Shown here piece after piece: positions 1 to 64,000 of a stretch of 64,000 nt of DNA. The DNA lies in the NCBI GenBank assembly GCA_033439295.1, contig JAVTLE010000004.1, positions 1,860,012 to 1,924,011 on the forward strand. Direction: 5' to 3'. The first letter of the stretch is position 1, and every line of letters begins with the position of its first letter. The position numbers and the translations under genes are program-made. A model generated the notes under the pieces. It made no database searches and was not told the DNA's origin. It saw only the letters and a program-made list of their open reading frames with translations. The stretch is from Deuterostichococcus epilithicus. Its lineage: Eukaryota > Chlorophyta > Trebouxiophyceae > Prasiolales > Stichococcaceae.

Positions 1-88
1 TTTGGCTGGTGCCGGCGCGGCCAGCGGAGGTTTGATGCAACATCATCTTAGGGTTTCATTTCTGATGAAGCGGGTGGACATGTTGCAG

Positions 89-3000
89 GTGCTGGTGTGC
101 CTCGTCATTGGCGCGGCAGCAAACGTGCTCAAGACGCTGGCCGCCAAGCTGATGGCCATGCAGTTCCACCGGCAGGCGCACTTTGACAAGATGCAGGACG
201 CGCTCAGCAAGGTGTGCACCTGGATTTAGGGTTTAGAACCCTGAACTTGTGCGCCTGGACAAGGTTCCCGTCAAGTTCCTGGCAGATGCTGCTCGACCGA
301 CATCGGCTGCGCATCAGGGCTAGGGCACATCCCGAGCAGGGATGTTGCAGTTGCACTGACCTGCCCTCATGCAGCGTCATCGCAGCCAGTGCACCACCGT
401 CCAGGACTCCCTCTGAGCACCACCGCGACGGCGCAGGCCCTGAACTGGCTGGACCTTAAAGCCTGCAAAACCTTGTACCCAGTGGTGCCAAAACCCACTG
501 CATGACTTCCCTCTCCCGCCGCCCCAGGAGTACTTTTTGTTGGCGCTGTCCCAGCCACGCGCGGAGCTGTCTGCCGACGGCGGCACCCCCGCATCAGCCA
601 GACACAGCGCCTCTGGGCTGCAGGTGGGTGTCCGACCACCCGGCGAACTGTGCACCTCACCACGAAGTCTGGCGGCATGTTAGGGTTTAGGGACTGGGCT
701 CAGCCGAGCAGCTTGAAGGTCACCCCAGTGGCTTGCTGTTGGCATGACCCGCCACCATCTCGATGCAGACTTTGACTTGCCCCTCCCGGCAGGACCGACT
801 GAGCCTCGGGCTGCGGCCGCGGCGGCGCGGCGGCCGTGCCGCGCTGGCGCCATCCGTCGGCTTCAAGGCGTCGGTCGCGGGCGAGTTCGCCGAGTTCGTG
901 GCCGACGTGCGGCGTGGCATGGTGCAGGGCGTGCGCGCAACTACCAGGTGGGAAGGGTTTAGGGTTTTGCTCCACCGGTTGTCTTCTGCTGGCCACCTGC
1001 TCGACCACCATGGCATGCAGCGACATCCTTGCAGAAGTCTGGTGAGCGGCCGGCATGACGTTGACTGGGTCGCCGCCTGATGCATTGCACGCCACCTGTC
1101 CCGCCGGCGCTGGGTGTGCATTTTGCGGCTTCACGGTTTCTCCATCAGCAGCGCGCACGCCACTGCAGTTGCACGACAGTACCGAACTGCAGCGCCGCGT
1201 ACCTGCAACGAAGCTGCTAGCAGCCTCACGCGTGCTGCCGCCTGCAGGTTGCCCCTGCACGCCAGCCGCAGCTTCACGCAGCTGCTCAGCCCGCGCCATG
1301 CCCGCAGCGACGGCGGGCCGCCGCACAGCGGCCGCCAGACCACCAGCCCCCGGGCCGCCGCCGCGGTGCGAGGCACCCCCCACCTCCCCCTGCGCGCCCG
1401 TGAGCCAGCACAGGGTGGTGCCGCCACCCAGGCTGGCAGTGCGCGCACTTGAATGCATAAGGCAGAGGGGAAGGGCGCAGGGCGCTGGACGAATGTCAGA
1501 CAAAGGCAGTGAGCACCCAGTGCCAGCGGCGGCGCTCTCGCTTCATGCGGAGAAGCAATAGGATTTTTTGGCTGTCAGCGCCGAGGCAGCTGTCGGCTCG
1601 ATTGCCCGGGAAATGCTGGCGGCGGGGCCAGCAGGGCTAAAGCCAAGCCGTGGGCGACGGCAGCGGCACAGCGGCACGGTGCAAGCAGTCCGTCCTCGGC
1701 TCACGTGTCAGATTTGGCGCTCACTCGGGCTGCAGGCGGCAGAGCTGGCGGGGCTGGCCAAGGTCGCAGGCGCGCCGGCGGCAGCACGGCTGGCGCGGAT
1801 GGAGAAGCACATGCGCGAGCGCAAGCTGCAGGCGGCAACGCTGACAGAGCGCCTCGCCCGCGTCGACGAGCAGGTGAGTGATTCTGTTTCATCTCCTGCA
1901 GTCTTGTCACGCAACTCCCTGACGACCTCGAACGTCGACGGCGTCCCTGTGCAGGTGGCAGACGTGTCCTGATGCGGCGGCGCAGCATCGCCGCGGCAGC
2001 ACTCGCCCACTCAAAGCGCCCTTTGCGCAGCGGCGCCGTGCGCCTCCGCACGGCGCTGAACCTGCTTCGAGTCGTACATGTGCAACGAACCTGACTCAGA
2101 TGCCGCTGCACAGGGCGATGCCGACGAGGTGACAAGTTCCAAGGAGGCAAAACAGCTGGCATACTACCTCTTCATGAATGTGCGGCCGCCTGGGGCGGAC
2201 AGGTAAAGGGGGACGCCCCCCTGCTATGCCATCTGCCGCTACCCTCCTGCTGCGCCATGCCTCCCGAGCCGCCACACCACGAACCTCGAGCCACCTCGCA
2301 GCAGGAATACCCTGCACATGTCCCGGACGCCGGCCGCATGCCGCATGATGTCGCATGTGCCATGTAGCCGCATCCAGTCGACACGCCCGCACGGCGTCCG
2401 ACTCGCCGGGCCTCCCGAGGACCGCTCTTCAGCAGTGGTGCCGCCTCTCCATCGCAGGCAGCCAGTGACGCTGACCAACCTGGAGGCGTTCCTGCCGCCG
2501 GACAAGGCCGCGGCGGCGTTGGCCACCCTTGACGTGGATCGCGATGGGAAGGTGTCCCTGCACGACATGCGCTCCGCGGTGCTGCAGGTCGGTGCATGGG
2601 CGTCCAGGCATCTCGTTGAGTTTTACTTCAAATCCTTCTCCTTCACGAACATCAACCACGCAAGGCCTACCGACGCGAATGGCTGAGGAGCAGCGACGGC
2701 TGAACAGCACCAGCCTTCGGGTTCCAGGAAGCAGCGCCAGTTGTGCACCTTGCCAATGTCAAGCATCTTGGCAGAAGTTGAAGGACGTACAGCATCCCGA
2801 ACTCGTATACTTCGGCCACAGTCGCCCTTGCCCCCTCGTGCAGATCTACAAGGAGCGCAAGCACTTGGCGTTCACGCTGGCGGACGCCAAGAGCGTCGTG
2901 GCACGACTGGAGGCGCTGCTGGCGGTGGCGGCGCACGCTGCCGCGGCGCTCGCATATCTGCTGATCTTCCGGGTATGGATTCGCTGTCAATACGCAATCT

Positions 3001-5438
3001 CAGTGTGCACGGCGTGCTGCCCTGGCGCTGATTATGTTGCTCGTCGTTTAGGCCGAATGCTGCAGCACCTGTCCATCTCTTCAACCCCGAGCAGGTCCTG
3101 GCACAGCAACGACTTCCGCAGCATCACGTTGTACGTGATCACTGCGCGTCCGGATACTTCAGTCGGCCGCAGGGTGACGCTTCCCACATTTATTGCATGC
3201 AGGTGGACGTGGGCCGCGTGTGGCTGACCTTCAGCTCCTGCCTGCTCGCCTTCGTGTTCGTTTTTGGTGCGCCGCCGGCGCCGCATCTCTGCGCTGGATC
3301 CCGCAGTGCCTGTGCTTGCTGCTGAACCCTACGCCCCCTGACGCTCACGAACCCTAAACTGAGTGCGTACCCACGTCAAAGGCAACGTCACGTCCTGCTG
3401 CACCGTGCCGAACACTCGCGTCGCATGGCGCAGGCAACAACATCCGGAACGTGTACGAGTCGGTCATCTTCCTGTTTGCGGTGCACCCCTTCGACGTGGG
3501 CGACGTCATCTTCCACAACGACAAGGACTGGTGCGCTGCGGCTGGAAAGGGGTTGGCTGGCATCGCCTCGTCGGCAGCTGCATCGCAAGTCTCGGTGCCC
3601 CCAGTCCGACGTCCAAGCAGCCGCGGGTTTTGCGCGCCCACCCCTTCGCCTACGTTGTGTAGCCCTATCGTGAGTACACGCCTGCCGCATCACCCGCCGC
3701 CCGTGGAAGGGGTTCAGGGTTCAGGGTTTCGACAAGCGGTGGTCACTCGCACACCTGAATACTTGTCACGAAAGTCCTTCATGCCTCAAATAGGCATACA
3801 GCCGCTATGGGTGTACGCCTGCCGGCAAAGCCTCACTGTGCATATCTTGTTTCCGGTGCTGTGGCCGCGTGCTGACGGCGGCGGCCACAAACTGCAGGTG
3901 TTGCGTTGAGGAGATCGGGCTGTTGAACACGGTGGTCGTGCGCTGGTCAGTGTCCACCAGCCAGGCTCCGGACGACTTGCCCACGCGACTTGTCCGCACG
4001 ATTTGTCCACATGAGATTACCGTCCGCATTTCCTGCCGTGCCTGCTGATGCGCGTGCGCCCGTGCTGCCTTCCGCCGCTGCCGCCCAGGTGCGAGGTCGA
4101 GCGCACCGGGCTGTGCTGACGACGGTCGTGCGCCGCAGGGACGGCGTCAAGCTGTGGCTGCCCAACGCACGGCTGGCGGCGGAGCCGCTGCCCAACGTCA
4201 GCCGCTCGGAGAAGCGATGGGAGGGATTCAAGGTGCGCTTGCTGACGCGCGCGTGTTCGCGAGTGTAAGCTACCAGATACGGGGGTGCGTGCTGAGGCCT
4301 CTCCTGTATCTCAGGCGGCCTGGGGCTGTACTGCCGGCGTTTCATATACCTGACTCCCGGGAATGACAAGCCCGCTGAAACCCATTGCGTCCGCATTGGT
4401 GCATGTTGGGAGGGCGAGCCACACTCTCTGCAAGGAAACCTGTCCTCAACAGGAGGACCAAATGCGATGTGAGTCCATCGCTGCCGATCAGGTGGCTGTG
4501 GACATTGCTACACCGCCAGCGGTCTTTGACGCCGTCAAGGCTGACCTTGAGGCGTTCTTCGCCGCCAACGCGGGCGAGTACAGCGGCCGGAGCCTGTGTG
4601 TCGCCAACTTTGCCGGCGACCCGCTCAAGTTCACGCTGTGAGGCGTTCGCACCCGGCTATGCATACCAGCGGCCTAGAACAAGGGTTTCAGAATGCCCTG
4701 CCTTGCCCTGGGGCTCTCTGAAAGCAGGAGGACTACATGCAATCCCCCTGCTGAATCTGTACTTCAACCGCAGGTGCGTGTGGTGGGAATACTCCCACCC
4801 TGGGGTGGAGCTGGGCCGCATGAGCCTCGCGCGCCATGCCCTGTATATGCGCGTCGCCGCCAAGCTGGGCTCCCTTCGCGTCGCCTACACCCTTCCGCCA
4901 TACCAGGTTTTCCATTGAACGCTGAATATCAGGTTTTCCATTGAGCGCCGAAACTGCACTTGCAATTGCATGGGGTGAACCGCCCATTCACGGCGCATAG
5001 ACGTCGCCTGCACCTGCCGCCCTGCCGGCCGCCCGCATCCTCAGCTGCGAACGTGCTGCAAGGCGGCACGCACACATCACAGCAGCCGAGCATGGCGCGC
5101 CCGCACACGCCATGCCTGCTGCAGGTTTCGGCAAGCGTGTGCAGCACGGCTGCTGTGCAGGCCTATGAACCTCGCTGCTGTGACGCTTCGTCGTTCTGGT
5201 TCGGCCTCCTTCAGGCTGCAGATCCTGGAGTCATCACGATTTCCCGCCGGCGTGTGTGCTCCCAGTCTGCACGTCGGCAGCACCTGTCTGGCTCCCTGTT
5301 CAAGAGGCGACCTTCGACTGTGCGTAGGGTATGGCGCAGCAATTCGGCGGGGCCAGCAGCAGCGCGCCGCTGCGGCCGCCCGGCGAGGGCGCAGATTTCA
5401 TGCCCGCCTTTGCCCAGAAGGCCGGCCTGGGCCTCTGA
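89..5438 (+). CDS. MscS-like mechanosensitive ion channel with EF-hand (5' partial)
   Basis: This is a membrane channel that gates ion flow on membrane tension; the N-terminus lies off the left edge. Exons recognised include 89-211, 528-623, 793-947, 1736-1873, about 2087-2203, 2458-2587, about 2843-2970, about 3203-3267, about 3435-3529, about 3900-3948, about 4138-4231, about 4493-4638, about 4772-4903 and 5331-5438 (TGA). The exon at 3435 encodes VYESVIFLFAVHPFDVGD, close to the pore-flanking signature of plant MSL proteins (FESIIFLFVMHPFDVGD). It follows the hydrophobic stretch SSCLLAFVFVFG. The exon at 2458 carries a complete EF-hand loop, DVDRDGKVSLHD, with ligands at 1, 3, 5 and 12. 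This layout resembles the EF-hand MscS channels of fungi (Msy type) as much as plant MSL10. The last exons match the MscS beta domain and a short Gly/Ser/Pro tail. Some middle exons (1000-1730, 1950-2090, 2970-3200) are not resolved. Family assignment is secure; localisation is not shown. Confidence 0.88.
4903..4955 (+). repeat. 27-bp tandem duplication over a splice donor
   Basis: The exon end and donor of the channel gene, reading CAGGTTTTCCATTGA, is repeated 27 bp downstream at about 4930 with one or two differences. This leaves two adjacent candidate donors. The upstream one closes the reading frame after LPPYQ. Confidence 0.85.
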
Positions 5439-5473
5439 TACCAGATGCGGGCTCTGATGCCGAACGGCTTTTC

Positions 5474-5540
5474 TCGAGCGCGCTGCTGCGGCCTGCTGGC
5501 TCCATGCCTGCCTTCGCGCAGAGGCCGGTCTGCCACACCT
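5474..5540 (+). repeat. decayed copy of the channel gene's terminal exon
   Basis: About 45 bp after the stop codon lies a diverged repeat of the terminal exon. In one frame it reads SSALLRPAGSMPAFAQ, against SSSAPLRPPGEGADFMPAFAQ in the real exon (5331-5438). It has a deletion of several codons and continues into unrelated residues. It sits in the 3' flank and is not needed for the gene. Confidence 0.75.
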
Positions 5541-5839
5541 GAAGTAGGCGCTGGTTCACATGTTTGCTGCCTATGCTGCAACCCTCCAAGTGAGGTGGTT
5601 GTTGTGTAGAATAGGCTGTTCGCGTGGCTCACTTGCAGATAGGTGTCATGATCCCGGCAAGTTCGCGTTCTGCAGCCTGTAAAAGCTGAATGGCCTGGAA
5701 CATCAATCAGGAAGCTTAAATTCCGTGATCCGAGATATTAGATAAACTTTGCCAGTGGCAACCCCCAGTTCATTCGCTGTCCGTCATTCGCTGAGACTGT
5801 CTAGAAAACTTTCCCGTCTGCTTGTCAACATGTGCAACA
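5541..5839. other. convergent 3' flank, channel and UTP5-like genes
   Basis: This is sequence between two converging genes after the repeat copy. No coding exon, RNA gene or repeat was recognised. Confidence 0.6.
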
Positions 5840-7421
5840 TCAGTCGCTGATCGCCTCGTCCTCGCTGCCGCTGTCGCTGCTGTCTTCGCCGTCGCTGTCG
5901 CTGGCCCAGGCGCCGTCCGACGCCCCTCCGCCGTCCGAAGACGACTCCTCCACCAGACCGGGTTCTGGTGCAACGTCCACCATCGCATCTGCCGCCGCTG
6001 GCTCAGGCTGCAGGCGAAACATACCATATTGTCACGGAGAGCGTCTGAGACTCCTCAGAACTGAAGCGCGCCCGGGAAAATCAGGCCAGGGGACGGCAGG
6101 TTCCGTTCAGCCGTCCTCACAGGCCGAGCCGCCGACTGGGCTCCCCACACGCTTGCCACCCCTAACGTGTCTGCAACCGTGCAAACCATGACGGCGGCCC
6201 AGCTGGCTGGACGGCTGCCCTGCGATCGACCTCGTCAGCGGCACGCCTCTGCAGCAAGCGCGGAGCGCACTGGGCGGCCACTAGCCCACAGGATGCAGCA
6301 CTTGGCGCGACTCCACGCCCTCAATGGTCGGCAATCGTCCCACGATCGAGGGTTGGGGCAACCAGAGCGCTGCATCCAGGCAGAGCGGGTTCCCAGAGGC
6401 AGGCGGCAATGCCATCATAGGGAATCATGCAGATGGTCAAAGCACCTGTGGCGCGTCGTCGTCGGCAAACTGCAGCGCCGGCGGNCGCGCCACGAAGCTG
6501 CCGCCGCCGCCGCCGCCGGGCTGCTGCGCGAGCGCAACCTCCAGCCGGCCCGCCAGCGACAGCAGCGGCCCCTGCGCAGCGGCGGCGGCAATGACGCCGC
6601 CCTGCAGCGCACCCAGAAGGGGCGCCGCATCTGCAAAGGGACGGGCACAGCAATGAGACAAGAGCGGATATGACGAGACTCGTCCAGGTGGGCGATGCGA
6701 ATCAACTCGCTGCTGACTACGATGCGCAGCCGAGGCGCAGCTGTGCAGCTGGGTTGTGACGGTGAGATGGCCGGTGAGATCAGACACCACAGACGTGTCG
6801 TCGCTGCGTCGCTGTTGAAGTCCTCACCGCGAGAGTGCTGCAGGTGCTGCGCGTGTGACACCAGCAGCGCGCGCGTCCACACGGCCAGCTGTGCGCTGCG
6901 GCCCGGGCGTCGCCGCAGCCGCGCGTATGCCGCCGCCAGCGCCGCCTCTGCAGCGGCCGGCGCCAGAGCCGCCGCCGCTGCGCGCACGGCGGCATGCCCG
7001 ACTGGCGCTGTGAGGCAGGCGTCCAGCGCGGCATCGTCGCTGGCGCGCACAGCCTGCGACAGGAGTAGGGAAAGATTCAGACCGGTTGTGCATCCGGAAT
7101 AGCAGCTCCCAGGAACCTTGCGCAGCTTGACTGGCGACGGACGCCCCCGTGCTGCAATGGCCCTCGGCCAGCAGCCCAGCGCAGCTTGATGTGTCTCATG
7201 TCCAGCTTGCATCGCAAGCTGAGGACGTCTCCATTGACGCGATGGAAGTGAACAGCAGATGCGCCAACAGCAGGGAGGCTTGCCTGCGTGAGGCGGTCCG
7301 CGAGGTTGTCAGCGGTCACCGCGGCGCCCAATGCGACGTCCGCTCTGCGCGCCGCAAGTGCTTCGGCGTCCAAGGGCAGGCCACCCTGCAGCGCCAGCAC
7401 GCGCTCCACCAGCGTCGCCAT
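5840..7421 (-). CDS. UTP5/WDR43-like small-subunit processome protein, Utp12 domain only
   Basis: Four exons (7284-7421, 6828-7053, 6446-6630, 5840-6007) join in phase to give 238 aa. The middle exons match the Utp12 domain of WDR43/UTP5: an acidic helix start (AVRASDDAALDACL), a pairing helix rich in alanine, then RPGRSAQLAVWTRALLVSHA and PLLGALQGGV, in the order found in human WDR43. The C-terminus is a low-complexity acidic tail (DSDGEDSSDSGSEDE), also typical. UTP5/WDR43 works in the t-UTP complex of the 90S pre-ribosome in the nucleolus. The family normally has an N-terminal WD40 propeller and about 640-680 aa. None was recognised in the 1.2 kb upstream, and an in-frame stop lies 18 nt before the ATG. 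The protein is therefore either a real short form or a gene whose N-terminal part lies elsewhere. Intron 1 starts with GC (CAG|GCAAGC). An ambiguous base lies at 6484 in exon 3. Confidence 0.75.
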
Positions 7422-8662
7422 GGGAGCGGCTTCGCCTCAAAACTTGGCCCGTCTGGCCAGAAAAATGAGCCCACCGGCACGAGAGCGCCCCTCTGCTGCG
7501 ACGCCCTCCTTCTTTGACGAGTCTGTTGCGGCCGAGCAGTTCTGACGCTGGAGCGGCGCAGCTGTGCGGTGCCCGGCAAGAGCCCCTCTGGGGCTGCACG
7601 CTCGCCAGCCGCCGGCCACCGGCCGCCAGCCGCCAGATGTGCCGTGCGGGCGCTGAGCTGCAGCTGCTGCTCTGAGCCGAACCCAAATGCTAAACTTTCA
7701 GGTGCTACGCGCTGGTCTAATGGGTGTGAGGGCGCCTGCAGTCGGAGAGTTGACTGCTGTCGGTGAGCGCCGCTCAAGGATGTGGACCTGCCACTCTTGC
7801 GCGCATGTAAATGCACCGGACGATTTAACGAGTTCAAATGGCTGTATTGATCACGCAGACAACGAAGCTTGTCGTGAAGACGCAAGTTCGGGTACCGGCT
7901 GCGAGTAGCAGATTGCTGGTCACGAACTTGAAACGCGCAGGGGTGCGACCCAGAGGTGTAGTTATAGCAATCGTTCGAAAAGGGAGCCAAGAGACCCCGG
8001 TGAGTGTGCGAGTATCGACATGTGCAAGTTTGCCCGTGCAGCGGCGTTTTGCGTTCGGCCGGCTGCAGGAAGCATCACATATGCTTCCTGCAAAAACAAT
8101 CTCGCGACGCCCCTATGGCCACATTATACAATACAAAGTCTGTGGCGACTTGCAAGGAGACACTGAGGACTGAGAAGCCTTTGCAGCGTTGCAGTGCGAC
8201 TCGCGAAGTTGAAAAGCAGCCACTCATCGTTCACCCCGCAATAAACTATTTCCAGCCCACAGCCGGGCAGGTACCTGCTCTGGGCCTGAGCTCGGCGTTC
8301 CTCATTTACAGGTGATAACGCGCAGCGTCGATGCACTGGACATCTGCACCTCGTTTGCCTTCCGCGCCGGTGAAGTGTGACTCATAACTCCGCCAATGAC
8401 TGCGATTTGCGCCTACGCTGTGGGGACCCTGAAGTGTAGGCTCGCGCAGCCAACCGGCTCAGCACCAGCTGCAAGCAGTTCAGCACCAAGCGCGCCGGTG
8501 GCAGTTTGCAAGCGTCTGCCTGAACAAGGACTCGCCGGCGGACCTGCCTGCAAGTGGCAGCAGCAGCAGCAGCAACAGCCTGCGTAGCCTCCGTCTGAGG
8601 GGCGGCGGCGGCGGCTGCGCGGCCGGCGGAGCGGCGTCTGCGGCGGGCAGCGGCAGGGCGGC
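7422..8662. promoter_or_regulatory. divergent intergenic region of UTP5-like and SPT4 genes
   Basis: About 1.24 kb separates two divergently transcribed starts, so it probably holds both promoters. No TATA box or WD40-coding exon was recognised. It contains a perfect inverted repeat at 8064-8092. Open frames here (for example 7316-7990 on the minus strand) have arginine/serine-rich shadow composition. Confidence 0.5.
8064..8092. repeat. perfect 12-bp inverted repeat (hairpin)
   Basis: TGCAGGAAGCAT and ATGCTTCCTGCA flank the 5-nt loop CACAT. It could form a DNA or RNA hairpin or be a dimeric binding site. It lies about 570 bp upstream of the SPT4 start. Confidence 0.85.
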
Positions 8663-9630
8663 GTGTCGGCCGCCATGCAGGCGGAGGTGCCTCGCGAGTT
8701 TGGCAAGAACCTGCGCGCATGCGTGTGCTGCAAATTGGTGAAGACCTACGACCAGGTGGGCGGCGGGCGGACTCCATCGCTGGGGGTGGACGTGTGCATC
8801 GCATGCTGTGTGTACGCCACACGCTGGCTGCTGCCAAGCCAGTCGGAAGCGCACCGCACACCCGTCCTGTTGCGATTTGTGTCACAATTGGATGGCCGGG
8901 TGCAGCGGTGCGCTGCGCGTTTGACGCCAGGCTGCGGAGTCCTCCGCCTCCTCGAGGAGGTCGAGTAGTGCAGTCAGGGCATCCGCTGCAATTGAAAGCC
9001 ACCTGCAGCGTCGTGCTCCTCAGAACCACCCGCAAGTGCGTGCCACTGCCAAGATCCATGCGGAGCGCATGGCACCACCCCTGACACCCCCTGCCTGCAG
9101 TTTCTCACCAGCGGCTGCGAGAACTGCGGCTTCTTCGGCATGGAGGGCGACCGGGAGCGGGTCTCCGACTGCACCACGCCCAACTTCCAGTCGCTGCTCA
9201 CCGTCATGGACCCGACCACCTCCTGGACCGCCAAATGGCAACACCTCGGTGGGCAGAACAAACTGGTCCAGTTCGTTCGCTTCCCGCTGTCGTTCGAGAG
9301 CGGACACTATACGATGTCAGACAAGCCGACCAATCTGCACGCCCAAATGGCAGCAATATGACCCTGCTCTGACTACCATCAGGGCCAGCAGGCGGGAGGG
9401 CGGCACAAGCCGCAGAGTACAGACGACCTGCACAAGGATGTACAGTGTGCCGCCCTCGGCGGGCATCGCTCAAACTGCTCAATCTCCTGCCCTAACGCAC
9501 GCCAACTTTTTACCTCTGAGCAGGCAAAAAGGCGGCGGGTGCCTACGCGCTGGCAACACAGGGCGACCCGCCGCAGTATGTGGAGGACCTCATGGAAGAC
9601 CACGGCGTCGCGCCGCCGCGGCGGCGCTGA
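8663..9630 (+). CDS. SPT4: transcription elongation factor SPT4
   Basis: Three exons (8663-8755, 9101-9248, 9524-9630) join in phase to give 115 aa, the usual SPT4 length. Exon 1 encodes LRACVCCKLVKTYDQ and exon 2 SGCENCGFF, which supply the four cysteines (CxxC...CxxC) of the N-terminal zinc finger. Exon 2 continues with SDCTTPNFQSLLTVMDP and SWTAKWQHL, the conserved core. Exon 3 gives GAYALATQGDPP and ends PPRRR, like the family's basic C-terminus. SPT4 binds the NGN domain of SPT5 to form DSIF, which keeps RNA polymerase II processive. The start was chosen because it is the first ATG directly before the zinc finger, and it gives family length. Identification is very secure. Confidence 0.95.
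9327..9362 (+). repeat. decayed copy of the SPT4 exon 2 end inside intron 2
   Basis: This segment repeats about 37 nt of the end of exon 2 (9212-9248). CCGACCA...GCCAAATGGCAACA in the exon corresponds to CCGACCA...CCCAAATGGCAGCA here, with a small gap that shifts the frame. A stop follows at once. Confidence 0.65.
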
Positions 9631-10592
9631 CGCACACCGGCAGGAACAGTAGGAGGTACGGCAACAGAAGCTTCACACGCTGCTCGCGCTGCTGGCGCAC
9701 CGAGCAGTGATCAGATGTGGAGGATTCGGCGCGGCAGCGCCATTGGCTCGGTGGCGGCAGCGGCCTGCTGCCGCAGTCAGCAGTACCTGCCGCAGGGGAC
9801 CTCGCATTATATGCCGGCGCTGAACCTCGAACGGAGACCTGACCCACATCGGCAAGGTGGATCAGCTTGCCGCTGCCACGCTGCTGGCCGTGGCGACAGA
9901 GGAGTTGCTTGTGCAACAGATCGCGCCCGGCAGCAGCATGGAGCGCTGCTGCTGCTTGCAAGCGGGGGCACCTTCACAGCGTCAGGCACAGCGGACGTTT
10001 CGCTGCTCCCTTCAGGAGAAGGCAGTGCAACGTCTGCTGGCTGCCCACTGTGGCAGAGCACGGCTGATTTCTGCATCAGCCAAGCCCTTACCAAGCAGTG
10101 GCACATCTGCGGCATACATGAACGGTGAGAAGAGCAGCAGCTCGGGAGGAGTTGCCATTTCGAACGATGCTGTAGTCCAGAAGGCTCGTGCAGCAATACA
10201 GCCGCTGCTCAGGACTGTGCTCGTTCGAGGGAGTATCGAGTGCAAGATTGAATCGACGTGCAACACCTTCTCCACATCCTCTCCTTGTGCATGAACTGTC
10301 CGATACGCAAGCGCAACAACCACCCACAACAGTGCAATCCGATACATGATGTACACCCAATTCCTTGTTCAAGCGGCAAATCCACGGACATGCAATGCAG
10401 ACAAAGCGGCACCCATGCAGCATGGTAGCTTCCGGCACACAATTCCAATGCGCCAGCTGAGTGGGGCGTCTCACCAATAACACGTTCCTGTAACACTCTA
10501 TGAGGATCCTAAATGACGAGACGAGACTCCCAACAGCAAAACCTCGAAGCTGGCTCGCCGTGCCATTGCCACCATCTCAGGTGCCGCATCCC
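9631..10592. other. convergent 3' flank of SPT4 and FAD oxidoreductase genes
   Basis: About 960 bp lies between two converging gene ends. No known gene was recognised. On the minus strand 10012-10356 is an open frame of 114 codons. Its first 20 or so residues (MYRIALLWVVVALAYRTVHA) look like a signal peptide, but nothing else supports it as a gene. Confidence 0.45.
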
Positions 10593-12752
10593 TCATCCCC
10601 GGATAACCTCTGCTGCGGCGACCGCCGGCTGCGAAAGGCCGCTGCTGTTGCTGGTGCCGGCGCCCCCATCGCTGCCGCCGTTGCCGCCGCCCTGCATCTT
10701 TGCCGTGAGCCAGTAGCGCACGGCGCGCAGCAGCAGGCCCGGTGAAAACATGGCCTCCGGCCCGCTGACCATGTGAAACACCTGCACGGAACGATCGAAG
10801 GTTTTGGGCGATGGCCCCTGCTACCTTTCGAAGATCCCAGAGTGCGTGCTGTGGTGCACAATTGCTCCTCGAATCTCGAAGCTGGGTACTTCAGGGACAG
10901 GCTCGACGCCGCAAACCACCTTCCAGTAGGGCCAGCAGCACCACCACATCGTCGGGCGACATCCTGAGTATCTTGGGGCTCTTCTTAAATGCATGTCTCG
11001 GATTATTCATTACTGAAGCGGAAGACCCAGCTCCCAGCAGGCCAGCAGCAGCACTGGGTCGTCTGCCGACACTTCTTGAGGTGCTGGTAGTAGGCTTCCA
11101 ACAGAAGCATCAGCAGTCCAAACGTTTGCAACCCGAGACCCACCTTCCAGAACGTCAGCAGCACCACCGGGTCGTCCGCCGCCACCTCTTTCAGGTACTG
11201 GAAATAGCCTTCCACAAGCTTCTTGGGCAGCGGCACCGCGACGTCTGCCTTGGGCGCGCCGCCCGCCATCCGCCGCAGGTCCTCGCCTGCATCAAAGCTT
11301 CAAGGGCTCATTGTCCAGGCTGAAGGGCTACCACCCTCCTCTCATGCCGCTGGTCGTCGGCCAAAGCATCAGAGAGGGCGAGCCTGTACCAACCAGGCAA
11401 GTGCCAGCTGTATCTGATCACCCAGCACGCTTGTGGCCTACTGCCATCTTGTCGCCTCAGGATTGACAATGACTTCAAATAGTCATGGTGGAGTGGTATG
11501 TAGGTGAATGGGGTATTAGTGAGGCTGCACCGCATGTCTTCACTTCAACATACGTGCGTGCCTGTGGCCAGCGTCCAGGGGAAGTCGAGCACCGCGGGCA
11601 GCTGGCGATGGAACTCGCGCGGCAGGCCACCCAACGCCCGCCGCCGCTGCACGACGCCGCTGCCGGCGGGCTTCAGCCGCTTGCGCAGCGTGTCGCGCAG
11701 CTGCATCGCCTGCAGGATGCCCACGGTCATGCCCTGCGATGCCAGAAGGGAGGTCGTCACTCGGGTCTGTCGGCCGACAAGTCACCAGAGCTTACAACAT
11801 CTTTGTCGCGATGTTAGGAGCCCCTGCGGCGCATGCCCATGTATCAGAGCCTCAGGGCGCCACACCAAAGCAGTACCGGCATGACTTGCCTGGCTTCAAC
11901 GTTGGTGCCGCTGCGCACCGATACAGCTTGCAAATGCATCGGCGGCTGCCATGCTAGACCAATCTCGCCATCTGGAGATGCAGGAAATGTGCGCCCAGCG
12001 GCTGCCCAAATTGTGAGCCACTGCGGCTCACCTGACCGTAGACGGGGTTGAAGGCGGCCACGGCATCGCCAATGGCGCACAGGCCGTCTGGCAGCTCGAC
12101 CTGCAGTACACAACAGTCCGCCTCATGAGGTGTCACTGCCATCACACAACGCCCCACGGTCAGGCATGTTCCAATGCAGCCACGTTTCAATGCAGCCAAA
12201 TTTGACGTGAGCACCGCGTCAGCCTGAGCAGGGCTGGACACGGTTTGAACTCAGCTCACGAAGTCAATGGAAACAAGGAGGCACCTCTTCGTACTTGCGC
12301 CTGAAGTTGTCCGTTCGCAGGTCTGCGCCGGCAAGGCAAGGCTCCGTCAATACTATTCGACAGCGAGGGGGATGTCACGGTGGGTGTGCAGGCTGCAATG
12401 TGCTGGCGCCTGTGACCGAAGCTCCAGGCGAGTCCGGCCTGCTGCGCCACGGTGAGGTTCGACTGCGCCAGGGACCAGTGTCGCACAGCCAGGGGCTGTA
12501 GGGCTGCCCTGCCACAGCGCGTTGGCTGCGCCGGGCGAGGGCCTCCTGGCCAGGGAAGCAAGCGGCCGGTGGGGCAGGGGCGCACAGCGCATGACGGGCG
12601 TCAGCGGCGTGGCGTCCCTGAGCTTGTTGTACACGTCCGGCGTCGGCAATGACTCCGCAAAGGCCAGCAGGCCAGCGTGGTCCGCCGGCGGGTGGTCGCC
12701 ATTGTAGCCGGTCATAATGACCTGCAGCAGAGAATGGACGTGTGTGACTTCG

Positions 12753-12789
<37 letters not shown>

Positions 12790-14763
12790 TGCGAGCTGAC
12801 GGCATGCCGGTAACACAAGACCCGGCACGGGCAGCTAAAGCTTGCAGGCCACGACCTTGGCTGCCGTCATGTGGTACAGCAAGCGCGTGCGTGCGCCCTG
12901 TCGGGATCCTCCCAAGACGATAGCATCAGGCAGGTGAGCTGTAGCGTGAGGAGGAACGGCTACGGGGTGCGGCAAGGATGCACAATCCTGCATCTGCTGC
13001 GATTCTGTCTCGTCACAGGCAACAGGCAGAAGAACGAACAGTACAAAGGCACCTGGTACTTGCCGCCCTCGACGGGCCACAGCACTGCGCCCCGGTTGTT
13101 CGGCGGGTTGGCATTCGTCACATATGCTTTGGACCCCTGCCGCAGGCATCCCCAGTCGCAACATACTCAATCCACTCGTGCAGCGATCCAAATACTGATT
13201 GAACTCTTGGATACTCACCCAATCTGTGCATTTCTGCCCCACTGGAACGGGTGCGGGACTTTGGCAGCATCGCGCGCCAAGCTCACAAGGAAAATCAAGC
13301 TTCACTTTGTTTTTTTGAAGCAAATGCTTGACGACATGCACAAAGCACAGACGTCCACGTCATCCTGTCGAAGTGAGCTGATGCGCGGCCCCACAGGACT
13401 GCCCACACAATGCGCAGAGGCTGTGATTAGGTCTAGCTTTCGGCGCTGCACGTCTGGACAGCAATGGGTGCGGCGGCGGCGCTGAGCCCACCGTGAAAAT
13501 GGTATAAAAACAATAACATATATTAGCTCACCGTCCCCCAGTCGGGGATGTCGTAGACGCAGGTTCCGTAGCCCAGGTTGGCGGACACGGACACCTCCGG
13601 CGGCTTGTCAAAACCCGCCGCCGCCAGCCATGCGGGTGTGACGGAGGCGCGCCCTGAGGCGTCCACCACCAGGTCCGCGGCCAACTGCCGCCCGTCCGCC
13701 AGCCGCACGCCTGCCGCAAGGCAAAGGTTTTCGCAGCTCTCAACTGCATGGACGTCAACACAGATTGCAAGCGAGCCGACATGGAATTGTGCATTCCTGT
13801 GTTGGGCCGCTGCTGCTATGCGTGGGGCCCGACGCCGGGCGTGCCAGGAGGCTCCCAGCAGCAGGAAGCCAACCCTGTACCCTTTGTAAGGATCCCTAGT
13901 GTACAGCGGCCCAGGTGCACCGGTCGCGACACAAGAGGAGCTCGTCACGAGGGGTTCCGAGGCAGGCCCTGAGCCCGCACCTGTGACTGCAGCGCCGTCC
14001 GCGCTGAAGGCGAGGCCTGCGGCGCGGCCACCGGCCAGCAGCGTGAGGTTTTCGTTGGCGCTCACCACCTCGCGCCGGACGGTCGCCTCGTACAGGCTGC
14101 GCGTCGCGGACACGCCGGCAGCTTGACAGGTGCCGTTGGGGCCGGGCACAGAGGCGCCTTGCCTGTACTTGCCGACATTGTACACTGTGGCGTCTTCAAT
14201 CCAGTTGACGGGGACGGCGCCGGCGTCGGCGAGGCGCTGCTCGAAGCCGCCGCCAAAGAGCTCGTTCATGACGCACACCCCACGCTTGAGCAGCAGGTGC
14301 GGCTGCGAGAACTGCGGCACGCCTGGTCTGTTGCGGCCCGTGAGCTGCGGGCGCATGAAACGGCATGTCAGTGCAACCTTGCGAGAGAGCCGTGAGCTGT
14401 CCGCAGCGGCGCCCACAGCACAGGCGAGCGGACATCACGACGCAGGCAGCAATCCGCAAAGCGGCGTTGACCGGTAGCTGGTAGCTGCAGCGGGATGGCG
14501 GCGATGAAATAATGAGCTAACCTTGCCTTGCCTAATGCATGGCCACATCCGCGCCGAATTGTGCATGTCTGCAATGCGCAGTACAGCCCTGCCGAGGACC
14601 GCACTCACATGTGCAAGATCGTCTGTAGCCGCCGCGGGATCTGCCGGCGCGGCGCTGATGTCATCCCGCTCCACCAGCGTGACCTCATCAAACAGCTCCG
14701 CCAGGCAGTGCGCCGTGGTGAGGCCCGCGAGACCAGCGCCGATAACAACCGCCCGTAGCGGGG
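10593..14763 (-). CDS. FAD-dependent oxidoreductase (monooxygenase/halogenase-like fold), start unresolved
   Basis: Exons in order: 14609-14763, 13981-14344, 13532-13710, 13053-13136, 12586-12721, 12285-12322, 12032-12100, 11562-11733, 11144-11286 and 10593-10781 (TGA). All phases close, giving about 510 aa without the first exon. Residues VVIGAGLAGLTTAHCLAE form the dinucleotide-binding GxGxxG motif. LVVDASGR is the second FAD motif. LPDGLCAIGDAVAAFNPVYGQ is the conserved GD motif of group A flavin monooxygenases. The layout matches the large family of bacterial and algal FAD-dependent oxidoreductases related to geranylgeranyl reductase and halogenases; substrate is unknown. The acceptor at 14763 shows at least one more upstream coding exon, not identified. 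The intron after 11562 begins with GC, and the intron 10782-11143 holds two decayed copies of exon 11144-11286. Confidence 0.85.
10910..10963 (-). repeat. decayed exon copy 3 in FAD oxidoreductase intron
   Basis: On the minus strand this repeats the end of exon 11144-11286. GACGAT followed by GTGGTGGTGCTGCTG and later CTGGAAGGTGG aligns with GACGACCCGGTGGTGCTGCTG and CTGGAAGGTGG of the exon, with a one-base insertion. It keeps an AG|GTGG donor-like end. Confidence 0.7.
11020..11102 (-). repeat. decayed exon copy 2 in FAD oxidoreductase intron
   Basis: About 80 nt on the minus strand aligns with exon 11144-11286 and its donor: LLEAYYQHLKK against LVEGYFQYLKE, then a one-base deletion, then GCAGACGACCCAGTGCTGCTG against GCGGACGACCCGGTGGTGCTG. 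The donor GTGGGT has become CTGGGT, so it cannot be spliced as the exon is. Confidence 0.85.
12754..12789. repeat. (GGCT)9 tetranucleotide microsatellite
   Basis: Nine perfect GGCT units lie inside the intron 12722-13052 of the FAD oxidoreductase gene. Confidence 0.95.
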
Positions 14764-15655
14764 CTGCACGTCACAGGGCGCCATAAGTCTGCAGCTGAGT
14801 GCGGTGCCCATATTTCATACATTGAATGTCTCAACACCCGCCCTGCGCATGCCACAACTCATGTTTGACGCAGGTCATCCAGCGCTGAAGCGCCCAGCCA
14901 CTCGGCCCCCTACGGCACCTTGTGGTGCCAGCCGGCCTGATTGGTGCATGCGGGGTATCCTTGCTGCATGTGTTTCAATTAGATTCGCCCGGCACAGCTG
15001 GTGGAGACGCTCCTGCTGCACCAGTGCTTCTTGGACTGGACAGCGTGAATGCGGCGCCAGCTACCAGTGAGCAGGTCCCAAGTTCTCCTGCTCTTCACCT
15101 GCCACTGCAGTAGCAACCACGCCACTGCAGCAGGAGGCTGTACGATGGCGGCTGCGTACCTTCACTGTCTGCAGGCTTGCTCTCGATCGACGTGGCCTGA
15201 CCACTCTCTCGGACGGCTTGAACTGCGGCCGCAGGCCGTGGTCGAAGCGCTGCGGGCGAGCACGTCCGCTCAGAATGCCTGCCAGTCGTCGCTGATGTCA
15301 AGAGGCTGCCTGCGCACCGGTGGCGTCGCCCGTGCTGAGAAAGGCGGTGTGATGAGCGGCCCGTGGCCGCAGCCGCCGAGGATGCGGCACTCCCCAGGCG
15401 GTCATAGACGCCACCTTGCATGATTAACAGCGTCTGACAAGTTCACAAATAGTCTACGCTGCGCAGCGACTTGCTGCACCTTGACGTGCAAATATCTGTA
15501 CCGGCAGATGTGACGTGGTTTTAGGCCACTCGCCCATATCCGCCAGGGTTTACAGTAACCTAGCTTCGCAATTCCGCAACTGCTGTTAAGCGCTTGCAAC
15601 ACGCCAGCGCTGTAACGCACCGGCCGTTGCCCCCGCTGCTGCACACGTGATTGCG
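14764..15655. other. 5' region of FAD oxidoreductase gene, 3' flank of GT2 gene
   Basis: About 890 bp. It should contain the missing first exon and the promoter of the FAD oxidoreductase gene. The best candidate start is an alanine/serine-rich minus-strand frame beginning at 15421, which could be a transit peptide, but its splice phase does not fit the next exon. Nothing else was recognised. Confidence 0.4.
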
Positions 15656-18600
15656 CTATGATTCCACGCTGTGAGCCGGCGGCAATGCCCGAGCCGCCAC
15701 GCCACCTTGGGGCGTGTCGTCTGCGGCAGGCTGCAGCGCCGGCAACCCGCCACCAGGGCCAGCTTGCGCGCCCTCTGCTGCCGATGGAGCTGGGCCCGGC
15801 ACAGACGCTGATTCTGATGCCGCGACAGCAGCCGGCCCAGGAGCCTGTACCGCTACTATGCCTGCGTCTCTACCAGCTGCTGCCGGCACAGGCGCTGCTG
15901 CTCCCGGGGTGTCCGTGGCCGTTGCTGACGCCTCCGGGGATTCTGCTGGGAGCGGATCCACGACGTTGTCTGCGATGTCGCCGGCCGGCGCGCCTACTGA
16001 GGGCGATGCGGCTGGTGCTGCCTCGGCCGCCTCCGGCCGTCCCTTGCCCTCCGCCTGCAACCCGGAGAGACCAGCCAGTCACATAACCACATGCTATCAT
16101 CGATCTCCATGTGGCTGCACGGCACAGCGCACGGAGGCGTTGAGCTAGGTGTCCATGTCGTCGGTGCCGGGCTGCTCATGAAACATCGCGCAGCACCCTG
16201 GGAACCGCACGCCCTGCCATCAACGGGTGACCCGCATGTGCAACGCTCCGAAGGTGCCTCAGCAGGCGCTGCTCACCTTGTTGCCGGGGTCCGTGATCGG
16301 TGCCGGGATCTGCCACAACTCCCTGTCGTTGCCTAGCTGGTAGGGTATTGTGCTGGACTTGTAGTGGTAGACGAACGCGCCGGTGTGCAGGCAGACACGC
16401 GCGCGCCGCTTCTCAGGCCCCTCCTGCGACCGCCAGTAGAGGTCCTTCTCCTGGCGGATGTTCCGATTGTTCGGATCGAACAAGTTGTCGGCGTCGAAGG
16501 CCCACTTGGAGATGCTGCGCCGGACGCCAAAGAAAAACCCTGCGCGTACACAACATGATTGTTGTGAAGACATGCGTATTTCCTTCCCTGCACGCGCAGA
16601 GGCACGACCGAAACTGCCTTGTCTCTTGCTCCCGCGATCCCCAACGGCAATGTTCTACACAGCCATGCATGTGTCCTATCTGGGGTGCGGCCCCGGGGGC
16701 AGGACTGCTCCAAGTCAAGGGGGCGCCCATGCATGTGAGGGCGCGACAGTGCGATGAACCCAACCCAGATTTCGCTCGCCAAGGTGCCGACCGTTCAGCC
16801 CGCTTCAGCGAGAGACAACAACCTGGTCCGCAGGAGAATGCAAGGCAGGCCGCACCAGAGTACCCTGGCGGGTTGTCCTGCGTGATCGCAGACTCCAGCT
16901 GCACTGCCGACGGCCCCGCGCACCCACCCTGCTCCAGCGCTGTCTGTACGCCGCAGGGAGTCAGAACGAGGGTTTTCAGCTTTCCATCCAGGCCGCAACG
17001 CGCAGGCACCACGCACAGCCCCCGGAGCCCTGGCCCGTTCTGCCAAGATGGCCTGGCCGGTGCAGCAGGGATGCTTGGCAAAGCAAACAGCAGAGCCGAG
17101 CGCCGGCCACCATCGTCGGCAATCGGCCCTAGGGGTTGCGACGCTCAGGGCATCTGTGACCCGAGCGTAGAGGGTCGCCAGAACAGGAGACAGAGTCTAT
17201 GGCCAAGGCATCACAGGAGGCTTCCTGTCAGGGTGCACCTGCACGCGTCGGTAGTTGAGCGGGTTGTTGACGAACGCCGCGGCAGCGCCGTGCAGCGACA
17301 GCAGCTTCTCCAGCCCTTCTGCGTCGCCCCAGAAGCCCTTGCCGTGAACCGTGGACAATGGGGACACCAGGTCGCAGTTGCCGCCTGCGATGAAGGCCGG
17401 CCGTTTGGGGTTCAAGTCTGCTCAGCGCAACAGGGGCGACAGCACCAGCGGGCACACGCAGGCCATGGACTGCGCCCGAACTTATGAGCGTGCTTCGATC
17501 AGCCAATGCAGCTGCTGTTCTGAGCGTTGTGCTGTCATCACTGTTGTGCCAATTCGTGCTGACCCTGAAACCCTCAGAAGAGGGATTGTGGGGACCACAA
17601 GCGCAGGCCCCACCTTTCGGCATGGTGGCCGCTGCCAGCATGTCAAACACGCCATCCGGCACCAGCACATCGTTGTTGACAATGAACAGCGTCTCGTGGC
17701 TGCTGTTGAGCCAGGCTCGGTACGCCTGCGGGTTGAGGAAAGGCAACGGTAAATGCGTGGAGGAAAGGCCACAGAGTGAACAGCATCTCGTGGCTGCATA
17801 TTGAATCTGTCGTAAGTTTCCTGCATGGAGATAAGCCCCGCTGGAAAGGAAGGGGCATGAGCCGTGGGCCGGCGCAGCGGCGACGACTCTGGCATGACAT
17901 TTGGTCTCAGATGCAGAGGCGCAGTCGCAGCATCCTTTGACTTTGCTGAATCCGCCCAAATCCAGGCCTCAGGAGTTCCGGGGGCGGCATGTTCAGGCGT
18001 GACGCACCCCACCTGTCGCCCCAGGCACATCACAATGCTGGAGACCACCTACCATGTTCCAGTTATGGGTGACACCAAGGCGCCCCGGCGCCTTCAGCAC
18101 ATGCAGCCCCAGCTCCGTCAGCTGCTCCGGCGTGCCGTCGTCGCTCAGCTCGTCCACCACCTGCTCGTCGCAACAGTCATGGGTTGTTCATGTTGAACTG
18201 CGTCCCAGCAAGTCTGCCAACACTTCTGGCGAATGACTGATGCCATATCCACACCATGATTATGGGACCCCCCCCCCAAATAAAAGGACTCTCGCCTGGT
18301 GCAAGAGGCAAAGCGCTCACCAGCAGCTCGATGTTGTCGCTGTTGCCCGCCAGGGAGTGCAGAAGCAGCTCGGTCTTGGCCCAGACGTTGGCCGTCGGCA
18401 CCGCCACCAGCGCCGAGCGCCGCTTCCTGCCGTGCGTCCCAACACCGCCGCCGCGTGTCTTGCCGCTACTGCCTTTGCCGGCGCCCTTCTTGCCTGCATT
18501 TGCCGTTTTGCCGCCTTCCAAGCCTTTGCTGCTCCCGCCGGCGCCGCCGCCCCTGCCGCCCGCATCGCCGCCGTCCTTCTGCTGCCGGTGCCGCCTGCGT

Positions 18601-19590
18601 CGCCAGCTGCTCCGCTTCGCCAGGGCGGCATTTGGCAGCTGCCCCTGCAGCCAGCCGTGCTCCGCGTCCGCCTCCGCCATGCCCTGGATCAGTTTGCGCA
18701 CCTGCCAGGCAGACCTTGCTGGTCTGAGTCCATTGGCACCGACAAGACGACAAGGCACGCTGGGGTGCAGCAAATTCGGCCTCTGTGACTGCCGAGGTGC
18801 CAGCTGCCACAGGCCATCAGCCCGGAGGCTCTGCGGCGCCACCCAAGCGGCGTGACAGCAGCCTGATTGCAGTGTGATGACATGCTGCACACCAAATGTT
18901 GCTGAGCGTCTCTAACATGTGCATGCAGCCTTGCCTCTTCGTAAGATTCGCTGAGCGCCGGCTGGGGCGCCAAGTCACGAGACGAAGATAGACACCTTGT
19001 GTTGGGAGCAGCCGGGCGGGCAACAGCATCTGGTGATGAAGTGTTGAGATTGTGCAGCACTCACCGGCCCTTTGCAGGCGGGCCAGCCAACGGGCGCTGG
19101 CGCAGGCGCCGGCGTGGGAGCCACGGTGGGTGGCGGGGCCTGCGGCGGCTTGGGCGCCGCTGTTGCTGCTGTGGCGGCATGCGGCGGAGGCGGCGGCCTG
19201 TGCGGGGGCTCGGGCGGCTGCGCCCATGGCGCCTGAGGCACAGCTGCCACAAAGCTGGACTGCAGGCAGGCGAAGCACCCATGGCGGCGAGCGTGTGGCA
19301 GCCAGACAGACTACACAGGCACAAGCGCATGGGAACACGCAGCAAGGCAGCAGCGGTGCAGAGCTGCTGCCGTTCATCACGCCATGCTCGACCATTGCCT
19401 CCCAGTTGCTGACAAGGTGGGACCGACTCTGCAACGTTGCAGCTGCCCGGAACCTGCGATGCGTGCAGTGCATACCGCTCACCTCGCGCTCCACAAGGCG
19501 CAGGACGCCATGTGACATCCCAGTTGTGAGGACCACTGCTGTTGCCGTCAGCGCCAGCGCAAGCCTGCCTCGCCTCATGCACGGCGACAT
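15656..19590 (-). CDS. GT2-like glycosyltransferase, type II membrane protein
   Basis: Exon 1 (19483-19590) encodes a short basic start and one hydrophobic anchor (LALALTATAVVLTTG). Exon 2 (19065-19232) is a Pro/Ala/Thr stem. Exon 3 (18321-18701) has a Lys/Gly-rich linker, then SALVAVPTANVWAKTELLLHSL. Exon 4 (18053-18160) reads VVDELSDDGTPEQL and LGVTHNWNM. Exon 5 (17614-17725) gives TLFIVNNDVLVPDGVFDML, and exon 6 (17239-17417) FIAGGNCDLVSP and GFWGDAEGLEKL. Exon 7 (16276-16539) gives ADNLFDPNNRN and exon 8 (15656-16054) a disordered Ala/Pro tail ending in TAG. The DDG and NND signatures and domain order fit GT-A family 2 enzymes; NND stands where DxD binds metal. Golgi localisation is inferred from the anchor and stem. 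The exon 6 to 7 junction is out of phase as drawn, so a small exon between 16540 and 17238 is probably missed. Donor and acceptor sugars are unknown. Confidence 0.78.
17774..17826 (-). repeat. decayed copy of the GT2 exon 5 start
   Basis: Just upstream (5') of exon 17614-17725, in the intron, lies a diverged copy with its own CAG acceptor. In one frame it reads TYDRFNMQPRDAVHS against AYRAWLNSSHETLFI of the exon; the nucleotides CAGCCACGAGA and GCTGTTCA are shared. Confidence 0.75.
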
Positions 19591-20453
19591 TGCTGGAGGC
19601 TGCCTGCTGCTCTGTTTGGCACCTTCGGCTGTCGCCAGTGCCGGGCAAGTATGCGGCGGTGTGCCGCCGGTGCAGCGGTGACGGCAGTTGCTGCTGCGTC
19701 TACGCTTCACTTCAGTCCTCCGCCCATTTGCTGATCGTAACGTGTCTCATGGCCTGTGGATGGCCCCCGCAGCTGTCTGCTTGCATTTAGTAGTCGCTGC
19801 ACCTCTGCCAGCCAGCCAGCACTGGCCAGGCGGTGCATCTGGCTGTAGCTTGTATGATTGTAATCGGTGCCCGCAGCCGCAGAAGACTTGCAAGAAGCTT
19901 GGGAGATCAGCGATTTGCACTCGGCTGCTTGGCAAGCTTGGAATGCAGCGGCGACAGCGACGACGACGACGACGACGATCTCGGTGTAATCGGCCGTCTG
20001 ATTGGCTGAGCAAGCGCCGCTGCTCTGGCCGTGCAAGTTGCAGATATTCCTCCTCAGACGTGCATGAATGGACTAATCAACGATTGATGACTCTTTGCAT
20101 CGCAATCGATGACATGGATAGGTTGTAGGTTCTGGTTGCAGTACAGTGCACGCACCAGGAAGTGCGGTCAAGGAGTCGCAACAGCTGGTCGGGAACTGAT
20201 TGCAAGTCTTGATTGGTCTTGCAATCAAAGTCGCCGCATTGCCTCGGCCACCGGATATGACCTGGAGCGCTCCGCCTCGTCCTTCGTACAACCTCAAGGC
20301 GGGTGACTCATCGCTAACGCCCCTCCTCCAACATCAGCATCAGCATCCTTTGCTCAGCTAACAGGGCGCCTTGGACGTGTTCCGAACCAACCCAATGATT
20401 CGCTCGCACATCAGAGCCCTGGGCCAGAAGGCGCCAAACATCGACCGGCCCCA
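19591..20453. other. intergenic region between RUS and GT2 genes
   Basis: About 860 bp. It contains the promoter side of the GT2 gene and the 3' flank of the RUS gene. A short (GAC)n-like run lies near 19956-19980. No gene or RNA was recognised. Confidence 0.45.
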
Positions 20454-21912
20454 CTACTCCCAACCCAGCCGGCAGGCGCCAGCGCGGATTGGCAGGTCGC
20501 CAATGCTCCAGCCTGCCGCCTCTGCCTGATGCATGAAGTCCGGGAGCGCCTCCCGCGCCAACGCCGCAGAGGCAGCCAGCTGTTCCAAGGTAGCGTCCTG
20601 AACGCCAGCGTCCTCCAGCTTGGCTGCCTGCCACAGCGCCTGTGACGGTGCATCACAATGCCTTGATGCAAAGCCGGCCTTGATAGTACAGCGAATCAGC
20701 CTTCAGGTAGAGAGGTGGTGTCTGCCCGCTTAGCATGTGGTGCGCTGTAGCCAAGGCATACACAGCCCGGCAGACGCCATGCCAGCACCTCAGGGCTTCT
20801 TGCAAGCGTGTGCTGCCAACATTCTGGCAGCTGGGGCACGGCCTGCGTGTTTACAAAGCGCTGCTGCCTTCGTGGACAATGCTGAGATGCCTGAGGAGGC
20901 TCGCAAGGTTTCAGGATGGTTTGAGGCGGTTTGGGCAGGATGGCAAAGACAATTGCCCGGCGCCCACCTGCAGCGGCGCCGTTTTTGGGGCGCCCTCCCG
21001 AAGCATTGCCCGGCCTGCGCCGCCGTGCCATGTCAGCACATAGCCGTCATCCCTGTATACATCCACCAGCCCTGCCGCCGCGCCGCCCCCGGGCATGCCA
21101 CCACTGCTCGGCAAGAGGGCCGCCAGCGGGCTGCTGCTCCCATGCCTACCGCCGCTGCCGCTGCCTGATCGGCTGCCATCGCTGGTAATGCCGCCGCCGG
21201 GGTCCCTGCTGCTGCCGCCGAAGCTGCCGGCCTGCTGGTCGGCTGACGATGGGGCAAACTGCAGCAGCGCCTCCAGCGCACAGCCGAACGTCACCCGCGG
21301 CGCGATCATGGCTGGCGGCAGCAATATGACGCTGCCCTCCGCTGCGCCCGCCTCCGCCGGCCCTGCAGTTTGAGGCGTCTCGTCTCGCGTCAGCGCCGCC
21401 GGGGCCTTGGCCACACCCTGCTGTGAATGTGCCCACAGACAGTCCATCCCGCACCAGGGTTGCGCCCTGACATGTTGGACAGCAAGCAACCTCGGGCGCA
21501 GTGTGTATCAACGGAACAGCGCCCAGGTCCCGCGACTCACGATTTGCTGCTTCTGCTGCAGAAAATTTCACGTGCCCTTGGGGAGAAGGCACAAGCTCAC
21601 CGACTGTGGCATCACGAGGAGCAGGCCAGTGCAGGAGGAGCATCAAGGAATCAATCGCTGCAACTGGAACGCGCCTGGCATCGGCAAGCCAGTTGCGTGC
21701 GCGGCGACCAGCGTGCAGGCGCGCTTGTGGTTGATGGGCCGCAGGCGCAGGCTGGCGAGGCCGCAGTAGCGGAAGCCGACGTGCGCCGCCTGGCAGCCCG
21801 CCCACACCCAGAGCACGTTCCAAGGGTTGCCGCTGGCCTGCGCCCGGAGGGTCCACACTGAGGTGAGCCGTCACCCCAGCACGAAGGAAGGCTCAGTCCG
21901 AGCGCTGTTGCA

Positions 21913-21962
<50 letters not shown>

Positions 21963-24655
21963 CATCGCTTGGAGGGCTCCAGATGATCCTCCTGCACCCT
22001 GGAACACACGCCGGCCGTCCAGAGGTACGGCTGACAGTCGATCGTGCATGCCACCCACACACAGTGAACTTGTTGACTTCTGATGGTGCGCCACTGCCAT
22101 TGCTGGACCACGGGGGCCATCAGAGCCGGCGGTTGCAACAGAGGCGGTTACCGCACCTCGATGGCTTTCAGCACTGCAATGCTGCCGGCCAGCCCCAGCA
22201 GCTGCGCGCCCACCTCCCACACCTGCAGCAAGCAGTTTTCCTTGGTCCAGCTCAGATATCGAACAAGATCGCATCGGGTGTGGTGCTAGGATGGATGTTG
22301 AGATCTCCACAAGGCACGCTCACAGCTGCATGTGTCACGCCCTGCAGGCGCGATTGCCTTGCGGCACGTCCAAAGACTGCGACTGCGCCCAGAGTGCTGC
22401 GTGTGTTTGAACCCAGCTGGAGCACACACCTCCTCTTTGGCGGCCACATCGCCGACATTGTTGTCGGCAGCAAAGTGCGTCTGGATGATGCGGAACGCTG
22501 GCTTGCCCATGCCCTTGCCTGCCGCCAGCGCCAGGTTGCCTGTGCCTGCAAGCACCCAGCAAAGCGGATGTTGCCAGGGCTCGACTGACGTCTCAATGGT
22601 GCAGGCGCCATCCTGCAAGTACTGGCCCGTACTGCCAGCAGTCTTGCATCACAGCGGCCACAAGCGTAGCCATCAGCGTGTGGTGGTGCCCATGCACTGG
22701 CCAGCATCTTGTCGAAGCACCTGTCGAAACACGGTCCAGAGATGTGCTTTGGAGGGCGCTGTGTTGCATTGCAAGATCAGCAGACCTGCGAGCAGGAGGA
22801 AGGCCTGCGGCGGCGCGAAGGCGGTCGCGATCTCCAGGCTCATGCCCAGCGTGGCCAGCGACTCAGCGAGCATACGCCAGCGCTTCGGGTCCTCGTCGAA
22901 GACAGGGCCTAGGCGGCCGCCCACCTGCGCGGCAGCAAGGTGCGCAGTCAGAAGCATTCATTGTGCAATAACATTAGAATACCCTAGCGCAGTACAGTCA
23001 CGAGACGGGGTGCTGCTCACATACGTGACACAACAGCTTTGGCACCGCAATGCTGCTTGGCTCGAAAACACAGCTTGCAGACTCTGAAGACTGCAATGCT
23101 TCGTTTGCTGGAGGAAGCAGATGCCAGATGCAGAAAGGGGCACCAGCAGACGGCCGAGCGCGCCAATGCCATCCTTTGTGATCCACTTGACGGCAGCGGT
23201 GGTGCCGGCGGCGCCGGCGGCGTCGGGCGTCACGCCCACCGCCTTCAGCAGGCTGCTAGTCGCCAGGCTGTGGCTCATCCAGCCCTGCGCACAGGATGCA
23301 ATGCGATGCAATGCTGTGCAGCAGCAATGATGCACCAGTGCCGCGAGCAAGCTGCAATTCGCAGTTTTGCGCCCACAAAGTTGCCGTTCGATCGGTCCAC
23401 AAAGGCCAGCAAGCTGGATGACCCTTGAGGACTGAATTGAGCCTGACGGCTTTGTGGGACACGTCATGATGCCGCATGCATGCGTGCACACGTTAGGCGC
23501 AACAGGCCCATCATGGCATGCCCAAGACGTCACTCCGTGTTGGGGCTGCGCATCAGATTCCCAGTGAACACAGAAGTGTGGCGCACGGGGCACCCACGAA
23601 GATGTGGCAGGGGAAGGCCCACAGCTGGTAGGTAACATAATCGTCCGTCACACTGTCTGGCCACCCGCGCGGCAGCAGGAAGCCTGCAGTCAAAGGTAGC
23701 TTCGCTAGGCGCGTGGGCAAGTGATGCCGATATCACATTCAGAGTTTAGAAAGGCCCTGTCGTAGTAGGCCCTGTCGTAGCTTGGGGGCGGACGGTGGTG
23801 GCTCAATGACGGCATATCTGTAAAGAAACCACCATCGTGGTCGTAGCGCGAGGATGCAGTAAGGAGACCTCTCAGAGGTCCCCTTCGTTAAGCAGCAAGT
23901 CTCACAGCTGCCGAACTGCCTGAAGCAGTGCAGAGGTTATCTCGCAGTCCGGCCCGCTGCATGGTAGCTACTGCAGGTGCCTGCGGCAGACGCTGCCCAC
24001 TGGAGACATCTCAATGCACAGCTTGCCGTTCACCTTTAGCGAAGTCAACCACGTCACCCCGGTAGTCTGGCGCTTCCGCAGCCTCCGCCTGCGGGTCCTC
24101 CGCTGCAAACAGCAGGCGGCCGGAGCCGAGATCAAATCGCCGCCGCCGCCGCCCCCTCGCCTCCACCAGCACCGCCGGCTTTGCTGCCGCCTTTCCCGCC
24201 TGTGGCATGCCATGGGAGGTATGGACATCTGCTGTGGGGCCGCAAAAGCTACCGCGGCCCAATGCAGGGCTAAAACCTTTGTGAGGCTGACAGCAGCAGC
24301 AGATGTCGGGAGCAGCGCAAGATGCTGCACCAGTGACAGCCAGTATTGAGCCGCTGCATCTGCTGAATGAGTGATGTGCGATGCCGAGGTTTCGAGAGGC
24401 AGGGCCGGCTGCAGCGTGAGGCAGCCAGGCAGGAGTCCGCACACCCGGCTGTCTGCATCCAGCGCACATGCAGAACGTGGGGACCCAGTGGCACGTGCAC
24501 CTGTTCAGGGGCCGTGCAGGGTTTGACGCCCGTGGCGCTTGGCGGCATGCCGCAACCCCGGTGCCCAGTGCTCTGCCGCGGCGCGTCACGCCATCGCCGC
24601 TGGCCCAGCTGGAAAGCACACCGCAGGCAGCCAGACTGCAGATGAGCCGTGCCAT
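20454..24655 (-). CDS. RUS family protein (DUF647, root UV-B sensitive)
   Basis: Exons: 24557-24655 (ATG), 24034-24199, 23598-23683, 23144-23284, 22786-22924, 22430-22545, 22157-22222, 21816-21837 region, a central exon about 21040-21420, about 20700-20860 and 20454-20639 (TAG). The first seven join in phase. Diagnostic stretches are GFLLPRGWPDSVTDDYVTYQLW, WITKDGIGALGRLL, DPKRWRMLAESLATLGM, NLALAAGKGMGKPA and NPWNVLWVWAGCQAAHVGFRY, which follow the DUF647 order. The last exon ends MHQAEAAGWSIGDL, as RUS proteins do. Plant RUS1/RUS2 act in UV-B sensing and vitamin B6-linked development; the biochemical activity is not established. Downstream of 21816 the exon borders are uncertain. Near 20640-20661 two good reading frames are separated by 22 nt, too short for a normal intron. 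A (CAG)16 run lies in the intron at 21914-21961. Confidence 0.85.
21914..21961. repeat. (CTG/CAG)16 trinucleotide microsatellite
   Basis: Sixteen perfect CTG units on the + strand (CAG on the coding strand) lie in the RUS intron between exons 22157-22222 and the one starting at 21837. Confidence 0.95.
23752..23790. repeat. short tandem repeat AGGCCCTGTCGTAG x2
   Basis: Two head-to-tail copies of a 16-bp unit lie in the RUS intron between exons 23683 and 24034. Confidence 0.8.
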
Positions 24656-25835
24656 TGCACATCGCAGTTGGCGCCCTCGCTGCGCCAGAAGCCTGATGCA
24701 CGCCTGGGGGCAAAGTGCCGGAAATCAACGAGCATGAGGTAGACAGCGCAATTTAGAAAGTTGCAATATCGCTCCAAAAACAAAAGTCAACGATGTACAC
24801 CTCATGGCATACAGGTATTGGCGCAGGATGCAAACCTGTGGCCGTGCGCTGCGCCGCGCCGCAGTGATGCTACACCAACAGCAGTTCCGTTCGGGGTCGC
24901 CTCTCCGTCAAGTATGCGGAATCTGGGCTATCCTAGGCGGCTAACACGGCGTGCAGTGAATGCCGATGTGGACCTTTCTGCTTTGGCAGTTGCACGTGCG
25001 AAGGAATTCAGCAGGATTTCAACAAACAGTACACAGGACGCGTGGACCTTTCGTCCGGCGAGTGACTGTTCTTGGAGCCCGAAACCAGATCAGTGGACAG
25101 TCAACCAGAGGCAAAGCAACTTCCGCTGACGCACAATCGTGCAGCTGGCCGCGCGTTGTCGTGTGTACTAGAGTCCAAGTCCGACGTCATGCTGGATTCC
25201 GTGCTGGCGTGCTGCGCCAAGTGAGTGCAACGTATCGGGTAACGCGCCAGCGGCACTGCTTGCAACCGATTCTTCACAACTGCTTGTTGTGTGCCGAAAC
25301 ATATCCTCCGTCTCACCAGCTTGCGGAGCAGCTGGGCGTGCAAGCGAGAACGCACTTGCTGTGACCAGCTCAGCACCTACAGAGACTTGCAGTCTGCTCA
25401 CCCGCAGACGCAACCTGTGACCTATTTGCCCAACGCAAAATGTCACTGCTGCCGAAAGCTTTGTGAGGTAGTAGCTTTGCGGATCTTTGCTTTCTGACAC
25501 GCAGCTTCCTCGACCGCTGCCACTCGGCGCACTGTGGAGGCTATTCCGGTGATCAGCCTTACACCACACACTCAGCCGAAGAAGGTGAGCTCTCATAACG
25601 TCTCTTGCTTAATCGCCGCCATTACAAGCCTTGCAGGCTCGCTTTCCGAAGCTGCTGACTGGTACCCGGCTGCGATGGCAGCAGCTTGCACAACGTTCAG
25701 GTCATGAACGCAGCGATATGTGGACACGAAGCACGTCCCTGAACGCAACCTGATTGCCGCAAATCATGCGCTGCAGCTGGCACACACTGGCTGGGTGAGG
25801 CACCTTCCAACAACAGCGCGTCTTGTCCTCAAGGG
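24656..25835. promoter_or_regulatory. divergent intergenic region, RUS and unknown nuclear gene
   Basis: About 1.2 kb between two divergent starts, so promoters of both genes are expected. It is slightly more AT-rich than the genes. No TATA element, repeat or RNA gene was recognised. Confidence 0.45.
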
Positions 25836-28800
25836 ATGCGCACCCGCAGCTTGATCAGCACCTCCGCAGACGCAGCCGAAGACCGCAAAGCAGCAGACCG
25901 AACAGCACTCTCGCCTCGACGGCGCCAGACCGCAGCAGCAGCAGTCATGCCGCCATCAGCTGGAATGTCCATGGTCCCGGTCAGCGATCCACAGTCAGCG
26001 AAAGAGCAGCTTGTGGCGGCCGCCACACGGCGGCCCGCCCGCAAGGCGGCTCGATCTTCCAGACACAGCGAGACAGCCGGCATGGTGCTCGCGAAGCCTC
26101 TGCCCGACGCCATGGAGCGGGAGGCAGCGGCACTCGCTGACTCGCTGGCAATGCCGCCGCCGGCACACCGCAAGCGCCGTCGGGTGCAGCGCACGCCGCA
26201 GGACCAGGCGCAGCAGCCGGACGACCGCGCCGGCCTGGCGCCGGACGAGGCCATGCCGGACGCCATGGCAGCACCGGTCCCAACATCAGTTCCCGCGCCT
26301 TTTGAGGCCGCGGCGGCGGCGCCAATCGTGACCGCAAGCCTTGGCACGCTGGCGCCTTCGCCCATCCCGCTGTTCGTCACGCCGGCGGACGGCGTCATGA
26401 CGCGGCGCCGCAAGCCGGCGCTCATGGTGCCCGCCGCCCGAGCGGCCCCGGGCCTCCCAGCTGCCAGCTTTGCCAGTCTTGGCGGCGCGTCCGCCGCCAG
26501 CGCGCTGCTGCACTTCCTGCCGCAGCTCGGCGCCGGCGGCAACGCAGGCAGCGGAGGCAGCGTCAGCGACCGGCTGTCGGAACCTCCCGCACCCCGCAGC
26601 GGCTTGGCGGGCAGCCTGCGCAATGGGATCCACAGCACGGGCGCCCCCGAGAGCAGCGCGCCTGCGGCAGTACCCGTGTGCCAGGACACAGCCCATGCTG
26701 AGGCGCAACCAGGCGGCGCGCGCGCTGCGCCCGCGCAGCAGCATGCCAGTCAGCGGCCGGAGCAGCAGCGGTTGCCCAGGTCGGCTCGCATGCAGCAACC
26801 CAAGGCGCTCAAGTCGGCGGTCCGCATGCAGGCATCCGGCAGCAGGCCCACAAGGTGAGCGACGTGCCGCCAAGTGCTCACCATGTCCCTTCCGAGAGTG
26901 CTGCATGTTGCAACAGCCACCTTTCTCATGTGCTGCCGGACAGACCCGAGCCATGGCATTCCTGACAGCCTGACAGGCATTAGCATGCCTGCTTGTGCTT
27001 GAATGTTGAAAGGCTACAAATTCCCCTTCTCTGTGCCGGACCTGAGAATTACCAGCAAGAGATCCTTGAAATCCGCCTCCAGGCGGGTGAGGTTTGCACG
27101 GGGGCCGCTGCCGGGAACGGCGGACGGCCACCCGCTGCACGAGGGCGTGCAGTCCGCCGCCCGCGCCCCCGATGCGCCTCCGCCGCAGCCGCTGACCGAC
27201 ACCCTCACGCTTGGGCACGTCAAGGCGCTCGAGGTGTGCGTCCTGTCTCGCTCGCACCCGGCAGGAACGTGCTGGCAGATGTTGACCTCCACCAGCTGCA
27301 GGAACAGTGGCGCGCGAACGTTGTCGGGGTTCACGAACGCCCGCCACGGGATTCCCAGGGGGCGGCCCTGCCAGCCGTCTCTGCTGGGAGCATGCGGTCG
27401 TTCAGAGTCCGGAGACTGCCGTGACGCCTGCTGCGTGGCGTGGCTGCAGGCGGAGCTGGGCGGAGAGAACACCTGGTCCGTCAACCGCTTGAAGCGCAGG
27501 TCTGCTCCCGCCTTTGGTGCCGCATTCCTGTTGGCAGGGCTTTGCCCCAGAGCCGCGCCGCTGCCGCATGGTGCTTGATGTGGAAGCCGCTGCCCCAGCA
27601 ATGTGTTGAGGTGGCGACGCTTGTTATCTTGTCTCCTTTAACATCGATGGTGCCTGGCGACAATGCGGTTGATGTGTCGCTCTCCCGTGGCTGCAGAGGC
27701 GGACTGCTGCCGCCGCTGAAGCGGCAGCGTGTCTTCGCGACTCCGCAGCCGGCCATGGTGGCGGCGGCAGTCGCGACGGCGCGCCGTGGTCTCGCGATGC
27801 ACCTGCCGCCCGGCTTCCTGCGGCTGTCGGCAGCTGGCGCCGCCATGGCGGGCGCACTGCAGCACCAGTGGGCCCCGGCCAGCGGGCAGGCTGGCGGCAC
27901 AGCGACCGGCGGCGACGCCGGCAGCCGGCAGGCGANCGGCACGGCAGCCGGCGGTGACATCGCCGGCCGGCCCGATGCTGCTCGTGAGAACGGCGAGCAA
28001 GCGGCGTCCCCGGCAGCGACGGAGGCAGCGCCGTCCGGCCGCCCCCGCAGCCGCGGGAGCGGCCGCGACCACCCTGGCGCGGCACACGGCGGCGAGCCAG
28101 CGCACACACCGCACAAGGCTGGCAGCCTGCGGCATGATCAGGACGCCGGGCTGGCAGTCTGCAACGTGCGGGCGCAGGAGCAGCAGGTATGTGGACAGCA
28201 TCGGAAGCACGAGGATTACTGCAGGATGCGCTTCGAGGGGTGCTGACTGTGGCACCTCGGCCGCTTCTCTGCAAGGCGCAGCGGTTTGCATGACGGTACC
28301 GTGGTGAGGGCCGTCACGCTGCCATGTTGCTGAGAAGCCGCCAGGCCTGCGGCGCGATCAGGCAGCGTTGAGTTTCAGGGGATGCTGGCTGTCATCCAGC
28401 GCATGTGTGCAGTTCCATCTGCGATGTTTGTGGGGGTTGTCCTGCATTCACACTGACAGTTGCCTTGCCGCTCGTGTGCAGGCGATGGCAGCGGCAGCAG
28501 AGGCCTATGCACCTACAGGAGGCCTTCATGCAGACGCGGCAGCTCCAGGCCGCAGCGACGTGGGCGGCGGCGCGCAGACAGCGGCTGCGCCCGCAGTGGC
28601 AGCGCCAGCACGCCAGTCCTGCTCCAGCCGGGTGAGGCTTCAGGCAAGGCGTGCGGTGCGGCAAACACCTGTCCCACCAATTCTCAGGCCTCCAGACCCT
28701 GTCCTATTGCTTTCCTGATTGCATGTCAGATTCCGACTGCAATAAGGAGCATTGGTCAGCAGCCGAGTTGCGCGTTGCCACTGACTGCGCGGCCTTGCAC

Positions 28801-28968
28801 AGGCACGGCAAGTGCCCGCTTTGCTGCCGCAGGCAAGCGCCGGCAGGGTGTCGGGACAGGCGGAGCAGTCGCAGCGCGTCGCCGCTGCTGCCCGCCAGCA
28901 GCTCGCCGGCGCCATGCCGGGCGAGGCGGCGCCACAGACTGTGATCGCGGCGGGCGCTGGCGCCTGAC
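25836..28968 (+). CDS. unknown basic protein, probably nuclear
   Basis: The first exon (25836-26855) is a 340-codon open frame. It joins in phase to exon 27056-27233, which ends GHVKALE. Further pieces are about 27450-27497 (AELGGENTWSVNRLKRR), about 27690-28186, about 28482-28630 and a last exon about 28833-28968 ending in TGA. The product is Ala/Pro-rich and mostly disordered. It has basic clusters that look like nuclear localisation signals (HRKRRRVQRTPQ, LKRQRVFATPQ) and a repeated [KR]RxRVxxTPQ pattern with TP sites a CDK could use. SRRVRFARG fits the RVxF docking motif for protein phosphatase 1. No enzyme domain was recognised. The opposite-strand frames over this gene have typical shadow composition and were dropped. 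Exon borders between 27234 and 27690 are not resolved. An ambiguous base is at 27936. Confidence 0.55.
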
Positions 28969-29683
28969 GACGACAAGCCTCATGAAGGGGCAGCCGCCGG
29001 ACAGGAATGGGTGCAGCATGCAGCAGGAGTCGCAGGGCTCGATGCAAGGGTGCTCGTCAGTGTTCGTTGCCCCGGCCTCGGCGATGGCGCATGTACTGCA
29101 GACAGCTGTTCTATGCGGTGCTGTATAGGTACCCAACTTTCACATCATGTGCAGTATTTTCTTAATATGAAGGACCGCAGAGCTTGCGCAGCTTCCACTT
29201 GCATATACCAGTGTGAGCTGGGGTGGAGAACAGGTGTTTGTTTGCTGGTCAATTGCATAGTGTGGTACCTGGCCAGGGTTTGCAGGTTATTACCTGGCTT
29301 ACAGGTTGCTACCTAGGGGTGAGTGTCAGTACGTTACCTCTGCTGCAGGCATTGCCTATAGTTTCATGGTCCCATGCTACCTAGTCAACGCGACACGGGA
29401 GTGGCACACGCTATTGCATTGAGACGCTGTGGCCACACACACGGAACTAAGGAATGCGTCATTACACTGGTTCCATCTACCGGTGGGACATGAAGAGTTC
29501 TGTCGAAGCGACGCCTGAGGTTTCCTTTCCGACCACAAGCTGTCAAGGCAAGTATACCAAAACAAAGCGAGGAATCACACTTGCAATGTGAGAATGTTGG
29601 CAGTGGTTTGAAGCTGAAATGGAAGGTTGCCAAACATCATCGACAACTGTTGACTGCAGCCCCGCGGTCGCTGGCGTCCAAGT
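28969..29683. other. convergent 3' flank, unknown nuclear gene and cyclase gene
   Basis: About 715 bp. At 29270-29318 there is a short imperfect tandem array in which CAGGTTATTACCTGG and CAGGTTGCTACCTAGG are each nearly palindromic. No coding exon was recognised. Confidence 0.45.
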
Positions 29684-32063
29684 CTAACTCCAGCCGATGG
29701 TGACACATCGGACTGGTGCGCCGTCGCTCCCATGCAGCTTCACTGGCATGCGTATGCACAAGGTCTTCAGCCATCGTTGAGTCAATAGCTGCACAAGCGG
29801 CACGCAACAGTGCAAGCTCATGCGCGCGGCTGTGATCGGCATTGACAACATTATGATGCTCTCACGAACTGGACAAAGATGTGCAAGGGGAAACTCACCA
29901 AACAGCAGCAGCAAAGCTATGATGCACCTGGGAGGCAGTGCAGCTGGTGGAGGCCGGGCTTCAACTCGTCCAAATGGAGACCCTCCACAGCGATCACGCC
30001 CTGCAGCATGCGCAGCGATGGCAGGATTTCAGACCCGATCTGCTCCAGCTGCAAGCTGTGTTCCGGCGCCCTCCGCGCCGGATCCCGAACGCGCGCGCTG
30101 CCCCAACGGGTAGCAGCGCTGCTGTGGCCATGGCCGTGGGGCCTCAGATCAAAACATTGAGCAGGGCACGACCACCCCGCAGGCGCTCATGCGGCGCCTT
30201 GAGGCCGTCGCACAGGCTGCCTGCGGCGGGCTGGACCCTGTGCCCTGCAAACACCAGCCCGCAGACGGGACGCAGCCAAAGACTGCCCATGAATGCTCAC
30301 TGCGAACAGCAAGTGCCCAAGCGGCGCCCCGAGGTCAGCATGGGTGACGGACATCAGAGTCCCAACTCCTGTGCCCTACAAGCCTGATCCGCAAGGAGCG
30401 CAACCGAAACCGCGAGCTTCACGCTCACCGCGCCCAGCAGGTGCTCGTGCGGCGCCTTCAGGTCGGCATAGGTGGCGACCGTCAGGTAGTCAATGCCGAC
30501 CAGACGCACAGCAGGGCGATTTGCGACCAGCCATTCGGCGCCGGAGGCGTCGAAGGACGTGTAGTCGGACACAAAGCCACGCCGCCGCATGAGCTGTCTG
30601 CGAGGAGCTGCCTCGCAGGAGTTATGAAGCGAGTCTGGTGGGGGATAGCAAGGCGTGGATGGGCTGGCGGCGCGTCACGTCGCATGGGTGTCCCTCACAT
30701 GGCGGCGTCGCCACATACATGCACAGGGTCTTGGCCGTCTACTGTGAGCCTTTTACAAACAAAGCCTGGGTCGGATGACTCAGAGCCGCAGGCTACAGGC
30801 AGGATCGGCGAGGCAGAGTCGGCAGCTGGTCAGGATGCGCACCTCTTGGTGTTGAGCGTCTTGAATAACACCCGGACAATTCCAGGCGGAATGGCAAGTG
30901 CCTCCAGTGCCTCGGCTGCAGCGGCACCCAGGCACCCATTCGGTCAAGGTGACGATTCGTGCCTGCCTGGCTAGCTTCACAGCAGGGATCATCGTGGCTT
31001 TTTTTACAAGGCAGCAAGACCACTTGGCACGCTTTGCCGGGCAGCAGCCCATGCTGTTCTGTTGCTCCAAATTTACCTGTAATGTTGGTCGAGTCCGGAA
31101 CCTCGACCAGCAGCGCTGGACCTGCGCAACACCGTCATCGATGCCTTGGCTTCATTCTGCTGAATCGGCGGCGTCAAGAAGCGCAGAACTGCTGTGTGAC
31201 GCCAGGGCGGTCATGCGAGTACCCATGATCACCGTTCAGTGTTTCAAGGCTCAGGCTCTCGACGCCCCGGCCATCCTTGAACGCGCCGTCGTTGAAGTGG
31301 CTCGGTGCGTCCAGGTGGGTTCCTGCGGTCGGCGCGGAACCACATGGTCGACAGCTCGCAGGACTTCAGAGGCACAGAGCACTTCCAGGGCTGCGCACTA
31401 TGTGTGTGCAGTCGCCGAGTTTCGCGAGGGTGGCAGCACCTGTGTGCGCGCTGGGCAGGCGCAGCCGTGACTGGTTGCAGATGTCCCCGCTGCGCGGCGG
31501 AGCAGGAGCTGGGATCGCAGCTGCGGCGGTGTGAGGCATGGCCGACCCGTAAGCATCACACAATGCTCATACTATGCTGCATGCTGCGGCGTCGGCACAC
31601 AGCAAAAGGGTGTCTCCCTCACCTGTCCCGACGCTGAAAGACAGCAGCGATGTCGTCGGGCAGGCCGTCTGCCGACTCAAACACGAGCGCGCCCGGCCGG
31701 ATTGCATAGCTAAGGTCTCTTATTCTGCCGGTGCCCGTGCCAGGCGGCGGTACGTATGCTGCGCCCCAGTCGCGAGGCTCTGCATAGGTGGGATGGCTCA
31801 TGTATAAGATGCGCATACCATCGGACCTTGCCTGTGGCTAAATTAGCACGCCAAGCGGGCTGGATGCAGCCACAGGTTGCGCGCGAGCATGTTGCTTCAC
31901 CTATCACATCTACAGCAGCGCGGCCACCTGCGGCAGAGCATTCGTTCTGTCTCTCGGCCGGCGCTGGGGCTGAGTACGCAGTGCTGGCCCTGCACGCCGC
32001 CAGGCATAGAACGATCGCCGCGGCGTGACGCCGCCACACAGGGCTGCCGTGCCGGCATTGCAT
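29684..32063 (-). CDS. secreted cyclase-family protein (kynurenine formamidase-like)
   Basis: Nine exons (31901-32063, 31623-31779, 31440-31489, 31233-31322, 31077-31121, 30843-30915, 30429-30597, 29928-30000, 29684-29742) join in phase to give 292 aa. The residues HTGTHLDAPSHF carry the metal-binding HxGTHxDxPxHF signature of the cyclase superfamily (kynurenine formamidase, isatin hydrolase, plant CYCLASE). VGIDYLTVATY, GFVSDYTSFDASGAEWL, VRVLFKTLNT and VEGLHL are further family blocks in the right order. The N-terminus, WRRHAAAIVLCLAACRASTAYSAPA, looks like a signal peptide, so the protein probably enters the secretory pathway, as plant CYCLASE proteins do. The start at 32063 was chosen because it opens directly onto that signal peptide. 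Substrate is not deducible: kynurenine formamidase would hydrolyse N-formylkynurenine, but plant relatives have other roles. The gene is divergent from the ADP-ribosylglycohydrolase gene with 377 bp between. Confidence 0.92.
30178..30225 (-). repeat. decayed copy of the cyclase exon 7 end in its downstream intron
   Basis: On the minus strand this reads DGLKAPHERLRG in one frame, against YADLKAPHEHLLG at the end of exon 30429-30597. The shared core AAGGCGCCGCA and following bases are clear. It lies in the intron 30001-30428. Confidence 0.75.
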
Positions 32064-32440
32064 GCTTGACACGTCGGCTGAATACGCTAGGAGCAACTTC
32101 AGGCCGATCGCTTCCCTCCCTGCAAGACTCTTAGGCCAGCAACGCAATTCACACAGATCCCTTGACCACACTTCGCAGAATCAAGGTCGGGACTCGGCTG
32201 CGCGAATGTGTGTTCCTGCTGATTGTATTGACAATTCGCGTCTGAGCATGCAGAAAGCGAGTGCGAGCTGGCACGAGCTCGCCTGCTGTACGACAAAGAC
32301 CTGCCTTGTGATGATGCCGCAGTTTGCGTTCGCAATTCCATTAGAAAATCCCTCTACAGAGCCATACACCTAGTGCAGCTGCAGTCGTTGGCAATCTTCC
32401 GAGTGTCCAAGCACCTTCGCAGATCCCGAGTGCTGCCACC
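32064..32440. promoter_or_regulatory. divergent promoter region, cyclase and ADP-ribosylglycohydrolase
   Basis: Only 377 bp separate two divergent start codons, which suggests a shared or bidirectional promoter. No specific element was recognised. Confidence 0.5.
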
Positions 32441-35249
32441 ATGATGCCAGCTCCAGGCACGACGGAGGATGCAGCACTGGGCGCTGTGCTCGGCGCGTTC
32501 GTCGGAGACGCTGCAGGTGGCAAGCGACAGCAACTGCTCACGTCACTGCCTCCAGCCTGCGTATAGCCCTTTGCACTGGAGCGCCAGGGACATGGGTGCG
32601 TGCATCGGGAGCTTCAATTGCATGCTGTGGAACCGTACAGGAGCGGTGCTGGAGTTCCAGCAGACGGTCAGTTCGAAGGAGGTGCAGCAGGCGCTGACGT
32701 TCCCAGGCGGCGGCGTGCATGCCGTCGGGCGCGGCCAGGTGAGCGTCCCTGTTGGCGCCGCCCCGGCGTAGTCCCACAGGCAGGCAGCACAGCATGCGAG
32801 CCATGTTGCTCCAGTGTCAGCTGTGGTCAGGATGGATGCTGCACAGCTCGAGCCCTTCAAGCTCCTCCCATCGCTCGCTGCGCCAGATCACGGATGACAG
32901 CGAGATGGCCTTGTGCCTGGCGCGCGGGCTGCGAGCAACGCCGCCGCCGGCGTTCCCCGCCGCCGCAGTCGCCGGCGAATACGTCAACTGGGCCGAGGGG
33001 CCGCCGCAGCCCTTCGACATGGGTGAGCGCCAGGAACGAGCCAGCAGTCGGCAGGTGTCGATGCACGGCAGCGACCACAAGCCTGGGAGGATTGGCACCG
33101 ACCGTGCAGTTGCTCATGGGGGCCGGCCGCCTTCATTTCTACAGGAGCAGAGGGATGACATAGGAGTACCTGATGCAATCTCTTCGCCAGCAGAGCCAGC
33201 TTCTGCGTGGCGCATTCGCGCCTCTGGTGCCTGCACCGTCTGGAGAAAGCAGGCTGCAGCCCTCAGACATCGGCACAACATGTGCGGATGAACACTTGAA
33301 ACCTACGGTGGTCGTGCATCATTGCTTCTCACTGTGCAGGCATCACGACCCGCAACGCGCTGCTGCCGGGAGTGGCCGCCAAGGCGCGGGCGGCGGAGGA
33401 CGGCGATGCGGCGCCCGATGCCGATGCGGTGCTGCGCCTTGTTGACATTGCAGCCGACCGGGTGCCGCCGCTGTACTCTGTTCCCAAACAGTGCTGGACG
33501 CCTGATCGTACTTGATGCGTGCTGGCTGCGCAGCTCAGGGCGATGCACTCGGGGCAGCTGCCGCACAGATCGCCACGATGGAGGCGGTCCAGTGCACTGC
33601 ATGCTCTTTGCGGGCGGGTGTTACCCAATGCAGCGCTCGCGGCGGCCGCGAAAACCTTGCTGCTGCCACAAGTGCTGCACAGGGCGCCAGCTCTGACATT
33701 TAGACCCCCGCTGCCGCATGCCATGCCGCAGGACAACCAGGGGTCCAAGGCGAACGGCGCGCTGATGCGGGCGACGCCGCTGGCGGTGTGGGGTCACCGG
33801 CTCGGCGCTGAGCGGCTGGCGGCCGCCGCGCGGGCGGACTGCCGGCTGACTCATCCCAACCAGTCGTGCCAGGCAAGACGAAACGTCACGAAGCCGACCT
33901 GGCACGTGGCAGTCTGTGGTCAAGGCCCTGCCTGCCGGCACCAGTCACTGCAGTCCCACATCAGCCAGTGTCGGACGTTGCCGCCTGCGCAGAGCTGCTC
34001 GAAGCACTGCGAAGGCTCTGGTGCGGCCGGCCGGTACGGAGCACCGTCCTGCCGCCCTGACACCTGGCCGCCATACAACACGCAGGACGCAAATGCAGCG
34101 TACGTCATCGCGGCGGCGGCGCTCATCCGGCGGCCAGGCGACGCAGCAGGCGCGGCGGCGGCAGCGGACGGCTGGGGGAAGGCGCATGCATGCCCGGAGG
34201 TGCGCGGCTGGCTGGAGGAGAGCCGGGAGCCTGGGCCGGGCCCCGACTGCGACCAGCAGATCGGCTTTGTGCGCTGGGGCTTTGTGCACGCTTTCAGGTG
34301 CGGTTAGGGATTAGGGTTTGTCCTGCTCTGAGCTGGGGGACTGCCCTGCCCCACGAACCACGCGCTGCTGCGCTGTGGTGGCGCGTCCAGTCGGTCGGAA
34401 GGCTTGCTGTGTGTTCGCTTGCTGTGTGTTCGCTGCCGCATTAAATGGGTGCTAATGGCGGAATGTTCAAGCGCCCAGAATCTGCACATGCAGCACCCTG
34501 AGGCGGCGCGACAATGGCATCGTCGAGGCTGGTGTGATCCGCCCGTGCCTAGCAGATGGCTTCCGTGGCTGTGGCGCAGGCTGCTGCGACGGACGTGCCG
34601 CTTCGAGGGGGCTCTGGAAGGCATCCTGCTGCGCGGCGGGGACACAGACACCAATGCAGGTTCACTCGCAGCTGGAAGCGACACGCCGCCTACAGCTCCT
34701 GCTGCTGCTTGCGTGTCAAGCCTGCCTGCGTCGCCTCAGAACATCGAACACTGTGTAGTCTGGCACGAGCCTGTGCTGCTGGTTGCGGGCCAAGCCTGCC
34801 TGCATCGCATCGGAACCTCCAGCACGGCTCATGCTGGCACACCACGACGAACATTGCCTCTCTGGACAGCGCACCTCTTTCTCGTGGCTTGTTGGTGGCT
34901 CTGCCTGTTCGTGGTCCCTGACTGATTGCTGCCGAAGTGCGCCGCAGCGATCGTGGGTGGCCTGCTGGGCGCGCTGTGGGGCGCCAGCAGCATCCCCGCG
35001 GCCTGGCGGCAGGCGGTGCTTGGCCGGACGGCCGCCAGCGCCGGCGTCGAGCGGCCGGAGTGGCTGCTGCCGGGGCAGCTGCCCGGGCTGGTCGACGAGC
35101 TGCTGGCGCTGGCGCGGGAGGGGGATGGCGAGGGTTCAGCCGCAACGGATGGCGGCGGTGATCCGGACGTGGCGGCAGAGGCGGCGGCGCATGCGGCGGC
35201 CGAGGAGCAGCGGGCGCAGAAGGCGCGGCTGGCTGCCGCTGGGTTTTGA
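32441..35249 (+). CDS. ADP-ribosylglycohydrolase family protein
   Basis: Eight exons (32441-32516, 32641-32738, 32887-33022, 33340-33461, 33732-33872, 34086-34297, 34580-34659, 34948-35249) join in phase to give 388 aa. The family blocks appear in order: GAVLGAFVGDAAG with AVLEF at the first junction, then ITDDSEMALCLARGL (the first metal-binding T-D-D/S motif), GSKANGALMRATPLAVW, THPNQSCQDANAAYVIA and LLRGGDTDTNAAIVGGLLGAL (the second metal-binding DTDTN motif). These enzymes use two magnesium ions to cleave ADP-ribose from proteins or small molecules. The exact substrate is open. The C-terminal 50 residues are Ala/Glu-rich. The intron after exon 5 has a GC donor (CCAG|GCAAGA), forced by the conserved SCQDANAAY junction. 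The donor of exon 4 (CGG|GTGCCG) is a weaker choice. Confidence 0.93.
34702..34850 (+). repeat. about 75-bp tandem duplication in an intron
   Basis: Inside intron 34660-34947 of the ADP-ribosylglycohydrolase gene, TGCGTGTCAAGCCTGCCTGC and TGCGGGCCAAGCCTGCCTGC start two diverged head-to-tail units about 75 bp apart. It is not related to a flanking exon. A smaller 16-bp duplication (TTGCTGTGTGTTCGC) lies at 34406-34435 in the preceding intron. Confidence 0.8.
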
Positions 35250-35866
35250 GCCTCGGGCCGTGGTCTGGAAGACGATGAGATCCGGCGTGAAGGATGCGGC
35301 TGGTGGCTGCGTGTCAGCTTGGTATGCTTTCGGCCTCTTCAAGCGTGTGTCATCAGATACTACTGCCGTTGTCTGCTGTGAAGGGCTGGAAGCTCATCTA
35401 GAGGGGGCATCCTCGAAATTCCGTGGCACAGACAATTTCCGGCGTCAGGGCTTGTCGACGTGTTACAGACAACATTAGACGACATGCAACGCCTAGCCGC
35501 ACTACACTACACACCTTAAAAAAACACACCATCTGATGCTGACAAATCTGAACCCTGGACCGACATGCCATTGCAAAATTGTCCCGCCAATGCCTGGATA
35601 CATTTGAGCACACGTTCGTCCAAGACATTGCAAGTGATTCTAGATATGGACATGCAAAATGTGTGCCCAGTGGCTGATGACGCGACGCCTGAATGTGGGT
35701 ACAGCTCCGGTTGGATGCCCACAACACGGCTGGGCCTGTTCTCATCTCATGGCGGCCGCTAAAGCTGCTGTTCGTGTGCACCCATCATCTCACACAGCGC
35801 TGCCGGCAACGCCTGCCTGGCGCTGCTTGCCAGGCACTGCCCACAAGGCACATCCTAGTCATGCTG
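35250..35866. other. convergent 3' flank, ADP-ribosylglycohydrolase and POLQ genes
   Basis: About 615 bp between two gene ends, with an A-rich stretch near 35518. No coding exon or RNA gene was recognised. Confidence 0.45.
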
Positions 35867-38800
35867 TCACAGCGGCGGCAGGCGGTACTCGGTCAGCTCG
35901 CCCCAGCTCGGGCCTACGCGCAGCTTGACGGGCATCGGCAGCGATCTACCGGGCGTCCCGCCCGGCCCCGACGGCAGCACCATTGGCAGAGCCTCCTCCT
36001 GTGTGTCAGTGGAACAGGGTTTGAAGAGGATCTTCAGAAATGCCAAGCGGACCGCAGTGTTCACCTTCTCCAGCCACATGAGCCCAGCTGCTACACGAAC
36101 GGGCTGCAGCTGCTGGGGCCTGCTGGCACTGGCCGCAGGCGCCGTTTAAAGCAGCTGACAAAAGTGGCAAGGCATCAGAGCAAGGGCTTATGATTGTGTA
36201 GCCCAGATATTTGTACCTTCAATCCAAGAACGATGCGCACCTCCATGATGCGCTTGACAAGACGCGCCGCGTGCGGCAACACATCCTCCCGCGCCTCGAA
36301 CACGAGCTCGTCGTGCACCTGCACATAAGGAGGGATTCATAATGGTTCTGCAGGTCAGGCCAGCAGGGTGATCAGGCGTGGCTGTCAGCTGTTTCACCTC
36401 CAGCAGCTGGAGGGGCCGGCACTCGGCGCCGGCGCCGATTACGCTGCGAGAGGGTGTGTTTCCCAGGCAGGATCACCACAACTAACCCGTGACTTGTTCT
36501 GGGAGTTCGGTCAGGCAGAACAGTAAGGAGGCACGCTCGCTTCGACGCAATGCAGGGCGTTTGAGAGTCTGGGGCAGCAGGCCGCGGCGCGCTGACCATG
36601 TGCACGATGCGGCAGGTGGCGGGCGGCAGCTGCGTGCGCAGCGCCCGCTGCAGCAGCACCATCGCTGTCTTCAGCTTGTCAGCGCCGGAGCCCTGGCACA
36701 CCGAGTTGATGGCGGCGCGCTCGTCCTTGGACCGCTTGCCTGCAGCAGCGCGAGTTTGCAGGGCGGTGGAGGTCGAAGGTGTTTGTGATCGGAACATCGG
36801 CGTCTGGGGGACAGAGTACCGGCAGCAAACTTGCGTGCGACTGCAGCCAATGTCCCTGTCCAGGAGTGGGGAACGCAACAAGCAGTTGCACAGCCCGCTG
36901 GCTGCGATGAGCTGCCTGCAAGGCAACTTTTGCGCTGTGACGCAAGACAATCAGATCGGATGGCGAGCAGGTCCAGCAAGGCCGGACAGGCTTCCTTGAC
37001 GGCCGCACCCGAGTCGGCGGATGTGAGGTTGGGGAAGTAGTGGCGCCGCCCGCCGAGGGTGCGGACCCAGGCGGTGCGGCGGCCCTCCGCCAGCAGCGCC
37101 TCCCGCCACCGCCTGATGCCGGGCACCGCCGCCAGGAAGGCGTCCGACCGACGCTCCGCCTCGCGCCGCGTGCACTGCGCAGCAATGCCGGGGGCGGGGT
37201 GTGCACGAGGATGCGCTGGTGTTCGATTTGGCAGTACGGCTGCCAGCTGTTTGTGAGAAAAAGGCAGCAACCTGAGGCAGCAACCGGAGAACTCCTGGAG
37301 CCTGGCCATGCATCAGCCACCTGCATGTCCTTGGCGAGCCTGCCGGCGCCCATGCCGAACAGCAAGCCATACGACATCGTCTTGGCGTGTTCCCGCTGCT
37401 CCGGCTGAACCTGCAGCATCACATGAGCATAGTTCTGAAAGACACTTGACGCAGAGCAGGCCTGCGGCCTGACAGTAGGTGCAGTGCAGCGCGAGACCCA
37501 GAGGGCCTGCACGGCCGTGCGACAGCACGAGGCCGGGGGATGCGGGCCGGTGACCTTGAGAGTTGCTGCAAAACGCAAGTGCGGCATGGCTGACAGCCGA
37601 GCACCGCGTGTTCAGGGCTTGCGCCGCGGCACCTGGCTGAGCGGCGTGCCGAGCCACACAGAGGCCAGCTGCGAGAAGGGGTCCTGCCCCGCGTCTGACA
37701 GCAGCCGCCACATGTTCTCCTCGCGCGCCAGGAACGTCATGATGCGCAGCTGCGCGAGGAAGGACACACCCGCTACATCAGCTACACCCTCCATCCTTCG
37801 TCAGGGCAGTCTTGCTTGGCGCTCAGCGTACTGTCCGAGGCATGCCACAGCAGCAGCACAGCAGTGCAGCAGTGCAGCTTCGATGGACAACCACATGGCG
37901 ACCAGAGGGTGGACGGCCATGGACGGTCAGCAAAGTGCTGCAAACGTGGAATCGGCAACTGCTGGTGGATGTCCGCACCTCCATCTGCGACCAGTCGGCC
38001 GACAGCAGCAGCCAGCCGAGTGGCGCCACAAACACCGACCTGCACGGTGCACAGATGTCTGGGCGTCATAGTCATAAACCACATACACCACCTCATGCAC
38101 CGTTTGCTGGGCAGGTCTGGGCACGGGTTGCAGGGGCAGTTCCTCGGCACATACCCGGGCATCTGGCAGGTGGGAGGGTCGCGCAGTGGCAGGAGAGGGT
38201 CGCAGCGCGGCGCCGCATGCGCCAAGGCAGTGGCCATGCAAACGATGCTTGTGCTCCCCACCTCAGGTTTAAATCCTCAACCCACCTCAGGTTGGCCTCG
38301 TGGTCGCGGTGCGTCACAGCGCTGCGGTCTGACAGCGGCGTGACCGCCTGCGTGAGCGGCACGCTGAAGGCGCGCGGGCGAGGCATGCACTGCAGGTTCA
38401 GCTCGTCCATGGCGAAGCGCCCGGTGCTGGTCATCGTCTGGTTGAAGCGCGTCTGCAGCCGCCGCAGCACCCGCTGCGAGAAGCCGACCGCCTGCATTCG
38501 GCGGCACATGCGGGGTGGTGTTCCAAACAATTACATGTGTGCATGGTGCCCCTGCCGAAGCTGCTTGCACCTCGAGAAACGTGTCAGCTCTTTCCATTGA
38601 AGGCGACAATCGAGCCCCAGTTGAGCACTGCCTGCAGATTGCTCGACGTCTCAGCAGCAACCACGAACACCCGAGCGTCGGCCGGTGGTGCCGCCACCAA
38701 CCAATGCAAGTTTCTCAGGTCGAAGCGCACGGAAAGCTTGGGCAAGAGTGACAGCGCAGCTTCTGCTTGCTCATACCCTGCCAACGGGCGAGGGCAGGCT

Positions 38801-41800
38801 GCCCAGCGCCTGCGAGTTGAGGCGCTGGCTGGGGGAGTGCGCCGGCGTCGCGTCCGCCGCCGCAGTGTCCACCTGCTTGGTCAGGTCCTGCGCACATTGC
38901 ACGCCCGTGTTTGCTCAGAGTTTGCACGCCCGTGTTTGCTCAGGGGTTGCACCAGATGAAGGCGGACACAATTTGAAAGAGGGTATGAACGGTGAACATG
39001 CCGCGGCACGCGGCCCGCCAGTGGTCCGTTGGCAGTTCGAACCGTCTTTGCCAGCGCCATGTCTGCAGCAGGGCAGGGCTGCTGCGGCTTTCGTGCGCCG
39101 CGTGTGTGACCAGCAGCCCATGGTCGTCGTCACGTGCCAGCACTGGTGCGCCCCGCGGCAGGGGGCGCACCTCGATGAAGCCGCTCAGCAGCTTTTCGAT
39201 CTTGCGGTGCTCCCACACCAGGCGTGGCGCGGCGGTGCGCCGGTCGGCAGGGTCCTCCGCCTCCATGAGCTCCTCCAGGGCCTCCGCCTGCAGCGTGTGC
39301 AAGACTGGGCTGATGCAGAACGACAAGTTGTTGTCAGGGGTGCAGTGCTGCTGGTGCACAGCATGAAACTCTAATGTCTCAGCCTCCATTGGCTGCTGCA
39401 GGGCCTCCGTCTGGGGGTGAAGCACAGCTGCAGCAGAATGTGCTGTGGGTGCAGCACTCGTGTGTGCACATTCACTTGTGATCGTGCAGAAGCATACGAC
39501 TTCTCCCCACATGCCTGGCAGAATAACACCATGAGCTCCTCACCTTGGTGGACCAATCGCCAGACTTGTTCCGGTTTGCAGACGGCGGCGGCGGCAGCGC
39601 CAGGTGCACAAACAGCAGGTCGTGGCAGTCGCCGACGTTGCCCAGGCTAAATTTGCGGAAGGGTTTGGGGTTTCCGGCATCCGCAGCAATGGCCTCCGCC
39701 GCCTCCTGCAGCTCCGCCATTCGGCGTTCCAGCGGCGGCCTGCATGCAGATGAATGCGGCACAATGAGGCGGCACGATGCAGCGGCAAGGCATAACGACA
39801 GATTCGAGTTATGATCTTTCACACCTTCGCAATGGGCAAATTCTTACAACCCCGGGGCAGCCGCCTCCAGCCGCATCCTGCTCAGCCGCCAATGTCACTG
39901 GGGAACGATGCTGTTCAGAGGTATATGCTCATGTGCTCAATGCCAGGAATGCACGGGGGCACACTGCCCACATGCTGGGCCCGCCAGACTGAAAGCGCCC
40001 TGTGCATGCATGCCGCAGCCTGGCGCTGCCACAGCTGGCGCAGCCACAGCTTGCACACCACATCTGCCAGCACACCAGGAACGCTGCAGTCCGCGTGCCC
40101 GCTTCGTCGCGGTTGCTGGCATTGAGACAAGGGCAGTGGATACCGGCGCAGGACGCACCTCTGGCGGGCCAGGGCAGAGGGCGAGGCGGCGATGCCGTCG
40201 GCCTCCATGTCCGCTATCACCCGTACCACCGGCATCTCGATGCGCGCCAGCGGCTCCAGCAGCTGCTCCGTCTGCGTGGGCATGGACAGGCAACACATTC
40301 CGGCGAGTTCTCACGAGCAGGAGGCCAGCCCGGCACCGCCAAGGCTGTGCCTGCCGGCCGGCGGACTCGCCTGCTGCAAACCTGGTCCGCACCGCAGCGG
40401 CTGGACAGCGGGCGGGCCTGGTCGACAGCGCGTCCAGGACTGTCCTCATGCAGCAGGGCCTTTGCATGTCCGATCAAGTGATCCATGCTTGGACCACTCG
40501 GTCAGAAGGTCTAAGTCATGCGGCCCACCTTGAGTTAGCACCCCACCTCGAGCAGCGGGCGCAGGTAGGCATAGGCAGCCAGCGCCTGCAGTGCGGCCCT
40601 GGCGGCGGCGTTGACGTCCGTGCGCTGGACGCCCGCCGGCAGCCGCCCCCGCCAGTCGGAGCATAGCGGCGCGGCGGCGGCCACCGCAGCGTCCCGCCCC
40701 ACCCGCGCCTCCAGCAGCTGCCCCAGGCTGTACGCGTGCTTCAGGAACTTCGGCCGCGTGCTGTCACCCAGCTGCGCGGCAGACGCGTGCACCCGCCGTC
40801 GGGAGACCGAATGTCTCACAGGTGGTGCAGGAAGCGGGCTGGCACTGAGTCACATGGCAAGCAGATCACAAGCGAGCTATTCTAACATGCAACTTTCAAA
40901 CTCGACTGCGCTGCGGCATGCAGCCGTGACACTCTCGACTGCAAGGCGGCAGGGCAATGAGCGACCTGCCGCAGAGCTGTCGAATTCATCCGACGGCCAA
41001 AGTGTGAAGGCCAGCTAAAGCCCTGACAGGTGCTGCGACCTGGGCCTGCTATCTGCCAGCCAACGGACACATGCTTGTCCAGCGCTGGCAATGCGTGCGG
41101 CGGTGCAAATGGCGGGACCAGGGTCTGGCGAGGCGGCAATGGGCTGCTCATTGCACATGTCATACCCCAGCAGAAGCCGCCGCAGCAGCCAGCCAGCGGG
41201 CACGACCGTGAATCACCGTGTCGGTGCTGCCGGGCTTGTGCAGCCAGGCCGCGATGCGCACGTCGACCAGGGGGTCCCCCAGTTCCAGCCAGCCGCGGTG
41301 GCGCCTGCTCCGCCGCAGCGCCTGCAGCTGCGACTTGACATCCCACGNCACCAGAGGGGGGAGCAGATTGGGTGTGATCGAATATATAAGAAACAGCACC
41401 TAGTGGATGCGCAAGAGCGCGGCTGTGCTGGGATATGCGAGACAGCAAGCATGATATGGCTGAGTGGTTTAGTGCCCTTCGGCCAAGGCGCAGCTGTGGC
41501 AGCCAGCTTGCTGCAAGGCCCTGATCTCTACAAGTGAGCCTTGGATTGCTGCTTGTATGACTCTCTCGCATGCTCCCCAGACAGTGGCAAAAGGGCACAC
41601 CTTCTCAGCCGCAGGGCTGCGCAGGATGGCCGCCACCCGCTCGCGCCAGTCATTCCCGCTGTCCACAGGCGAGGCGCCGGCGCCGCCGCTGCCACCGGCT
41701 GCGCCTGCAGCCGTGCTACCGCCAGCCGTGCCCGCGCCGACAGGCTCCAGCACGGACAGCGGCAGGAAGTAGACTGCGGCCGCGTCCCAGGCCACCGCAA

Positions 41801-44800
41801 TGCCCCTGAGCGAGTGCTTGTCGGCAGCGAGCTCTGCACGAGCTTCCACCCAGAAGAGGGGCGAGTCAGGATTGGTGCGCGGGGAAGCTGCTTCTGTGTC
41901 TGCTCGCGCTGAGCACAGCACGGCACTGCTGTCAGAGCTTGCACATGCAGGGAGCCTCGTCAGCAGCAGAGAAGATCAATTTGCGACATGCGAGCCGGCC
42001 AAAGCGAGCCGGCTGCGGACCTGCGGCAGTGGCGACAACACCCGGCATGGGCAGCAGCAGGTTGGCCGGCGGCTCCGGTTTGGGCGGCACCGCCGGCGGG
42101 ACCGGCACCAGGCAGAAGCCAAAGCGTGATGCGGCGCCCCACGCCGTGCAGAATGCGCCCAGCTGCCCTCGCTGCACCACCACCGAGCCCTGCATGCGGA
42201 TGATTGATTCGTCTGCTGACCTGTGCCTTCTGACGCACAATGGAGGACGGTTGACCTGCAATATGCAGCTGCTAACATCGCCGGCTGCCTCGAAGCCGTG
42301 TCTGTTTACTGAGGCGGAGTCGGCTCCATGTCAGTCGCGGGGGTTCTATCCAGCTTCACGGGACCAGGTGCAGGACGCAGCTGGAGTCGGGTCAGGCAGT
42401 CAGCCATGCCTCTGCAGGGAGGACCTCCACGGCCAGCGCCGCGGGCGGCGATGCACGTGGCACGCAGCTGGGCGGTATGCGCGCGCGGGGCGCCGGCAGC
42501 GCCGGCTCGGGCTGCTCTGACGCCTGCGCCAGGTTGCCGGCGACCGCCATGTTGCCGATCTCCTCGAGGTACTTCCCTGCGGCAGCGGATTACCAAAGCA
42601 TCTGAGAACCCTTGTGTCCAGGCAGTGATCCTCAGACGATCGGAGTGACTCGGCCGGCCAAGGACAGAGCGTGACCCTCATGCTGCCAGATGAGCCGCTG
42701 CAAACTCGCAGGTCTGGAGGGTGCACACTCAGCCCCCTGCGGGCGTCACAGCATCCTGCTTCTGTTGCGTATCGTTGCGGCAGAGCGGCCAGCCTGCGGG
42801 GGGGACCTGCCACCTCCGGCTGGTGCAGCGAGCAAGTTCGTGCAGGGTCCCAGCCACCAGAGGTGACGTGTGCAAGAGAAGAGCATACTGGAGGCGGCCG
42901 CCTGATTGGCCTGCTCATCGGCGCGCTGCGCCAGCAGTTCGTGCGCCGCCTTCCAGATCTTGCGCGCCTGCATCTGCTCGTTGCCGTAGCTCTTCTTGCC
43001 CGCGCCTGCACGCAGGCACGAAGCGTGACTGCTGCACATTGCATGCTGCCGGCTTCAGCATGTAGAGACGTCCACACCTGCTGCTGTTGTTGGGGGCAGC
43101 TAGTGGATGCACAACGAGTATCTGTTAAGGCTGGCACTCTGGCGAGCACTTCTGGCGACACCAGGCTGACAGGCAGCTGGGGCACTCGGCTGATGCGCAC
43201 CTTCCTTCAAGATATTGGCGAGATCCTCCGGTGATGTCTTAGCGATACCCTCCGGCGACCGGATGCCCGCCATGAACAGCAGCCGCGCCTGCGTTGCCGC
43301 CGGCACCGATGTCACCGGAAGTCAACTAGCAGCTGGCCATCAGCCCGGGCACAGGGGGCTCGGCTGCACAAACCCAGCAGGCAACGGCCGGACACCTGCT
43401 ACATACGGCATGACGCAGCATGGAGCGGAGCTCCTTCCATGCGAGGCCATGCACGAGTTCCCGTGTCACTGGCACTGCCGCACTTGCCTTGGCGCCCTTA
43501 ACGCCCTTGACCTCCGTCAGCGCCACAATCTCCGCCCGGCATCCCCTGAACACCCGCGCCTGCAAGTGGGGGTGCAAGCAGGAGGCTGAATCGCCAAGCA
43601 CGCGCGAGGAGAATATGCTAGATTCAGGGTTCAGAGGGCGACAGCGCACACTCTCGGCAGTGTCTCTGCCGGATCCAGGGGCTCCGCCGCGGCAGCCGAC
43701 GGATGGAAGATCGCATGCCGCTGGTACTTGCAGGGCGCCAGGAGCGCCGGCCGCTCCAAGCAAACAGCTAGACGACTGGCACCACTTGCTGTCAGCACCT
43801 GAAACCCATCAGTTGCCAGCCCCAAGCCCCAACAACGCGCCTGGAACGTTGACAGCATGGCCTGCAGGCCCTCGTAGCCCATGCGCTCGCAGAAGGAGAC
43901 GACCATGGCGGCAAAGTGGCCGGAGCGATCCTGCAGCGCCTCCACCTGGCTCCGCGTCAGCTTGAAGCGCTCCACACAGGTGTCAACCGGAACCTGCGCA
44001 ACATACAGAGACTTTAGGAATGTGCTCGGCAGCTCGATGCTTCCCGCATTGCCTTCAGCGCCTCCACCTGCGACCCCGGTCGGCTTGTCAGGCACTGCGC
44101 TGCAGGGATTTCTTTGTGTCCTCAGAACCTCCAAATGTGAAAGTTCTGTGCGCCAATGCAGCGAGTCCGCCTGGCTTTGCGTCAAGTTGACGCACTGCAC
44201 GCACGAGTCTGCAAGCACCAGCGGTTGTGTCGGAAGCATGCCATCAGAACCCTCAAAATGGAAAGCACGTGTCACTCTGTGCTATGCTGCAGCGCCTCCA
44301 CCGCGGCATTCCAGCTTGATTTGCTCCAAGCAGGCGTGTTCCGACACCTGCGGCGCTGCATGACAACTTTGAACCTTGATGGAGTGGCGGTTTGTGCCAG
44401 TGGCCTCTCTCAGAGGTGTGGTGCCGAATCCTAGACGCAGGACTTGACCTGGACCCTGGCCACGTCACCCGGGGCGGTCGTCTGCGGTAGCCCTGCGCAG
44501 GCCTGACTGCCACGCCCTAAGGCGCTGAATGTGCATTCCTGGCTGTTCCACATCGTTAGCCCGAACGGCATGTATAACATAGCACAGCACAGCAGCGGTA
44601 GCGCAGCAGAGCACGCCCAGGCAGTAAGATGGGCCGCCGGGTGACAACGTGCCTCCTGTATGAGGTCCAGCAGCACCAGGGCGGCGTAGAAGCGGCGGCA
44701 CACGCGCTCCGACTCCGGATCTGGCTTGGCGGTCCTCCCAAAGCGCCGGTTTTGCAGGAAGCCCAGGTTGACGCCCACCAGTTCCCGCACCCTGGCCTGG

Positions 44801-47800
44801 GCGCCCTGCTGAGATCAGAGCTTGCGGGTCAGGGTTTGGGACAGGGTCTGATGGCAGAACGAGAACTGGCAACCGCGTCAGCACTGGCGCGCAGCACGGG
44901 TGCCATGTGCACGGCTGCTGTTTGGGCATCTGGCCAGCACTCTTGCTGATTATGTCAGCCCTCTTGCTGAGACTGGGCCTCCTGCTTGCTCTGCCGACAG
45001 CACGTATGGACAACAGGTCCTCACACAGGCGGCGACAAGCCAGCGGCGGTAGACGAACCCTCGAATGTGTGTGTGACGCATGCAGCAAGCACGCACCGCA
45101 AGGCTGCCCATGATGCTGTCCATGCGCGTCCAGTCGACCTTGGACGCCTGGCCGCGCTGCCCGACGTTGAATGCCTCTCGAACCTCGGTCACCAGGTACA
45201 TCGCGTGCAGCTCGCACTCGGAGTTGTAGGCCTTCCGCGCCGCATCCAGGTCGCGGGCCAGCAGCAGCGCGTCGGCGGGGCCCAGCCCCGAGGCCACCGC
45301 CGCCTTGCCCAGCGTGGTCGCCTCCCACCTGTGGAGGCACACATGATGACATGTGTCAGGGATTTGAAGCGTGATCTGAATCTGACAGAGCATGCATCAG
45401 CGCAGGAGCGCAGGCGCATCGGTGTCAGCTTAGCTGCCATGCGGATTGGGAGTGATTTGACTCGTGCCAGGCCGACAGCAGGAGCCAGGCTGGGCACTGA
45501 TCGGAGGCGTAATGCTCGGCAGCAAAGTTTCGCTGCTTCGCAGCAGAGCCAGACGTCCTGGATCAGTGCCAAGCACCCCCGGGCGCGGGGTGTGCCCGGC
45601 CAGGCAGCTCGGAGTGCACTGCTGCGGCAGCGATGCGCGGCAGGGAATGCGGAAGCTGGGGATGCACGCACGTGCCGGCGCTGCCGCGAGTGGAGTCCTT
45701 GTCCTGCTTCCACCGGATGAGCTTCTGCTCGCACAGCCACGCCTGCGCCTTCTGCGCCGAGCCGATCACCAGCTGCTTGTTGTCCTGCGCGATGAGCAGA
45801 AGCGGCGCACGAGGTGCGTCAGCACACTGCTGACAACTTCAGGGCGCTCAGCTGGCGATTGGTAGACAGGCCACATGGGTAATGACGATTAGTTGTGGCG
45901 CATGCTGCAGAGCGCATGCCGCAAGTGCTGCTGCAAGTGCTGTTGCAGCGGCGCACTTCCAGGTCGTGCGTGCGTCTTGATGCTTCGGCAGTGCTCCCTG
46001 CACCCGTGGCGCAGGCTCGGCAAGACCAGCAAGGCAGGCCCCAGGCGGCGGCCGCAGATGGTGCGGGTGGCACAGGCGGCTCACCTGCTCGTGGTTGATG
46101 GCGGCCAGTAGGGTGCACTTGATGTAGCGCTTGATGGCATCGGGACGCGCCGCCGAGCCATTGGCGACCACCTCCAGCATCGCGCGCCGCATGCCGGCCC
46201 GCGCGTCCGCCAGGCAGCTGGTCACCGCCCGAGCGTCCGCCTGGTGTGGAAGAGAGAGGTGTAGCTGACGGCAGGGTCAACGACAGCGGGCAGACTGACG
46301 GAAGGACCCTGGGCTGGTGCCGGTGGCAGCGGCAACCGTGCATGGAAGTGAGTGCGTGCTGCCGAGGTGCAGCAACGTGTGGATTGCGGCAAGAGGAGTG
46401 CGGCCTGTCCCCAGACAGTTTCAGGAGGAGCTGGCATGCAGGCCTCCCCCTTCAACCATGTGTGACGGCCAGCAGCACCTCTGCCTGGGATCCCACTTGC
46501 CGCTGCACCGTATGGAGGCCTTGCAGTGCTCGCTGCCCGGCGGTGTAGCCCTAGCGTATCGAAAATTCGTCCCTGGCCCCTGAAGCAGGGGTCACCCGCA
46601 GCAGAGGGTTGGGACACTTGCAAGGGCTACCTGCCAGGGGTTTGAAGCCACCTGCATGAGGGTGAGCAGGAGGTCGCGGGTGCGAGCGTCCTTGGTTGCC
46701 AGCAGGATGGCCTCGCCGGCGTCATCGATGCCGGCGCGCCCCGCGCGCCCCGCCATCTGCTGGTACTGCGTCGAGTCCAGCGGCTCGCTGCGGAGGCCGA
46801 CATAGTGGTGCCTGCCGGCCCGGCGGGTCACAACGTCAAGTCAAGATGCACGGCGCTGGTTGAAGAAGGAACCTCTGCAGTCTCAAGCAGCTGTAAGAGA
46901 TCCTACCGAATGCTTCCCTTTCCTTTCCGCGGCTGTGCCACTCAGCTCCATGCATGCGCGTGCAGGGCATATGCACATGAGCAACCGGTTCGTCCGGGTC
47001 TGCTCTGCGACAATGCCCACCGGAAGATGACGCGGCGGGCTGGAAGGTTGACGCCAGCGGCAAGGCCCGACGTCGCTGTCAGCACCGACACCGCACCGCA
47101 CTTAAAGGCGGTGACCACCAGCTCCTTCTCCTCGTCGGACAGAGCTGCATAGCGCGCCTAAGGTTTAGTAAAGCAGTGCAAATGCTGGACAAAGTCTGCG
47201 ATGTTTGCCGATGCATCGGAAGGCCGTCGCCATCAGCTCCATCTCCTGCATTGGACAGGCGTGCAAACGGCACAGATATCGAAAATCAATCAGGTAATAG
47301 AAAACCGAGTTAGCGACGGGCAAGGTTCGAGGCTGGGTGCCGTCACCACCGGCTCCACCTCCTCCGCCGGGTCTGCTTCCAGTCATATCAGGCCGACATG
47401 CTGCCAGGGCGTGGTGTCGACTGGCAGTCAAGGCTGACCAGGGTATCAGGCACATGTAGCACTGAGTGCCGTCATCACCGCCATCTTCCCCTACTCCTCC
47501 AGAGACAACTTTAGAGCCAGAATAGGTGAACGAAAAGGACGCTCCATGTTCCTGACAGGCATACAGGTTTCAGGTCCACTCACCGGAGTGATGGAAGGCG
47601 ACACCCTTGGCCATGACGCGGGCGAGCTGCGCGTTGCCGCCCTGCAGCCGTCCCAGCTCCGCCACAATGTCGGCTCGGCTGCGCGGCGCCACCCGCCCCC
47701 GCGTTTTCAGCCGCTCCGGCACGTTGATGGTGCTGGCCACGAACTCCGCGTTCTTGACGCACTCCTGCGGCAAGCAAAGCGAAGCAGACCACAGCAATGA

Positions 47801-50800
47801 AATGATCATCTTTGCAGAGCCAGGACCGCTGCCCCTGGGCGCTGAGCTCAGATCCACATCCTGCACAGCAAATTTTGCCGCAACTTCCGCATCTGCAATT
47901 TTTCCAGGACCAAACCCTGGATCCGGCATCACAGCCAAGAGCACAGGTAGGAAGAAGGGCAGCCGGGTAGGCCTTGTTACTGGAGGCGCAGGACATGCGG
48001 ACTGAGTTGCCGTCATCAAGACCAGTCGAGAGGAGGAACACAGGGGATGCGGGGAAGCACCAGCTTGGAGGCGCAGAACATGAGGACGGAGTTGCCCTCG
48101 TCGATGGTCTCGGAGCACAGCTGCGCAACATGGTCCGGGTCGCGCCCCTTGAAGTAGGGCACATCCGGCAGCCGCCGCACCTCCTCCATGCGCTCGTTGC
48201 ACAGCGACCGCCCAATCTGCTTGACGCAAGGAGACGAGCTTGACTCAGTGAACAAAGCACTGCATCGACACTCGACCTGCCCTCCGCGCCGCAACTCCCC
48301 CAAACGCTTGCGCTGCACAGCGGCCCCTTGCGCTTTGCGGCACTGAAGCAGCCACAAAAAGCATCACGACGGCGGAGCAGTCCTGGGTTGCAGGCACAGC
48401 GGAAAGACCGGACCCGAACCAGCCTTGGGAACCGCAGTAAAATTCGAACTTCAAGACACATGCAGAAATTACAATCCGAACGGTGACGCAACAGTCGATG
48501 CCTGGGGATGGTCCCTGCAAAGTGTTGCCAGGTCATGGCCCGTGCACTGGCGCCGTGTACTGCTGCCGCCGCCATGCGAAAGCAGCCATGCCGATTCAGC
48601 AGTGACCAGGATGCGCCAGGTGGTGGTGAACGATGCTGCCAGTTGATGTCACATGAGAGTCTGTTGACCAGTTCTCGAGTCAGTGATCTGGATCAATGTG
48701 TAGCAAGACCCATCAGCCACCAGGGTCAGGTGAACAGCGGCATGGCGCGCCAGGCGGGGGTTCACAACGCCGCCAGTCGCCACCACGACAGTTGTGGAAC
48801 CAACTCGAGACAGTGTTCCGTATCAGTCGAGCTGAGAGGGGGTGGTCACCAGGATGCGGCTGTCCAGCGGCACCGGGCGCCAGGTGGTGATGTACAGCGT
48901 GGCGTCCAGCCAGCGCGCCATGTCCGCCACGTTGGGGATTGTCGCGCTCATGGCCACGATCTGCGAGCAGGCAGGCAGGCGGGTGTGGCGACCATGTCTG
49001 TGGGCTTCTTCGACCTGGACCCACATCCATGTCTGGGGCTGGCGCTAGCTCGTGGCACCTTGAGTTTTGGCGGTATGAGTCATTGGACTGCTCGTTTTGA
49101 GAATGCACCCCCGGCCATGCACCAACCTCAAACCACGGTCCTGACTCAGCCAACAGAGTCCGCAAGGCGGCCATGCTGGGTGACTGGGTCAGCTTGCAGG
49201 AGGCACCTTGTTGGTGTCTCGCTGGCGGCCGGCAGGGCAACCTCACGCACCTGCAGCTGGCCGTCAAAGCCGAGCGGCGGCTCCACGCCGTGCTCGCCAG
49301 CGGCAGCCGCGGCAGAGGTGGCCACCGCAAAGCGCAGCTTGGTCAGCAGCAGCTCCAGCAGGTAGCCCCTGTCGTCGTCACCCACCTGCATTGTGCGGTC
49401 CCGCGGTGAACGCGCATCATGGTGGTTGCTACAGCGTCTGGCGGCTGCAGAACCTCGAGCGAAACGGGCTGCACCTGGGAGGCAGCTGGGAGGCACATGG
49501 AAGCCTCAGGCAAGCTCTGCGGCCGGAGCAGGAATCAGAGGGCATTGGGCTGAGGGCCCCAGAAATGCTTTGTCGGTGCCATGCCGCGATGGCGCAGGGG
49601 CTCGCTCGCATGCGCTGAAGTTTGACGGCAGAGCATGGCGGGACGGGAGTTGGAGGCGCACCATGTGCAGTTCGTCAACGACGACGCAGGAGAAGGTGGC
49701 CAGCCTCCCCTCCTCCAGCAGCCGGTTCGCGAGCGTGTTGGCCTTCTCGATGGTGGCCACCACGCAGCCCGTGCCCTCCGGGATGTCCCACCCCATGGCG
49801 GCGCCGCCCCACAGCTGCAGCACGCCCCTGCGCAGCGGCTTCAGCAGCGCCTCCATGTGCAGTGCCTGCGGCAGCCGGCACGCGGCGGCGGGGTCAGCAG
49901 TGCTGTGCCGGAGCCGTGCTGAATAAGGACGCGTGCGTCCAGCCGGCGCATGGGCACACGTCCCGCAAGCCACACAGGTAAGCCTCACGAGATCTGGGAT
50001 GCCCCCGGAGCCCGCCAACAGCTCAGCTGAGCACACACTGAGCAAGCTGCAGGTCTTGCCCGTGGCTTTCGAGGCAGCAAGCACTGCGGAAGTTCTTCCT
50101 TCCACAAGCGCCGCGGCAAAGGTACTGAACTCCTACTCCTTGTACGACACATGAAACGACAGCCAAGCTTTAGCAAGACTAAAATCGCTCCAGCAAACTG
50201 CCCTGGAATCCGAAACAAGCATTCCAACCCACCTTCTCCTCGCACAGCGCCCGGAAGGGCAGCACCAGCAGCACGGGGCGCTCCCATTCGACGATGGCGC
50301 GCAGCATGCACACCTCCGCGACCAGGGACTTGCCGCCGCTTGTGGGCGCGCAGTACACCAGGTTGCCGAAGCCCACGATGCCAGAGTCTAACAGGCACTC
50401 CGCCTGCACCAGGGGCACGGACAGAAAGGGGGTTGTCTTTGGTGACTTTGTCGCGCCCAGCGCCGGGCCTGGCATGAGCAGCGGCGGCGCCTCGGCTGCA
50501 CGAGCAAGCTGCAAAGCACAGCCGCACATGCTGGCGTGTGCCGAACGACAGCCTCGCACACATGCAGAACATCTGGAGCCGTTGAGGAAAGTGAAGTTGC
50601 CATGAACGAAAGCAGGCGGGGAAGCGCGCCTGCCACTCCTACAGGCGGAAGTCGTCGCCTTTTCAGGCAGAGTAAATTGGATGTGAACGGAAGAAGGCGG
50701 GGAAGCGCGCCTGCCACTCGTACAGGCGGAAGTCGTCGCCCTTCCAGGCGTCCGGCACAAGCTTGGCCGGCAGGTACTCCGTGATGCGCCGCTGCTGCGG

Positions 50801-53295
50801 CGTCAGGCCCACGTCCCGGCCGCTGGAGATGAGCGTCAGAGGGCTGCCGGGCGACGCCGCCGCGCTGAGCACGGCCGCCGGCAGCTCGAATGTCGCGGCT
50901 GGTGCGGCNNGNCGCGGCGGCGGCGGCAGCGGCGGTGGCGGGGACGCCGGCAGGCAGGGGGGCGAAGCCGACCGGCATTGCATGGCCCAGAGCCGTGACG
51001 GTGGCGGCGGCGGCTGCGCCGCCGGCGCTGTCGGTGGCCCCGCCGGCAGGAACAGGGGCGAAGCCGACAGGCATCGAGGAGACGGCGCCGGCGCCTTTGG
51101 CCTCGGCTGCAACGACCGCACTGGCAGCGCCGCTGACCTTGCTGAGGCGGTGGGGCCTGTGTCACGAGATGCACATGCATGAGATGTGCTGCCTGCAGGC
51201 CGTTTGCAACCTGCTGCTTGGAGCATGCATTGCCGAAATGCGAGGCCTTGGGAGCGAGGTCGTTGCAGAGGCTCGAAACTGCAGAAGGTTGAGTCCGCAC
51301 CTCTGCAGCTCCGGTGCAGAGTTGGCAGGCTGCGACTGCTGAGCTGACGCCGCCGGCTGCCGAGGCAGCACTGCCGTCCCAGCCGTCAGGCCAGCTCCGG
51401 CGTGGTCGCCCAGCTGCTGCGGTGCAGGATCCTGCGGCGGCGCCTGCTGCACATCTGCAGGCGGGCTGCTGGCACCAGGCATGCCGTCACGCGCCTGCGA
51501 GCCGCAGCTGTGCAGGAGTGCCGGCTGCGCCGCCGCGGCTGCCTGATCGTCAGGGAAGCTGTTCGTCTGTGGCGCCACGGCGCCGGCTTCGGACGGCGAC
51601 AGCGCTGCTGGGACCGTGCCGTTGGGCGCGGCGTTGGCGGCGGCCGCGCTGCTGGACACAATCGCAGCGGATCCCGCAACCGGGACATTGCCCTGGCTGC
51701 TGCTCAGACGCCGCCGCTGGGTGCCTCTGCCGCTGCCGCTGCCCGGTGCCACGGGGTGCCGACCGGACAATGGGCCGCCGGCTGCGCTTGGCAGCGCGTG
51801 CTGGGTGTCCTGGCTGCAGGTGGCGCGCCCTGGCTGGCTGCCACCGTGCAGCCGCTTGCACGCCTCCTGCCTGTCGACCGCCTCCAGAGCCGCAGCGAGG
51901 TCCGGCGGCAGCAGTGAGCCGCCCGCGTCCGGCGCCGCCGGCGGCAAGAGTCTGACGCCGGGCATGTGCTGCGAGCTCTCGGCTGGCAGATGCTGGCTGG
52001 GTCGCAGCTGGTGCTGGCTGTTTGGACGCTGTTGCACGAGCAGCGGCTGCGGGATCGGCGGCTGCTGTTGCTGGCGATGCGGCGGCTGCTGCACTGGCGC
52101 CGGACGGCTGGGCTTTGGCTGCGGCACGACGCCACGTCCTGACGCATCAGCTGGCTGCGAGGCTCGAGCGCCGAGGCCGCCTCTGGTCCACGCCGGCGCC
52201 GATGTCGCGCCCAGCGGCAGCTCAGCACCCGGCTGTGCAGCAGGTGCCGGCTGCGCGGGCGGCGGCGGCTGCACCTCGCTGAAGGGCAGCGAAGGGTATG
52301 TGAACACCGTGCTGAGGCCCTCGCTGCCTGCAGCAGGACGCAAAGGACAGTGCTTGCTGCTCACTCTTGGCCTGACGCAGTTTACGAGTCCATACAAAGC
52401 TGCATGCACGCCGTAGGCAGATGGAATCCTGACCTAGTGGCGTGTCGGGCACGACTTCGGCAGGTGCTTCAGGTGCAGGCGGCGGCTGGCTTGGCGGCAG
52501 CAGCTGCTGACTTCCCAGCACGGCCTGCGAGCCATTGTATGGCCGTAGGAACAGCGACACATCTGGCGGCGGCTGCTCCGACTGCGGTTGGCTGTCGGCC
52601 AACTGGCGTGGCACGGCAGGCGGGTGCTCGATTGGCGCTGGCGGCAAGCTTGGTACGCCGCCTGGCTGCAGCAGCTGATGCAGCTGCTGCGGCTCGACAC
52701 CTGGCCGCGCTGCTGGGGCTGCGGGTGGGGAAGCAGATGCGGCAGCGCGCGGCCGTTTGGACGGCACCTCTGTTGTGCCAGGCGCACTGTCGCTGCTGCG
52801 CTTTGCGCCGCTTGACCGTCCAGCCAGCTTGCTACCTGCAGCTCCCTGTTTGAAGCGGAAAGGATTGGTTCAACCCACGTATGCGCACGGTACACAACAC
52901 CGGGGGGTGCAATCTGCAGGATTGTGCAGTTTGGGCTAGCAACACAGCTGATGTGCTGTCACAACGCACCGGCATGCCGGTCCTCACGCTGTCTGGCAGC
53001 AGCAGTGATCGGGCGTAGGCATGGAGCTTGGCGTTCTCTGCCTGCTTTTGGCGGGCCCGATCACTCGCTGAGGGACCCTCCTTTGCCTGCTGCAAGTCAG
53101 ATCACCGAGTCAACGTGAAGCTGTGCGGAAACCCATATTGAAGTGGTAATGAGCACCATAATCAGCCATACGTGCAGTCAGACTGACCTTGGCAGGTTGT
53201 GGCGGCTTGGATGCACCGCCTGGCGGAGGCGGCCGCTGCTGCGAGAAGGTGAGGCGCCCAAGCTTCTTGTCAGCCTCTGCGGGCTTGGATCCCAT
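35867..53295 (-). CDS. POLQ: DNA polymerase theta (helicase-polymerase; TEBICHI/POLQ)
   Basis: One 17.4-kb gene with dozens of exons. It starts [20 protein letters not shown] at 53295 and ends [18 protein letters not shown] at 35867. The first 2.5 kb encodes a Gln/Pro/Ala-rich disordered region with a basic nuclear signal ([10 protein letters not shown]). Helicase part: YEWQ|AECLLD (about 50.71/50.40 kb), Walker [23 protein letters not shown] (about 49.65 kb), [24 protein letters not shown] (about 48.95 kb), [29 protein letters not shown] region and [15 protein letters not shown] (about 46.75 kb). Then come the helical and HhH-like region to 42.4 kb and a degenerate exonuclease-like domain (41.9-40.5 kb). 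Polymerase part: [14 protein letters not shown] (about 38.4 kb), motif [14 protein letters not shown] (about 38.0 kb), O-helix [16 protein letters not shown] (about 37.35 kb), [14 protein letters not shown] (about 36.67 kb) and motif C VHDELVFE (about 36.31 kb). POLQ performs microhomology-mediated end joining of double-strand breaks. Exon borders were not all fixed. Ambiguous bases occur at 41347 and 50909-50912. Confidence 0.93.
38882..38945. repeat. 25-bp tandem duplication in a POLQ intron
   Basis: TTGCACGCCCGTGTTTGCTCA occurs twice head to tail in the intron just upstream of the exon encoding [13 protein letters not shown]. Confidence 0.9.
39376..39414 (-). repeat. decayed copy of a POLQ exon start
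   Basis: On the minus strand this reads [12 protein letters not shown], against [12 protein letters not shown] at the start of the exon near 39286. It lies upstream of that exon, in the intron. Confidence 0.75.
44150..44213 (-). repeat. decayed POLQ exon copy B
   Basis: In the intron upstream of the exon starting at 43993, the minus strand reads [17 protein letters not shown] against [17 protein letters not shown] in the exon, codon by codon without gaps. It keeps a CAG acceptor-like start. Confidence 0.85.
44286..44348 (-). repeat. decayed POLQ exon copy C
   Basis: A second copy of the same exon start lies further upstream. The shared core GGTGGAGGCGCTGCAG and TCAAGCTG align with the exon, with a two-base length difference. 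A stop in the exon-equivalent frame follows soon after. Confidence 0.75.
47218..47266 (-). repeat. decayed copy of a POLQ helicase exon start
   Basis: On the minus strand this reads [14 protein letters not shown], against [15 protein letters not shown] in the exon at about 47105-47160. It lies in the intron upstream of that exon. Confidence 0.75.
47946..48023 (-). repeat. decayed copy of a POLQ helicase exon end
   Basis: On the minus strand this reads [12 protein letters not shown], against [13 protein letters not shown] at the end of the exon near 48064. The copy lies about 86 bp downstream, in the intron, and similarity continues past the exon into intron sequence. Confidence 0.85.
50579..50740 (-). 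repeat. 81-bp tandem duplication of a POLQ exon end, one copy with stop
   Basis: Two 81-bp units. The unit at 50660-50740 holds the real exon end ([10 protein letters not shown], then donor). The unit at 50579-50659 repeats it almost exactly, but the codon TAC is TAG, so it reads GDDFRL-stop-EWQ. Both units include the same intron start sequence. Confidence 0.95.
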
Positions 53296-54205
53296 CTACA
53301 TCATGTCAAGCAACCGTATAGAGCACGGCAACGGCCCTTGGCAGGCCGTCAAACGGCTGGAGCAACCGGCCTGAGCTGCAACTGTCACGACGGCCGCTGC
53401 ACCAACGTCAAGCCTTCGTTCGCGACTCAGCAGTCCCGCATTCAGGATTGCAATGCCTGATGGCGAGTGGATTGACACCTCCGATCACGGTGCCTCGAAT
53501 GGATTAGCTGCAGCAGGCGTGTCGAAAACGTCCAAATTATAGCACAGCCTACAAGTCACGCAAACTTGCACGCATGATATCTACCTGAAACCCAAGGCTC
53601 TCCGTTGGGCCTCATTAGTGAATTCCAGAGCGCTTGGGGTGTCCAGCCTTGGGACGCAGCATGGCGCAGCATGGCGCAGCAGGCTTCAGTCTCCACCGAC
53701 GTCACCATTCGCCTGCATCAACCGGTGAAGTGCAAGCAGGTTGCGTCGGCCCTTGGAAAGCCGGCGCTGTGAATTGGTAAATTTATCGTTCTTTCCAGCA
53801 ATTCGAGCGTCATGTGCCTCACCTGCATGCTTGCTCGCACAATATCTCACACAACCAAGGGTCAGCGGTGCTCCTCAGCGCGCAGCTTGTAACTTGTGCT
53901 AAGCACTTTTGCCCTGAAACGTCATGTGTTTAAAACGACTAAGGACCACCCTCATCTGTCTGCATTGACGCGTGGCGCAATGGGACGTTGACGCTGACGT
54001 GCGAACGGTAGCAGGGCAGCATGCAAATTCGGCTGTTCAGGCGACTTTGTACATTAGGCTCAGAGGTGGCTGCAAATCCCCGTGGATCATGGACACCAAC
54101 AACGGGTGAGCAAGTATGGTGTGCATCAATTGGTTGCAGCGCTGGCGACAACCCCACGCATGTTTCTTGTGCTACATTGCAGCATGAAATACAGACTCCT
54201 GAAAC
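53296..54205. promoter_or_regulatory. divergent intergenic region, POLQ and P-loop ATPase
   Basis: About 910 bp between divergent starts, expected to hold both promoters. GCATGGCGCA is repeated in tandem near 53658-53680. No TATA box or RNA gene was recognised. Confidence 0.45.
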
Positions 54206-57200
54206 ATGCAAGGACACGCAGGTGTGCGAGGCCTTGCTGCGGCAGCGGCCAAGCAGGCCAAGGAGGGTGCCAAGCATGCGGTCGAGGGCGCGGGGGAGGG
54301 CGCCAAGAACGCCGCCGATGAGGCGCCCGGCCAGCTCAGCAAGCTGCTGGGGTCTCTTCGGGTGAGCGCGTTGTCCTTCTGCACCGCAGTTTGTTCCAAT
54401 CTCTGCATGAGGGCATGGGCTTTTCACTGCCAAACCCACACTGTGTGGCCGTCTGCCACCGCCTCACCAGAGACGGTCAGAGAGCGCGTGTCGGCTGCGT
54501 GCAGTCGGTGCTGTTGGGCAGGGGGTCTATGATCCTCGTTGGCGGCGCCGGCATCGCGGCATTCAACTACTACGCCAGCCAGCACATCGACCAGTACTAC
54601 CGAGACCAGGTGTTGTGTCTTCATGCTGTCCATCACTCTGTTGAGGGCCCCTCCTCAATCCTTGTATCATGGCCAGTATCACGTGCGTATCTCACTGCAG
54701 CTGTCCTTTGTCTGCTGCAAGCCACACCATGCGCTGGAATTACCACTGACCGGAAAGCAGCCGACTGCAGGTGTATCACACGCTCGAGCGCGGGTTCTGC
54801 CCAGAGGCTCTGCCGGACGAGGGAGGCCTGCTGGAGCGCAAGGGCCTGCGAGAGCGCCTGCTGACCATCCTGCGGCAGGACGAGCCGGCAAAGTGCTACT
54901 ACCTCATCACTGGTGCAGGCGCCCGTCTGCCGGGAATGTGTAGTAACCTGCCTCTGGATGGCTGCGTGCCGGTAGTGTTTTAATCTTGGTTTCAGGTCTT
55001 CCACGGCGAGACAACGGAACACCCATCAGGTGATCACTCTGCTGCTCTCTGTGTGCAGGCCCCAACGGCAACGGCAAGAGCACCCTGTTAAAGGACATCG
55101 TGCGCAGCATCAAGGGCGGCATCGGCTACATGGAGGTCTGCACTTGCCCGCCCTAAAACGCTGCAGCGCACAACCCCGCACACGATTAAGCCATGTCGTC
55201 TGAAGACATCGCTGCTGGCGTGCTGCAATGCCGCTGAGTATACCCTGTCGGTTTCACATATCAATGCACACGTCACTGGATACGACATTCTTGCCCGCCA
55301 GGTAGACCCGCTGCCAGAAGTGGATTTCGGCAAGGACCTGGGCGCCGCAATCAACTTCAATTTCGAGGACCACCTCACGGTGTGTTTGCTTCGTCTGATA
55401 CTCAGAGCTGTGATGCTGCGCTTGTCATGGATGCTTCTAGGACTCATCGAAGCAGAGGACGACATGCTATGCCTCCGCACCGTGCAGGCATTCAACGCCA
55501 TCTCGTCAGTCCTCATCGGCTCCAAAGTCAAAGGTGGTCCGGCTCACTCATATTGCTGCACTTCCTCTCGGATTCATGTGCGACTGGTTCGATTGGCGAC
55601 TAGCCCTCGATACAAGACGCCATGGCAGGCTGGCTCAAACACCGAACGCCTGTTGATGGTGACATGTGGTCATGTGCAGAGACGAGCCAGGAGCACGAGA
55701 TGCAGGGGCTGAAGCGCGCAGCAGAGTCGCTGACTGAAGGCGCGCGCCGGTTCAAGCGCGAGCACGGCCGCCCCTTCGTGCTGGTCATCGACAACGCAGA
55801 CCGCCTGGCGGCGCAGCAGCCGCGGGTGACCTAGCGTTTCTTTTACACCAGCTCACGCCTTGAGCTTCCGTCTGTGCAGTCTCCCCGGCCACTCGGGACT
55901 GTCCAGCACACCTGAGCATGCCGAGGCGATGCTTTGTCGACTCGTGACTTGACCATCCTGGCGGTGCCGCATGCGGCATCCAGGTGCTGGCGGCGCTGCA
56001 GGACTATGCGAAGGACTGGTCGCAGGAGAACATCATCACGGTGGTCTTCGTGTGCGGCGCCAGCACCAACCTGCAGGGTGCGCGCTGCTCCTGAACTCGG
56101 TTGCGCATTCCGCCTGAAGCCAGACTCTTGCAGGTGCTTTGTGTATCGAACCGTGCATCGAAACGATGACTGCTGGTTCGTGCCCCTGAAACCCCCGCGG
56201 CCTCAGCAGAGGCATGTGCAACCCTGCGCAGAGCGCAGCTCGTGGTCGCGGGCGTTCGAGCCGATCGAGGTGTCGGACGTCACAGACGCCGAGGCGGAGT
56301 CGTTCCTGCAACGGCGTGGCGTGGACGAGGAGTCTGTATCGCCCGTCGTCCAGGCAAGTTTGTTTCTGCATCCGCAGACAAAGGACCAGGGCAGACCTAG
56401 ACTCGTCTGACCAGTTGCCGCCAGAAATCGAGCAGCTGCTTTGGGCAACCGCCTTTGCGCCGTTTATTCATTCCCTTCTTTGCTGTGCCGATACTCGGCA
56501 CAGTCACCGAGGCGACGTTGCAGCGTCAGCAACAGTCGGCCAGACAGAGGGAGGTCCTGCGGGCTGAAGACGCTCGTAAATCCCTGATCCAGGTTGCGGG
56601 CGGGCGGCTGGAGCTGCTGGAGAAGTGCGCCATCATGCTGGCCAAGGGCATTGGGCTCCCGGGTGCGGGTCCCTGACCGACACCTGCCCCTTTCGAGGGA
56701 TCTGGGTTGCTGTGACTCCCAGTCTGCGCGTTTGGGCACCTTGAGCGCGTCCGGTTTTGGCGACTTCAGACCGGAATGATGCGCGACCTTGTTGCACAAG
56801 GCCTGTTGCACCGCTGCATGCAGGCAGGCAGCAGCAGGCAGGCAGCAGGGCGCAGGTACCAGTCAGTCTCCCTGCATCAGCGGAGCGCTTGGTTGAAATG
56901 CTGCTGCTGTGCGCAGACGTGCAGTGCGAGGTGATGCGGCAGGTCGAACCCAACTTCGTGCGGGCCGGAGTCTTGGACAGCAGCGAGCACCAGGCCGCCG
57001 CTGTGCAGGTGCCCTCCTCCTGCACTTTCTTTTGCGTGCGATGGTTTGACGCCATGGAGCAAGCTCCTGACGGCACGCTCGGCCCCATTCCCGCCCTGCG
57101 TTTCGCTATCTAAAACAGTGTTGTAGTTTAGCGTCCATCAGCTTGGTGCGCCTTCCAATCCCGCCAAGCGTGCTGACAGCGCTGGCTGTGCGTGGGTGCA

Positions 57201-57808
57201 GGTGGTGCAGGCGCTGCTGGCGGCTGCGGACGACAGTGACAGCTGCACGCAGCCCGGCATCAGTCATGCCACATGGCGCAGACTCATGCCCACCGCCGAC
57301 GGCCAGGTACATCCCAGAGCTGTCTGCAGCGCCTTGGCATACGCTGTGAAGCGTTTCATCCTTTCACTGTCTGGCAATGTTTACGCCGCTGCTGGGGGCA
57401 CGAGAACCTGACGCAGGGACGGAACGCAGACGCTGGGGGATGTCACAGGGAGCCGATGTGTCCCCTGCGACCCCGCAGGAGCTGCTGACGAAGCACAAAG
57501 TCGTGACCGAAGACTTCCGCAGGGTGACCTTTCACAGCCGCGCCGTGCAGGTCAGTAAGGCTGCCATGACATTGATGTGGCTTGCCTCCGGTTCATCTTG
57601 AAACCGCTGCAGTTGAGCACCGCAGTCCTCATTTGTGGTCGCCCACGCGTGCTATGCATTCTTGTGACGTGCTGGTCATGGCCGGCAGGTCTACGCGGAG
57701 CACATGCTGCCCAGCCGGCTGTCCAGGCCGGAGCTGTGGAAGCCGATGAAGCAGCACGGACCGAACTTTGCGTCGTTGTCAGCGACGCTGGGACAGATTC
57801 AGGCATGA
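54206..57808 (+). CDS. membrane-anchored P-loop ATPase (AAA/STAND-like), function unknown
   Basis: Fourteen exons (54206-54361, 54505-54609, 54771-54912, 55059-55135, 55302-55379, 55488-55533, 55680-55825, 55984-56077, 56232-56353, 56593-56662, 56881-57008, 57202-57306, 57479-57550, 57689-57808) join in phase to give 486 aa. The N-terminus is an Ala/Lys/Glu-rich amphipathic repeat, followed by one hydrophobic segment (MILVGGAGIAAFNYYA). GPNGNGKST, formed across a splice junction, is a perfect Walker A motif. FVLVIDNAD is the Walker B strand with DN in place of DE. IITVVFVCGAS is a likely sensor strand, and SSWSRAFEPIEV resembles the region after it in archaeal-type ATPase and RNA12/Yme2-like proteins. 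A helical C-terminal domain follows. It may act at a mitochondrial or other inner membrane, but no targeting signal was proven. The intron after 56353 has a GC donor (CAG|GCAAGT). Confidence 0.8.
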
Positions 57809-58336
57809 AGCGACAGTGGATAGCGCTGGGCGATTCCTGAATGACGGATGAGCTGCACAGAAATCAGGATTGCCCTACGTAACAAAAGGACTTCAGTGCG
57901 CACGCAGCAGCTGTGGATAGTGGCACCGCGGCACGGTCAGCTGACCGCCTGTACATTACAGATGCCTGCCCGGTTGCCATTTGGTGTGTCACGCTATACC
58001 TGGTGACGAAGGAGTTGAGTTGAAAGAGAATTTGAGGTTCTGCTGTAGGTAGTAGGTACAAAGCATTTGCACTTTGCGCCCGCTCGCATTTAATTGAAAT
58101 TCATAAATTCGCGGGAACATCCAGCTTTCTGCGCGGGAAAATGAGCACGTCACGTTGCGCAATTCTGCACATGATTCCTCCTTATGCACTACCTGCATCG
58201 CGCAACACTTGAGAAGCCTGATGGAAGGCCTTGTTTTACTCTGCTAGGCGTCGGCACGGGTCTGTCCGGGCTTGGTGGCTGATTTGTGCAGCAGCAGAGG
58301 TCAACCCTGAGTGCCTGTGAAGCATAAGGCAGAGCC
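57809..58336. other. intergenic region, ATPase 3' end and desaturase promoter
   Basis: About 530 bp between two genes in the same direction. It is more AT-rich around 58020-58190. No element was recognised. Confidence 0.45.
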
Positions 58337-61045
58337 ATGGCCTCAAGGGCCTGGCAGGGAGCAGTAGTACTTGCGGTCACTCTGTCAGCGGCTGCAACAC
58401 AATGCAGCGCTCTGCAGACAGACGTCCAGGTGCCGGTGAGTGACTGGCAGCCAGATTCGAGCTGGTGCACAGCATTGTCGCAAGCCTCTCCCAGTGCATT
58501 AGCGTCAAGGCAATACAGAGCCCAACCAGAACGAATAGCTCGTCAAGACCCGGCCCTGTCGGCCGTTGTTCTTTCGCTACCGTACTCTGCGGGCTCGCAG
58601 CACACTGAGGGCACCCAGCCGCTTTGCGCCATCTTACAGCTCGCCGCCTGCCTGCCTTCCTGCAGGTCACGCCGGAGGCCGCCACCGTGGTGCTTTCAGC
58701 AGCCTCGGCGCTAACAGCAGATGAGCAGAACACCACGCGGTGCGTGCTGCCGCAAACCTCTCGTGCCTGACGTCAGTGCTCTGCCATCCTGAAATTGGAG
58801 CAGATCGACGTGCTGCTCCGGACGATACACCAAAACGCCGCACAGGCGGTATGTTATAAGCCTGTTCCGGCCACACGTGCAGGTGTCCAGCCGGCAGCGC
58901 CAGCAGCGCAGCAGCGTGCGCGGCGCCCACAGCCGCGGACTCGGCAAAGGCAGCAGGCCTGGCGGCAGATGCGGCGGCCGCCCCCAGTGCGGCTGCTTTC
59001 GCGCCAGCACAGCCCCTGTTAGGCGGCGCCAAGCCCCGGGCGCAGCTCATAGCGGATCTGCGGGAGGAGAACGACTGGAAGAACGGCCTGGCGCTGTGGG
59101 TGTTCCCCGACACCTGGGTGGACGCGATGCCGCGGGTGGTCCGGTCCTGGCTGCGCTGCTACCTCATGTGCATGCTGCTGTACACGGTGACCGGAGCGGC
59201 GTGGGCGTACTACATCTACGTCGCCTTTCGGCAGCAGCTGTTTGCCGGGGCGCACACGCCCGCCGCTTCCGACATGCTGGAGCAGATCAAGGCGAGTCGT
59301 GGGTCGAGCATGAGCACAGTGCGCATTGGTCTTCCAAGCTTGCGGGCTCTAAAGAGCACGCCGGCGCCTGCCCACAAGGGGCGAACGCCGTGCAGGTGAA
59401 GGGCGCATGTGTGTTTCACAGCGCAGCCTGCCTCACAGCAGCTGGCGAACACTCTGTAAGGCTCCAGAAACTTGAACAGATCTCCGTGGCCTGACCGACC
59501 ATGTGCCTGCTCGGACGCCGCAGGTGTCGTTCCTGTCGATCCCCATCTACTCCATGCTGCCGGCGGTCCAGGAGTGGGTCATTGAGCGGGGGTCGACGCG
59601 GGCCTATGCGCGCGTCTCGGACGTGGGTCTGGCCCGCCACGTCGCCTACTTTGCGGCTTTCATGCTCAGCGTGGAGTTTGGCGTCTACTGGATGCACCGC
59701 CTGCTGCACGACATCCACGTGGGCTACAGGTGCTACTTTGTCTCCATGCGCTCTGTGCTCTCGAGATGGACTTGCATCGTACACCGGGTCTCCCCATCTA
59801 GAACCGCATCCTGCATCTGCGAACCGACTGGAGCTCCTGTGCATCCAGGACCGGCGTGTGCAAGCATTCCCTGGTAGCACATTGCTCGGTGATCATCTCG
59901 AAGCCATAACTTTTGTGCCTGCTGCCCTGTCTGACGGTCATGTCTGCGTGCGTGTGCGGCTGCAGGAAGCTGCACTACATCCACCACAAGTACAACAAGG
60001 AGCACTCGCTCAGCCCCTTTGCCGGCCTCGCCTTCCACCCCCTGGACGGCATCCTGCAGGTGCAACATTCCAAACAACCCGATGCGCAACAGCTTCAGCG
60101 GCATGACCCCGCTCTGGATATGGCTTTGCTGGGTCTTGTGCGAGCAGAGTTGGCTCGTGGGTGCATCCGGGTGAGCGTACTAGCTCAGGCTCTGCTACTT
60201 TGCCTGTGCGCCTATTGACCGCAGCGTCTCCAAACCGTGAGCAGAGTAAGATCCGCAATCACTGCCCCACCCGGTGCCACGCAGGCCATCCCGTACTGCT
60301 GGACGCTGTTCTTCATTCCCGCGCACTTCCTCACCTTTGAGATGCTGCTGTTCCTCACCGGCATATGGACCACAAACATCCACGACTGCCTGCATGGCAA
60401 GGTGGGCATCCAGCCTGTCTGCTCGCCATTGCAGTCGTCTCTGCCTGGCGTCGCCACACTCTGCCTGAGGTCTGCTCGAGGCAGGCAGCTGCATCCCAGG
60501 AGCCTGGCGCATGTTGCCGTACCGTATGGAGGGCTGGCATCGGAGCATGCGCTCCTTCTGTGCACTGACATCAGTTGCAGCAGGGCGCCACCCACCCGAG
60601 TGCTCCTACCTGCAGGTGGAGCCGATCATGGGGGCGGGCTACCACACGATACACCATACGACCTACAAACACAACTACGGTGGGGCATGTCGAGCACCTC
60701 CACAATTACAAAAATCTTGGCACAGCGAGTGCTGCCCTGCTTTTGGTGCACAGCTGTCTGCTTGCGCACGCCTCCAACCTCGTGTTTGGCACATACCCTC
60801 CGCAGGTCACTACTTCATTTACATGGACAAGATATTTGGGAGGTGTGTCCTGTGAAGTTGCTCCATCATGTTCGTCCTCCTTATTACGAATTCCCTTTGC
60901 ATGCAGTCTGAGTAGCTGTGGACTTGAATCGTACGCCGCATGATGCTCAGATACACTTGACCTCCTTTTTCCTGCCTGCAGCCTGGTGACACCAGAAGAA
61001 TATGAGGAGCTGGCCAAGTCAGGCCGCACCATCAAGGCGGCCTGA
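58337..61045 (+). CDS. sterol C5(6)-desaturase (ERG3/STE1/DWF7 type)
   Basis: Nine exons (58337-58435, 58666-58739, 58883-59291, 59524-59729, 59966-60059, 60285-60401, 60616-60679, 60806-60842, 60982-61045) join in phase to give 387 aa. The fatty acid hydroxylase/sterol desaturase histidine boxes are all present: HRLLH, then LHYIHHKYN, then [27 protein letters not shown] is the plant C5-desaturase form. Several hydrophobic segments ([48 protein letters not shown]) place it in the ER membrane. The enzyme introduces the C5(6) double bond in delta7-sterols with cytochrome b5 and oxygen, in phytosterol or ergosterol synthesis. The N-terminal 33 residues form a signal-like hydrophobic stretch, and an Ala-rich linker of about 50 residues follows; most plant enzymes lack this extension, which may target the protein. 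The intron after exon 3 has a GC donor (AAG|GCGAGT). Confidence 0.94.
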
Positions 61046-61948
61046 TCAGCGTCCGTGGCGCAGCCGGGGGCGGGGACCGCGAGCCAGCAGGAGGTCAGCA
61101 TTGCCCCAAGTAGCGTTCGGGAGCGGGCAGGCGAGCCAGCACACGGAGGACGCTGCAGACGCTGGCTCTGCGATCTGGTGCTGCTGCAAGCGCACCATGC
61201 TGCGGAGAGCTGTGAGTTGAGTGGCGGCCATGCCCCGGCTGGGTGCTGCTGGGATAGCCGGCTCAGGAATTCATCAGACAGACCCGTCGTGAGAGGGTGA
61301 GCGAGGGACAATGACGGTCGTACATTCAGGCCTCAGCTCAACCAATTTTTTGCAGATGCAGCGAACTGATTCGGCAGTTGTAGTTTGTGGGGATTGCAAC
61401 ATCAAGGGTGTGGGCGAGAGAGCCTCGGGAGCAGCCCAGATGTCGGGACAGAAGGACTTTCTCGTGAACTTGATACTGCTGCTTTCTGAAGGTTTTCCGA
61501 GCGCCGCCGTCTGCTGATGTCGGCTTTCAGTTATTGTGCCAGGGCTAGTGACGCAAGGCCATGTGGCATTGCCGAAATTTGAGGCTTTGACCATGGGGTG
61601 GACCATTCTGTCGATGAGCTGCATCATTGCTGCACAGGACGATGCCCCTGCACCCTGCAGAATGGCAGGCACAAGTGCGCACATGTTAGGCCGGTGTTAG
61701 GTCGCGAAGCATTATAGCGTTTCAGTAGATATGAGTTGCCACTTTGCAGATCGCGGGATCGGCGTTCCTGCACCTTGAACATCCCCTTTGTGTGTTAAGA
61801 AGGCAAGTGCACCGGCTGGCAGCGCTGACTCCATCTGTGCACGACTGCGACCGAGCCCAGTAGCTGGTTGGCACCTCCGTTGCACACACAGCAAATTTGT
61901 CTATACGAGCAATCTGGAACCTTATTCGGATTGCTTGAGTCTTCAAAT
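61046..61948. other. intergenic region, desaturase to PP2C
   Basis: About 900 bp. A minus-strand open frame of 136 codons (61274-61684) shows no family features and overlaps the desaturase 3' flank; it is not called. The rest should hold the PP2C promoter. Confidence 0.45.
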
Positions 61949-63820
61949 ATGGGCGCAACGCTATCCGAGCCTGTGAAAGACAAGGTGGGAGGCATGATCG
62001 CCGTTTTCTGTTTTTCTCCAGGGCTGCGTGCGCCTGCCCTTCCACTTATGCTGACCAATGCGCGCGGTGGTTGCAGGAAGTTGTGGAGGAGGAGGACGAG
62101 AACTACAATGTGGGCATCGTCGCCATGCAAGGCTGGCGTGCGGAGATGGTGCGTGCGCTTCATGCCGCGCGGTGGCAACCCCATCCTGTGTTTGTGTAGC
62201 GTGCACGAGGCGGGGACCTACGGGTACAGAAGGGGGTGCAAGAGAGGGCTTATCTTAGAGGGCTGATCAACCTGTTGCGCTTGGTTTGCACAGGAGGATG
62301 CGCACGTAGTCAGGATGGGTCTGAGCGACGATCCAGACGCCGGCATATTCGCAGTCTTTGATGGCCATTGCGGCAGCGAGGTGTCGCGGTTTGCAGCCCG
62401 GTACCTGGTGAGTATTCTGGAAACCGGCAAACTCTGATGTCCAATGCGCTGGCACTGCAGCTTGTTGGCTGTACCGGGCGCGCCTCCACAATGGCAGGAC
62501 AATGCTTTCGAAAGGGCTGGACATTTCAGCAGATGTTGCGCCATCGCCTCCAATGTTCCAGGATGTGATGGCTTAGCAGCGTCTACACACATGTGCTGCA
62601 GCCAGGGCAACTGGAGCGAACGCAAGGGTGGGCAGATGGAGACGTGCCCCGCGGTCTGCATGACACCTTCCTGCGCATAGACCAGGTACCATCATCTACT
62701 TTCGGAACACCCCTATTCCAGTATGCGACCCAGACCCTGGAGTGCGAATTGCAAAGCGCCAACAGGGGGCTGGCCAGTGCAGCCCATGGGTTCATGTGCA
62801 TGCACGGCTGCTTGCACACCACGTCCAGCAGCTGCAAAGCTTCCGCCGGCCGTCGTGCCGCATCCAGCCACCCGGAATCCTTCTTCCGCAGGCGCTGCTG
62901 CACGTGGAGACGCAGCCCTTTCTGAAGGGCATTGCGATCAATGCCGACAAGGCGGCCGCGCAGGGGCTGCCCTCCCGCCCCGCCGAAAAGTGGGACTCTC
63001 ATCTCTGCCAGCAGACTGTCCATCGCTTGCTCCGGCTGCTCCGGGAGAGCGCCATCAGTCATCGGGGAGCCTGTTAGTTGGTTTGCAGGTGGCCAGTAAA
63101 CCCGCTGCGCAGACATCAAGAATTCCTGCAAGCAGGCTCCCCAACACTGAGAGCTGCATGTCCACAGGCTTGACAGTCCGCCAGGTCGTCGAGGACTCCC
63201 TTTCTGCGATCTCAGGTGGCCGGAGGCGCTGGCGTACGCGGACGAGCACATGGCAGCGTACCCGCCGGCAGGACTGGCGCAGCCAAACCTGGACACCCAC
63301 CACCTCGCCTCCAAAGTCGCTTCCCTTGTCGCCTCCAACATCCGGTGCGGCGGCGGCATGTCTGTATGTTTGAGTCAGTGTGTGCTCACTGCAGCCAATG
63401 TCGCCTTGCTCTGGCCGTGCCGGCACGGTGCAGCCTCTTGCCATGGACAATCCGAGGGTTGCATTAAAGTTAATCCGCCCGGCAAGCTTGTGGACCCCCG
63501 CGTCTGCAGCACCAGGATCCCGCCGCGGGAAGTAGGCAGGGCCAGGGCATGCGGCTGCGGCCACTGTCTCTCCAGGTACATGGTCAGACCAAGGTGTATA
63601 CTTCAGGTGTATCGCCAGCTTGCGTCACCCCTGTCAGCGCACCTGCAGGCTGGGCACGGCGGCGGGCTGCACGGCGGTGGCGGCGGTGGTGCGTGAAGGC
63701 GTGGTCACGGTGGCCAACGCCGGCGACAGCCGCTGCGTGCTGTGCCGCAGTGGCACGGCCGTGGAGCTAAGCAGCGACCACAAGCCGGACCTGCCTGAGG
63801 AGCTGGCGCGCATCGAGCAG
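61949..63820 (+). CDS. PP2C-type protein phosphatase (3' partial)
   Basis: A metal-dependent Ser/Thr phosphatase running off the right edge. Exons: 61949-61984, 62077-62148, 62294-62407, about 62602-62685, about 63218-63360 and 63649-63820. The start MGATLSEPVKDK has glycine at position 2 and resembles plant PP2Cs that begin MGxYLSxPKTxK, so N-myristoylation is possible. VGIVAMQGWRAEMEDAH gives the first metal-binding ED motif, and FAVFDGHCGSEVSRF the DGHxG motif. GCTAVAAVVREGVVTVANAGDSRCVL and SSDHKPDLPEE are later family blocks, and TA follows GC where most members have GSTA. The second metal-binding DGxxD and DN motifs would lie beyond the window. Exon 4 and 5 borders are approximate. The substrate is unknown. 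Confidence 0.88.
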
Positions 63821-64000
63821 GTCTGTCGTGCCTCCACCCTCCGAGCTTGTGAATGGCGAAACTCGCGGCCAACTTGCCGGCAGCATGATGATCTGCAGCG
63901 TCCACCACTGCTGTGCACGGGTGGAGCACCGTCATAGTTTGGTGAGCGTCGACTTTGACATCGGAATTGAAAAAATCGTCGACATCTCTGTCAAGGAGGC
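63821..64000. other. right-edge sequence, probably PP2C intron and beyond
   Basis: This starts with a GTCTGT donor. The last 60 bases or so are AT-richer and open in one frame (DFDIGIEKIVDISVKEA), but that peptide does not match the expected next PP2C block, so its status is unknown. Confidence 0.35.

Follow-up and report, generated by a model that had tools for sequence, protein, structure and literature searches.

Diverged copies of exon edges in the neighbouring introns of the green alga Deuterostichococcus epilithicus

Exon-edge copies in the window

The window analysed here is a stretch of 64,000 nt of Deuterostichococcus epilithicus DNA (JAVTLE010000004.1, assembly GCA_033439295.1, positions 1,860,012–1,924,011). 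A Pfam search with eight proteins backs the presence of SPT4, a cyclase, GT2, a FAD-type oxidoreductase and POLQ (DEAD helicase and DNA polymerase A domains); two pieces of a putative channel gene gave no match in that search, so that 'channel' is a name taken from the original prediction alone. The features in question are as follows.

5361..5553, plus strand: end of the terminal exon of the channel gene (5361–5438) and a decayed copy in its 3′ flank (5477–5553); spacing 116, gapped score 28, 81%
9212..9355, plus strand: 3′ edge of an SPT4 exon (9212–9243) and a possible, marginal copy (9326–9355)
10916..11214, minus strand: 3′ edge of a FAD oxidoreductase exon (11136–11214) and downstream intron copies (11023–11100 and 10916–10968), by gapped alignment
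17683..17804, minus strand: GT2 exon stretch (17683–17709) and a copy in the upstream intron (17777–17804); short, 27 aligned bases, 93%
30175..30491, minus strand: 3′ edge of a cyclase exon (30423–30491) and downstream copies at 30295–30361 (76%) and, farther away and more similar, 30175–30216 (85%), by gapped alignment
34700..34840, no strand: intron-only tandem duplication of 74 bp, a rare comparison class, by repeat scan
36085..36441, minus strand: short POLQ exon region (36398–36443, match from 36386) and a weaker copy (36085–36148); 79%, spacing 301, p 0.0005
39255..39413, minus strand: 5′ edge of a POLQ exon (39255–39290) and an upstream copy (39378–39413); 83%, spacing 123, p 0.0005
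43925..44352, minus strand: 5′ edge of a POLQ exon (43925–43998) and upstream copies (44052–44087, 44157–44223 and 44281–44352); 72–83%
47105..47500, minus strand: POLQ exon edge (47105–47149) with three related copies in a ladder, at about 47220, 47333 and 47462, by segment-pair tests
47957..48325, minus strand: POLQ exon (48061–48216) copied on both sides, by gapped alignment
48613..48895, minus strand: tandem duplication of a whole unit in POLQ, about 134 bp long (48616–48749 and 48750–48879), reaching an exon 3′ edge; 70%
50590..50749, minus strand: whole-unit tandem duplication of 81 bp in POLQ, with exon 3′ edge and GC donor; 79 columns, spacing 81, 86%

Alignment scores and identities confirm the copies that had been named in the channel, FAD oxidoreductase and cyclase genes. 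The core of the channel pair (5361–5429 and 5477–5532) scored 26.5 (p 0.0005 against shuffled flank), and the FAD oxidoreductase copies are 81% alike to the parent and 79% to each other, the copy at 11023–11100 having lost its GT. The GT2 case was recovered as a short match; the SPT4 case remained marginal, its score of 14.5 (p 0.014) being the best among four SPT4 tests.

The POLQ copies were found as families at 39255, 43925, 47105, 48044, 48173, 48750 and 50671, with a weaker one at 36386. In the ladder at 47105, four of the six segment pairs gave p 0.001 and the remaining two 0.013 and 0.021. The exon at 48061–48216 has a copy of its 3′ edge at 47957–48017 (76%), and its 5′ edge (48173–48209) recurs at 48287–48325 (84%, p 0.001). 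The unit of about 134 bp aligns over 127 columns at spacing 134, and a third short match at 48877–48895 pairs with 48613. The 81-bp unit (50590 and 50671), which had been described as nearly identical, is diverged to the extent stated above and carries an in-frame stop in the copy; its exon end was set by the gap-free join of LYEWQ to AECLL in comparison with polymerase theta chains.

Excess over chance, orientation and spacing

Eleven exon–intron direct-repeat pairs in the window score at least 18, as against a mean of 0.15 and a maximum of 1 in 40 shuffles of the introns. The survey as a whole covers 304 kb, in 25 stretches with 812 predicted exons (sampled loci are labelled L002, L004 and so on). 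Here 46 exon–intron pairs scoring at least 18 lie in direct orientation and close together, at 80–420 bp; they are spread over 34 of the 812 exons and 13 of the 25 stretches, among which the window is not special. In the intron-shuffle comparison at this score, 47 exon–intron pairs in the real 304 kb stand against 0–1 in each of six shuffles, and six shuffles of the whole sequence also gave 0–1. Gapped matches scoring at least 20, counted in bands of equal width, number 75 at 40–420 bp, 4 at 1000–1380 bp and 7 at 2000–2380 bp. Low-complexity segments were removed before counting by entropy and period filters, which were looser in the shuffle controls and later counts than in the earlier scan. 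Window and sampled loci are both well above the shuffles, as the claim of many diverged copies demands; exon-edge copies in introns are real and far above chance. An origin of the matches in chance, shared codon bias or low complexity retains next to no probability and is refuted for the whole set, because exon–intron matches are far fewer in shuffles, in inverted orientation and in distant bands; the weakest of the individual cases, that of SPT4, lies close to chance level. The titles and abstract openings listed by searches of open-licence literature contained no report of such a density in a green alga.

No inverted exon–intron pair scoring at least 15 was found at less than 400 bp. Copies of 3′ edges lie mostly downstream of the exon and copies of 5′ edges mostly upstream, the distance from exon to copy being 36–90 nt in 29 of 43 copies. 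A single exon–intron pair is spaced at 40–80 bp and 31 are spaced at 80–160 bp, whereas intron-only pairs number 15 and 13 in the same intervals (Fisher p 1e-5), or 6 and 5 when the minisatellite L019 is omitted (Fisher p 5e-4). In the eight families with at least two copies, the farther copy is closer in sequence to the parent in four, not in three and tied in one, and simple outward pushing therefore does not fit.

Extent of homology and decay

Exons were called from sequence only, by a gene finder trained on the same DNA, and the boundary tests lean on these calls, among which GT2 was fused with the FAD gene and some fossils were called exons. L019 and pairs spaced at less than 60 bp were left out of the decay, flank, rest-of-unit, junction, exon-distance and simulation sets and of the intron-only listing. 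There are 74 gapped pairs outside L019 with a score of at least 18 and a spacing of at least 60 bp: 39 are parent–copy pairs, and in the other 35 both members were called exon or both intron, exon–exon pairs being counted only and kept outside the analysis.

The copies often include the splice site, in the sampled loci as in the window and as originally described, and the donor core is visible in them at about +1 to +10 (junction letters). In most pairs homology ends near the splice junction: for the 29 boundary-tested pairs, which are those spaced at less than 165 bp, median intron overhang is 2–9 nt and coverage 0.42–0.55. Simulated whole-unit tandem duplication gave a median unit coverage of 0.77–0.99 and an overhang of 44–68 nt; its indel rate was estimated from the local alignments of the pairs themselves, and large indels may be under-represented in it. 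Intron homology of at least 20 nt is present in 3 of the 29 pairs, as against 78–100% of simulated ones at 5–25% divergence per lineage. Taken together, the intron flanks on the donor side show homology, with 6 of 17 reaching p≤0.05 (Fisher 3e-5 for the set); upstream intron homology was found in 0 of 17 acceptor-side copies (Fisher 0.49). Some rest-of-unit homology on either side (p≤0.02) was seen in 14 of 58 spaced pairs, a set that includes several coding–coding pairs or chains of copies, where about 2 were expected. Intron bases occur inside copies in L005 (14 nt) and L023 (24 nt), and whole units are exemplified by the 81-bp and 134-bp POLQ duplications and by L010 4704/4827. Tandem duplication across exon–intron borders, the process first suggested, finds support in the donor flanks as a group and in the 14 pairs; as a general origin of the copies it is not supported by the overhangs.

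Copies with both members in introns are rare. Outside L019 the ungapped scan returned five intron-only rows at 80–160 bp, four of which are by their coordinates copies of copies (rows were classed as copies of copies or arrays by eye), and the gapped scan adds one pair, L024 4253/4372. When 40,000 placements were simulated blind to sequence, 15,539 were intron-only and 8,041 fell on edges; simulated detection of the two classes was 0.82 and 0.98 at 15% divergence per lineage and 0.20 and 0.57 at 25%. By arithmetic, sequence-blind copying should leave, for each edge pair, about 1.6 detectable intron-only pairs at 15% and 0.7 at 25%.

A stop or gap disables 29 of the 39 copies, in keeping with the description of many as disabled. 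The first, second and third codon positions differ at 0.192, 0.176 and 0.245 substitutions per site, with 54 gaps and 5 stops in 603 codons (9.3 expected); the copies decay roughly neutrally, and codon positions give little sign of coding constraint. Their ages differ, as had been proposed: the divergence classes hold 3, 17, 18 and 1 of the 39, the first being less than 10% diverged. Including L004 9767/9894, a 95% identical pair among those dropped, would bring young copies to 4 of 40. Because young copies are so scarce, a steady, continuing process is unsupported, and the description of duplication as continuous is not upheld. The mismatches show weak clustering: 4 of 34 pairs reach p≤0.05 (Fisher 0.018). 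L016 2127/2247 is identical over 31 of 31 positions at spacing 120, with only scattered similarity visible by eye outside that tract and one positive flank test (score 13); in L005, two copies are 93% alike over 44 nt, and no similarity is visible in the spacer.

Origin of the copies and relation to intron gain

The account that we favour, tentatively and at somewhat less than even odds, is that short stretches of exon edge are copied locally, on the same strand, into the adjacent intron and then pass through a splicing filter and decay; a few copies would be whole-unit tandem duplications. Copying would take place at the DNA level, for instance by template switching in replication or repair, and would place some 25–95 nt of exon edge about 80–160 bp away in the neighbouring intron; a minority of copies would be complete tandem duplications with units of 80–134 bp. 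Copies would survive only where the working splice site and, for an acceptor, its branch-point region stay intact, and this would explain why spacing rarely falls below about 80 bp and why the gap is at least about 36–44 nt. Survivors would lengthen the intron and then decay. Since copies carry intron bases and a POLQ unit was duplicated whole, the template should be DNA or unspliced RNA.

Neutral whole-unit tandem duplication across borders, in which the constrained parent exon keeps the exon half visible and the intron half is lost at twice the rate, would account for polarity, spacing, the visible donor core and decay; the whole units are examples of it, and the homologous donor flanks and the 14 pairs speak in its favour. 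It is nevertheless unlikely, and rejected as the sole explanation, given the short overhangs and low coverage in relation to the simulation, the rarity of intron-only tandem duplications of 80–160 bp and the acceptor-side flanks devoid of homology. If the duplications were instead old, with the intron half saturated and the exonic half kept by conversion from the parent or by selection on the copy (e.g. as a splicing decoy), the restriction of homology to the exon and the small number of intron-only pairs would be explained, and the tracts in L016 and L005, the weak mismatch clustering and the low number of stops would fit. That version predicts many low-divergence pairs, where few were seen, and sits poorly with the weak codon-position pattern and the frequent stops and gaps; we consider it rather improbable.

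Polymerase theta can reverse-transcribe, and the POLQ gene itself lies in the window. Repair that uses local transcripts as templates at breaks in the adjacent intron would fit sense-only, exon-biased copies; it is very improbable, as exon–exon junctions occur at chance level (a neighbouring-exon edge matches in 2 of 38 at p≤0.05, which also disposes of spliced-mRNA copies) and some copies contain intron bases. Functional duplicate exons were rejected as a general explanation on the stops or gaps in 29 of 39 copies and the weak codon-position pattern. Introners were rejected after a search of the 46.8 Mb genome with two POLQ introns, both about 650 bp long, neither of which had a match other than itself at E≤1. 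Two further candidates were set aside by argument alone: haplotype mis-joining in the assembly, since the copies have decayed at every codon position, and break repair in which long overhangs are filled in, since the used acceptor would then lack its branch region.

Local template switching with a splicing filter does not explain the exon bias, which shows in the rarity of intron-only copies of like size. The missing upstream homology of acceptor-side copies and the families in which the farther copy is closer to the parent also count against the favoured account. A more radical reading, doubtful in our view, is that exon edges and the splice-site core are copied or preferentially kept by an unrecognised same-strand process with a displacement of about 80–160 bp, amounting to thousands of events per genome by extrapolation from the density of pairs in the survey. 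Exons, rather than DNA generally, would then be the substrate for a local duplication or maintenance process, and the bias, if upheld against a sister genome, would call for a new mechanism. These loci offer a dense natural record of border duplication and of which duplications splicing lets survive; from the copies one can study how introns grow and test the rules of splice-site choice, and they may represent a stage that precedes intron gain.

Polymerase-theta end joining produces templated insertions copied in both orientations. The present copies resemble these in being short and taken from nearby sequence, and differ in the lack of inverted exon–intron copies within 400 bp. Gao and Lynch reportedly described, in 2009, internal gene duplication with intron creation; local direct duplications within genes that touch exons and introns are common to both, whereas here homology is mostly to exon edge and splice core, spacing mostly 80–160 bp, and no new intron is confirmed. 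In the potato RdRp gene, according to PMC4974935, a tandem genomic duplication over an intron–exon border included branch site and polypyrimidine tract, and the new intron was spliced. An acceptor-side border is likewise duplicated here, but the acceptor-side copies have no upstream intron homology and lie within an old intron. The AGGT intron-gain model of 2011, as summarised in PMC3443670, also involves direct repeats of exonic sequence near AG/GT and calls for a new intron as long as the distance between the repeats. All three protein-checked candidates, L002, L004 and L014 (check proteins GrpE, poly(A) polymerase and ERCC-6), prove to be exon-start fossils once the flanking exons are joined, so that the suggested intron gain by this route did not hold for them. 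Four exon joins that skip copies are gap-free at the junction in comparison with PDB homologues, the GrpE match being weak (E 0.001). A fourth pair with the exon–intron versus intron–exon layout, L012 9456/9536, is a candidate from its sequence.

Direct repeats between exons and introns

The sample comprised the window (G000:C4:1860012-1924011) and 24 further 10-kb stretches, giving 25 stretches and 304 kb, about 0.65% of an assembly of 46.8 Mb in 21 contigs; G+C was 0.631. Exon predictions came from a gene finder of the hidden Markov type, with this same DNA as its training set, and homology backs the models in a few genes. In the window, Pfam matches back SPT4, the cyclase, GT2, the FAD-type oxidoreductase and two POLQ domains; the two channel pieces gave no Pfam match. 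Predicted introns have a median length of 207 nt, with a predicted splice consensus of CAG/GTG at the donor and GCAG/G at the acceptor.

An ungapped scan revealed a strong excess of short-spacing direct repeats. At a score of at least 18, 47 direct pairs joined exon and intron in the 304 kb, whereas six intron shuffles and six whole-sequence shuffles each left none or one. The window alone held 11 such pairs against a shuffle mean of 0.15 and a maximum of 1 (40 shuffles). The original observation, that introns and flanks carry diverged copies of the adjoining exon's edge, therefore withstands comparison with shuffled sequence. The 46 pairs at spacings of at least 80 bp touched 34 of 812 exons and lay in 13 of the 25 stretches, the other 12 having none; this density was measured in this genome alone and is high relative to shuffles. 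Inverted repeats scoring at least 18 were absent from the window within 2 kb. The wider sample had 32 at less than 1 kb (five in stretch L003 and 23 in L019), with no exon–intron pair among those under 400 bp. L019, the source of 23 of the 32, carries a minisatellite-like array at 8295-8966, with units of ∼72–78 bp, which is predicted to be non-coding.

Position and arrangement of the copies

In 24 rows the copy sits upstream of its parent exon and mostly resembles the 5' edge; in 19 it sits downstream and mostly resembles the 3' edge, a polarity partly imposed by geometry. Of 43 rows, 29 had 36–90 nt between copy and exon, three had less, one had 100 nt and 10 had at least 140 nt; most of these 10 were second or later copies. 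The lower limit of exon–intron spacing is near 80 bp, with one pair at 40–80 bp and 31 at 80–160 bp, as compared with 15 and 13 intron-only pairs (Fisher, P = 1e-5; 6 and 5 intron-only pairs with L019 left out, P = 5e-4). On the acceptor side, without two doubtful rows (gaps −11 and 6), the minimum gap was ∼44 nt; this would fit retention of the branch-point region and would help to set the 80-bp floor.

Repeat ladders and whole-unit duplications in the window (start positions; strand; description)
43925/44052/44157/44281; -; POLQ ladder
47105/47220/47333/47462; -; POLQ ladder, every segment related (of the six pairs, four at P = 0.001, the others at 0.013 and 0.021)
50590/50671; -; whole-unit duplication, 79 columns over 81
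48616/48750; -; whole-unit duplication, 127 columns over 134

In eight multi-copy families, the farther copy was closer in sequence to the parent in four and the nearest copy in three, with one tie. At L016:1031-1813 a single exon is flanked by four decayed copies, two upstream that match its 5' part and two downstream that match its 3' part.

Whole-unit duplication and other possible origins

An 80–160 bp unit that spans a border, is copied in full and then decays neutrally should leave its intron half visible. Simulated whole-unit duplications at 5–25% divergence per lineage gave median unit coverage of 0.77–0.99 and median intron overhang of 44–68 nt, while the observed medians in three identity classes were 0.51, 0.42 and 0.55, with overhangs of 5, 2 and 9 nt (29 pairs below 165 bp). 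In junction-anchored profiles, donor-side similarity had dropped to the background level at about +12, and acceptor-side similarity did so within some ten bases (21 and 19 rows). Taken together, the intron flanks of the donor side share homology (6/17 at P ≤ 0.05; Fisher, 3e-5), and those of the acceptor side do not (0/17; Fisher, 0.49). The earlier proposal of tandem duplication across exon–intron borders thus holds in part: the two whole-unit cases and the donor flanks speak for it, and the short overhangs and the acceptor flanks against it.

Random placement of 40,000 units yielded 15,539 intron-only and 8,041 edge-straddling units. At 15% divergence, simulated detection was 0.82 for intron-only and 0.98 for edge-straddling units; at 25% the values fell to 0.20 and 0.57. 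By arithmetic on placement and detection, each edge pair should be accompanied by 1.6 and 0.7 intron-only pairs, respectively. With L019 set aside, we found 14 intron-only pairs at 40 bp or more, five of these at 80–160 bp, of which four read as copies of copies; a gapped scan added one (L024 4253/4372, spacing 119 bp). Because intron-only pairs are clearly too few relative to the 31 edge pairs, neutral, sequence-blind, whole-unit duplication is insufficient.

We favour local copying, in which short, same-strand stretches of exon edge would be copied, a minority of copies would be whole-unit tandem duplications, and splicing would filter the copies, the survivors then decaying. This reading does not account for the exon bias, and homology in the rest of the unit counts against it: among 58 spaced pairs, 14 had such homology at P ≤ 0.02 to one side or the other (∼2 expected), several of the 14 being coding–coding pairs or copy chains. 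Copying from spliced mRNA predicts exon–exon junctions, but these appeared at chance level (2/38 at P ≤ 0.05). A rival still in contention is that conversion, or else selection, maintains the copies; conversion would cluster mismatches, and the clustering observed was weak (4/34; Fisher, 0.018). Relatives of two copy-rich introns were sought elsewhere in the genome and none was found.

Intron gain by duplication, also raised originally, was not borne out in any of the three candidates compared with proteins: these pairs, predicted exon/intron in one member and intron/exon in the other, failed once their flanking exons were joined and compared with poly(A) polymerase, GrpE (a weak match, E = 0.001) and ERCC-6. 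L012 9456/9536 is a fourth candidate pair of this kind. The POLQ exon with the 81-bp unit ends in LYEWQ at a GC donor, and its join to AECLL is gap-free against polymerase theta. Where the model permits GC donors, 34 of 760 predicted introns start with GC, a model-dependent count; one, in POLQ (window 50671-50749), is homology-backed. Gao and Lynch (2009) reportedly described internal gene duplication with intron creation, and Hellsten (2011) is reported to have worked on intron gain. Intron gain by tandem duplication is already described (a 2012 review, PMC3443670; duplication across an intron–exon border in potato, PMC4974935); searches of the open-licence literature, at the level of titles and abstract beginnings, listed no report of such copy density in an alga.

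Decay and age

Across 39 parent–copy pairs, substitutions per site at codon positions 1, 2 and 3 were 0.192, 0.176 and 0.245. These pairs contain 54 gaps and, in 603 codons, five stops, as against ∼9.3 expected had the copy taken 85% of the differences at random; 29 of the 39 have a stop or gap. The divergence classes <0.1, 0.1–0.2, 0.2–0.3 and above hold 3, 17, 18 and 1 pairs, with young copies too few relative to the next class (P = 0.003). Copy ages therefore differ, as had been proposed, but a constant, continuing rate of duplication is unsupported. One 95% identical pair, L004 9767/9894, was left out of the 39 since both members were called exon.

Other repeats include one pair of 187-bp spacing present twice in L015 (1956-2186 and 9750-9983), probably a dispersed element, and an alanine-rich coding tandem repeat of ∼114 bp at L024:5705-6221. 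Short telomere-like stretches (TTTAGGG/CCCTAAA) lie in predicted introns at window positions 225, 686, 958, 3352 and 55151, the window end being ∼26 kb from the contig end.
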